Origin: Sphagnum magellanicum
Lineage: Eukaryota; Streptophyta; Sphagnopsida; Sphagnales; Sphagnaceae
Direction of reading: 5' to 3'
Length of the DNA stretch: 64,000 nt
Assembly (NCBI GenBank): GCA_021904315.1
Contig: CM038910.1
Coordinates: 26,174,256-26,238,255 of the forward strand
A program made the translations under genes and the position numbers. Numbering within the stretch: position 1 is the first letter of the stretch; every line of letters starts with the position of its first letter. The notes beneath the pieces are model-generated. The model made no database searches. It was given only the letters and a program-made list of their open reading frames with translations, and was not told the DNA's origin. Positions 1 to 64,000 of the stretch are shown here, one piece after another.

Positions 1-2339
1 TGGAAAGCACCTCTTCAAGTATGTGTTACATGCATTGACTAAGCTGTATGTGTCATTGTTTCAACATGCAGTCAAAAATCCTCCTTTACTGATGCTCTCT
101 TTGGAGTTGCCTAGCTTTCTTCTTAACGGGTCCTTGCTTTGTATGTGACTCTCTTTCCTCACAATGGATTGGGTTCATTTGAGCCAACAATAAAAAGAAT
201 TACCTTTTCAGTTGCCATGATCCTGGCCTATTTGAGGAAGGGCCCTCATTATGGAAAAAAATCATCCTCAAGCCTGTTGTACCTAACTGATGCAAAAGAA
301 GGCCTTTACTTGGCAGAGGTTTCTTCTTTCCTGCATGGTTTGTAAAAATATGTTTACTTATTTTTTGATGATGAGAGGCTCCAACTACTTGAGAGCATAC
401 AATCAAGGTTCACCTTAATTGACTATGCAAGAAGAAGGGTAAATTCTAAATATAATGTTGGGATTGCAAATAGAAGAACTCGAAGAATTATATTGAGCTC
501 ACAGCCATTATGAGAAGACGAAAAAGTGGCATACTCCTTGATAAGAGCGTATCTAATCTTGGAAATGTTACATATCACATCTTCATAAAATGTTTACTTT
601 CTGCTTTTTTTTGTGTGTAGAATAATTCTGTACGTTACACATGTCATTTGAGAAAATGCATGGTGAATATTTCCTTATGGTCCATACCATACAAATATCC
701 ATTGATGAAATAATGTATGTGCAATGTATTCAGTGTGTGTGTGTACATATGTGAATGAGAGCAAATCTTATACACAATTATTTGCAGAGTTTCTGTGCAT
801 GTGCATAAAGGACCCATTGTCATACTAGATAAATACCCAAAAAAAGTTACAATGTTCAAAAAAAAATATTGAACCAAACATTTTTATTTTCTTAATCACT
901 ATCGTTGCAGGTTAACAATAAAATCACTGAGCTTCTAGCCATGAACCACTCAAAATATATTGGTAGGTGCCAAGGTTCAATTTGCAGTCAACAACCATTG
1001 TCACACAAGTATTGAATAGCTACTAAATAGAAGTCTCCAAAAAGTCAAGAATCTTGAGTAAATAATCTGAAACTAAAAGATGTGTGATGAGGGAAATGTC
1101 AAATACACTAAGCCTAGGCAGACAACAAACAAAGGAACCAAAGACTTGGTCTCCCCTCTTAGGTGGGTCATTTGTCTTCTTCGACGATGGGTGTTCCCAA
1201 TTTTTTCCTTCTATTTCCCCCTTTTTTGGTTACTTTGGTTTATTTATGGTTGGCAGGGTTTCATCATACACGACTTTCTATTCCCTTCTTTTCTTCATGC
1301 AGTATCATGTGTTTTTCAAATCAAAGTTGTACTCCTTCTTGGCAATGTGTTCACGTCTGCCATCCCAGTTCCGAGTTCCCCTACTTGCCAGACTGGTTAT
1401 TTAGTGCACATATTTTGCAGGTTGATTATGTTCCCTAGCAGCACCGACCACCAACATTAAATATGGATGGTAAGTGATCTTTAAACAGGTTTCTGTTGGC
1501 TTCCAGTTAGCTTAGTTGCTGGTTTTGCTACCCACTCACTAATTAGTGAGTAAAGTTCTCACATGTCGCTGTTTTTATTATCTACTTACTACTTACATCT
1601 GTATAATCCATTTATGTACCTAGTAATCACCTATATATATATGTGGACCTTACACATTACAGAATGGGTTACCAAGGTGAAACCAAATATTAACTTAGTT
1701 GGGGTCAATTTACTGCCGAGTTATAATGGGCATATAGTGGGGGGGGGGGGCGCTGGTTCATTCTGGACCAGCCTGTGAGTGCTGTGCCTTTTGAAAACTT
1801 GTTTAATTGATCGATTGATTGGCCGGGGGGGGGGGGGTTTGTTTTTTCCCCCCATAACTTACCTCAACAGCCCCTTTTTTTTCTCGCGAAAATCGTCAGG
1901 TGGCGAATTATGTTTTTTCTCTTGCGAAGAATCTGGTGATTTTTGCAGTCTTCCATCGGTAGAAGTCATATTACAATAGAAGAAACATCGCCAAATAGCG
2001 ACCCCTTTGTAAGCCACTTGTAGCCAGAATCATAGAAGGACCATAACTATCTAGCTTAATGTTTGAAAATTAATTTCAGATTTAGCTAAATATTCCTCGG
2101 GACGATCGCCATGTCAGCTGAATCATCCAAGTGACTGTCGCCACTCCAACGCTTTCACAAAATTGAAAAAAAAGGGGCCGAGGCTCATCATCAGGCTCAG
2201 GGTCCGCATCCAATACTACTCTTTCACCCAAACCGACTGCATTTATTTGAAGTGTTAATATACTATTCAAGTACATTTGCAATTTCGAAGTAGTAAGTAG
2301 TGAGTATGGCATTGTTTTCCACCTTATGACTCATGACTG
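1..2339. other. Non-coding left arm of copy A with poly-G tracts
   Basis: No gene is supported here; short open frames lack coding character and are not kept in copy B. Two long G runs lie at 1,739-1,750 (12 G) and 1,825-1,837 (13 G). Copy B has shorter, interrupted G runs at the matching places (about 28,790 and 28,870). The counterpart in copy B is 24,429-29,450, split by the plastid-containing insert. Confidence 0.6.
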
Positions 2340-2707
2340 GTTTCTTTAAGGGGAAAGAAAGTCCAGAGTTGCTCACGCGTTTTTGGAGATCGCGTTTCTA
2401 ATTTCCAAGCTCTGTTTCTTCCTATTTGCGCGTCTCGTTGCGAAGAGTTGGGTGCTGCGCTAGTGGGCGTTTGATTTGGTGCGCACGGGTTTGAGTATCT
2501 GGTTAAGGCATAGTCATCTGCAGGGCAGCATCCAAGGGGTTTTGATTTCCAGTGCATCCAGTGCTTACTGCGAATTTGGTGCTGGGCAGCAGCTTAGTTT
2601 GGAGGGAGTTTGATTTGAGAGCATCAGGGAAACGAGCTGCTTGACCTTGCCACGTGCTGAACGTTTCTGCAGAGGAAAAAAATCGAACAGTTCAATTCCA
2701 AGACAAG
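2340..2707 (+). promoter_or_regulatory. Putative 5' leader exon of NB-ARC/TPR gene A
   Basis: A locally GC-richer, well-conserved stretch ends in a consensus splice donor (CAAG then GTATTG at 2,708). Copy B has the same sequence ending CAAG/GTAATA at 29,823/29,824. This fits a non-coding first exon, with an intron running towards the ATG at 3,755; one possible acceptor is the AG just before GTGATACATAATGG. The transcription start and acceptor are inferred only. Confidence 0.35.
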
Positions 2708-2902
2708 GTATTGTAATTCCAGCGCAACCTATAACATGTGTATATTTATGCTGCATGCTTCCATATCACACTGGCCTTAATTCGTTTGAGATTGGCATAT
2801 GGATGTTTCCTAATTTGATTCAACTCATGACCAAAAAACGCCAGTTGCTCCAGGAAAGAGCACTGGGCTGTACAAAAAGAGGAACACTACGAACATGTTG
2901 TT

Positions 2903-2929
2903 AGTCTTGTCTTGTCTTGTCTTGTCTTC
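2903..2929. repeat. CTTGT pentanucleotide microsatellite
   Basis: About five tandem TCTTG units lie in the presumed leader intron of gene A. The same short array is found in copy B near 30,017-30,043. Confidence 0.8.
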
Positions 2930-3754
2930 ATACCAATGAAAATTTCTGGTTGGGTTCTACTTCATCTAATAGGCGGAAAGACTTACAGTTGATAGAAACC
3001 TTGACGTACTTGACCAGTGCCAAAGCGCGGTCAACAAAACTCACCTCCTCCACAGCAACAGTGACCAAAAACATTGTGCTTCAAAATTGAGAAATCCCTT
3101 ATTTGCTTCATATCAATGTAAAACATTCCTTTGGTGTGAAGTTTTGTTTGCAGATGCAATTCCCTGATTTTTCCTTCTGAACATGCACTCTGGTGCAACA
3201 AACGCTAGGGACAATCAGGTTATCCATGGGTGTGCACGTTAGTTTTCAAAAGAGAAAATACCCCTATAAGGATCATATTAACTTACTATCCTATCGGATA
3301 TCCTATTCGCTTCTGCAAATTGATAATACACCTACCTCCTTGAATGATACTAGCAGGAGGTTGACATGCAAGCTATTAAGTTTATAGCTTCTGAGATTTG
3401 CCAATAAAACATTCATAAAGTCTTTAGCTCATTAAATACATGTATGCAAATGTACTCTTTTAATGTGCAGTTTTCGAAGTATGTGCGACTAAACTTGTGA
3501 TATCTTCACGTTGAACATTCAAGGACATTTCAACTCAAGTATGTACCAGAAGAATTTGACTTCTATCTTAATGTCTTTCATTGAAATTCGTGGGCCACAT
3601 TTTTGAAACATTCCTAAATATTTCATGTCTTTGTTGCTGTATTATTTTTAAGAGCATACCGTCCAAATCCAGAACATATGGAATTCAAGCCATAGGCAAG
3701 AATATAATCAATAAGGGATCACTGTATGGTCATGGGTGAAATAGGTGATACATA

Positions 3755-6700
3755 ATGGCGGAGTTAGCTATTGCAAGCAATACTCTCGAATTGGCAGGAC
3801 AGATTGGCAATTACTTACAAGTGTATCGCCAAAGGTGGAACCAAACATCGAAAGCAATATCGGACTTCGAGCGCCTTCATCATCAGCTAGCGACCGAGAA
3901 GGCAGAATGGGAACAAATGTTAAACGATTATGGTTTGACGAACGATCAGGGCCTTCGAACACGGTTTGAGACTGCCTCAAAACACCTTGACGAGGAAAGG
4001 CAGAGATTTAGCCACTTGCAAAATGACTGTTGCCTGTCATTTTGGACCGAAGCCAAAGCGTCTCCCGAAATATTGACAGATTCCATCGACAGCCTCATCG
4101 ATGATTTTGAACAAATACCAAATTTCTTGAGAGCTCGAGAAGATATAACACGAATGCTTGCAAGCAGAGCCAATGACACTCCGGATTCCTTAGGCTTCGG
4201 ATTGGATCCACGAATTGTCAGGTTGGAAGAGATCGAAGCTAAAGTGATGAAGGAACTTACTCCTGAAGCTAACAATAAAGTTGTGAATCTGTATGGAGAA
4301 GCTGGATCAGGAAAAACTTGCCTTGCAAAATCTATTGCATATCAAATTCATCATGCTGCAAATAATATGAGAAGCTCAAAATCGTCGTCAACCCACACAT
4401 CGATCAACGAAAACAACACAATGTTCGAGCATGGGGCGGTGTTTTTGACGTGTGACCCTGAAGCCAAGGACTGTGGAAAGTTGTGTGTTGAGATCCTGGG
4501 CAAAATAAGAGCACCAGGTCAAGACGCATGTGTAGACAAGGAATTGCCTGAAAAGTTGCGAGCAATGCGGAACCGTCTACTGACAAAACGCGTCCTTATC
4601 GTGTTCGACAACGTCATGAATTTGGAACAAATCAAGGGTCTTTTAGTGTTTGAAGCCACAGGGGTGAAATACCTCGTGACATCTCGATCTAAGGAAGTAT
4701 GGCCTGAAGCAAAGTGTGTACTCATGGATAAGCCTACTGAAAGCGAGGCACTCAAGATCCTGGCCAGAAGGGCTAAAATGCCAAATGATGAAATACCAAA
4801 AAACCTACTTGTAAGTGCTTCCAAGCTATATTGTTGTTGATTTCAGTTGCGTTGGAGATTTGGTACGGAGGCTATATTCTAATTAATAGCTACTGGCTAT
4901 GAAAGTCAAGATGCTTGCAACATCCTTTTTTTAAGAATCTTGGCTAAGTACTTGACTTGACTGTCACATGTTGAAGATGTGACCTGATGCTTCGTAAAAT
5001 GGGTATTTGTGGTTCATTTTTACAACTAAGCTTAGGCTGCCACATTTTAATTGTGGACATTCTAACGTACTAAACACATCAACATTTGCTATGGATGGGT
5101 GGTATTTATTTTATGCAGCGGTTAGTCTATAGACTCATCGACCGAGTTGGATACAACCTTTTGGCTCTCGCACTCATATTGAAGACAATGAAAGATCCAC
5201 TTCAAGAAGAATATTGGGAGCTTGCTCTTGAAGATTTCAATAGCATTGCTGATGATGCATCTCTCGTTCATACAAGACGTGTCGAAGCATTTGGTGAACC
5301 ATATCCTCATACCTTGTCTGTTGCAATGTTAATGGCCTTAGAAGGTTTACATGATAAGGCTCGAGACCTTTTGTATTTGCATGCACTATTTGGAGGCCAT
5401 GGTGTGCCAGAACCATTGTTAGGACTCGCTTTCAGAGCAAGTCATCCAAAGCTTTTACCTGGTGACTTTGTGAGAGCAAGGGATGAATTGGAAGAGCTTG
5501 ATTTGATCCAACTAGAGTGTCGTATTGATCCTCTTGACCATTTTACGAAGCGGACATGTGTGTTGAACCCTACTCGTCGACTTTTGATTCGCAAGAAGAA
5601 GCAAGGGGAGGTCAGCGCAAAGCTTGTTGCATTATTGAACAACAGTGCCTTTAAAGAGGGCAACCAGGACATAGATGCTCTATTAGCAGTCCTTTGTTTA
5701 TTTTACATTGTTCAGCTTTCGGGAACGCATGCGGATGAAAATAAATTCTTAACAGAAGAAGCGGCCGAGAAGATGGAGGAGGCAAGAAAGGTTTTGAAGT
5801 TGAAACCCTTCACGGAAGAATCTGGAAGGCTCTACTCCGAACTAATTTCGATTATAGAACCTTTAATCCATCTATTGCATTTGTCAAAGAAAGGTGAAGG
5901 GTGGGAACTAGAACGTCAAGAATCAGCAAGGAAGGTATGTTTATTAACCGTTAATGTGGCCATGTTAATACAATTGTCTATTATCTTGTTTTTAGTTCTT
6001 CCATCCCATTTAATTTCAAATTCATGACAACACATTGTTTGTGGGATCATAGACCTATCTAGAAATTGATGGTGAGCACATCTTGCATAATTTGATAAAA
6101 TATTTATGGTTTAGACTTTTGATTCTTAAATATTAAAACTTACAAGATTTAGCGGGTTAGGTGCAATTTGCAAACTAAGACAGTTAGTTCATTTACACTT
6201 TTAAAGAAATGTATTTGGAACGTTTATTTCTTTCCTACACATGTTCCTATAAGTTCTAAGAATAAGTTTGTTGCAAAACTTTCCATTGTTAATATCTTTG
6301 CAAATAAAGTTCAGGGATCATATAGCCAACGTAAACGGATTAATCCAGCTTGATGGTTAGACATTTATAGCATTAGATCCTCTATATTAAATGTTTAACA
6401 TGACTTTGGAACATATGAACAGGATAGGTTTATCAATGAGTCTTAAATGTGAAAACATGACAAAACTTATTACGTTAGCTACATATTCCAAACCAAACAA
6501 AACAGTTCATTTAGATGTTTCAAGAATGTATTTGGAATATTTATTTATTTCACACATGTTCACAAAATTTTGTAACAGTAAAATTGGAGTACATTTGTTG
6601 GACAACTTTTCATTACTAATATAGTTGCAATTAAAACTCAATTGCTTTACTTGTTGGCAGGTGATCATGAATTACATTCAAAAAGGTCATGTGGACGACA

Positions 6701-9110
6701 CAATAGTTTCCCAATTACTCCAAGTACATCAAACATTTCTTGTGGACGACAAAAGAGTTTCCCAATTACTTCAAGTACATCAAACGTTTTTCTTCACATG
6801 TTTTTTTTTAATGGATGTACTTTGGCGTGCCAAATCATCTACAATGCGAAACCAAACAATAGTATTTGGTAAATATATTAACCTCTTAAGTGCTTTGATT
6901 TATAAAAAGTGATTTTTGAATAGGTTAATTTTCTTTCATCAAATCAAAAATAATCTTTTCATAAATGCATGAAGTATATTAATCATTTTTTGTTGCACAC
7001 AATTTATTGTGGAAGGTCATTGGTTTTGACCTTCAACCTAGGTTGCTAAACAACAGAAGGATACTCCTTGGTAAATAGATCAAACTTTAAGTATTCCCAT
7101 TTTAAATGAATTCAACAATTCCCTTTGATAAAGCAAAAATTCAAGGCATGTCAGATTTGACATTCATGGTTTTAGAACATATATAACCTAACTAGTCAAA
7201 TACATATGGCATATTCATAACCCAAGGTAAACCTGTTAATTATTAACTATTATCTTTCACCGAAAAAAAACTCTGCAAAGACTCAATAAGAAAGGAACTT
7301 TGGCCTCAACAATATTGGGGATAGAGAAAGAAAATTATATGTTATTTGATGTCAATTCTAAACCCCTTTGATCACTCCTAACATGATAATGGGGTTACAA
7401 TTCTAGGTTAAATGCCTTGTCGAGGTCTCCTAATTGTTCAAGAATTAATTCTTGTTTTCTTATATAACGCAGAAGAGGAAATTGAAGGAGAATCCAACGA
7501 AAAAAATAAGGTGTTGGAACAAACTCCGGTGGTTTTAATTGGGAAGTATATGGATCTCCTTCATTCGGGTGATTCCAATTTTGAGCTCTTGATCCATATC
7601 AAATTTACAATTACTCAAGCAATTGATAAGAGGAACTGCGACTATGTTCTTGAACATACATCTTTATTGGAAAAGATTGACAATATGGTGCTTCTTGAGG
7701 TGGGCCATAACCTAAAATGGGGTCTAGCTTTATTGGAACTGTTTAAATCATCAACAGCCAAGAAGGCAATTGCTAATTATCCAAGATTTTTGGAATCACT
7801 CATCAATGAATTCTACAATTCAATGTCACATGATATTGGGGGGTGCGAACTTGATATTGTATGTTTATTATGTGGTTTAGCTGAAATAACAACGGTGGCC
7901 ATGAAATTGGTAACATCCCCATCAAATTTTATTCCAAAGCTACTCGAATTAATAAGCATACGAGCTACAGATGTTGACTTATACAAATTCCCCAACTACA
8001 GATATTTTGGAGAGTTGCTGAAGTTGGTGGGAATGCTTTCAAGAGTTGTGTCTCAGATAGATGACAACATCACTAGAAGTGTTTTTGCTTCTGCTCCTGA
8101 GATTTTGGAGAGGCTTTTGGAGAAGCTTTTATTAGATGCCAATGTCTCTTTGACTACAGAAGATTTAAAGTCTACGATTAAGGCCCTCACTTTAATTGAC
8201 CCCATCAAAGGCAATGGTTTCACCATAAATTTGACATCACCAGATTTGTTTGAGGCAAGAGGAGAGGCCAATCTCGTTTTGGGATTACACAAAGAAGCAC
8301 TTGCAGATTTTGAAGCAGCTCTCAACTATTGTGAAAATGATAAATGGAAACAAAAAACCTGTATTTTAAGGTGAGTGTGTGTAGTGTTGCAAATTTTCAT
8401 ATCACATTTTATTTTGATTTATTTATGTATTTCTTGATTTGATCATGTATTACACAATTGTAGTTGAAAAAAATGTTGTGTTATTTTATTTGACTTTCTT
8501 TTGTAACGTTTTATTAGATTTTTGAAGGGGTAGAGGACTATAAGGTATTTGAAAATGTGGACAAATAGATTCAAGAAGATGGATATTAAATAATGATTCT
8601 ACTAGAAAGGAAAAAAGCGTTATTGAAATGGAAATGGTAAACTAGAAAAGAATTATGTCCAATTTGTTGTATAATTTGTACTCTTGTTGTTTAATAGTTC
8701 CATGTAGTATATCTAAGGGAATGTATTGTTTTGACAGGTGTGTGTTTTGCAAAGCTAAATTGGAAAACTATAAGGCTGCACTTCATGATGCAGACAATGT
8801 GGTCACAAATTTTGAAAAATCCCCTGCCACTTTGCAAGAAAGAGGAGTGGTGAAAGAGATGATGGGAGATTATGAAGGAGCAATAGAGGATTTGACCAAA
8901 GCACTATGTGAAGGTGGCCCAGATTATGAGTGCTTGAAGCATCGAGCATATGCACGTTTCAAGTTGGGATTGGAAATAGAAGCCCGCCAAGATGCAGAGA
9001 TGGCAAACCAATTAGGTGTGCCAGATTATGTTGAGAAGAACATGGTTAGGGGTACGATGTTCCTTGGAATTCTACCAGTACCTGAATTTTTAGGCTATAA
9101 GCTCACATAA
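3755..9110 (+). CDS. NB-ARC / TPR immune-receptor-like protein, copy A
   Basis: Five exons: 3,755-4,810; 5,119-5,934; 6,661-6,868; 7,473-8,370; 8,738-9,110 (1,116 aa). Introns are GT-AG and phases agree (0, 0, 1, 2). The start has good context (ATAATGG). Residues 1-150 are helical and charged. NB-ARC: P-loop GEAGSGKT at 181-188, kinase-2 LIVFDNV near 281-287 with Asp285, RNBS-B TSR at 309-311, GLPL-like GYNLLALAL at 363-371. A winged-helix region runs to about 515, but the MHD position reads LNP (501-503). Exon 4 (about 694-950) is all-helical, ARM-like, and residues 950-1,090 form three or four TPRs. No LRR, TIR or membrane segment is seen. By family this is a STAND ATPase/NLR acting in the cytosol; ligand and partners are unknown. 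The paralogue lies 27 kb downstream. Confidence 0.88.
6691..6792 (+). repeat. In-frame 51-bp tandem duplication inside exon 3 of gene A
   Basis: Two adjacent 51-bp units start at 6,691 and 6,742. They add 17 residues (VDD..VSQLLQVHQTF twice) without breaking the frame. Copy B has a single unit, so its exon 3 is 157 bp against 208 bp here. Confidence 0.9.
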
Positions 9111-9299
9111 TTTGTCTATAAGTTTGATTTTTTTACCCATGACTGCAAGGTTTTCAAATTCATGTCATGGCTTAGGAGTCTATTTTTTCCTTCAAGTTGT
9201 CTTTTGCAAACTCTTGCAGCAAGGACCAAATCTTGAAAACCTAACATCAATTCCTTTCTAACTTTTTTTTGCACCCATGCATGCCCACCTAGAATTTAT

Positions 9300-9560
9300 A
9301 TTGTAAATATTATATTGGGGTTGAGGAAGGCCTAAGGGGGCTATAGGGTTATAAGGTTTAGGAAGCTATGACTATTGGGCTATATTAGGCTATTAATCTA
9401 AATGATCTATATGACTATATTGGTTATATGGTCTATGGGTTATATGACTATTTGACCTATGGGCAATATGGCTATGGGCTCTAGACTGGATGACATTATG
9501 GCCTAAGGGTTATATGGTTATAGGTTAATGAGACTACATGCTATGGGTTTAAGGTTTTGA
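9300..9560. repeat. Degenerate GGCTATATG/ATGGGTTATATG-type low-complexity tract
   Basis: Just 3' of gene A there is a run of short purine/pyrimidine words (CTATATGACTAT, TATGGGCTATAT and variants). It carries no open frame. The same tract follows gene B at about 36,410-36,640. Confidence 0.7.
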
Positions 9561-9990
9561 GTTTTTGGTTTTAGCATTTCATTTAGGGTTTGCGTTTGGT
9601 TTTTCATTAAATTTTAGGTTTAACTTTTGGGGTTTATAATTCAGTTTTTTAAATTTGGGTTTGGTCTTTTTGAAGATTAGGTTTTACGATTTATTTTCTA
9701 AGGTTTAGGCCTTGGAAATTTTGAATTTATTTTTAAGGTTTATGTTTGCTATTTTTAGGGTTTCAATTTTCGAATTAACTTTCGAGGTTTAGGATTTGAA
9801 GTTTTAGGTTTTACATTTTAAAATTGTGTTTAAGATCTAAAGTTAACATTTAGGGTTTGAAATTTAGGGTTTAAAGTTGATTTAGGGTTTAGGTTAAAAA
9901 TTCAAGGTTTTAGGATTTGGATTTAAAGTTTGAAATTAAGCATTAAGATTTTCAGGTCTAAAATTTAAAATTTGTGGTTTGTGGACTTGA
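9560..9990. repeat. Degenerate interstitial TTTAGGG-like tract, copy A
   Basis: Many imperfect copies of TTTAGGGTTT, GGTTTAGG and TTAGGTTT occur in succession, all G-rich on the + strand. The plant telomere repeat is TTTAGGG. This looks like an old, decayed interstitial telomere-like array or a simple repeat that converged on that motif. No gene is seen here. Confidence 0.6.
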
Positions 9991-10019
9991 AAGAAACTTT
10001 AAACAATTTATAAAAAAGT

Positions 10020-13000
10020 TTGATTGCACAAACCCAATGTTTTCACATTAAATTACTAATTATGGGTCTATAATTGCTTTAACTTTTGCTCTAAAGTTTT
10101 CTTCTAAAATTATGTATCATAAATTTTTAGTCATCTTCAAATTCAAATTTATAATTTTTATTTTGTTCCCCCTTTCATAGTCAAATTTTTGCCTTTGGCC
10201 ATGTTTGAAACTTTCAAGCCACTAAGATCACTTGTTTCACTTTCCCCCCTAGGAACTGAGCAAATTCCATCTTCTTTGGATTCACCCATTATCCTTCACC
10301 TTTTTTAGAAGTTTGACGATGTTCCACCCAAGTCCAAAATTATTCAACTTTCTTTTGGAAATTGGAAAAAGTTCAATCTTTTATAAGTTATCAAACTTCA
10401 CAAGGCCACTTTATTTCCTAGCACACTTCCCTTATAAAGTTCATCCACTATCCCACTTCCCCTACAAAGTTCAAGTAACTTCCCAAACTTTCATTACCCT
10501 ATTTTTTCTAGTCAAATTTCCAAAATTCATCCATCGTCCCACTTCTGTCAAGAAGTTGACACAATTTTTTGCCTTAAGTTCATCCATTGTCTCATTTCCC
10601 ACAGAAACGAAAGTGAAAACAATTTCTTTCTTTGAGTTCATCCATCAGGCCATTTCTTTATATGTTTATTCATTGTCCAACTTTCCAAAAAATATAAAAG
10701 TATTGTACACAAGTTGGAAACTAAATAAAATTCCAAGTGAAGATGAATAAGTGATAAAATGGTTTTTCTCTTATTTGAATTTCAATCCTTTGATTTAAGG
10801 GGTTAATCTTAAAGGAATATATTGCAATAATGGATTTGTTTTAATAACTATTTTTTTGGTGTGGCCAATTTTTTCATCCTAGTGACCTCAAAAATTAAAA
10901 GAAGAATATTGTCACAAAATCCATGTAGTTGCAATTTTCACCATATTTCAACTACATTTATAGTTTGGGGCAATTTTTTTGCTAGTTTTCTACTATTTGG
11001 ACACTTTTTCAAAACCTATCACCAATTAATGCTAAATCTTTCTTGGGATGCTCACTAATGGTGCTACTTCATAAAAAGTGAAAAAGAAAAAAGAATTAAA
11101 TTACACAATCTTTAATAAAATATATTCCATTTTACAAACATCGTAATACCTTGGCACCTTCGACACAAATTATATATACATTACAAATGTTGAGATTCTC
11201 AAATATTATGTTTTTCAAAGAACAAATTTGTGTAAAGGAAAATGAAAAATATTTTGGAATATTAAAAACAAAAATTGAAATGGAATCTTCAAAATTCATT
11301 GATTATTCAATAGACATGTGTTGCAGTTGTCTTTATAGAGTGGTAGTCATAATTTGATCATGGCATCAAATATAGTAAAGGGTTTATTTTTACTTTTTAT
11401 TGAGCATTATTAGTGACATAGCTAAACTCATGTACCTTTTGCATTGAAAACTAAAATATGTTCTTTGATCATCATTAATGTTGTGGATGATATCCAACAA
11501 CACCAACATACATTGTAAAATATATATTATGATTCTTACATTGAATAAGAAAAGGTTATGGTATTTCATTGGTTAGTTCCTGTAACTTCATTCATTATTC
11601 ATGGATGCTAATCTATTTTACATCCATAATGGATGAACATCAGCAATCATTTTTTGATTCATCAAAATGCGTAAGCTTCAAAAATCATTTTTCATATTCA
11701 TCCATTTTGTCCAATGAATGAAACTGATATCTCATCATTTTCTTTCCATCCAAAATAGTTAGTTTAGAAATTAGTTTTCAAAGTTCATTGGAATTAGTTC
11801 CCAATAAGGACAATCCCCCTTATTACATTTAGTTTCTTTAGCACTAATTATGACCTTGCACCCATAGTCTTATTCATTCCATTCTTATTCCCATTTTTCA
11901 TGTTATGAATTAAATGCTTTTTCTTTTTCTTGGGCTAGCTCTCACATCCTTGTTCATGTTCATTATCTATTTTCTAAGGTTGGAACATATTTTTAGTCCT
12001 ATTTGTAGGTTGTCATACATATTATGCCGATTTAGAATTATGATTGTGGTTTTTTTTCATATTGTGACATTTGAGAAAAAATTCATTTTAGGCTTGCACA
12101 TATTATTGTTTAAAGTCATGTTTGCATGAAAAAATGTAGTTGCTTCCATGGCAAGGAAATACTTGTTGCTCTTAACGATATGCAACAAGAAAATTGAATT
12201 TATCCTAACATGGCCTTGACATCGCTTGCACCATTGTTATAATGTCAATGTGCATTGTTGAATGATTTCCAAGCAATTCTTGTTAAGTGCAACACCACCT
12301 TTGGAAATTCAAACAAAAAATTGCATGTCCACTATTAACCTAAATTGTTTCACCAAGGTTCATGCCTAGTAGCTACCATTGTTGTGTAATTTTATACAGA
12401 ACCATAAGTTTTAGGCTTTTAATTATTTTAGAATCAAAGAACAATCATTTTCAGTTTTTCGAAAAATCTAAATCAAAGAACCATCAATCTTGATTTTTTT
12501 AATTTAATTTTTTTAATAAATGACTATTAGTTTTTATGAAAAACTTGATAATGAATTAATAGTTTTATGGTTGGTTATTTGACTTTCTTAAAAACGAGAA
12601 CCATGGGTTATATACCAAGATTTGGTCTTTTAATTTTTTCAAAACCACATTTTTGAATCCTAGAAATTGCATTGATGAATTCTAGGAGTTTGTGTGTGTT
12701 TCTAACAATTGTCCAACATTAGGAGGTACATATGCCTAAGCTAGACTTAAGAAATTGGTAGATGATATTTGTGTGGGTGAGGTTGCATTCATGAATCAAT
12801 TTCAATTTGGATTATTTGGTTATATCATTTGAATGTTCAAATGTTACTCTTGTTTTCTCCCGATTAATTAATGATATTTTTAATATCAAATTTGTTCAAA
12901 TAAGTATAGGATGGCTTTGATAATCTTTTATGGAATGTTTCTTGTTCCATATTGGTGTTCGTCAATAACCGACCTAGCACATGAAAATTTGTTATATTAA

Positions 13001-13930
13001 ATTAACTTTGTCTTGGAATAACTTCAAATCCAGTTTGAACATTAAAATGTGGAAACCTATTATTTATGTCACCAAGAAATCCAATCGGATTCCATTGAAG
13101 CATTTAAACACATCAAATTTTCATTAATAGAACAATTAAAACATTAAGCATTATGTAATAACATTGGAGGTAATATGTTTCATGCAAGAGTATTTCACCT
13201 TGTCAAACTTGTTAACAATTCAAAATATCAATAACATTTTGTAATAAATCTTCAAACATTTTTTTTACAATCATGAAAAAATATAAAACAAAATAGAAAA
13301 ACAGTTTGTTGGGGAAATGCTAAATGGCATTGGGTGTAAGAAATATACAAAACACATCATTCCCAAATCCCTACAAGGCATAAAAATGGATGCATATCAC
13401 TTCACTTGGATTGAAGAAGTATTTCTTTTTGGCTTAATGTTGATTGATCTTCTCCTAGATTATAACATAAAACTTCCCTTGTCATTTGATTTTGATTTAA
13501 ACATCAAGCTACCCTTAGTATGTTGACTTAGTTGGTGACTTGGATTATTTGTAGCAAGTTTGGTTTGCAATGAGAGGAATGGGTAAAAAATTAAACAAGG
13601 ATGGGTTCCTAATTGTTCCAATTTGTTGTGATTGTATTGTTGGGGTTATTTTCCTTTTTAGAAAAGTAGGGGGAAAAATCATGAGAAAAGTGGTGGGGAA
13701 CTTTTATTGAAAAAAACTTTGAAGGGAAAATCTTGAATTGCATTTTTGCATAAACCCAATTTTAAAACTTGCTCCAACAAACATCAAATTACCATGATAT
13801 TGGGCAATTGGGTCCAAAATGAAAGTAAAACTTTGATCAAAATACTAGAGAATTGCAACATAAAATTCTGAATCCCATGCCTAGGTAGGTTGTGAGCTTC
13901 TTAGGTGTATAATGGAGGTCTATGCAAATA
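10020..13930. other. AT-rich intergenic DNA of copy A
   Basis: No gene is supported. At about 10,420-10,690 there are degenerate repeats built on CCACTTCCC and AAAGTTCATCCA, which create a spurious open frame. The rest is AT-rich with many short stops and is collinear with 37,150-41,030 in copy B. Confidence 0.6.
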
Positions 13931-13931
13931 G

Positions 13932-14117
13932 TTTGAGCTTTGTTTGGTCTAAGAATGGCAATCCAATATTAATTATGTTTAGTGGGCGTTGTGTTTGAGC
14001 TTTGTTTGCTTCTTGAATAACAATTTAACCTTGATAAGGCTAATTGAATGTTGTGTTTGAGTTTTGTTTGCTATAGGAATGACAATTTAATCTCAATTAA
14101 GTTAAGCGGGTGCTATT
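13932..14117. repeat. 62-bp tandem repeat, three copies (copy A)
   Basis: Units begin with TTTGAGCTTTGTTTG at 13,932, 13,994 and 14,056, period 62 bp, diverged from one another. The same three-unit array is present in copy B from about 41,032. Confidence 0.8.
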
Positions 14118-14149
14118 GCATATCCAAAATCTCTCCAAAGAGTGAGCTT

Positions 14150-15050
14150 GACCTCCAACAGATGAAAACAGTCCATGATATTGAAGAATGTATAATGTTA
14201 ACAAAGAATAATGGAAAAATTATCCTGAAAGGTCAAGTGCTACTATATTGCACAACCATCTTGAGGTAATCAAGACTTCAATGCTTTATGGACTCCGAAG
14301 CAAAGCTCCTACCAAATAGAAAGCTGACCTCTACTAGAACCTCTTGGGAAATTTTTTGTCCAAATGGCATTGGTTTGGTCATGGTCACTAATGATGAAAA
14401 ATGATGTGTTTCATGCATTGGAACACACACTTCTCTATTACATTCTCGAGAGCCTTCAAATGTGGGGCAAGCTATTGTTGACAGGAACAAACAATCCACA
14501 AAAGAATGAAAAAGGAATGTGCAAAATATGTAATGGGATGACCAAAATGCTACATCAGGTGAATATTTAACCATTTCTTTGAGTGCATGACAAATTCAAA
14601 CAAACACAAAGCTTTTTACAATCTCAATTTGGTATTGAGTCTCTCAGTGTCACTCCAAATTCACATACAAGTAGAGCAAATGTTCAGAGTACCTTTCTTT
14701 ATTTAGGCATGATAAAAATGTAGCCTTCAAACCCTTATCAAGGAAGGTTCAGTTTGGCAGAAAAACTTGGAAAGAAAGAGCATCCCTTGGATTGAATCAG
14801 TACAGGACTACTTCTTGTGGATTGCAAGAGTTCAACATAAAGACCCAATTATCTATTTGGGTCCACACCCAATTCTCCTTAGAGAATGGTTGCATGAAGC
14901 TGAACTAGGAGAGGCAGGGGTGAAGAAGCTTGATTCCAACTCAGCAATTGAAAATGTATTGGAGACAAAGAAGAACCTCATGGAGTTTGTGAGTCTCCAT
15001 GCAAGACCGTGGTCACAAAAGCAATTACCTTCTTTCAGTTGAACTAGCTG
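14150..15050 (+). mobile_element. Possible LINE remnant (RT zinc-binding tail), copy A
   Basis: Around 14,515-14,590 the + strand reads CKIC, a spacer, then (after a frameshift) NHFFEC. This resembles the C-x2-C...H-x4-C zinc-binding module at the end of plant LINE reverse transcriptases. Surrounding frames are broken by stops and shifts. The resemblance is short and judged by eye. The same relic is in copy B. Confidence 0.3.
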
Positions 15051-16023
15051 GGGCTTCACAGCTCTTCTTAAACCCCCAACCCGTGTTTTTTTTTTCCAAG
15101 TTTTAGATATGGAAAGTTTGGTGGAATTTAATAAAATATTAGCAAATTTAGTCAAATTTACACTAGAAAAAAAAATAATTCCCAATTTCTTTGTCTAAAA
15201 ATGACAAAATTTCACCAAAAAATAAAGCACCATCCCCAGCTCAAAGGCAGATAGGCTAACATACTTGAGGAGCTAATATGAAAAAATATCAAGCACCCAA
15301 TGCTCACCGAGCTGGAGTTTCTCACATTTATTTTGCTCAAGTTCTTGCTTTTTTTTCCACACCAAGAAAAGGCAAGAACTTCAGGGAAAAAAGTCCCTTT
15401 TATTTGTCCATCCTTGACACCAAGGATATAGGTCAGTGTCTTCGTGTCAAGGATCACCCAACAAAAATGGGGAGCAACTTGATTGTACTTTGGCTGTTTG
15501 TCCTCACTACAAGATAGCTTGGGTTCCTAACAAGTATACATATGAGATTGATCAAAATTCACCCCTTGGGCTTTGGGCTACAAGATTAGATACTTTCTCT
15601 AAACAAGAGTACAGAAGGTGAATTTGTCGGCCACTCCTCACCAAGGACTGCAATAGGAGAAAACCCTTCAAACCCTTTTAGATTCAAACACCTTGGATAC
15701 CTGGTTTCCTAGTTCACCTGTCATAAACTTGCCAGCGGGCATTCTGTTTTGTGCACAAGGTAGGCCTTCATGGTAAGGCCTCCTACTAATATTGCAAGAG
15801 GGCCCACTGTACAAGCCCGCCTTGATAATTACTTCCAGTAATGCCATGCAACAGGACATTATAATCCAGACCTTGGGCTCCACAGGCCTCAGTTCACAAG
15901 GTACAATGCTCTATGGCCATAGCATTACCCTACACAAAAGTTTGCAATGAGAAAAACCTGATCCCCGAAGCTCCATGAGCTTTTTCACATGTAGCACCAA
16001 AACCCTGATCCTTGAAGCTACAC
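15051..16023. other. Intergenic DNA without recognised gene
   Basis: Only short open frames with no recognisable family; collinear with 42,180-43,145 of copy B. Nothing else is seen. Confidence 0.5.
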
Positions 16024-16900
16024 CAGGCCTCATAAAATTTGGCATTCTACAAAAAAAATTTGGCATTGGCCAAAAATAAAAACTCAAAGTTGCCAAAATT
16101 AAGTGGGTATAAGTAGTAGTAGTTGTAGTAGTAGTAGTAATAATAGGCAAATAATCTTTGGATAGTTGGCCTACTGAGTACTCCTTAAGAGAGGGAGGGA
16201 TCTTTTTAGGTGTAGGAATCCTCACTCTCCTATGCCTAGTGACCTATGTAAGCATAGGCCTTGAGAATAGGCCTACTCCTTAAGAGAGGGAGGGATTTTT
16301 AGGTGTACAAAATCTTGCTCTCCTAGCCTAGTGACCTATGTAAGCTTAGGCTTTGAGAATAGGCCTACTCCTTAAGAGAGGGAGGAATCTTTAGGTGTAC
16401 ACATCCTTGCTCTCCTATGCCTAGTGACCTATGTAAGCATAGGCCTTGAGAATAGGCCTACTCCTTATGAAAGGGAAGGATCTTTAGGTATACACATCCT
16501 TGCTCTCCTATGCCTAGTGACCTATGTAAGCATAGGCCTTGAGAATAGGCCTACTCCTTAAGAGAGGGAGGGACCTTTAGGTGTACACATCCTTGCTCTC
16601 CTATGCCTAGTGACCTATGTAAGCTTAGGTCCATAATAGTATTTCCCTCATGGTTTATGATGCTCATGATGAAGGCCATTCCCAAAATGTCACGCCGGAT
16701 TCAACCTCACCCTAGGACTTAAAGGCCCTTTTCAAATGTCAAAACGCTGCAAACGATGGCGGCAACCCTTGAAATTCACTTTCTCACGTTAAAATACACA
16801 CACTGCCAATTTTGCCAAAATTACCCAAAGAAAGTTGCCAAAATTAAATTAATTTTGGCAAAGTTGGCATTTGCCACAAACTATGAGGTCTGAGCTACAC
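16016..16900. mobile_element. Non-autonomous hAT-type transposon with 8-bp target duplication
   Basis: The element spans 16,024-16,892 (869 bp) and is flanked by perfect 8-bp direct repeats AGCTACAC (16,016-16,023 and 16,893-16,900). Its ends are inverted repeats: CAGGCCTCATA on the left, CAGACCTCATA on the right read inward, one mismatch in 11. Subterminal TTTGGCA/TTGCCAAA motifs recur at both ends. There is no transposase frame. An 8-bp target duplication and CAG-type ends fit the hAT superfamily. Copy B has the empty site with one AGCTACAC at 43,138-43,145, so insertion followed duplication. Confidence 0.88.
16168..16632. repeat. 93-bp minisatellite inside the hAT element
   Basis: About five tandem units are marked by GAATAGGCCTACTCCTTA at 16,264, 16,357, 16,450 and 16,543, an exact 93-bp period. 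A partial unit precedes them. A short AGT/TAG trinucleotide run lies just before, at about 16,115-16,147. Confidence 0.9.
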
Positions 16901-19000
16901 ACATCTTATTAACAGATGTCTGAAGACCAGCACCACCCATGTACTAGAGAAGAGGCATAGAAAGCCAATTCATGAATTTTATTTGGTAGTAGGCAAGTCA
17001 TTCAAAATCAAATGCAGGTAGTGACTCGAGAGCAGATAGGTTGCTAACTGAAGAAAAATTATTTGTCAGAATCAGCCTCAGCAGCCAATTCTGAGTTCAA
17101 AATACTAGCTGCAGGAGAGCTGAATAAGCCACCCCTGCTTGTTGATGTCCTATTGAGATATACAAGTGCACATAAATCTTCTTCATGTTTAATGTACCGG
17201 ACTGAAGATCCCACCCCTGCTCGAAGTGGGTGCATTTCAAATTTGTTGATGTCTCATTGAGATATACAAGCGTACCTAAATCTTTTTCATGTTTAATGTA
17301 ACTGACTAAAGATCATCACCAAATTTTGGAAAAACATTGTGGGAGCATTAACTCACATTCATCACATGCAAATGGCCTCATCTTATGCCACCACCTGCAT
17401 TGAAATTGCAAATAATGAGAAAAAAATCCAAAGAACCACCAATGTTATGTAATCAAAGCCTACTAAATAACAAATACAAGGACCACAAGGACTAGGTAGG
17501 AGCCATTAGCTAATCTGCCCAAAATTATCCTCTGTCATGAGAGCAAGCTTAACCACTCAGCTTACCCACTCATGTGCTTCCCATGACCTAATTTAGAGAC
17601 TGCTCCCCATGCTCCGTGCACTCATAAATTTGGCTCACATCTTGTACTTCAAACAACACACTTTGTGTACTAACACCACACTTTTAGGATGTTTCTTTTC
17701 TTTTGAAGCTGTGGGTGGGATGCAAGGAATGGAGAGGTACATTATTTTTCTTTTTGCGCATGTAATAAAAAATTTGTTAGTTTCATAACGAAACCTTCTT
17801 CAACTACCCCCGCATGTGGCATTCTGTGCATGGTGGGTGTTCAATTTCACAAAATTGGGGGGAACCCTGGTGGTAGCCAATAGTTCATAACCCATTAGCC
17901 ACCCAATTTCTGATGGGTTATGTATAGATTTGATTGACTGTGTATTTTGATGAGCTCAAAAAAAAAGCTTGGAAAACATGAAAGTGAGGTGAAAGAGTAG
18001 GTTGAAGAAAGCCCACATGGTTGGAAGGAGGCAATGGAAGAATTAAGATGTGAATGGAGAACCTAGGATTGTGAGAAATGAACCGTAATGAATAACATCC
18101 TTGTCTTATGACCAAATATTATTTAAAGGAAACGGCTACTCTCTACTCTTGATCACATAGGTTTCTAGAGGCCTGAAGAAGCTCAGAATGAGACCACTGC
18201 AAGTATTACCACCCAACTTTAGACGAACTCATATTGCTTGCATCTTTTGCAGCACTACCAAACAAATGTCAACTAAAGAAAGCCCACTAAACATCTGTAC
18301 TGAGAAATAATTTGTTAGTGCATTTGACATATGTTGAAGATTAACTAACCCAATTCAAGTGTGAAATCTATCAGCTTGCTTACACATGAAAAAATAGAAA
18401 ATAAATTGCTATGCACAACACAAAAACTTTGCAAAATTTCACAACTATCATCTTTCACACAAGAATTTTTCAAAAACCTCATTAGCGACACACACCAGCC
18501 TACAAATCTCCACTTTAAACTAGTGTAACAAGAATATAAGCAACCTCACCCTGCATGGGAATGCTGTCAAAAGGTGTGAGCAAATCTTCTTGGGTCTAGC
18601 CACACATAAACTAAACTTTCAACGTTGGCATTTGCTAGTTAATAAATTTTCAGTTCACACACCATTGGGGGAAAATAAAAAGCACAAGACAAATGCACAA
18701 AACAAAAAACTGTTGCATCTCTACACCACCACCACACTTAGTGGAGCTAATGCACAAAACAAAATACTCTTTTCCACATACACTGCCACACTAAGTCAAG
18801 CTAACGCTCAATGGATCAAGAGCTTGAGCAAAGAGCTGTGGGATATTAAACTTCCCTTATGTTCTTGATGATCTTATGGCTTTTGAGTCGTGAGAAAGTC
18901 TAGGGATTGGGTGACTCTAAAAAAGTCATCAGGCCTAATTTTGGGCCCAAAATCAGACTCAAAATCTGGTAAGGTTCCAATTAATTTTTTTGGCAGCACA
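16901..19000. other. Intergenic DNA of copy A with a 104-bp direct repeat
   Basis: No gene is supported. Two diverged copies of a 104-bp unit start with GTTGATGTC at 17,141 and 17,245. The same pair is at about 43,386-43,590 in copy B. Confidence 0.5.
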
Positions 19001-19177
19001 ATGACTTGGAACCAGCCAGAAAAATTGCATGTTCAGGTCCAGTTCTATAATTTGAGCCAAATAATTGGCGTTTGGACAAGCCCATTGGAAGGGTTGAGGG
19101 TTCGCCTGGGTAACGTTACCTTGACGTGGTTGTGGCGTTGGACTGATAAGACTGCACTTAATTTTAATGAAAAATAA
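19001..19177 (+). pseudogene. Orphan HKT 5' fragment at the end of copy A
   Basis: From the ATG at 19,001 the frame is homologous to the start of the HKT frame at 45,546. Forty-seven residues align (both end in WLWRW) until homology breaks at 19,141. It then reads a few unrelated residues to a stop. The transporter core is absent, so it cannot encode a channel. It is best read as the piece of the HKT 5' end captured in the duplicated unit. If the true HKT start lies elsewhere, it is simply duplicated non-coding DNA. Confidence 0.5.
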
Positions 19178-22100
19178 CATTTAAGCAATGGCATCTCTGG
19201 GAACCATGGCAGCATTTCCCTCCTTTATGAAGTAGACCATAAGTGGTCATTTTCACCTGCCCCAACTCGTGCTTCAAAGACTTTGAATGGCCAGAGGTTA
19301 CCACAATGTAGAGTACTGTGTGACAATCACAGCCTGGGTTCGCTGCTGAGATGGACATCTTCCAGAATTCCAAACTCAGACCAATGCGGTGAGCACTCAA
19401 TGAACTTATCAAGGTTTTCTTCAGTCTTGTGACACTGGATCCAAACATAAACATTGCATGTGTAACTGGGTGCTTGGAGATGGTTCACTACCTGATGGGT
19501 TTTGACCATGGGAACCTGAAGCTGAAGGAAAGATCTTGCTCTTTCCAACAGTTTCACTATTCCTCAGCTTGCATTTCTGTGATCAAGCTCTTAGCTCCTC
19601 ACTTGAATTCTCTTGCTTTCAATAATACCAAGGTTGCGTGTGTTCACTAATAACAGGGCATCTTCTGTCACCACACTGACCAACTCATCAATGGACCGAG
19701 CAAATGCTATCTGGCCACATGATCCGTGCCTATCTCCCGAATTTCCAATGTCCCCAACAATATTTTTTATCCACAAGCCCAACTTTGTCAAACAATGGGT
19801 AGAAGAACATTTCTGGAATTTCTGGTTCAAAAGTCACAGGTGCCCAGGATTGAGTGTCTGCCTAGGAATCTGAGAAGTTGTTGAGACTCTGTTCCATAGT
19901 GTACATCCAGACAAGGGAGTTTTCCCTTTTTATGATATGTCTCTTGCCCTTCAGATAATAGCATGAGACTGCCATTGGGTTTCTCATGTGATGATACCCT
20001 GGCACCTACAGACCCAACTTAACAAGAACAATGAAGCTAGCTATCATGCTACTGCACTTCAGTTGCAATCTCACTTGGGTTTGAAAGTTGGAGTGAACTT
20101 CAGAATGCTGTCACTTCTGAATTGACATGAACATTACTTTCATAACATTGTTTTGTGCTAGGCTCAGGCTCTCTCCATGTATTCCTGGAATCTCATTACT
20201 GTTGGTGCAATTCACTGGACCAAAACTGTGAAAATATCACTCTCTTGAGGACATTGCAAGGCTCCAGTTTCTCTATAGCTGGCAACCTTATAGCTTGGGC
20301 AACTTTTCCACCCCCTAAAGCTGTTGTCTACTGTTGGAAATTATGTCTCCAACAGTTCCACATATTTCCTTTGTCCCCTCCCCAGTCCTCACCCCCTGTC
20401 CCTCCTTGATTGTAGTTCTCTGCATTGGATGCTTGTATGGGTGTGTGTCTCTTGCGGTGGTGTGATTTTGATTTTTGCAACCCTGCTAGCTAAAGATTTC
20501 ATCTGTATTTCTGAGAAAACACTGAGAAATAATTGTGCGCAACTGTCCTGGAATACAGAGGCTGCAAAATATCACAGGCCCAATGTTGATTTATGCAATT
20601 GCAAATTGCCTTTGGAACCCTGGCAGGGAAAGGAGCTCTCAGATCCACTACATATTAGTAACTCACAAAATTGGCCCCCAATCTTCTGCCCCCTCCTAAC
20701 TATTGTGTAGAGATATCACAAAACTCTGTAATCCAAAGCACCCTCTATAAATGCCTACTCTGTACTCTGTACATCAACCTATCGCAAATTGGTGCAAATA
20801 TGCAATCACGCAATATTCTGTCACATACAGGGAATTGATCTCAGAAATCCAGCAATTACAGTTTAAGCAAATGTGGAACTCTTTTACTTTCTTTTAGAGC
20901 ATCCCCAGCAGCTTCTGTATTTCTGCTTGCTCCAATATCTCCAGATCCAAGATACAATCATAAATTTATCTCCTCCTGAGTCCTCACTCTTCACCCATTC
21001 CAGTGAAAAGACTTGATGTTTGAGTGAGCTTGGAAGAAAAAACATGAAAGGCACTTAAACAAGCATGCTTATGTATCTGCATTTCAATTGAAAAAGTCTC
21101 TACTTTCCCGACACCCTGCTCTCTCATAATTGTCCTCTTCTGCCCAAAGTTCAATCAAGGTTTGGAGTCTCATTTACAATCTACATAAATCTTTGACACT
21201 CCATTGTGCAGTGTTGGACAATGCTGAGCTATTTGTAATGCTTTCCTGGATTCTCATTTGATGGAGAAAAGGGCTTCTTGCTGGCTGGTGTGACCCAGCA
21301 CCTACAGGGGAGATCTTTCTTTGTATGTCTGAACTGAAATGCACACCACATACAAAAACTACCTAAAAATTGGTAATTTGTTCCATTTGACCTCAATTTA
21401 TTTTTGATAATTATTTTGATTTGGTGTTAATGAAAAATACTGAAATTTAGTGTGGATTTAAGGTTGGCTCCCTAACATAAAACTATAAGACCTTAAGTGT
21501 ATGTTATATGAGGATTTGGTCATTGGATTGTAATGTTAAACTCAAGTCAAAACTCCAAACCTCTTAATGTAAGTTCAAAGTTTAAGGGATATGGCAACAT
21601 CACCAACACAGTTCTACACATTTTGTGCATGAGAAATTAATCCAAAATGGAAAATTAATGCTTCATAAAACTTTAAGCCTATTCAATCAATTCTTTTCAA
21701 TTTAAAGAGTAATTTCCCAAAGGAAAAGAAAAACATTTCTTGATAATGTTGCACAATTTATATTATTATTTTCTACATAGTTTGTAATTGAATGATATAT
21801 GTTTTCAGATGTGGGAAGTGCAAATTATGACATTTATTATTCACTCATCAAAGTACTAGTTTACTTGATTCACATGATCCATGTCATGGTTTCGTAAAAC
21901 TTGTGTGAGTTCCTTCATTTATTTTTTCATTCTTTCGCCTTGTCTCTTTCCTCTAAGAATGGTTATAAGGATTCTTTTTCCTCCTCCAATTACTTATGTA
22001 GCAATGGTAATGTTTTTGGAGTAGCTGAAGCCATGGAAACTGGACCCTTGGGTAAAATTTGAGGTTAATTAAAGTTATCCTTAAAATAACCCTGTGTCAC

Positions 22101-23512
22101 ATTGAATTTTTTTTCATCCTTAAATATTAGTCATCCAAAAAGAAAAAACCCAGATTCAAACAAAGATGAATATTTTTTGATAAAGGAAGGTGAAGAGCAA
22201 TAGTTTTTTCATGAACGACCATTTATTCCACTACATTCACAGCAATATAACTAGAATAAAATGAATTAACTCAACTTAAAACTCATTTTTACCTCCAACC
22301 TATTGAGAAAAGGGAGTTTCAAGCTTTGCTTATTACCAATGTATTTTCTTTTGTTATTACGTGTTGATCTCAACCTAAGTTCTCCGCCTCAATGGGAAAA
22401 CTGCTACTCTTCACCTGGAGTCCTCTTTCTTGTGTGGATATCTTTATTATCAACTCAGTTTTGAACTCAATTTGTAAATGGCATTCCAACTAGCCAAACA
22501 TGAGTTGTGCCTCAAAAAGAAGGATAACAATTTGTGAGAGAGGATTCTTCAAACAATATGCAATCCAGGGTCACTTCTTGACTCACTTGAAGTTGAAAAT
22601 GTCACATGCTTCTTGCAAAAGTGTCACAAAGAGATGAGAGGCCAACTTTTGAGGGTAAATGTAGGCTATGGCATGAAGAACCACGAAAACTTCCATTACC
22701 CGTACCTGTATGTGGGCCTCTTCCAAGCTCTATCACATCCAACATACAGTGTTGATCCCCAACCCATACACATGAGAAATTGAACAGCTTAAGGTGAGAG
22801 ATTATTTTAAATGCAACCACTTGATTGGCAGTCACTACAGTACACCAATCAACAGTGGTCATTTTTGTGTATAGCGGATTTGAAATAGCACTATTGTGTG
22901 CACATTTACTAAACCAAAACCTAATTTTACCCTATCTAAAGACTATTCTTCAACCAAAGTGCAGTTTGCAGGCTTGTTTATTGTGTTTGTGATGCTGCTC
23001 TTAATGTAAAACTGATTCACTGTATCCCTCAACTTTAACAGATTTTGGAAATTTATGTTCTCACTTTCTTTTCATGCAAAATAATTATTGGTTGCTTTTG
23101 GTGACGTGCAGAAAGATGAGGAGGCCTTACCATGAAAGCACTTTGTCTACCAATCAGTTCTTCTGAAGGTCACTTCAAAATTTTCTCTTTTCTTCCTTCA
23201 CATAGCTACAAAGGCAGAACGTTTTAGGGAAGTATCTTTGAACCTTTCCTTGAAAAGGGCCTTTTCAAATATTTATATATTTTTTGATCAGGCATTTGCA
23301 AATCTATAATGCAAATGCTCTTTTTCTTTGTTTTTTACATACACCTATAGTGAGCACGATTTCCCTCCCACTCCTAAAGACTAGCCCCTTCAGGAGTAGA
23401 TGTACCATTCGGGGCGCTCTGGAGGAAGGATATTCACACCTATGAGCTGCCGTGCAAATACACTAGAAAACTTCTCAAAGTGCTTTCTGACTACCCACAT
23501 TGCACACTTGAA
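19178..23512. other. Spacer between the two copies, no gene recognised
   Basis: The sequence has no counterpart elsewhere in the window. Open frames are short and show no family motif. It may be the left part of the duplicated unit, whose partner would lie upstream of position 1. Confidence 0.5.
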
Positions 23513-23775
23513 ATTCTGACCAAGCTCTCAGGAACCCACCAATAATACTTGATTGACATTCTGACCAAGGTCTCCACAACCCACCAATAATACTTGATTG
23601 ACATTCTGACCAAGCTCTTAAGAACCCACCAATAATACTTGATTGACACTCTCACCAAGCTCTTAAGAACCCACCAATAATACTTGATTGACATTCTGAC
23701 CAAGCTCTGCACAACCCACCAATAATACTTGATTAACATTCTGGCCAAGATCTCCACAACCCACCAACAACACTT
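23513..23775. repeat. 45-bp minisatellite, about six units
   Basis: ATTCTGACCAAGCTCT-type unit starts fall at 23,513, 23,558, 23,603, 23,648, 23,693 and 23,738, an exact 45-bp period. Each unit contains AACCCACCAATAATACTTGA. Because 45 is divisible by 3, the minus strand stays open and gives a repetitive pseudo-protein. Confidence 0.92.
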
Positions 23776-24110
23776 GAAGCCCTGGTACAAGGTAGAAGGA
23801 GTATTGACACATCTTACATCGCATCAAGTGAAATTAAAGCTCAAGGACATGGGATTTATTTGAATAAGAGCTGTCAACAACCCACCGATAATACTTGAAG
23901 CCCTGGTACAAGGCAGAGGGAGTATTGACACACCTTACATCGCATCAAGTGAAATTAAAGCTCAAGGACATGGGATTTATTTGAATAAGAGCTGTCAACA
24001 ATCCACCGATAATACTTGAAGCCCTGGTACAAGGCAGAGGGAGTATTGACACACCTTACATCGCATCAAGTGAAATTAAAGCTCAAGGACATGGGATTTA
24101 TTTGAATAAG
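23776..24110. repeat. 121-bp tandem repeat, about three units
   Basis: GAAGCCCTGGTACAAGG recurs at 23,776, 23,897 and 24,018 (period 121 bp). Each full unit ends in AACCCACCGATAATACTT, a variant of the core of the adjacent 45-bp unit. The longer unit therefore seems to have grown out of the shorter array. Confidence 0.9.
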
Positions 24111-25665
24111 GGTCCACATGATGCAGGGCTGTGCGAGTGTGGGGCATGACACTAGTAGAGCCTGCGGTGAAGGAAAACGCGTTTCAAGCTGTCTTTTCTT
24201 TTATCCCATGATACCCTCCAAGTATGATGGGGAAGAACAAAATATATATGAGGGGGGGCTGGGGGGCAGGGTGTGCATTTCAAAAAACAGAATGCCCAAC
24301 AGAGGGGCATTCTGCTTTTTCAAACACCTACCACACAGTGGAGGAAAGAATATAATGGTAACATACCATCTAATCACACTAAAAAATAATCAAAGAAGGT
24401 CTTTAATGTTTAAATGGGTTCAGAAGTTGGAAAGCACCTCCTCAAGCATGTGTTATATGCATTGACTAAGCTGTCCTTGTGATTGTCTTCACCATGCAGT
24501 GAAAAATCCTCCTTTGCGGATCCTCTCTTTGGACTTGCTTAGCTTTCTTCTTAATGCATCCTTGCTTTGTATGTGGCTCTCTTTCCTCACAAGGGATTTG
24601 TTTCATTCAAGCCAACAATAAAATGAATTACCTTTTCAGTCACCATGATCCTTGGTTAATAATAGAGGAAGGGCCCTCAATAGGGGAAAAAAGAGCATTC
24701 TCAAGTCTGTTGTACCTTCGGAGGGAAAAGAAGGCCTTTACTTGGTAGAGTTTCCTTCTTTCTTGCATGGTTTGGAAAAAAAATGTTTACTTATTTTTTT
24801 ACGTTGGGAGGCTTCAACTATTTCAGAGCATGCAATCAAGGGTTCACCTTAATTGACTGTGCAAATCTCAATTCTTTCACAATAGATTCCAGCTTGCCAA
24901 AGTTGTGTGGGAATGCAAATAGAAGAACTCGAAGAATTATATTCAGCTGACAGTCATTATGAAAATAATGACAAAGTGACCTACTCCTTGATAAGAGTGG
25001 ACCTAATCTTGGAAATGTTACATATCACATCTTCATAAAATGTTTATTTTCTGCCTATTTTTTATGTGTGTAGAATAATTTTGTACTTTACAATGTGTTT
25101 TACCATTTGAGAAAATGCATGGTGAATATTTCCTTATGGTTCATGCCATACAAATATCTCTTGATGAAGTAATGTATGTGCAATGTATTCAGTGTGTCTG
25201 TACATATGTGAATGAGAGTAAATCTTATACACAATCATTTGTGGAGTTTCTGTGCATGTGCATAAAGGACCCATTGTCATAAGTCTAGATAAATACCCCA
25301 AAAAAATTACACTGTTCAAAAAAAGATTGAACCAAACATTTTTATTTTCTTAATCACTATGGTTGTATGTTAACAATAACATCACTCAGCTTCTAGCCAT
25401 GATCCACTCATAATATATTGGTAGGTGCTCAGTTCAATTTGCAGTCAATAATTGTTGTCACACAAGTATCGCATAGCTAGTAAAATTTGTAGTAGTCTTC
25501 AATTAGGCTATAGGAAGTATATCTTGGTTAAGTTAGCACTTCTTGTTAGGCCCTCTTTTTATTTCGAAGAAAGAGCTAGGCCCTATTGTTGGTGCCCTCC
25601 AATTTTTCATTTCTCTTTTCCCACCTCATCCCAAGAGAGTTTTTGTACATATGATATCTAATTTA

Positions 25666-26649
25666 TTAAGTTAAAGTGAGGATGATTTGATAACAATAAA
25701 AAATTTTGAGGTTACATTCCCTATGGATATGGGGGGCTAAACCATAAAGTTCAAATGTTTCATTTAAAACGCCTTTTAGAACATTACGTGGAATAATCAA
25801 ATAAAGTAAACCATGATCCAATAAAAAATCAAAAACTTCAAAATCATCAGGTATTTTTTGACATAATGTATGTTCAATCATTCTTTTACCTACAAATTCA
25901 ATATATGCTTTGGGTTCGACAATGGTGATATCCCTTGACATACTAAAATTAGTAATAACTCCGCCTATTGTAGGATATGTAAGAATAACTATATATAATT
26001 TTATTTTTTAAGCTTGATGAATTTGTAAGACAGAAAAAATTTTAGCCATTTGCATTAAACTCAAAGTCCCTTGCTACATACGTACTCCTCAAGACGAACA
26101 CATAATAATTAATGACATAGATTTTTTGGTAGCATATTTAGCAAGACCAGTAATTTTCTCACCCAATATAGAACCCATACTACCTCCCATAAATTGGAAA
26201 TCCATAATTCCAAGAGCAATAGGAATCTCATTTAATTTTCATGTACCCATTTGAATAACATTAGTCAAACCCTTTTTTTTTTGATAAAAAAATACAATTT
26301 TTGTCCGAATCTTCATGAGAAAATTTGAGAACATCTCAAACAATCATATTTTCATCCATAGGATGCCAAGTCCCATGATCAATTAAAAGTTCAATTCTTT
26401 CTATACTATTCATTTGCACTTGATATTCACACTCTTCACAAATACGTTTGTTTTGTTTCAAAAATCTGACATAAAACATGTTCTCACAATTCTCACATTA
26501 AATCCATAATCCTTAGTAGTATCAATTTTAATATATTTGTCTCTTTTTTTCTCTCTAAGAATATAACCCTTAGTAGTTTTTTTAATGAGGGCTTTGATTA
26601 ATCCACCAAATTGATGTTTATCTTCAAACCAATTCATCAAAAACATAAA
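25666..26649 (-). pseudogene. accD: accD pseudogene (plastid acetyl-CoA carboxylase beta subunit)
   Basis: Near full length but broken. The N-terminal part (26,646 downward) reads MNWFEDKHQFGGLI and KGYILREKKRDKYIKIDTTK, typical of bryophyte-type AccD. The middle, in shifted frames, reads [19 protein letters not shown] and [16 protein letters not shown], the carboxyltransferase core. The C-terminal part reads [16 protein letters not shown]. In the plastid, AccD is the carboxyltransferase beta subunit for fatty-acid synthesis. Here there are several stops and frameshifts, including one at a T-run near 26,271-26,280, so it is not functional. Confidence 0.9.
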
Positions 26650-26921
26650 CCTCTCATTTTATTTTTCATTTTCCTCTGCAATTGACTACAAAATTTGGAT
26701 ATGCGAAGGATGAAAAAAGAGGAAGATGAAAAATTAGATTTAAATTTTTTTTATTTAAATAAAACTTGATTCTTAATTCCATTTGTCAAATTGGGATTAA
26801 CTCCTCCCATTGATTTTATAATAGATCCTTCTTTTCTATTAAAACAATTCACAATTAGAAAAAAAAAAAGATAAAAGGGACTTAGATAGAAGATCAAAAT
26901 ATATTCCATTTTTTTTTCAAT

Positions 26922-26995
26922 GATTCAAAAGGGATTTGAGCCTTTGACTTCATGGTTTGGAACCATGGGCTTTAATCCACTGAACTACAAAACCC
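26922..26995 (-). pseudogene. trnR-CCG: Plastid trnR-CCG relic
   Basis: The minus strand gives a tRNA-sized sequence with a D-arm like GTAGTTCAGTGGATTAAAGC and an anticodon stem CATGG/CCATG around loop TTCCAAA. Its place between rbcL and accD identifies it as trnR-CCG. The anticodon is now CCA instead of CCG, a G-to-A change at a CpG, which would make it read as tryptophan. The T-arm is also degraded, so it is a relic. Confidence 0.75.
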
Positions 26996-27201
26996 AATTA
27001 AATGTAAAATCTATCAAAGTTTTTCTATTCCTTAATAGCTATTCCTTAGTACCGAGGGTTGACAAATTTTGGAAGAAATCAACAATCTATATGATTAGGA
27101 TATATAAAAACAAATTTATTTTGGTGATTTTGTCCATCCCCTTAGGGGGCTGGGGTAGATAGACAAAATCACTAAAATGAAATTGTGAAATATAAACTAT
27201 G

Positions 27202-28250
<1,049 letters not shown>

Positions 28251-29449
28251 TTTTCTTTTTCAGTATTTCAAAGAGAAAAGAAGTTTCCCAAAAGACAAGA
28301 ATCTTGAGTAAATAATCTGAAACTAAAAGATGCCTGAAGAGAACTCAAATACACTAAGCCTAGGCAGATGACAAACAAAGGACCCCAAGACTTGGTCCCC
28401 GCTCTTAGCTGGGTCATTTGTCTTCTTGGACATGGGTCCTTTCAAAATTTTCCTTGTATTTCCCCCTTTTTTGGTTGCTTTGGTTTATTTATGGTTGGTA
28501 GTGTTTCATCCTACAGATGAAATATGGATGGTAAGTGGTCTTTAAACAGTTTTCTCTTGGCTTCCAGTTAGCTCAGTTGCTGGTTTTACTACCTACTCAC
28601 TAATTAGTGAGTAAAGTTTTCACATGTTGCTGTTTTTATTACTACTTACATCTGTATGATACATAATATTTATACTAATCACGTATATATATGTGGGACT
28701 GACCTAATGCAGAATGGGTTACCAAGGTGAAACCAAATATTAACTCAGATGGGGTCCATTTACTACTGAGTCATAATGCGCATATAGTGGGTGGGCGCTG
28801 GTTCACTCTGGACCAGCCTGTGAGTGCTGTGTCTTTAGAAATCTTTTTTAATTGATGGATTGATTGGGATGGGGAGGGGGAGCTGTTTGTTTTTTTCCGC
28901 ATAACTTAGCTGAACAATAGGGCTCATCAGCCCTTTTTTTTTCTGGCGAAAACAATCAGGTGGCGAATTATTTTTTTTGTCTGGCAAATATTCTGGTGAT
29001 TTTTGGAGTCTTCCATCGGTAGAACTCCTATTACTATAGAACAAAAATCGCCAAATAGCGACCCCTTGTCAGCCACTTGTAGCCAGAATCATAGAAGGAC
29101 CATACCCATCTAGCTTAATATTTGAAAAGTAATTTCAGATTTAGCTAAATATTCCTCCGGACGATCGCCATGTCACCTGGATCATCCAAGTGAATGTCGC
29201 AACTCCAGCGCTTTACAAAATTTTTAAAAAAACGGCCTGACGCTCATCATCAGGCTCAGGGTCCGCAACCAATACAACCGTTTCACGCAAAACTGACTGC
29301 ATTTAATTGAAGTGTTAATAGACTAGTCAGGTACATTTACAGCTACTAAGTAGTAAGTAGTGAGTATGGCATAAATGATGCCGTACGCGGCCCATAAGGA
29401 ACTGTCTGAAAGCGCTTCGTGCAGTACGAATTTTCCCGCGCATGACTCA

Positions 29450-29823
29450 TGAGGTATTTCTTTAAAGCAAAAGATAGTTGAGGGTTGCTCACGCGTTATT
29501 GGAGATCGAGTTTCTAATTTCCAAGCTCTGTTTCTTCCTATTTGCGCGTCTCTTTGCGACGAGTTGGGTGCTGCGCTCGTGGCGTTTGATATCGTGAGCA
29601 CGGATTTGAGTATCTGGTTTCAGGCACAGTCATCTGCAGGGCAGCATCAAAGGGGTTTTGACGTCCAGTGCATCCAGTGCTTACTGCGAATTTGGTGCAG
29701 GGCAGCAGCTTAGTTTGGAGGGAGTTTGATTTGAGGGCATCAGGGAAACGAGCTGCTTGACCTTGCCACGTGCTCAACGTTTCTGCAGAGGAAAAATATC
29801 GAACATTTCAATTCCAAGACAAG
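29450..29823 (+). promoter_or_regulatory. Putative 5' leader exon of NB-ARC/TPR gene B
   Basis: Counterpart of 2,340-2,707. It ends in CAAG followed by a GTAATA donor at 29,824. Just upstream copy B has about 70 bp (roughly 29,372-29,440) that copy A lacks, so the two promoters may differ. Leader status is inferred from conservation and the donor site. Confidence 0.35.
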
Positions 29824-30874
29824 GTAATATAATTCCAGCGCAACCTATAACATGTGTATATTTATGATGCATGTTTCCATATAACACTGGTTTTATTCGT
29901 CTCAGATTGGCATATGAATATTTCCTAATTTGATTCAACTCATGACCAAAAAACGCCAGTTGCACCCGGAAAGAGCACTGGACTGTCTAAAGAGAGGAAC
30001 ACTACGCACATGTTCTTAGTCTTGTCTTGTCTTGTCTTGTCTTGATACCAATGAAAATTTCTTGTTCGGTTGTACTTCATCTAGTTGGCGGAAAGAGTTA
30101 CAGTTGATAGAAACCTTGACGTATTTGACCAGTGCCAAAGCACGGTCAACAAAAACTCAGCTCCTCCAGAGCAACAGTGACCAAAAACATTGTGCTTCAA
30201 AATTGAGAAATCCCTTATTTGCTTCATATCAATGTAAAACATTTCTTTGGTGTGAAGTTTTGTTTGCAGATGCAATTCCCTGATTTTTTCCTTCTGAAGA
30301 TGCACTCTGGTGCAACAAATGCTAGGAACAATCAGGTTATCCATGGGTGTGCACGTTAGTTATCAAAAGAGAAAATACCCCTATAAGGATCATATTAACT
30401 TACTATCCTATCGGATATCCTATTCGCTTCTGCAAATTGATAAAACAGCTACCTCCTTGAATGATTGTACTAGCAGGACGTTGACATGGAAGCTATTAAG
30501 TTTATAGCTTCTGAGATTTGCCAATAAAACATTTATAAAGTCTTTAGCCCATTAAATACATGTATCCAAATGTACTCATTTAATCTGGAGTTCTCGAAGT
30601 ATGTGCGACTAAACTTGTGATATCCTCACATTGAACATTCAAGGACAGTTCAACTCAAGTATGTACTAGAAAAATTTGACTTCTATCTTAATGTCTTTCA
30701 TTGAAATTCGTGGGCCACATTTTTGAAACATTCCTAAATATTTCATGTCTTTGTTGCTGCATTATTTTTAAGAGCATACCTTCCAAATCCAGACTATATG
30801 GAATACAAGCCATAGACAAGAATATAATCAATAATGGATCACTGTATGGTCATGGGTGAAATAGGTGATACATA

Positions 30875-33800
30875 ATGGCGGAGTTACCTATTGCAAGCAA
30901 TGCTCTCACATTGGCAGGACAGATTGGCAATTACTTACAAGGATATCGCGAAAGGTGGAATCGAACATCGAAAGCAATTTCGGACTTCGAGCGCTTTCAT
31001 CATCAGCTAGCGACCAAGAAGGCAGAATGGGAACAAATGTTAAACGACTATGGTTTGCCGAACGATCAGGGCCTTCGAACACGGTTTGAGACTGCCTCAC
31101 AACACCTTGACGAGGAAAGGCAGAGATTTAGCCACTTGCAAACTGACTGTTGCCTGTCATTTTGGACCAAAGCTGCTTTATTGTCTCGCGAAATATTGAC
31201 AGATTCCATCGACAGGCTAATCGATGATTTTGAACAAATACCAAATTTCTTGAGAACTCGAGAAGATATGACTCGAATGCTTGCAAGCAGAGCCAATGAC
31301 ACTCCGGATTCCTTAGGCTTCGGATTGGATCCACGAATCGTCAGGTTGGAAGAGATCGAAGCTAAAGTGATGAAGGAACTTACTCCTGAAGCTAACAATA
31401 AAGTTGTGAATCTGTATGGAGAACCTGGATCGGGAAAAACTTGCCTTGCAAAATCTATTGCATATCAAATTCATGATGCTGCAAATAATATGAGAAGCTC
31501 AAAATCGTCGTCAACCCACACATCGATCAACGAAAACAACACAATGTTCCAGGATGGGGCGGTGTTTTTGACGTGTGACCCTGAAGCCAAGGACTGTGGA
31601 AAGTTGTGTGGTGAGATCCTAGCCAAAATAAGAGCACCAGGTCAAGACGCATGTGTAGACAAGGAATTGTCTGAAAAGTTGCGAGCAATGCGGAACCGTC
31701 TACGGACAAAACACGTCCTTATCGTGTTCGACAACGTCGTGAATTTGGAACAAATCAAGGATCTTTTAGTGTTTGAAGCCACAGGGGTGCAATACCTCGT
31801 GACATCTCGATCTAAGGAAGTATGGCCGGAAGCAAAGTGTGTACTCATGGATAAGCCTACTATAAGGGAGGCACGCAAGATCTTGGCCAGAAGGGCTAAA
31901 ATGCCAACTGATGAAATACCACCAAACCTACTTGTAAGTGCTTCCAAGCTATATTGTTGTTGATTTCAGTTGCGTTGGAGATTTGGTAGGGAGGCTATGT
32001 TCTAATGAGCATCTACTGGCTATTAAAGTCAAGATGCTTGCAACATCCTTTTTTTTAGAATCTTGGCTAAGTACTTGACTTGACTGTCACATGTTGAAGA
32101 TGTGACCTGATGCTTCGTAAAATGGGTATTTGTGGTTCATTTTTCCAAATAAGTTTAGGTTGCCACATTTTAATTGTGGACATTCTAACGTACTAAACAC
32201 ATAAACATTTGCTATGGATGGGTGGTATTTATTTTATGCAGCGGTTAGTCTATAGACTCATCGACCGAGTTGGATACAACCTTTTGGCTCTCGCACTCAT
32301 ATTGAAGACAATGAAAGATCCACTTCAAGAAGAATATTGGGAGCTTGCGCTTGAAGATTTCAATAGCATTGCTGATGATGCATCTCTCGTTCATACAAGA
32401 CCTGTCGAAGCATTTGGTGAACCATATCCTCATACCTTGTCTGTTGCAATGTTAATGGCATTAGAAGGTTTACATGATAAGGCTCGAGACCTTTTGTATT
32501 TGCTTGCACTATTTGGAGGCCATGGTGTGCCAGAACCATTGTTACGACTCGCTTTCAGAGCAAGTCATCCAAACCTTTTACCTGGTGACTTTGTGAGAGC
32601 AAGGGATGAATTGGAAGAGCTTGATTTGATCCAGGTAGAGTGTCGTATTGATCGTATTGACCATTTTACGAGGCGGACATGTGTGTTGAACCCTACTCGT
32701 CGACTTTTGATTCGCAAGAAGAAGCAAGGGGAGGTCAGTGCAAAGCTTGTTGCATTATTGAACAACAGTGCCTTTAAAGAGGGCAACAAGGACATAGATG
32801 CTCTATTAGCAGTCCTTTGTTTATTTTACATTGTTCAGCTTTCGGGAACGCATGCGGATGAAAATAAATTCTTAACAGAAGAAGCGGCCAAGAAGATGGA
32901 GGAGGCAAGAAAGGTTTTGAAGTTGAAACCCTTCACGGATGAATCTGGAAGGCTCTACTCCGAACTAATTTCGGTTATAAAACCTTTAATCCATCTATTG
33001 AATTTGTCAAAGAAAGGTGAAGGGTGGGAGCTAGAATGTCAAGAATCAGCAAGGAAGGTATGTTTATTAACCGTTAATGTGGCCATGTTAATACAATTGT
33101 CTATTATTTTGTTTTCAGTTCTTCCATCCCATTTAATTTCAAATTTGTGACAACACATTGTTCATGGCATCATAGACCTATCTAGAAATTGATGGTCAGC
33201 GCATCCTGCATAATTTGATAAAATATTTATGGTTTAGACTTTTGATTCTTAAATATTAAAACTTACAAGATGTAGCGGGTTAGGTGCAGTTTGCAAACTA
33301 AAACAATTAGTTCATTTACACTTTTGAAGAAATGTATTTGGAACGTTTATTTCTTTCCTACATATGTTCCCAAAAGTTCTAAGAATAAGTTTGTTCAAAA
33401 CTTTCCATTCTTAATATCTTTGCAAATAAAGTTTAGGGGATCATATAGCCAACGTAAACCTATTAATCCAGCTTGATGGTTCAACATTTATAGCATTAGA
33501 TCCTATATATTAAATGTTTAACATAACTTTGGAACATATGAACAGGATAGGTTTATCAATGAGTCTTAAACGTTGAAACATGACAAAACTTAATAGGCTA
33601 GCTACATATTCCAAACCAAACAAAACAGGTCATTTAAATGTTTCAAGAATGTATTTGGAATATTTATTTACTTCACAAATGTTCACAAAATTTTGTAAAA
33701 GTAAAATTGGAGTACATTTGTTAGACAACTTTTCATTACTAATATAGTTGCAATTAAAACTCAATTGCTTTACTTGTTGGCAGGTGATCATGAAATACAT

Positions 33801-36212
33801 TCAAAAAGGTCATGTGGACGACAAAATAGTTTCCCAATTACTCCAAGTACATCAAACATTTTTTGTCACATTTGACTTTTTATCGAATATAAGTTGGCAT
33901 CCCAATTCATCTACAATGACAGACCAAACAATAGTCTTTGGTAAATATATGAACCTCTTAAGTGCTTTGATTTATAAAAAGTGATTTTTGTATAGGTTAA
34001 TTTTCTTTCATCAAATCAAAAAGAATCTTTTCATAAATGCATCAAGTATATTAATCATTATTTGTTGCACACAATTTATTGTGGAAGGTCATTGGTTTTG
34101 ACCTTTAACCTAGGTTGCTAAACAATAGAAGGATACTCCTTGGTAAATAGATCAAACTTTAAATATTCTCATTTTAAATGAATTCAACAATTTCCTTTGA
34201 TAAAGTAAAAATTCAAGGCATGTCAGATTTGACATTTATGGTTTTAGAACATATATAACCTAACTAGTCAAATACATATGGCATATTCATAACCGAAGGT
34301 AAACCTGATAATTATTAACTTTTACCCTTCATCGAAAAAAAAACTCTGCAAAGACTCAATAAGAAAGGAACTTTGACCTCAACAATATTGGGGATAGAGA
34401 AAGAAAATTATAAGCTATTTGATGTCAATTCTAAACCCCTTTGATCACTCCTAACATGATAATGGGGTTACAATTCTAGGTTAAAAGCCTTGCCGAGGTC
34501 TCCTAGTTGTTCAAGAATTAATGGTGTTTGCAATTCTTGTTTTCTTATATAACGCAGAAGAGGAAATTGAAGGAGAATCCAACGAAAAAAATAATGTGTT
34601 GGAACAAACTCCGGTGGTTTTAATTGGGAAGTATATGGATCTCCTTCAGTCGGATGATTCCAATCTCGAGATCTTAAGCTATATCAATATTACAATTTCC
34701 AACATAGTTAATAAGAGGAACTGTGACTATGTTCTCGAACATACGTCTTTATTGGAGAAGATTCGCAATATGACGCTTCTTGAGGTTGGCCATAACCTAA
34801 AACAGGGTTTGGTTTTATTGAAACTGTTTAAATCATCAACAGCCAGGAAGACAATTGCCAATTATCCAAGAGTTTTGGAATCACTCATCAATGAAGTCTA
34901 CAATTCAACCTCACATGATATACGGGAGCGCGATATTGATATTGTATGTTTATTATGTAGTTTAGCTAAAATAACAACGGTGGCGATGAAATTAATATCA
35001 TCCCCATCAAATTTTATTCCAAAGCTACTCAAATTAATAACCGCACGACTTTCTACAGATGTTGACTTGGACATATTCCCCAAAAACAGATATTTTGGAA
35101 AGCTGCTGAACTTTGTGGAAAAGCTCTCAAGAGTTGTGTCTAAGATAGATGACAACATGACTAGAAGTGTTTTTGCTTCTGCTCCTGAGATTTTGGAGAG
35201 GCTTTTGGAGAAGCTTTTATTAGACGCCAATGTTTTTTTGACTACAGAAGAACAACAGTCTACAATTAAGGCCCTCACTTTAATTGACCACATCAAAGGC
35301 AATGGTTTCACCATAAATTTGACATCACCAAATTTGTTTGAGGCAAGAGGAGAGGCCAATCTCATTTTGGGATTACACAAAGAAGCACTTGCAAATTTTG
35401 AAGTAGCTCTCAAATATTGTGAAAATGATAAAGAGAAAGAGAGAACCCGTATGTTAAGGTGAGTGTGTGTAATGTTGCAGATTTGCATATCCCATTCTAT
35501 TTATATTTATTTATGTATTTCTTGATTTGATCATGTATTACACAATTGTAGTTGAAAAAAATGTTGTGTTATTTTATTTGACTTTCTTTTGTAATGTATT
35601 ATTAGATTCTTGGAGGGGTGAGGACTATGAGATAGTTGAAAATGTGGACAAATAGATTCAAAAAGATGGATATTAAAGAATCATTCTACTAGAAAAGAAA
35701 AAAGGGTTATTGAAATGGAAATGGTAAACTAGAAAAGAATTATGTCAAAGTTGTTGTATAATTTGTACACTTCTTGTGTAATAGTTCCATGTTGTATATC
35801 TAAGGGAATGTATTGTTTTGACAGGTGTGTGTTTTGCAAAATTAAGTTGGAAAACTATAAGGGTGCACTTCATGATGCGGACAATGTGGTCACAAATTTT
35901 GTCACAAAATTTGAAGAATCAGCTCTGAGTTTTCAAGAAAGAGGAGTGGTGAAAGAAATGATGGGAGACTATGAAGGAGCAATAGAGGATTTGACCCAAG
36001 CACTCAAGGGTTATGGTGGTCTAGACTATGAGTGCTTGAAGCATCGAGCATATGCACGTTTCAAGTTGGGATTGGAAATAGAAGCCCGCCAAGATGCAGA
36101 GATGGCAAACCAGTTAGGTGTGTCAGATGATGTTGAGAAATGCATGGTTAGGGGTGAGATGTGCCTTGGAATTCTACCAGTACCTGAATTTTTAGGCTAT
36201 AAGCTCACATAG
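30875..36212 (+). CDS. NB-ARC / TPR immune-receptor-like protein, copy B
   Basis: Five exons: 30,875-31,933; 32,242-33,057; 33,784-33,940; 34,558-35,458; 35,825-36,212 (1,106 aa). Splice sites and phases match copy A. The P-loop is GEPGSGKT, kinase-2 LIVFDNV, RNBS-B TSR and GLPL-like GYNLLALAL; MHD is again LNP. The helical exon-4 region and three or four C-terminal TPRs follow. Exon 3 lacks the 17-residue repeat of copy A. Exon 4 is one codon longer, exon 5 five codons longer. All frames are open, so both paralogues look functional. The encoded protein is an NLR/STAND-type ATPase by motifs; immune function is inferred from the family. Confidence 0.88.
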
Positions 36213-36409
36213 TTTGTTTATAAGTTTGATTTTTTTACCCATGACTGCAAGGTTTTCAAATTCATGTCATGGCTTAGGAGTCTATTATTTCCTTCAAGTT
36301 GTCTTTTGCAAACTCTTACAGCAAGGACCAAATCTTGAAAACCTAACATCAACTCCTTTCTAACTTCTTTTTAGACCCATGCATGCCCACCTAGAATTTA
36401 TATTGGGGT

Positions 36410-37140
36410 TGAGGAAGGCCTAAGGGGGCTATAGGGTTATAAGGTTTAGGAAGCCATGACTATTGGGCTATATTAGGCTATTAATCTAAATGATCTATAT
36501 GACTATATTGGGTATATGGTCTATGGGTTATATGACTATTTGACCTATGGGCGATATGGCTATGGGCTTTAGACTAGATGACAATATGGCCTAAAGGTAA
36601 TATGCTTATGGGTTAATGAGACTACATGTTATGGGTCTAAGGTTTTGAGTTTTTTATTTTAGAATTTCATTTAGGGTTTGCGTTTGGTTTTTCACATTTA
36701 AATTTTAGGTTTAACTTTTGGGGTTTACAATTTGAGATTTTATAATTCAGTTTTTTAAATTTGGGTTTGGTCTTTTTCAAGATTAGGTTTTATGATTTAC
36801 TTTCTAAGGTTTATGCCTTGGAAATTTTGAACTAATTTTTAAGGTTTATGTTTGCTATTTTTAGGGTTTCAGTTTTCGAATTAGCTTTCAAGGTTTAGGA
36901 TTTGAAGTTTTAGGTTTTAGGTTTTAAATCTATGTTTAAGATCTAAAGTTAGCATTTAGGGTTTGAAATTTAGGGTTTAAGGTTGATTTAGGGTTTAGGT
37001 TAAAAATTCAAGGTTTTACGATTTGGAATTAAAGTTTGAAATTAAGCATTTAGATTTTAAGGTCTAAAATTTAAAATTTGTGGTTTGTGGACTTGAAAGA
37101 AACTTTAAACAATTTATAAAAAAGTTTGATTACACAAACC
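36410..37140. repeat. Degenerate TATGGG and TTTAGGG-like tracts, copy B
   Basis: Counterpart of 9,300-9,990. Words of the TTTAGGGTTT type are frequent between about 36,650 and 37,050. Small indels against copy A (for example an extra TTTGAGATTTTATAAT-like segment near 36,735) show ongoing slippage. Confidence 0.6.
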
Positions 37141-37149
37141 CAATGTTTT

Positions 37150-40100
37150 CACATTAAATTACTAATTATGATAAATGCTTTAACTTTTGCTACAAATTTT
37201 TCTTCTAAAATTATGTATCATAAATTTCTAGTCACCTTCAAATTCATGTTGATAATTTTTATTTTGTTCCCCCTTTCATAGTCAATTTTTTGCCTTTGGC
37301 CATGCTTGAAACTTTCAAGCCACTAAGACCACTTGTTTCACTTTCCCCCCTAGGAACTCAGCAAATTCCATCTTCTTTGGATTCACCCATCACCGTTCAC
37401 CTTTTCTAGAAGTTTGACAATGTTCCACCCAAATCCAAAATTGTTCAACTTTCTTTTGGAAATTGGAAAAAGTTCAATCTTCTATAAGTTATCAAACTTC
37501 ACAAGGCCACTTTATTTGCTAGCACACTTCCCTTATAAAGTTCATCCACTATACCACTTCCCCTACAAAGTTCAAGTAACTTCCCAAAGTTCGATTACCC
37601 TATTTTTTCTAGTCAAATTTCCAAAATTCATCCATCATCCCACTTCTGTCAAGAAGTTGTTGACACAATTTTTCTCCTTAAGTTCATCCATTGTCTCATT
37701 TCCCCCAGAAATGGAAATGAAAACAATTTCTTTCTTTGAGTTCATCCATTAGGCCATTTCTCTAGATGTTTATTCATTGTCCAACTTTCCAAAAGATATA
37801 AAAGTATTGTACACAAGTTGGAAATTAAATAAAATTCCAAGTGAAAATGAATAAGTGATAAAATCGTTTTTTTCTTATTTGAATTTCAATCCTTTGGTTT
37901 AGGGGATCAATCTTAAAGGAGTATATTGCAATAATGGATTTGTTATAATTACTATTTTTTTCGTGTGGCCAATTTTTTCATCCTAGTGACCTCAAAATTA
38001 AAAGAAGAATATTGTCACAAAATCCATGTAGTTGCAATTTTCACCATATTTCAATTACATTTATAGTTTGGGGCAAATTTTTTACTAGTTTTCTACTATT
38101 TGGACACTTTTTAAAAACCTATCACCGATTAATGCTAAATCTCTCTTGGGATGCTCACTAATGATGCTACCTCATAAAAAGTGAAAAAGAAAAAGAATTA
38201 CATTACACAATCTTCAACGAAATGTATTCCATTTTACAAACATTGTAATACCATGGTAGCTCCGACACAAATTATATATACATTACAAATGTTGAAATTC
38301 TCAAAAAATATGTTTTTCAAAGAATAAATTTGTGTAAAGGAAAATGAAAAATAGTTTGGAATATTAAAAAAAAAATTGAAATGGAATCTTCAAAATTAAT
38401 TGATTATTCAGTATAGTGGTAGTCATAATTTGATCATGGCATCAAATATAGTAAAGGGTTTATTTTTATTTTTTATTGAGCACTATTACTGACATAACTA
38501 AACTCGTGTACCTTTTGCATTGAAAACTAAAATATGTTTTATTTGTTGCACTTCTTTGATCATCATTAATGTTGTGGATGATATCCAACAACACCAACAT
38601 ACATTGTAAAATATATATTACAATTCTTACATTTAATAAGAAAGGGTTATGGTATTTCATAGGTTAGTTCCTATAACTTCATTTATTATTCATGGATGCT
38701 AATCTATTTTACATCCATAATGGATGAACATCATCTATCATTTTTTGATTCATCAAAATGCATAAGCTTCATCAATCATTTTTCATATTCATCCATTTTG
38801 TCCAATGAAACTCATATCTCATCATTTTTTTTGCATCCAAAATAGTTCGTTTAGAAATTATTTTTCAAAGTTCATTGGAATTAATTTCCAATAAGGACAA
38901 TCCCCCTTATTACATTTAGTTTGTGTAGAACTAATTATGACCTTGCATCCGTAGTCTTATGCATTCCATTCTTATTCCCATTTTTCATGTTATGAATTAA
39001 ACGTTTTTTCTTTTTCATGGGCTACTTGTCACATCCTTGTTCATGTTCATTATTTATTTTCTAAGGTTGGACACATTTTTAGTCCTATTTGTAGGTTGTC
39101 ATACATATTATGCCCATTTAGAATTATGATTGTGGTTTTTTTTTCATATTGTCACATTTGAGAAAAAATTCATTTTAGGCTTGCACATATTATTGTTTAA
39201 AGTCATGTTTGCATGAAAAAATGTAGTTGCTTCCATGGCAAGGAATTATTTGTTGCTCTTAACGATGTGCAACAAGAAAATTGAATTTATCCTAACATGG
39301 CCTTAACATTGTTTGCACCATTGTTATAATGTTAATGTGCATTGTTGAATGATTTCCAAGCAATTCTTGTTAAGTGCAACACCACCTTTGGAGATTCAAA
39401 CAAAAAATTGCATGTCAACTTTTAACCTAAATTGTTTCACCAAGGTTCATGCCTAGTACCTACCATTGTTGAGTAATTTTATAAAGAACCATAAGTTTTA
39501 GGCTTTTAATTATTTTAGAATCAAAGAACACTCAATATCAGTTTTTTGAAAAATCAAAATCAAAGAACCATCAATCTCGGTTTTTCTAATTTAATTTTTT
39601 TAATAAATGACTATTAATTTTTATGAAAAACTTGATAATGAATTAACAGTTTTATGGTTGGTTATTTGATTTTTCAAAAAATGAGAACCATGGGTTATAT
39701 ACAAGAATCTGGTCTTTTAATTTTTTCAAAAGCACATTTTTGAATCCTAAGAATTGCATTGATAACTTTTAGGAGTTTGTGTATGTTTCTAACAATTGTC
39801 CAACACTAGGAGGTACATATGCCTAAGCTAGACTTAAGAAATTAGTAGATAATATTTGTGTGGGTGAAGTTCCATTCATGAATCAATGTCAATTTGGATT
39901 ATTTCGTTATACCATTTGAACACTCAAACGTTACTCTTCTTTTTCAACATTTGATGAATGATATTTCTAAACATATTTTTTTTCAAATTCAAATTTGTTG
40001 AAATAAGTATAGGATGGCTTCAATAATGTTTTATGGCATGTTTCTTCTTCCATATTGGTGTTCGTCAATGACCGACCTAGCACATGAAAATTTGTTATAT

Positions 40101-41030
40101 TAAATTTACTTTGTCTTGCAATAACTTCAATCCATTTTGAACATTAAAATGTGGAAACCTATTATTTATGTCATAAAGAAATCCAATCGGATTCCATTGA
40201 AGCATTTAAACACATCAAATTTCCATTAATAGAACAATTACAACATTAAACATTATGCAATAACATTGGAGGTAATATGTTTCATGCAAGAGTATTTCAC
40301 CTTGTCAAACTTGTTAACAATTCAAAATATCAATAACATTTTGTAATAAATCTTCAAACATTTTTTTTACAATCATGAAAAAATAGAAAACAAAATAGAA
40401 AAACAATTTGTTGGGGAAATGTTAAATGGCATTGGGTGTAAGAAACATACAAAACACATCATTCCCAAATCCCTACAAAGCACAAAAATGGATGCTTATC
40501 ACTACACTTGGACTAAACAAGTATATTTTTTTGATTTAATGTTGATTGATCTTCTCCTAGATTATAGCATAAAACTTCCCTTGTCATTTGATTTTGATTT
40601 AAACATCGAGCTACCCTTAGTATGTTGACTTAGTTGGTGACTTGGATTCATTGTAGCAAATTTGGTTTGCAATGAGAGGAATGGGTAAATAATTAAACAA
40701 GGATGGCTTCCTGATTGTTCCAATTTGTTGTCATTGTATTGTTGGGGTTGTTTTCCTTTTTACAAAAGTAGGGGGAAAAATCATGGGAAAAGTGGTGGGG
40801 AACTTCTATTGAAAAAAACCTTGAAGGGAAAATCTTGAATTGCATTTTTGCATAAACCCAATTTTAAAACTTGCTCAAACAAACATAAAATTACCATGAT
40901 ATTGGGCAATTGGGTCCAAAATGAAAGTAAAACTTTGATCAAAATACTAGAGAATTGCAACATAAAATCTTGAATCCCATGCCTAGGTAGGCTATGAGCT
41001 TCGTAGGTGTATAATAGAGGTCTTGCAAAT
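37150..41030. other. AT-rich intergenic DNA of copy B
   Basis: Collinear with 10,020-13,930. The degenerate CCACTTCCC/AAAGTTCATCCA repeats recur at about 37,520-37,760. No gene is seen. Confidence 0.6.
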
Positions 41031-41031
41031 A

Positions 41032-41218
41032 ATTTGAACTTTGTTTGGTCTAAAAATGGCAATCCAATATCAATTATGTTAACTGGGCGTTGTGTTTGAG
41101 CTTTGCTTGCTTCATGAATAACAATTTAACCTTGATAAGGCTAATTGAATGTTGTGTTTGACCTTTGTTTGCTACAAGAATGACAATTTAATCTCAATTA
41201 AGTTAAGTGGGTGCTATT
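41032..41218. repeat. 62-bp tandem repeat, three copies (copy B)
   Basis: Counterpart of 13,932-14,117, with units near 41,032, 41,095 and 41,157. Confidence 0.75.
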
Positions 41219-41249
41219 GCAGATCCAAAATCTCTCCAAAGAGTGAGCT

Positions 41250-42150
41250 TGACCTCCAACAAATGAAGACACTCCATGATATTGAAGAATGTATAATGTT
41301 AACAAAGAATAATGGAAAATTTATTCTGAGAGGTCAGGTGCTACTATATTGCACAACCATTTTGAGGTAATCAAGACGTGGATGCTTTATGGACTCCGAA
41401 GCAAAGCTCCTACCAAATAGAAAGCTGACCTCTACTAGAACCTCCTGGGAAAGATTTTGTCCAAATGGCATTGGTTTGGTCATGGTCACTAATGATGGAA
41501 AATGATGTGTTTCATGCATTGGAACACACACTTCTCTACTACATTCTTCAGAGCCTTCAAATGTGGGGCAAGCTATTGTTGACAGGAACAAACAATCCAC
41601 CAAAAGAATGAAAAAGGAATGTGCAAAATATGTAATGGGATGACCAAAATGCTACAATCAGGTGAATACTTAACCATTTCTTTGAGTACATGACAAATTC
41701 AAACAAACACCAAGTTTTTTACAATCTCAATTTGGTATTGAATCTCTTAGTGTCACTCCAAATTCACATACAAGTAAATCAAATGTTCAGAGTACCTTTC
41801 TTTATTTAGGCATGATAAAAATGTAGCCTTCAAACCCTTATCAAGGAAGGTTCAATTTGGCAAAAAAACTTGGAAAGAAAGAGCATCCCTTGGATTGAAT
41901 TAGTACAGGACTACTTCTTGTGGATTGAAGGAGTTCAAAATAAAGACCTAATTATCTATTTGGGTCCACACCCAATTCTCCTTTCCTAGAGAATGGTTGC
42001 ATGAAGCTCAACTAGGAGAGGCAGGGGTGAAGAAGCTTGATTCCAACTCAGGAATTGAAAATCTATTGGAGACAAAGAAGAACCTCACGGAGTTTGTGAG
42101 TCTCCATGCAAGAACGTGGTCACAAAAGCAATTACCTTCTTTCAGTTGAA
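41250..42150 (+). mobile_element. Possible LINE remnant, copy B
   Basis: Copy of the relic at 14,150-15,050. It again shows CKIC followed by a broken H/FF/C zinc-binding-like end near 41,620-41,700. Identification is tentative. Confidence 0.28.
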
Positions 42151-42179
42151 CTAGCTGGGGAACTAGCTGGGGCTTCACA

Positions 42180-45100
42180 GCTCTTCTTAAACCCCCAACC
42201 CGTGTTTTTTTTTTTTTTCAAGTTTTAGATATGGAAAGTTTGGTGAAATTTAATAAAATATTAGCAAATTTAGTCAAATTTACACTATAAAAAATAATAA
42301 TTCCCAATGTCTTTGTCTAAAAATGGCAAAATTTCACCAAAAAAATAAAGCAACATCGCCAGCTCAAAGGCAGATAGGCTAACATAATTGAGGAGCTAAT
42401 ATGAAAAAATATCAAGCACCAAATGCTCACCGAGCTGGAGTTTCTCACATTTATTTTGCTCAAGTTCTTGCTTTTTTTCCACACCAAGAAAAGGCAAGAA
42501 CTTGAGGGAAAAAAGTCCCTTTTGTTTGCCCGTCCTTGACACCAAGGATATAGGTCAGTGTCTTCGTGTCAAGGATCACCCAACAAAAATGGGGAGCAAG
42601 TTGATTGTACTTTGGCTGTTTGTCCTCACTACAAGATAGCTTGGGTTCCTACCAAGTATACATATGAGATTGATTAAAATTCACCCCTTGGGCTTTGGGC
42701 TACAAGATTAGATACTTTCTCTAAACAAGAGTACAGAAGGTGAATTGGTCAGCCACTCCTCACCAAGGACTGCAATAGGAGAAAACCCTTCAAACCCATT
42801 TAGATTCAAACACCTTGGATACCTGGTTTCCTAGTTCACCTGTCATAAACTTGCTGGCGGGCATTCTGTTTTGTGCACAAGGTAGGCCTTCATGGTGAGG
42901 CCTCCTACTAATATTGCAAGAGGGCCCACTGTACAAGCCCGCCTTCATAATTACTTCCAGTAATGCCATGCAACATGACATTATAATCCAGACCTTGGGC
43001 TTCACAGGCCTCAGTTCACAAGGTACAATGCTCTATGGCCATAGCATTACCCTACACAAAAGTTCGCAATGAGAAAAACCTGATCCTCGAAGCTCCATGA
43101 GCTTTTTCACATGTAGCACCAAAACCCTGATCCTTGAAGCTACACACATCTTATTAACAGATGTCTGATGACCAGCACCATCCGTGTACTAGAGAAGAGG
43201 CATAGAAAGCCAATTCATGAACTTTATTTGTTAGTAGGCAAGTCATGCAAAATCAAATGTAGGTAGTGACTCGAGAGCAGATAGGTTGCTAACTGAAGAA
43301 AAATTATTTGTCAGAATCAGCCTCAGCAGCCAATACTGAGTTCAAAATACTAGCTGCAAGAGAGCTGAATAAGCCACCCCTGCTTGTTGATGTCCTATTG
43401 AGATATACAAGTGCACATAAATCTTCTTCATGTTTAATGTAACGGACTGAAGATCCCACCCCTGCTCGAAGTGGGTGCATTTCAAATTTGTTGATGTCTC
43501 ATTGAGATATACAAGCGCACCTAAATCTTTTTCATGTTTCATGTAACTGACTAAAGATCATCACCAAATTTTGGAAAAACATTGTGGGGGCATGAACTCA
43601 CATTCATCACATGCAAAACTGCCTCATCTTATGCCACCACCTGCATTGAAATTGCAAATAATGAGAAAAAAATCCAAAGAACCACCAATGTTATGTAATC
43701 AAAGCCTATTGAATGACAAATACAAGGACCACAAGGACTAGGTAGGAGGGGTTAGCTAATCTGCCCAAAATTATCCTCTGGCATGAGAGCGAGCTTACCC
43801 ACTCAGCTTACCCACTCATGTGCTTCCCATGACCTAATTTAGAGACTGCTCCCCACCCTCCATGCATTCACAAATTTGGCTCACATCTTGTACTTCAAAC
43901 AACACACTTTGTGTACTAACACCACACGTTTAGGATGTTTCTTTTCTTTTGTAGTTGTGGGTGGGATGCAAGGAATGGATAGGTACATTATTTTTCTTTT
44001 TGCGTGTGTAATAAAAAATTTGTTAGTTTCATAACGAAACCGAGGTTTCAACTACCCCCACATGTGGCATTCTGTGCATGGTGGTGTTCAATTTCCCCAT
44101 ATTTCTTTCTGGTTGCCTACTTTTTGATGCGACCATTGAAGTTGGGATTGTTATGTTAGCCAGAGTTTTGTGTGAGAGTATTCTTACACATCTAATATGC
44201 TCCACTGGTAAATTAATTACTAGAGACGTGGCAATCAATGTTTGTTTTGCTCACAAATTTTGTCATTTCTTGACAAAAAAATAGGGAAATTTTCACAGAA
44301 TGTTGTTTTTTTCATGTGCCTCAGTTATTTCCCATAAACAGTGTAATTATTTGACTAATGTTGCTAATTTTTGGGAAATTGCCAAATTTGCAATATCACA
44401 AAATTGGGGGGAACCCTGGTGGTAGCCAATAGTTCATAACCCATTAGCCATCTGATTTCTGATGGGTTATGTATAGATTTGATCAACTGTGTATTTCGAT
44501 GAGCTCAAAAAAAAGCTTGGAAAACATGAAAGTGAGGTGAAAGAGTAGGTGGAAGAAAGCCCACATGGTTGGAAGGAAGCAATGGAAGAATTAAGATGTG
44601 AATGGAGAACCTAGGATTGTGAGAAATGAATCGTAATGAATAACATCCTTGTCTTATGACCCAATATTATTTAAGTAAACCGCTACTCTCTACTCTTGAA
44701 CACAGGTTTCTAGAGGCCTGAAGAAGCTCAGACTGAGGCTGCTGCAAGTATTACCACCCAACTTTAGATGGACTCATATTGCTTGCATCTTTTGTAGCAC
44801 TACCAAACACATGTCAACTAAAGAAAGACCACTAAACATTTGTACTGACAAATAATTTGTTAGTGCATTTGACATATGTTGAAGACTAACTAACCCAATT
44901 CAAGTGTGAAATCTATCAGCTTGCTTACACATGAAAAAATAGAAAATAAATTGTTATGCACAACAAAAAACTTTGCAAAATTTGACAACTATCATCTTTC
45001 ACACAAGAATTTTTCAAAAACTCAATTAGTCATACACACCAGCCTACAAATCTCCCCTTTAAACTAGTGTAACAAGAATACAAGCAACCTCACCCTGCAT

Positions 45101-45434
45101 GGAAATGCTGTCAAAAGGTGGGAGCAAATCTTCTTGGGTCTAGGCACACATAAACTAAAGTTTCAACATTGGCATTTGCTAGTTAACAAATTTTCAGTTC
45201 ACACACCATTGGGGGTAAAAAAAAAAGCACAAGACAAATGCACAAAACAAAAAACTGTTGGGTATGTACACCACCACCGCACTAAGTCAAGCTAATGCAC
45301 AAAACAAAATACTCTTTTCCACATACACCACCACACTAAGTCAAGCTAAGGCTCAATGGATCAAGAGCTTGAGCAAAGAGCTGTGTGATATTAAACTTCC
45401 CTTATGTTCTTGATGATCTTATGGCTTTTGAGTT
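42180..45434. other. Intergenic DNA of copy B, including the hAT empty site
   Basis: No gene is supported. The single AGCTACAC at 43,138-43,145 is the unoccupied target of the copy-A transposon. Positions 44,096-44,397 (302 bp) are absent from copy A and show no terminal repeats or target duplication, so a deletion in copy A is as likely as an insertion here. Confidence 0.6.
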
Positions 45435-45545
45435 GTGAGAAAGTCTAGGGTTTTGGTGACCCGAACAAAATCATCTGGCCTAATTTTGGGCCAAAAATCA
45501 GACTCAAAATCTGGCAAGGTTCAAATTTATTTTTTTGGCAGCACA

Positions 45546-48274
45546 ATGAGTTGGAACCAGCCAGAAAATTTGCATGTTCAGGCCCAGTTCTATAATTTGA
45601 GCCAAATAGTTGGCGTTTGGACAAGCCCATTGCAAGGGTTGAGGGTTCGCCTGGGTAACGTTAACTTGGCGTGGTTGTGGCGTTGGTGCGCTTGCACGCA
45701 GCTGGTGCGCCGTTGGCTACTCCGTCACCTCACGTTCTACCGCCTTCATGCCGCCTACTTCATGGTCTTGGCGTGCGTTGGCGCCGGCTTGTTGTGGTTG
45801 TGTCGTCGCCGGGAGCGCGTCGGCGGTAGCGATGGTGGCCCGAAGCTGCTCGACTGCGTCTTCGCTGCCGTCTCTGCGCTTACTGTCACCGGTTTGCTTA
45901 CTGTGCGAGTGCGGGATTTCTCCACTCTCGGGATGCTGGTGCTTCTCATTCTTATGGTTCTTGGAAGTCATGTTTTTACTTCGCTGCTTCCGCTCTACGT
46001 GCGTCGCTTTGACTTCTCTCGTATCAGCTCACACGATTTCGGTCCCGGGCTGATTCGCAGCTGTAGCGGTAAGTGTTGCGGGTGATATGACGCCATGAGC
46101 TTGTTGTTGTTTCCAAATTATCTTTTCTTCGTGATATACCAGCTTCTGCTGAGAGATCGGGTTCTGAAGAGAGCCGGCAATCTGAGGTTGTTGTGATTGT
46201 GGTTTTCCTCTTGAAGATTCACTGGAGATTAGCGTTTTGCCTGCTAATGCACTTGGTGAAAAACTACCAGCACACGCACTTGCGCAGATGGGTGATTCCG
46301 AAGAAGATGATGCTATTGATTCGGCTTCTCCGTTGCAGATCCGACGTAAGAGTGATCAGTAACGTTATTGTGTGCAATTTGTTGTAGTGAGCAGTGAGGA
46401 GCAATAAGGGATCTCTTTTTTTTAAATATCTTTATAGCTGGATTTGTATCGTCGGTGGAGCAGGGATTGATTGCTTATCATTGAGCTGTGTTCGCAGGTG
46501 CAGGTGATCAAGCCGGGACCTCCACCGCTGATCAGCCCTCGGCGGAGGACGTTGATGGTTTCGCATCTGCAGGGTCGCGGAAGAGAAGCTTACCTATAGC
46601 ATTGGGCGAAAGTCATTCAAATGCAGTTTCGAATGCGCAGATGATGCAGGCGCAATCAGCTCCAGGATCGCCGACTCACGAGCGTCAGCAGGCGGAAAAA
46701 CACTGTGATACACGACAGGTACAAGAAAAGTACCTAATTGCAGCATACATGTCGCTGGAGCACAAAGCATTGATCACACTGTGTTGGCTTGTTCCAGCTT
46801 ACTTCGTCGGTGTGCAGCTCTTGGGCTTTCTTGCCATCTCATGTTACATCGCTGTAGGGCCTCCGGAGGTTCGCGAGGTCCTCCAACGGGAAAGCGTAAA
46901 CGCCACCTTCTATGGGTTTTTCTCTACAATCGCTGCGTTCTCTAACGCAGGGATGACGCCTTTGGACGAGAATTTGATCTCGTTTCCGGACTCCGCTCTG
47001 CTTCTTCCGATGTCGATGCTGATCCTGTCTGGTAACACAATGTTTGCACCGAGCATGCGGTTCATCATCTGGTGTCTGTATCGTTGCACAAGAGAGGAAA
47101 ACCCACAGAAACAAGTCTACGAGTACCTGTTGACGTATCCGCGCAAGTGCTTCACTCACTTGTTTCCGCAAGTGCACACCGTGTGGCTGATCATCACCGT
47201 CGTTGCCTTCAATGCCATCGATTTCGTTACCTTTCGCTCTCTAGATTGGAATTCCGCGGCATTGAAAGGGATGAGAACAATGGACAAATTGATGGCCGGA
47301 TTGTTTCAATCGATCAACACGCGGAGTGCTGGCATGAATGTGTTCATCTTGCGCGAGCTTTCCGCCGCCACACTGCTCCTCTATGCCGCTATGATGTGTG
47401 TCTACTGCATCTTTCCCACCCGCATCCAGCTGCGAATTGATCTTTCAGCTCTTTCTCCAATTGCTAATCAAAAGTGTAATTTATGGTGTGCTTTGTTCGC
47501 AGGTACATCGCAGTCTATCCAGTGTTCCTCTCGCGACAGAACACTCGGGTTGCACCAGATGGCGTAGCTCTGTATTATGAATCAGACCTCTGCATTTACC
47601 GGACCAAAAGCTGGGAAACGGACCAGGTGCAAGACAACAAGTTGTCGGTGCAGTATAGGAAGCTACTCTCCCGCGATTCTGCGTACCTTTTCCTTTGCGT
47701 ACTTCTAATTTGCACACTGGAGACTAGAAGAATTTCCGCAGATCCTCTCAACTACTCCGTCTTCAACATTGTTTTCGAAGTTGTCAAGCAAGAAAATTAA
47801 GTCCTTCATTTCATTTTTCAGTTTCCAAATGGATTTTAAAGAACGTGCTGGATTCAGTATTCTGCTGCTACAATTTTACCATTCGAATTTGTTCACAGCT
47901 GCCAACGGGTTGTGGTGCGCAGTGCATATGGCAATGTAGGAATGTCAATGGGCTACAGTTGTGCACTAACCAAGGAAGAGAATGTCAGCCATAGCTGCGA
48001 AGATGTGCCATACAGCTTATCAGGAAAATGGAGTGCTAACTCCAAGATCCTGCTTATTGCCGTCATGCTGGTGGGGCGACATCGCGGATTGCCAGACAAC
48101 ATCGACTCTGCCATTATCTTACCTCACAATTTAACTACCAACATTTTAGACAACACTTCCATTTACAATCACAAGAAACTCAACTTCGTTCACAACCCTC
48201 CTGCTGTCAAGGATTCCCAGTCTTTTCACAATGCCTGTACAGAAGAACTATCTGTGAGAGTTTACTCTAACTGA
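45546..48274 (+). CDS. HKT: HKT-type K+/Na+ transporter (possible frameshift in exon 2)
   Basis: Exons: 45,546-46,068; 46,143-46,345; 46,498-47,395; 47,503-47,787; 47,923-48,274. Four pore loops are visible: SALTVTGLLT, FSNAGMTPLDEN, NTRSAGMNV and AYGNVGMSMGYSC. The filter glycines are at 45,891, 46,950, 47,331 and 47,939, giving Gly-Gly-Gly-Gly. The last exon has SGKWSANSK and GRHRGLP. HKTs are plasma-membrane Na+/K+ transporters. Phases fit (1, 1, 2, 2) except exon 2, which is 203 bp and shifts frame once near 46,190-46,215. Skipping exon 2 restores an open frame of 685 codons; one missing base would give 753. Intron 4 appears to be GC-AG. The 5' 142 bp lie inside the duplicated block, so the start is uncertain. 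Convergent with the reticulon gene. Confidence 0.85.
46143..46345 (+). other. HKT exon 2 with apparent 1-base deletion
   Basis: It begins after a good acceptor (ATACCAG) and reads SAERSGSEESRQSEVVV in the frame set by exon 1. It ends before a GTAAGA donor reading LEDSLEISVLPANALG and GDSEEDDAIDSASPLQIR in the frame used by exon 3. The two frames are offset by one base, and a stop in the second frame sits just before the switch. Both flanking introns are phase 1. It encodes part of an acidic cytosolic loop between the first and second pore units. Confidence 0.7.
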
Positions 48275-49093
48275 GCTTGCACTCATATGGACAGATCCAT
48301 GGAGACAAGACTAAGCAACGTGACGATCAAGTCAGAAAACGTGGTCATCACAGCATTCAACATTCAAAAGCAAGCCATGCAAAAGAATGCAATTGAGAGT
48401 CAATTCATCCAAGAAAAAGGCACCTCCACTGCACCCTTGGAAAACCCTATAAATTGATGCTTTATAGCTTTTACATTAGATTACTCTCCAGCAAGTTTAA
48501 TGCATAAGGAATGAGAGCATAGTGATGGACAAATTCTCTCTACATTGATGATCTCAGAACATAAGATTTCTGAGTTAGAACTTAGTTCAAAATTTGAACT
48601 TCATAGCTGGGTCATAAGACTTCAGAAAAGCAAACAAGAGTTTGAATCAGATTGAGAACAGAAAGTGCTCATCCCATAGGAAAAGATAACGAGTTACATG
48701 ATGTCTTACATCATTAACAAGAATAGAAGCAAACAAATGGAGTTATAAATAAGTTGTTCAGACTAGTCAAACTAGTGGTGAAAGCTGATCAGCTTTGAGT
48801 TTTGCAAACTATATACTAAGCACCCTGTTTACAAAAAGAAACTAAGTGCAAAATTTTGTGTAGTCTCCTGTAATAATCTCCCTGGTCATGTCAGAACACC
48901 TTGGTAAAATGCAGTCACCAATTTCAAAATTGGAAATAGAATCCTCTGCAAACTCAAAGACGACCATCTACAGAGAAAGCTTGCAGAACAGCTGCTGTTG
49001 GTCTATTATGAGGCAAACCCCCTGCAACACCTATAGCAGCACTCAAGGCATTTCCCCCACCCCATTCCAAAAATAAGGCATCAGACCTGAGGG
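48275..49093. other. Convergent 3' intergenic region
   Basis: About 820 bp separate the stop codons of HKT (+) and the reticulon (-). It should hold both 3' UTRs. A small + strand frame at 48,888-49,076 has no recognisable features. Confidence 0.6.
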
Positions 49094-50771
49094 CTACATC
49101 ACCTTCTTTTCCTTAACAACTGGTGCCCTGGGAATCTTGCTCAAGACTGCAGCGTGAATTGTCTCATACTGCTTGTGAACCTCATCACCCGCTACTTTTA
49201 CATAGTGGTCAATCACATCCTTGTACTGCTCATAAATGACTGGAAGTGTGTGGGACACCACAATAACTGTTCCAAAACCAAACATGTCAGTTTTCATCCT
49301 TGACTGTCAAGACAAAGGATTCTTTGACAGTTTATAGATCAGGATCTGTCAAGGATAAAAAAATATATCAAAACAATTTCTCCCATGTCAATGCCACCTC
49401 CTGCCTGAAGCGACCACTCCTCTTAGGGTTAAGGAACTTCCTTGATTCTAAGAGTTTGCAAGATGAATTATGTGCTCTTCCTGCAGCAAAAACAGAATGC
49501 ATCTGCTGCACAAGGGATACAGCATCTCCAAAGCTATTGGCAATAGGAGTACAGCAATCCAATGTGAAGAACAATTCAAGCTGCTTCATAAATAAGTGCA
49601 AGAAATCATGGTAATATACGTTACCAAACATTATGAGGACATGAAGAAAAAAATTCAGGTTGCGCAGATGGACTATTGCCAGAAACACACTAAAAGGCAG
49701 CAATGTGAAGTACCTATCCACATAAGGGTGAGGAAATGGAACCATGACCCAGCTGTTGCAACAAGCCACAATGCTCCAACCACCTGTCACATTCCCCAAT
49801 TCAGCCTCAGATGCGATAGCATTTCAAATACAAAGTTCTTAAAACCACTTTGGGACACATTACCTACTGAGAGGAAAGAATACCTTGATAAATAGTTTGA
49901 AATCCTTGCCAACAGCAATATCCTGGACAACATCCAGATAGTGATTGAGCTGTACACGAAGCCTGCTAGCTGTGCTGAGTACGAAATCCTCTGAGAGATG
50001 CAACTCTGGCACAGGAGGACCAGGCCTGTGTGACAACAAAACAAAATGTTGAGAATGACTTCTCACCCACACAAAACTCTTATTTTCCAAAGAATACAAA
50101 TACATACTCGTCCTATGCTTCAGCATTCCGGTTGAGAAAGCTCCACACATGGACACATATGCCCAAGACGGATCAAGAAGTTGTCTTCCAGGAAACAAGA
50201 GGCATGAGTTGCTAAAAACATATAGGAATATAAATGTGTCCCTACATCATCAGAAACGATCAGGATCCAGTACCTGTTCAATACCGATGCCACGTTTGTC
50301 CATACAAAGAGGGCACCGATGAACAAGAGAAGGGCGTTGGAGACAAGGGAAACCAAGGAGTACTGCAAGTGCTCCAGCAAGTACCACAATAGCGTCGAAC
50401 CAGCAAGAAGGGATACAGCGAGCTTCCTTTCCCTCCATAGTAGCACATCAGCAACTACAAACACGCCATAATGTAGCCAGGAGTTAGAAGAGATTTCCAA
50501 TCAGACATGCTTCATCCTTCAGATACGGAACATCTGCCTAAGAGAGGAGAGGGGACTCTTAGACCTAGAACTCAAGAAAATAATAGAAGGAGGTCTCACT
50601 TCGTCCACCACCAAGAAGCTCGTGCACGGACTTCTCCCTGCCGAAGGACCGGGGTGCTGTTGCGTATCTTTCCGAAGGGGCTGATGCTGAGGCAGGAACC
50701 TTCGAAAAGCTGTTGAGCACGGAATGCATAGCGTTGGCCGCCATTGCTGAGACATCCGCGTGTTCAGACAT
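49094..50771 (-). CDS. RTNLB: Reticulon-like protein B
   Basis: Five coding exons on the minus strand: 50,771-50,600; 50,454-50,274; 50,025-49,884; 49,783-49,714; 49,266-49,094. Phases agree throughout and give 245 aa, the usual size for plant RTNLB proteins. The reticulon homology domain is clear: FGREKSVHELLGGG, ADVLLWRERKLAVS, two long hydrophobic hairpins (SLVSNALLLFIGALFVW and GALWLVATAGSWFHFLTL), then PVIYEQYKD, and a lysine-rich end KEKKVM that could retain it in the ER. Reticulons bend and stabilise ER tubules from the cytosolic leaflet. The start chosen is the Met before SEHADVS; an in-frame upstream exon could extend it. Confidence 0.92.
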
Positions 50772-51464
50772 GGTTGCAAAGAACTTTCTTGATCCTCTGG
50801 AAATCACAAACTATGAAATCCCACTGCAGCATCGTTGATACACGTACAAAAAACAAGATTCCAAAAGTCAGTGGCAAACTCCATGACTCAACCGCTTCAA
50901 ATCTTAACAGCTATATTACTTGACGCATTCAAATAAAGCTTCGATAGAGCATAGGAAGCGCGCTGCAAAATGACCATCAACGAGTCCTTAAAGCATCAGA
51001 CACGATGAAAAGGCTTGAAGGACACGACATATCGACAAGCAAAATGGACAAAAAAGAGACTGGGACGAAGCGGCTACGAATGTCAGAAATCCAAGTGAAT
51101 GCAACCGACGGCGCATCAATGTAGACCTTGCATTTGAAAGGCGCTGGAGCATGCTAGCAATACTTAACCAGACCAGCTCAATATCCAACACCAGTCATCG
51201 TGACCACAGAAAGCTTAAAGTCAGGTCTTTACCTTGACAGAAAACAATAAGACACCTCTGAAAACATAATCTTCGTCTAAGTGGGATATTCCTACAAGCA
51301 ACATTATAGCCATGTCCTAATCACGGCAGATCATCAAGACCAACGACTGCACAAAACCGACAACCTCGATCTACACAACAAATAAGCCCCAAAACCTGGA
51401 GAATGTGGGTCTAATCACAGTTCACTACCTCCCCCATTTCAAAGAGCGGATTTGAGGGACATAC

Positions 51465-51688
51465 CTAGGTTGCGAATACGACAACTCGGCGAGAGAGGAG
51501 AAGACGTGTTTGGAAAGGAACTTATCAAGCTCGGGCTGTGCGACACACAGGGAGAAGACCAGAAAACACACTTTGGGAACAAAGAGACCAGCCAGCACCA
51601 AAAGAAGAACCCGCAACGCCCTCGACCAATAATAGCCGTCCAATGAAACCCCTAGAGCATCTCTACCGTTGAAACGAAGTCCTACCAA
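51465..51688 (-). other. Possible upstream exon of the reticulon gene
   Basis: A minus-strand open frame from the ATG at 51,688 runs to a consensus donor (CCTAG then GTATGT) after 51,465. An acceptor (TTTCCAG) precedes 50,796. Joining them keeps the frame open into the reticulon exon (phase 2), adding about 85 residues that include a hydrophobic stretch RVLLLVLAGLFVPKVCFLVF. It may equally be 5' UTR with an accidental open frame; plant reticulons normally lack such an extension. Confidence 0.35.
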
Positions 51689-52400
51689 ACATCCCCGGCT
51701 CTACTACACCACCGGTATACATCCGTTTCCACTTTCGGGACCTCGTTCCGACCCTCTTCCAGATGACGGCATCTCATTCTCTAACCGAACCTGAACTCCC
51801 GGTCATGGACCACCTTATTGTCGGTCGAACGAAATTTGAATTTCAGCCGTCCGATTCATCCCTCGCATCAAATTTTCATCCTGTGTCCGCAGACTCCACT
51901 GTCCGGTTCGAAGATGGGGTCGCGCGTTAACGTCGCCTCATTTTACCATCGCGTCCCAAAACTCCTGAGACCTCGTTCAGGATCTGGTTTAAGTTCACGC
52001 CTTGCCATTCGCCGGTTTCGACATCCCGTTCCCGCGCTTTTTGTCGTACCAGTTACCCGGGGGTTTATTTATTACGGGATTTGAATCAGGAGAGTTAAGG
52101 TGCCGTCGATTTGAGATCTGACAAAGAGGGACGGCCCAGATGTGCTACTGGCAAGAGTGGGACGGATGGGGTCCGTCCGATTACCTGACTGTCCTCTTGA
52201 ATCAGACCCAATCTGACGCCTGGGATTTCCTGAGTTTTGAATGTTTTATTACTTTACCAAGTCCTATGCCTTTGTCACTTGGAACAAATATGACACGGTT
52301 CTTACATGGCACTATAGGGTAAAGAGTTCCATCGCCGAACACAGGCTGGTCACCGAGCATCCACTTAGTGCGGCAGCCCGCCTACGCTAAAACAATCAAA
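51689..52400 (-). promoter_or_regulatory. GC-rich upstream region of the reticulon gene
   Basis: CpG-containing, GC-richer sequence (for example GGGGTCGCGCGTTAAC near 51,915) lies directly upstream of the reticulon leader and ends abruptly at about 52,400, where AT-rich DNA begins. It probably contains the promoter. No specific element can be named. Confidence 0.35.
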
Positions 52401-54399
52401 ACATTTCTTATGGGCGTTCGCCCTTTAACCTATCACCAAACGCTTGGTTGAAAATAATTTTGTTCTAAGTTTTTCATATTGCTGACCACTCATCAAGTTT
52501 TAGTACTTGATCTTATGGATTTTGGTGGCCATATTTGTAAAAAATTTGAATAAATTTACAAAGAATCGTTTGATGATGGATGATTAAGTAAATTTCATTA
52601 TGGAAAGGAGGAAACATGAATTACTTTCAATGTTTGGTTATAGGGAAAAATTGGGCCAATTTTTCAAGGGTCCTAGTTTGGTGTGGAAGTGAAAGCTTGA
52701 TGATAAGCAATTGGATTGAACAATACAAGGAAAAGAAATTTGGTGATGTGGTCTACAAGTCATGTTAAATAGCACACAATTGACCATAGATAAGGATTAG
52801 GATTTACAAGAATCCAATGAATACTCAAATCTTATACATTAATTGGGGAAACCTTTATAATTTTGTGCACATCCCATTCTTGCCAAAAACTAAAGGCACC
52901 AAATTCACAAGGCAATGTTGCAAATCTACATACATAATTCATTCTTACGAATAAATAAGCAAAGAAATTTAGTATGTTAAAGCTTTCAACTTGTGAGAGA
53001 GTTAACCTCAAGTCATTTATCAAGGTTTTAAGAGCATAGGGCTAGACCAGTAGAGGCCAACCAAGATAGGAATAAAGAACTTTAGATAAAAAACACAAGT
53101 CCTAACATATTAACAAGAACAAACTCTGCAATTTAGAATAGCCAAAAAAGAACTTTAAGAGCTAGATCAAGGAACTACACGCACTAAGTAGCCAAAGAGG
53201 AACTACATGAGTTTGATCATCAACAATCAAATCCTAGCATTGTTAAAGAAGAGAGAAAAAACCAAATTTCAAGGATGGATGCAAAGTGGCATCTAGGAAG
53301 GGATGCAATAGATGAATTTTACAATCAAAAGTTCGAGAAGTCTTTATGTTGTCTTTGGATACATAGTTCTATAATTCTTAAGTACAATATATGTACCCAT
53401 AAGAGAGGTAGATTTCTTCAAGCTCCAAGAAACTGTAATTTGTTATACATACCTACTACTTACACAAAGACAGTTGATCAAAATTTAGTATGGTCAAACT
53501 TTGAAGAGTTTTGTGCATCCGTCACAAGTTTCAAACAGCTAAAGGCATATGCATTTCACACTTACCTTAATCTTTCACATTCTCTTTAGATGTGTTTGAA
53601 AACATGATTTATGTGGTGGTGGCATTAAAAAGGTCGTGTTTAAATGGACATTAGTTGAATATTATAAACATTTTCAAATAAGTTATTTATGTTAACAATC
53701 CTTGGATAATTTTTGGTTTTGTAACAACCTCCATAACATGCAAAATGATGATAAAACCAATTTGTAGGAATTCCAACAAACAACTTGTACTTTGAGCACT
53801 TGAAGTTGAACACCTAAATTGTACATTGTTTGTAATAAAAAGTCAACAAAGGTTGGTAATTTTGTTGGTTACACCTTCATCTTTAAGCTCAACATGTAAT
53901 ATCAAATCCAAGTAACAAATTTGCCTATTCAAGTAGCCAATTGAAGCAAGCGAATGAAACAACAAAATTGAAGTAAATATGTAGACTAAGGTCATAAATC
54001 CATAGCTAAAAACTCATGGTCACCTATAACTAATGTCCATAATTAAGTATTGCAGTTTTCAAAACATCATCTCCTCATCTATGTAGGGTGGTAAATAGAA
54101 AGTTTGAACACAAATAGAAGATTGGACGCATGGGAAATCATTTTGGTGCATAAGCCTGATGGTCATGCGTCAAGTTTTGAAATATTCAATACCAATTATG
54201 AACATTAAAAGTCATGATTGCTTTGCATAGGACATCCTTTCAACACATTGAATGAACCAATGGCGTTGCATGGCATTAATGGAACAATGGAACTCACAAG
54301 GAAATGTGATGTTTCAATGGCACATGTGTCATTAAATAATACTCATAATGTGTCTAAGGTAAGTTGTTCAACACAAGTTCACATGAGTGATTTTTTTTT
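52401..54399. other. AT-rich intergenic DNA
   Basis: No gene is recognised. A 104-codon + strand frame at 53,275-53,589 has no family features and no supporting context. Confidence 0.5.
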
Positions 54400-54759
54400 C
54401 TCATATACTTTTGCATGATTAATAGCCATGAAAAATCCTTGTTGCACAACAAGCCCTATTTTCTTTCTACCATCAATGGTTCCAATTTTGGCTTTAATGT
54501 CATCTTCTTAGCTCTTATATTTCACCTCAAACTTTTCAAACATCCACCCAAGTTCTTCATCCACTTGTTATATAGAAACATCATGGATTAAGTCTTTTGC
54601 ATCCTTGAAATATCTTTGTAATTTTGTTAAAATTTCCCACTTGTTAAACCATCCCAATTTGCAATCCCTTTCCAAGTTTGAATGTAGTTTTGGGTCAACC
54701 CCTATATCCAAATTGTGGGATGTTGGCATTTGATTCAACATAATCAAAATGTTGCACAT
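54400..54759 (-). pseudogene. Decayed reading frame of unknown family
   Basis: From 54,759 downward the minus strand reads coding-like sequence (RDCKLGWFNKWEILTKLQR, then a TAA, QVDEELGWMFEKFEVKYKS, a TAA, then EDDIKAKIGTIDGRKKIGLV) in one frame. Removal of two ochre codons would give about 120 continuous residues. I do not recognise the family; a transposable-element or host pseudogene is possible. Confidence 0.35.
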
Positions 54760-55737
54760 CGAAAAAATTCGGGCACCTCAATTTTGAGAGACATAAGTTT
54801 GAAAATTGGGTGTCCTAATCTTTGAGCCTATAAGTTGAAAATGAAGAACATTTAATGAAATTCATAATTGAAACCTACATGGTATTATGTTATCCAAAAC
54901 CTTGCACGTGACCCAATGTTGACAATATTGATTTGAATGTTTGATTTGAATGTACATAATGGGAAAAAAAAATTAGTTCGTATAATGTCTAGTTGCATAT
55001 TAAGATGTCTAGTTTCATGTGTAACAATTGGTCTTGCATGTTGTTAACATATTTAAAAGTGTGGTTATAATATTTCTAAAGCCAAGAAGAACACAAGGTT
55101 AGTTGAATTTAGCCCAAGTCATTTTAACTTTTGATCCAAGGTTATGCTTTGAATGACGAGCTAAATATTCATTCTATTTTTATGTGCATCATTTTAATTA
55201 TACATTATGATGGTAGCATTATGCAAGTTATGAAAGAAAAAATTACAATCATGGATGGACCAAAATTGCTTAAATTCCAAAAGTTGGTGAACCATGCATC
55301 ATGCAATTCATTGGCATCAAAGGTATTTCATTAGAACAAATTTGTGATTTTGTAACTATCATATGCAACTAATTTTCAATTACATGCAACTGCTAGACCC
55401 CATAGTTGCATAAAACAAGTTGCACATGATTGGTAATTGCATACCATAGTATGTATGTGGACAATATATGTGATATGAATTTATACTTTATACATTTATA
55501 TTATTCTACAAGGGTTACCCATGGTGACATGTGTTCATTTGTGAAGGTTAGCTATATGGTGACACATGGCATTTAAACATTAATTCAATATTCATCATTA
55601 TCAATAAATTAATAATATTTTGGCCATAAAATAGGATGTGAGTAAGATTTTGACATGTGTCCATTTGTGAAGCCCAATTATGTGGTGACACATGGTAATT
55701 TTTAAAAGCCCATTGATTGTTTAGTTTTTAATAAATT

Positions 55738-55860
55738 AGGTATGTAGGTAGGTCATAGGTAGGTAGGGAGGTAGGAAGGTAGGTATGTAAGTAGGTCATA
55801 CGTAGGTAGTAAATATGTCATAAGTACATAAGATGGTAGGGTTAGGCTAGGTAGGTAGTT
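55738..55860. repeat. GTAG/GGTAG microsatellite
   Basis: Imperfect GTAGGTAGG and GTAGGTCATA units fill this stretch. No coding potential. Confidence 0.85.
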
Positions 55861-56099
55861 TAAAATAATCTAGTTTTGTGTTTGGGTTTAATTTTAGAGT
55901 TGAACCTCTTTCATTGGCCCATCCTAGATGCCATTTGTACTTGGTTTGTGAACAAGACAAATGCATTTACTTATATAGTGTGCACATTTGGAATTTAGAA
56001 TAAAAAATATGGGATAAAACATTTAATTGCAAATGCAACCAATGTAATTGCAACATACATGCAAATATTACATGCAACCTATGCCACATTAACCTAGTT

Positions 56100-56830
56100 T
56101 ACATACTAGCTAGATTAATTATATATTACAGGTAAGTAAATTAAATAGATAATAATAATAATATAATAAAATGATAATACTATTAATTGGTTAATAAATA
56201 TTAATAATTATAATTATAATTATAATAACATTCTAATAGGTATGACTACTTATAATGATTAATGATCGATAATATTATATTATTACTACTCAATTTAAAT
56301 TAATAGTTGACTTAGGTAAATAACTAATTTAGGCTAAGGTATTTATAAACAAACAAATGTAGCATATTAGCCATAAAAATATTACCAAAATTAATATTAT
56401 GTTTAAAATCAAAATTATAGTATTGAAAAATAATAGTAATAATATTAACAATTTAAAACAACAACAACAATAATATTTAATATTAAAATCCATTTAAATT
56501 TATATTAATAAATAATTTAGTAAATAATCATAGGTTAACTAATGTTCAACCAAAAATATAATACCATAATTTTAAAAAAATTATAATAAAATTTAAATAA
56601 TATCTATTAAATAATAATGGACAATGTAACCTCTTAGCCATAGGTGTACTAATATAAATAATACCAATATAATGAAATTAAAATAATATTTATTCAATAA
56701 TAATAATAACTATTGAATAATAATAATCAAATAATTAGTAAGTAACAATATTAGTAATTATAAGTACAATTATTATATTTATATATATTTAGGGTAAACT
56801 AATTTTGATTAAATTGCCTACATAAATATA
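56100..56830. repeat. AT-rich low-complexity region (TAA/AAT-rich)
   Basis: Long runs of AATAAT, TTAATA and TATAAT words with very little G or C. No gene is seen. It may be a matrix-attachment-like or slippage-prone stretch. Confidence 0.7.
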
Positions 56831-57317
56831 TTTAGTGTATTAACATAGGTATGTATTCACTTAGGTCATGATTTTTATGACACGTGTCCATTTTGTACAC
56901 TACTAATTGCATGTTAGTTGCATACACAATCAATGTAGTTGCAAATGACATGATCTCTATTAGTGTTTGTTTTTGCAATATTAGTTGTAAGTTCAATATC
57001 CATCTTAAGTGTGTAGGAGACCTTTTTGGAAAGCAAAACATTGGACCATTGATCTATAAATGTTTGTAAATCTTTTCTCGATACACCTTCAAAATTCCAA
57101 TGTACTTTTGTGAATATTTTTGAAAAATAAATTTATGTAAAATCAAAACCAAAAAATTTAAGTTGAAAGTTTGGAAGGTTAAGTATTGTTATTTACATAT
57201 TCGGTATCATGGAAAAACTTAGGATGTCATTGTAGGACTTGAAACTCTTTTTCTCCACATATAAGTGTTGATTATAAAATATTGTTTCATCCATCTTGGT
57301 ACACGTTGTTAGTAATG

Positions 57318-58214
57318 TCAACTCCTTTTTGGGAGGTGTTGGTGTTGTGTTTGATGGCACATAATGTCTAGTTGAGATTTTGTAAATGAACCAACAGTGG
57401 GCATCTTGAGAACTAAGTTGACTTCTTTTTCATTGGTTGAAGATGTTCCAATTTTTAGACCTTGGCCATACATAGCTACAAAAGACTTTGCAATGTTTAA
57501 ACCATGACAATCTTCTCTGGTAGAAATAACAGCTTCAAATTAGTCCCATTTCTTTTTATAAAACAAATCAACAATCTCAAACTCACAACAAATGTCACTT
57601 GGTGTATACATGGTTAAGGTATCATGTCTTATTACTCTTATCAATTCAAGTTCAATGCATTTGACATTTATTTTGGTGTCTTTTTGTGTGCAAATATACA
57701 TACTAATTTTTTTGACACTTGCCTCCATAAGCAAATTTCCTTTAATTTTCTTTTCAAAGGACTTGAAGGCCAACCAAAATGATTTGGATGCTTTATCTTT
57801 TGATGGATTTTTGTCATTTTGCAAATAACCTATTTGGATGTCCTTTTCCTCCAAGGCTTGAAAGTAAGTTTTTAAGGTATGAATCCACTTCCCTAACAAT
57901 GTTTGCAAGAACACATCATCATTTAAATCATCTATGATGAAAGGTTGGTTTGTAGGTTTACTTTGCAGTAGACCTTCAATACGATTGTACTTGTAACTAA
58001 AAACTCCATATGCACAATAGTCAAGAGATACAATACCATGTTGTGTATTGTGATTAATCATCATGTCATGGCCTCTTGGTGACAATGGGCTTCTTGATGA
58101 TGATGGTTGAAGTTTAGATGATAATGTTTGTGCAATTGTAGCTGCAATAATCATCCAAGATTCATTGTCATCAAGTTCTTGTAGGCTTGATGTCATTAAT
58201 GGAACATCCTCCAT
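57318..58214 (-). pseudogene. Unrecognised 299-codon frame with one internal TAA
   Basis: The ATG at 58,214 opens a 224-residue frame. It has a Ser-rich N-terminal third (QPSSSRSPLSPRG) and then a helical, Lys/Glu-rich part (FQALEEKDIQIGYLQND, FWLAFKSFEKKIKGN). After a TAA at 57,540-57,542 the same frame continues coding-like for another 73 codons (FEAVISTREDCHGLNIAK...) to a TGA at 57,318. A CAA-to-TAA change would explain the break. I do not recognise the family. Upstream pieces at 58,915-58,992 and 59,525-59,600 may belong to the same decayed gene. Confidence 0.4.
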
Positions 58215-58914
58215 TTTTTATGTCAATTGATTGACTGCGTAATACGTAGTTAATTAAATCATTAAATGTTTATTCAATGACCCTTTATGAAGGTATATAC
58301 ATTGCATCAATAATATATATAATTAGGGAAACAAGTTTGGTTTTTTAAAAACTTGTACACTATTGGTCATAACATGATTATGGGGCTAGATTACAACATT
58401 GTATAATGATATCATTGAATATGTCAATTGCTTTAACTTTAGTACTTTAATACTTTAGTACCATCAAATGAAAAATGTCTTATATCATTGTTACATAGAA
58501 TGTAACAACTTAATTTGAAGATGCATATTATCCAATGTGTAAAAAACTCATAAGATTGGAGTATTGACATTTTGGTCTTTCCAAAAGATAACATGGGTTG
58601 ACATGGAATTCTTTTCTTTCCTCTTGACTTGATTGTATGACAACCTTATGAAAGAAATACAAATAGTTTGCCCATTCATGTTATGCTCTCATGGCCTATT
58701 AACCCATTACAAGCCACCATAAGTAAATTAAGATTGACTTCAATGTTTCAAAGTTTGAAACCTTAATTTGAATGACTTGATGTGGTGTTTATAGGTGATA
58801 GATTAGTAGGAAAAGAAAACAAGGTAGAAGTAGTTTTGAAAAGGTCAATTAGAACATTGTTCATAATATCTAGTAGTTGCAAGGAATGTTGCTTCCAAAA
58901 TTGTACCTTTCATG

Positions 58915-59600
58915 TTGGAGGCTTGCAACAATGAAGGAGTCGATCCAAACTGCTCCATCATCATCACTTCTTGGAAATAAGATTGATTCATGTCAATTAC
59001 TATAGTCGGCAACATTGATGGCTTTTAAGGTAGTAGATTGTAAAATTGTTGGCAATAATAATGCCATACAAAGTTCATGGCATTGTAACAAATGGGTTAA
59101 GCTTGTATCTTTGCTCATATCTTGTTCCACCAACCCTCTTTGTTTGCTTGTAGAACATTCTTATATATTAACCACTTTGCAAATGACTGAATTGGGGCAA
59201 TTTCATGAAGGTTTTTGCAATGCCAAGCTTCACACTATTGCAAGCATGAAGGGGTTGAATATAAATGTCCACCCCAATTTGTATTACTTGGCAAGGTGAT
59301 TATAACTACAAGGATATCTAGGGGCCATGTAGTAACCATGGGTAGGGTGGTTGCCTAACTCGAATCCAAGCAATGGATTGTGGCAATGTGTAAATAATTA
59401 TTGATATCATGTGCATTGATTGTTATTGATTTGGTTGAGAAGAATTATTTCTTAGTGTGCCTCTTCATCAATTGTTGGATCCAAAACTGGGAAAGTAAAC
59501 AAATGTTTGGCCTACCTTTTAGATAGTAGTTAAAAACACAACCATTTGTGTTGGAGGTGGTGGTGATGGGAAATCTTCTTCATTTAAGGCCATACTACAC
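58915..59600 (-). pseudogene. Further decayed minus-strand coding-like pieces
   Basis: Around 59,600 the minus strand reads MALNEEDFPSPPPPTQMVVF followed by a stop. At about 59,280-59,400 it reads NPLLGFELGNHPTHGYYMAP, later interrupted by TAA codons. At 58,992-58,915 it reads MNQSYFQEVMMMEQFGSTPS before an AAAG/GTACAA donor-like site. Frames differ between pieces. They look like exons or segments of one degraded gene or element; the link to 57,318-58,214 is inference. Confidence 0.3.
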
Positions 59601-59649
59601 ATGTCGACTATGTATTTAATAACCATAATCCAAGTTGAAAATTGAACAA

Positions 59650-61441
59650 GATAATTAAAGGCAATTTGACATTAATTGATACATTAAACAATGAACGGTT
59701 TACACAAACATATGCCACACATTTGACTTTCAATTTAAATGTAAATTTACACAAAATAAAAAATTTAGGTTTTGAAAGAACCTTTTCATCATTTAGAAGT
59801 TATACAAGTATTAAAGCCTTGTAGTGAAAAAATAATCAATTGAATTGGTCTAATTGTTGTTACAAAAAAGCTAAAGAAAATTTATATAGATCGTAGATAA
59901 TATCTTTAAAACTTCTTGAAGATATTTTTAAATCCTTCCCCAAAAAACCCCAAAATCTTTTTCCAAGAATATTTTACACCCCACAAATATTTTTGGTAGT
60001 GATAATAAATGTTTGGCCCAAAGTTGGTGTCATTTAGATTGAAGGACTTGTAGTTCCTCCCATGTTCATTCAAAATAATTTGCTTTTGCTCATCATTTGA
60101 GCATGCTACATTTGAACTACATTCAAGAGGATGACACTTGCTTCAATCCAACAACTCACAACTTCAAACAATATCCACCATCAACGACCTCAATTTTTTT
60201 GAAAAGTTAATTATAGCCTGAAGATAGTAGGAGTAAATTTGTTCAAGTATTTTAACAACATACTTGACTCATAAATGTTGAACAAGAAATATGGTTTGAA
60301 GCAATACAATATTGAGAAGGATGACTTTGGTTCAAAATTAGAAAGTTATACAAGCATAAAACAAGCTTCACCTTGATGACACCATGTAACAAATCATTTC
60401 TTATTTGAGACTTTATAGACATGATAAAAGTAACATAAGAGACCATATAAATTTAATAAAGAAATTTTAAGGAAGAGGCAATGTCATCAAAGCCATTCAA
60501 TAATTTTTTAAAACTTCAAATGAAAATAAAAAAGGTTGAATATGAACATGTTGAGAGGGTTAGACATACTAGTTTGAGGGTTGCCCAAATGAACCTTGCA
60601 ACAACCAATGTTAAATATGTTCAATATGCCACAAATCGAACCTCAAATATGATGTGTTCCCCAATGATTCAATTCTAAAATGGTTTGAATTTTGAAGAGT
60701 TTCTTGAAAGCAAAATACTAAATCTAGGCATAACTTGCTGCAATTAACTTATTATGGTCATTGATGTGCAATTTGTGTTAGGGTCATGTGTAATTTGATG
60801 TTTATTCAAGAGGTAGTAGTGTTGAGCACCAAGAAATTGAGAAAGTGAAAGGTTAAGAAGATTACTTGCATGTGAAAACATTGCACGCAAATGAAACTTT
60901 CACTCCATGGATTCTTTCATAAATTTATCTATTTCATAGATAAATAAATTTGCATTAGGCAATCTAGACATTTATCTTTCTCTTTTTTTCATCCAAAGCT
61001 CATTAGTCTTTTTTTAAAAATGGTTTATACATGTAAATTTTGGCCGATGTTGGGTGGTTAATAAAATCTAAGGACTCGAATTGATTGATGGCTAAAGTTT
61101 GTGTCTATTGTTAAGTGGTTTTTTTATATAGTGGAGATGGTTCAAACTTGTGTCCTCAATATTCTTTCCGTTTTCTTGCGTTCCAAACTTTCGTATTGAA
61201 AGCTTATGATTTTGAGTGTGATAGCAAGAAAGCAACATGGACACATTGTCGAATTGAAAAACAATTTCATGGATGGTGTAGTGTCAAAGCTAAAGAAAGA
61301 CCATGTTAAGTGACAAGAGGGCTTTGTGTTAACTTAATAACCTATTACATTAGGTAAGTTACTTCATTTATCAGTTTAATTGTAATTGTAACATCTCTAT
61401 TGTCATGTGATTTTCCAATATGTACATAATTTTCACCTAGT
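59650..61441. other. AT-rich intergenic DNA
   Basis: No recognised gene. Only short open frames without family features. Confidence 0.5.
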
Positions 61442-62367
61442 ATGTGATGACGCACCCCAAGCTTTTTAATGGACTCAAATGTGAATCCAAAATGAAGATA
61501 GCGGAAAAGTAAGGTGTTGAGGCACGCTCCTTGGCTCACAAGACTTTGAGGGTAGAAGGGAATGCTGGAGCTCCAAGATGGGACTAGGAAAAGTGACAAG
61601 CATCAACTACTCACACGGACCTGCACAAAACCAACACAGGGTGGTTAATGCATAATTGGAGCACTTTTGGTGCTAGGAAGAGCCATGGGTAACTCAGATT
61701 CACAAGACTCACCACGGCCCAAACTTGGGGGAAGCCACCACCTTCCCCTTTTATAGTATACTCTATGCCTTTCCACGAGGCCCACATCTAAATGACTTTT
61801 TGACTTGGGACTCCCAAATGGGAGTCCCGAAATTGCCAAAGTTGGGACTTTCACGACTTTGAAGCCCCATAACTTTGCAAGCAGACGTTTGATTGAAATG
61901 AGGTGTAAAGAAAAGTTGTAGCCCTCGTTGAGAGCTTTCCAATGGTGTGTTGCACGCCACTTGCACATAAGGAAATCGGGTTGATTCCTGACTTTTAGCG
62001 GTCAGGATTCAAACTGCCAATTTGACTCCCGACCTTTCTTTAGGCCATAACTTGTGTTTCAAATGTCCAAATGGGTGATGCGAGCCCATTTTAGACATTT
62101 ACGTTTCAATAAATTTTCAATGATATAAAGAACTCTTCAAATAATAGGTTTTGACCCCTGCGATCGTTCCCTGAAAATTCAGGAGTCTTTCGGGATTATA
62201 ATTCCCCAAGTGGGGGTTGCCTTGGGAGTGTGAAGGTTCATTCTCTCACACTCTCCTGCATTCCCGGGAGTATAAGATGTGCCTCCCGGGTCTCCCTCTT
62301 GTTTCGCCTTCTTGCAAGCCCTTGCTTTGGTCGCGACCCCAAGGTTAGGGTTGCAACATGTGATGAC
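61442..62367. mobile_element. Possible LTR-retrotransposon remnant (solo-LTR-like)
   Basis: A 10-bp direct repeat ATGTGATGAC lies at 61,442-61,451 and 62,358-62,367. The left end continues TGTGATGACGCACCCC, and the internal text GAGAGCTTTCCAATGG plus repeated GGGAGTC/GACTCCC words resemble plant LTR sequence. Composition is richer in G+C than the flanks. No gag/pol frame is present. A true 5-bp target duplication was not found, so the call is tentative. Confidence 0.3.
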
Positions 62368-63130
62368 ATGTCTTTTTTTTATCAACTTTGAAATTTTGAA
62401 TTGATTTGTGAGAGAATATCTAACATCTCTCATTTTCTTATGTCAATCAATAAATAATATCTAACATTTTGGTCTGAAAATTTGTGCATTAATATAGATT
62501 GTCTTTATGTTTATATTTTGGGCTGGTCAATGTTTTCATTCATAAATACTTATGTTGCAAAAGTAGTAGTTCTCACTCAAATAACTAAATAATATGAGAA
62601 CATAGATTACATGTGTTTTGGGTCTTTCAATAATAATCATACAAAATAATTAACATGTTGCCATAATTATGTTTACAACCGTATGTTATCATATGAATCT
62701 ATTGTCCGTTCTAAACAATTTTGTGTTGAAGATGATTCCTTGAAATATTCTAAGTTTATGGAATCATTGGTTAAGAGTTTTCATTATATCAAATAATATA
62801 TGTTGTGAAATGTTCTGGTTATTTTATTATGTACTATATGGTGCATGTGCTTGCTGCTTCTTATGATTATCCAATAGGTGATGAAGGTGTTAACACATTA
62901 GTGATTTGGATTTTGGTAGTTAGGCCTTGGGGTAGCATCATCCATTAGCCCAGGTATGAATGTTCTTTTTTCCTCTTGGCATTGATTTGTCAAATATCTA
63001 GCATATACCCATACCCAGAACTATTTGGCAAGAGTGATGAGAAGTGCATACCAGACGATTACCTCCCCCCCCCTACCCCCACAAAACTTGGACTTTCATC
63101 ATCACAATAGACAAAAGATTTGTGAAACAA
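62368..63130. other. AT-rich intergenic DNA with a C-tract
   Basis: No gene is seen. A C-rich run lies at about 63,064-63,080. Confidence 0.5.
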
Positions 63131-63160
63131 TAGACAAAAGATCAACGTTTCACAAAGCCA

Positions 63161-63710
63161 TTGTATGGATGTGACATTGTTTTTTGTAGGATTAGCGAAA
63201 TAAATCTGTCATTAAACCAGTTAGAGGTTCTTCACACTCTTTTAAGCCCTGATGCAATTGGTGTTCAAGATCAGGAGTGGGTAGGAGAGGACCTTGGCGT
63301 TCACATGAATCTACACCAGACCTTTCTACATTTGGGGCAAATTTAACAAAAACAACTCACTTCACTTCGTGACAAAACTTATGTTGCAGGAAAAGATTCC
63401 AGCGCCATGTGCATTGATTGCTATGTCTGGCATTATTATTTGTCTTGGTATTGTCACTTAGCCATGGAAAGGGGTGTCTACATGGATGAATTACAAACAC
63501 TACAAGATTTTGTTGTATTTCGGCAAGCTTTGTGCCTACTGATGCAATATAGCCATGGGGAATTCAAACTATACAACATGACAATTCGTATAAATGACCA
63601 ATTTTTTTTTCAAAGGTCAACATGTTTTTTGTTAGACTGGGATAATGCAATTGGTACTTCGAGATTCTTGTGGATGTCTAATTTGTCCTACTTTGTTGAG
63701 GACTAACTAT
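63161..63710 (+). other. Two open segments, unknown
   Basis: Open segments 63,161-63,346 and 63,407-63,706 flank an acceptor-like TATGTTGCAG at about 63,390. The first contains SPDAIGVQDQEWVGEDLG. I could not assign a family. A minus-strand frame at 63,954-63,703 is equally unassigned. The window ends before context can help. Confidence 0.15.
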
Positions 63711-64000
63711 ATTTCTGTTCAACATAGAAATGTGCAAGTCTGATGTTGGGATCAAATATAGGATTTTGCAAGTTGCTCATGTAGAAGTTTTGAGTGTCAT
63801 GGAGGTCAAGTGTGTTATATATTTTGTGGGTTGTGAACTGATTTACATGGAGAACTTTTCTTTGTGCAAAATTGGAGACCACCATGACCATTTGCCATAA
63901 TTGGGTTTTTTTAGTAAACTCTACCCACAAGTTGGTGGCATCCGCACCACTCACACAAAATCTTCCTTTGACTCAACTCCTATACCCAACTTGCCTTCTT

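Follow-up and report, generated by a model that had tools for sequence, protein, structure and literature searches.

Organization of the locus

The window analyzed here, 64,000 nt of Sphagnum magellanicum contig CM038910.1, contains two genes, A and B, that are tandem copies in units of ~26.5 kb. Five-exon models of both genes were rebuilt with GT..AG introns and gave intact reading frames of 1116 (A) and 1106 (B) residues. The features discussed below are:

1..19147, unstranded: portion of tandem unit A within the window (the unit starts ~4.9 kb before it)
3755..4810, + strand: copy A exon 1, N-terminal region and NB-ARC (PF00931 match, 3.4e-13 over exons 1-2)
5119..5934, + strand: copy A exon 2, end of NB-ARC and the region after it
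6661..6868, + strand: copy A exon 3, with 51 bases more than its counterparts in B and E and a divergent patch at 6797-6851
6869..7472, + strand: copy A intron 3, a low-divergence neighbor (4.0% vs B)
7473..8370, + strand: copy A exon 4, predicted helical region and first putative TPR, with a divergent stretch at about 7568-8040
8371..8737, + strand: copy A intron 4 (6.8% vs B)
8738..9110, + strand: copy A exon 5, putative TPR and stop
19148..45686, unstranded: tandem unit B, which holds gene B
30875..31933, + strand: copy B exon 1
32242..33057, + strand: copy B exon 2
33784..33940, + strand: copy B exon 3
34558..35458, + strand: copy B exon 4
35825..36212, + strand: copy B exon 5

A search of the genome (439 Mb) revealed three copies beyond A and B, all on the same contig: two are full copies (C and E), and the truncated copy D comprises exons 4-5 only. 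A decayed relative of exon 1 (36% identical, 12 stops) was considered as a root for the copies and rejected as too distant.

The NB-ARC match over exons 1-2 (49.9 bits) passes the curated cut-off of 23.5. By their predicted domains, the A and B products are plant NLR-like proteins in the broad sense of NB-ARC switch proteins, and their order would be N-terminal region, NB-ARC nucleotide switch, helical region, and TPR-like repeats. The N-terminal region yielded no Pfam match above cut-off, coiled-coil included; a TIR match was not found, nor was an ARM match after NB-ARC. With an E threshold of 1, no LRR family matched exons 1-2 and 4-5 of copy A or exon 4 of A and B, and the C-terminal leucine-rich repeats that mark a plant NLR in the strict sense appear to be missing from the exons scanned (1-2 and 4-5 of A). 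TPR_1 (26.7 bits, cut-off 27.8) and TPR_2 (26.0 bits, cut-off 27) fall just under their curated cut-offs, and the best match to TPR chains in the PDB is at 9.7e-4. AlphaFold models of exon 4 are all helix, with a pLDDT of 45 (two rows) or 40 (five rows) that is too poor for site mapping. ARM/HEAT repeats, proposed from a ~38-residue spacing of the fastest codons, were rejected since the autocorrelation has no peak there. Among the literature matches listed, titles and abstract openings do not name the family.

Divergence between copies A and B

Of the first 205 residues of exon 4, 48 differ between A and B, as compared to 15/272 in exon 2 and 35/352 in exon 1; introns 1-4 diverge by 4.2, 5.2, 4.0, and 6.8%. 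These values confirm the residue counts of a sequence-only reading of this DNA, which had described exon 4 as hypervariable relative to its neighbors. The description holds against exons 1 and 2 and the introns, but exons 3 and 5 are also raised: residues differ at 14/52 aligned positions in exon 3, 15/95 in the rest of exon 4, and 16/123 in exon 5, and bases differ at 16/55 positions in the exon 3 patch and at 8.9% in exon 5. The densest 475-base window in 13,599 aligned bases lies at 7564-8038 and has 69 differences, with a permutation maximum of 51 (n = 2000). The rise starts at ~7568-7580, ~100 bases into exon 4, whose first 108 bases differ at only 4 positions.

Some noncoding DNA is also divergent. 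Intergenic positions 12515-12914 differ by 10.8%, and the left outer parts of the unit by 8.5% and about 12%, values that resemble those of exons 3-5 and exceed the core; the right outer part is not raised (4.5 and 5.7%). Differences between A and B occur in short clusters, noncoding DNA included. HMM states on the A-B track split into very short patches, and we therefore do not give exact tract borders.

Silent and replacement changes rise together

The sequence-only reading had counted about 10 silent changes in exon 4, far outnumbered by replacements. The Nei-Gojobori count in the 205 codons is 17.5 (14 purely silent codons), and the ratio of 54.5 replacement to 17.5 silent changes is close to the site ratio of 482:133. 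The check set beforehand, a higher dN/dS in exon 4, failed: A-B values are 0.85 in exon 4, 0.86 in exon 2, and 0.90 in exon 1. Exons 4 and 2 have equal dN/dS because silent divergence rises as well; dS is 0.145 in the first 205 exon 4 codons and 0.028 in exon 2, a 5.2-fold difference, and relative to exon 1 the increase is 2.6-fold. Pooled over copies, exon 4 has a dN/dS of 0.92 (0.66-1.33) and exons 1+2 one of 1.10 (0.78-1.64). Gene-wide, dN/dS between A and B is near 1. A model in which divergence varies by region under a common dN/dS is preferred over the converse (AIC 10808.5 vs 10826.7), and omega differences added to it bring no improvement (p = 0.87); the two-copy interval for omega of exon 4a, 0.69-1.91, leaves room for a moderate excess. 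Across 27 windows, silent rate and amino-acid change correlate with a Spearman coefficient of 0.80.

Across the copies, divergence in exons 3-5 is ~2-3 times the level seen in exons 1-2 and in the flanking introns, and this holds for silent as well as replacement positions. In 6/6 pairs that have both regions, exon 4 exceeds exons 1+2 in dS. The middle of exon 4 is above both flanking introns in 10/10 pairs, narrowly so over intron 4 in A-D (8.5 vs 8.3) and C-D (6.1 vs 5.8). Pooled silent divergence is 0.105 in exons 3-5, 0.099 in exon 4, 0.038 in exons 1-2, and 0.048 in introns 3-4; at silent third positions without CpG the values are 0.085, 0.077, 0.026, and 0.044. The silent comparison in codons with unchanged neighbors gives 7/100 for exon 4a vs 10/485 (p = 0.015), and at non-CpG four-fold sites the silent excess shrinks to 37/854 vs 32/1211 pair comparisons. 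Silent codons cluster to a modest degree (p = 0.37, 0.041, and 0.016 for three window sizes). The depth is uneven among pairs: exon 3 differs by 1.3% between B and E (17.1 and 26.2 Mb) and by 12.7% between A and each of B, C, and E, and exon 5 is shallow in A-C (4.0%) and C-E (4.5%). One noncoding window, with no protein to select on, has a mean divergence of 9.6%.

Probable exchange among the copies

Whether exon 4 came from another paralogue by gene conversion had been raised by the earlier reading; exchange inside exon 4 is indicated, but the data single out no particular donor. Among the 36 informative sites of exon 4, 339/630 pairs are incompatible and at most 15 sites fit one tree. The best tree leaves 21 of the 36 misfitting, a number reached in none of 3000 exchange-free simulations (3 x 1000). 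Like splits cluster (p = 0.0008), and merging of sites within 12 bases abolishes the significance (p = 0.38); exchange tracts would thus be very short, with multi-base mutation as an alternative. Outside exons 3-5, divergence is overdispersed in 6/6 pairs (variance/mean 1.8-2.7). Long identical tracts are significant in 2/6 pairs (B-C and C-E) and borderline in B-E; all lie in exons 1-2, and constraint may contribute to them. The average recombination rate of Sphagnum is described as 10 times that of vascular plants (PMC9946827).

Site classes and helix-face spacing

Diversifying selection on exon 4, as proposed earlier, finds partial support: a site-class test assigns ~8% of its codons to a repeatedly replaced class, but exons 1+2 carry the same signal. 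For exon 4, M2a vs M1a gives a 2dlnL of about 44.4-44.6; the maximum over 21 simulated patchwork nulls is 28.7, and the null values may be slightly low as the simulated fits used fewer starting points than the real-data fits. Exons 1+2 reach 53.4, and both signals are lost once codons with multi-base differences are removed. Such codons number 35/299 in exon 4, and 22-45 in simulations without multi-base mutation. Exon 4 includes replaced codons with four states among the five copies. Variable exon 4 residues have helix-face spacing (p = 0.0006, with lags picked after viewing the autocorrelation) that silent changes in this exon do not show (p = 0.74). The spacing is absent in exons 2 and 5, yet exon 1 has it equally (p = 0.0006), and we rejected it as an exon 4-specific feature. 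Sparing of hydrophobic residues is not significant (p = 0.61 and p = 0.075). Some codons along the entire protein seem to be repeatedly replaced. Selection confined to exon 4 is unsupported because exons 1+2 share the site-class signal, exon 1 shares the spacing, and the signals vanish without multi-base codons; diversification over the whole protein is possible.

Origin of the divergent exons

The joint rise of silent and protein-changing differences makes old variation that is kept and reshuffled likelier than fast evolution of the exon 4 protein. We assign a probability of roughly 0.45 to a reading in which exchange among copies of this NB-ARC receptor-like family homogenizes most of the unit and older variants persist in exons 3-5 in short patches. 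Non-allelic gene conversion or unequal exchange would keep introns, exons 1-2, and most intergenic DNA alike, and the older variants would last in exons 3-5, shuffled among copies as short tracts. Their persistence would most likely come from selection favoring divergence among copies in their C-terminal helical/TPR part, which we infer from five copies in one genome. By analogy to plant NLRs, this part may recognize something, with NB-ARC as the putative switch.

Alternatively, the 4-5% of the core could reflect how old the copies really are, with exons 3-5 imported from more diverged copies or alleles outside the assembly, or from cDNA; donor introns that have ceased to match would explain why the imports are confined to exons. 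We regard this as unlikely. Silent sites of exons 3-5 do exceed the flanking introns, exon 4 sites conflict with any single tree, and copy D shows that fragments exist; however, the genome-wide search found no more diverged exon 4 donor among its five matches (all at least 79% identical, the lowest at 79%), the rise begins within exon 4, and the left outer parts of the unit are as diverged as exons 3-5, so the deep level requires no import. Faster mutation in exons 3-5, by methylated CpG or multi-base events under little selection, would explain short clusters that include noncoding DNA, the portion of the silent excess at CpG, and the location of the site-class signal in multi-base codons. 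It is quite improbable, as the silent excess persists without CpG, multi-base codons are within the simulated range, and introns 3 and 4, which lie between the raised exons, are not raised.

Positive selection on exon 4 specifically, with replacements above the silent rate and a candidate ligand-sensing surface, would fit the site-class test, the four-state codons, and the helix-face spacing, but dN/dS no higher than in exons 1-2, equally raised silent sites, and the matching signal in exons 1+2 make it very doubtful. A dN/dS near 1 across the gene would also fit a relaxation of constraint on exon 4 or the decay of one of the copies, yet relaxation cannot raise silent divergence; furthermore, both frames are intact, coding indels are all in frame (5/5 a multiple of 3 vs 8/34 in noncoding DNA, p = 0.002), and there are no stops vs about 11 expected without constraint. 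We consider this explanation highly improbable.

Comparison with known systems

Many replacements in an exon tempt one to conclude that positive selection acts on it, an inference that does not follow here; the sharper pattern is a rise in silent divergence that affects exons 3-5 and leaves out the intervening introns. Should selection be what spares these exons, a non-LRR plant NB-ARC protein would have its variable recognition part in the helical/TPR region. More tentatively than the preferred reading above, we suggest that this moss receptor could be an MHC-like store of old variants, in which exchange erases differences in introns and the switch domain, selection keeps and reshuffles the helical/TPR exons, and a non-LRR surface serves for recognition. 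HLA-DRB1 exon 2 is variable and carries old silent variation, next to introns that are less diverged. Silent divergence of the moss exon 4 is similarly above that of its flanking introns (0.099 vs 0.048), although HLA variants are alleles of a vertebrate locus and the moss genes are plant paralogues from one genome.

In Arabidopsis RPP8, paralogues are reported to exchange sequence mostly in the exon for the C-terminal recognition part, where amino-acid diversity is extreme and yet Ka/Ks is 0.75-0.97 (PMC6771003). The moss genes resemble RPP8 as there described in paralogue exchange and conflicting trees inside a variable exon; they differ in that RPP8 diversity lies in LRRs and was seen in many accessions, whereas the moss genes have no detected LRR and are five copies in one genome. 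Plant NB-ARC proteins with other C-terminal repeats have been described (PMC11218826), among them CC-NB-ARM proteins such as rice RLS1 and TIR-NB-TPR proteins (PMC12512272), as well as NB-TPR and NB-armadillo proteins (PMC7145615). Set against these descriptions, the moss proteins differ in having neither a TIR nor an ARM match and TPR scores just below cut-off; putative helical repeats in place of LRRs after NB-ARC would be a feature they have in common with all of these proteins.

Gene models and tandem duplication

Two NB-ARC receptor-like genes, A and B, were rebuilt from the sequence with five exons each and frames intact in both. Exons 1-2 match NB-ARC (Pfam, 3.4e-13) and exons 4-5 give TPR matches slightly under the cut-off; no LRR family was matched in the parts of the protein scanned, exons 1-2 and 4-5. 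A search of the genome (438,994,042 bases, 31 contigs) finds exon 4 five times, every copy on contig C4, exon 2 four times, and exon 1 four times together with one decayed relative.

Copies of the gene on contig C4
A: 26.2 Mb; exon 4 at window 7473-8370; 1116 residues, coding sequence 3351 bases
B: 26.2 Mb; exon 4 at window 34558-35458; 1106 residues, coding sequence 3321 bases
C: 7.638 Mb; complete, open frame
D: 7.627 Mb (C4:7625837-7629736, locus L003), minus strand; exons 4-5, open frame
E: 17.141 Mb; complete, open frame
Distant relative of exon 1, decayed: C4:22957600-22958550 (locus L023), minus strand; 36 % identical, 12 stop codons

In copy D, exon 3 is reduced to its last 20 bases and exons 1-2 are missing. 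Exon 3 of copy A (6661-6868) exceeds that of B and E by 51 bases and that of C by 66. Codons 329-353 of copy A (4739-4810 plus 5119-5121, NB-ARC part) form a cluster in which several positions carry a different residue in nearly every copy.

Window positions 2315-16023 and 29431-43145 match at 92.8 %, and 5118-9993 of L014, the sequence preceding the window, matches 19158-24420. The arrangement is a tandem duplication: units of ~26.5 kb that meet at ~19147. The end of unit A (about 18900-19147) is sequence that in unit B (45432-47567) runs on into the gene of a TrkH-family cation transporter (PF02386, 2.5e-35, 46485-47564); the duplication thus cut this gene short in unit A, where its truncated start remains at 19147. 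Unit A stretch 16024-16892, with a tandem repeat of roughly 93-base period at 16179-16629, lacks a counterpart in B. An insert confined to unit B is probably organellar DNA transferred to the nucleus.

25503-28275: insert, ~2.8 kb
26921-26994, minus strand: tRNA-Trp(cca) gene
27580-28059, minus strand: degraded rbcL fragment (PF00016, 6.4e-50)

Silent and replacement divergence in exons 3-5

Exons 3-5 are deeply diverged at silent and replacement sites alike, and exons 1-2 and the introns only shallowly. The residue differences between A and B counted in the sequence-only reading are correct (48/205 in exon 4a, the first 205 codons of exon 4; 15/272 in exon 2; 35/352 in exon 1), and the exon 4 excess is not due to chance: the densest 475-base window, 7564-8038, holds 69 differences, against a permutation maximum of 51 (n=2000). 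A-B divergence climbs from ~100 bases inside exon 4 onward and is likewise raised in exon 5 and part of exon 3. An intergenic patch, 12515-12914, reaches 10.75 %, exceeding chance among noncoding windows.

Across ten pairs of copies, mid exon 4 diverges by 6.1-13.5 %, intron 3 by 2.6-6.3 % and intron 4 by 3.8-8.3 %; mid exon 4 exceeds both introns in 10/10 pairs, its margin over intron 4 being narrow in A-D and C-D. Exons 1 and 2 diverge by 2.5-5.0 % (six pairs possessing both), and exon 3 by 1.3 % in B-E and 12.7 % between A and each of B, C and E. When the four full copies are aligned, four windows of 300 bases overlap exon 4, with mean divergences of 8.4, 10.2, 7.8 and 8.8 %; 29 noncoding windows give 5.15 +/- 1.49 % (maximum 9.6 %).

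The proposal that replacement-driven selection shaped exon 4 is not borne out by A-B dN/dS (Nei-Gojobori), which is 0.85 in exon 4a (0.123/0.145), against 0.86 in exon 2 (0.024/0.028) and 0.90 in exon 1 (0.051/0.056); exon 5 gives 0.48 (0.076/0.157). Codon likelihood models fitted to A-B across six regions favor a shared omega with divergence varying by region (AIC 10808.5) over a shared divergence with omega varying by region (10826.7); letting omega vary as well in the former gives p = 0.87, and letting divergence vary as well in the latter p = 0.0012. The omega interval of exon 4a is wide, 0.69-1.91, and leaves room for a moderate excess. Purely silent codons make up 14 of 157 amino-acid-conserved codons in exon 4a vs 16 of 574 in exons 1-2 (p = 0.002). 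Pooled pN/pS is 0.042/0.038 = 1.10 (0.78-1.64) in exons 1+2, 0.090/0.099 = 0.92 (0.66-1.33) in exon 4 and 0.065/0.119 = 0.54 (0.32-0.94) in exon 5, with introns 3+4 at 0.048.

Excluding CpG contexts reduces the silent excess, which is still present. Silent divergence at non-CpG third positions is 0.077 in exon 4, 0.085 in exons 3-5 and 0.026 in exons 1-2, against 0.044 in introns 3-4 (bootstrap P for the excess over introns, 0.0155 in exon 4 and below 0.0005 in exons 3-5). At non-CpG four-fold sites the excess is smaller (37/854 pair comparisons in exon 4 vs 32/1211 in exons 1-2), which weakens the case.

Site classes and patchwork

Diversifying selection on the helical region of exon 4, proposed as the likely ligand-sensing surface, keeps part of its support. 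M2a improves on M1a there by 2dlnL = 44.6, beyond nulls simulated without positive selection (maximum 28.7 for patchwork, n=21; 2.1 for a single tree, n=7), and variable residues show helix-face spacing (p = 0.0006, lags picked after seeing the autocorrelation) absent from silent changes in exon 4 (p = 0.74). Yet exons 1+2 carry the same signal (53.4; patchwork null maximum 17.0, n=20), so repeated replacement would not be confined to exon 4; exon 5 gives 14.6. The helix-face spacing recurs in exon 1. Removing codons that differ at >=2 bases, which discards real selection targets as well, abolishes the signal in exon 4 (2dlnL 0.73, 264/299 codons kept) and exons 1+2 (1.02, 601/622 codons kept). 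Certain codons have likely been replaced repeatedly, spread along the protein.

The 36 informative sites of exon 4 fall into nine different splits, with at most 15 compatible with a single tree; a misfit of 21 sites never occurred in 3 x 1000 no-exchange simulations (maximum 17). Like splits adjoin more often than chance (p = 0.0008), a clustering no longer significant once those <=12 bases apart are merged (p = 0.38).

We favor, at a probability of roughly 0.45, an account in which exchange between copies would homogenize the core, while exons 3-5 would escape homogenization, possibly through selection, or be re-seeded. The left outer parts of the A/B tandem units diverge by 8.5 % and 11.6-12.6 %; the right outer part, at 4.5-5.7 %, shows no such rise, and low values occur in some exon pairs, two reasons for placing the account below even odds. 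A high recombination rate is documented for the genus Sphagnum, with 10-30 cM per Mb in S. angustifolium (PMC9946827). The closest documented case is RPP8 of Arabidopsis (PMC6771003).
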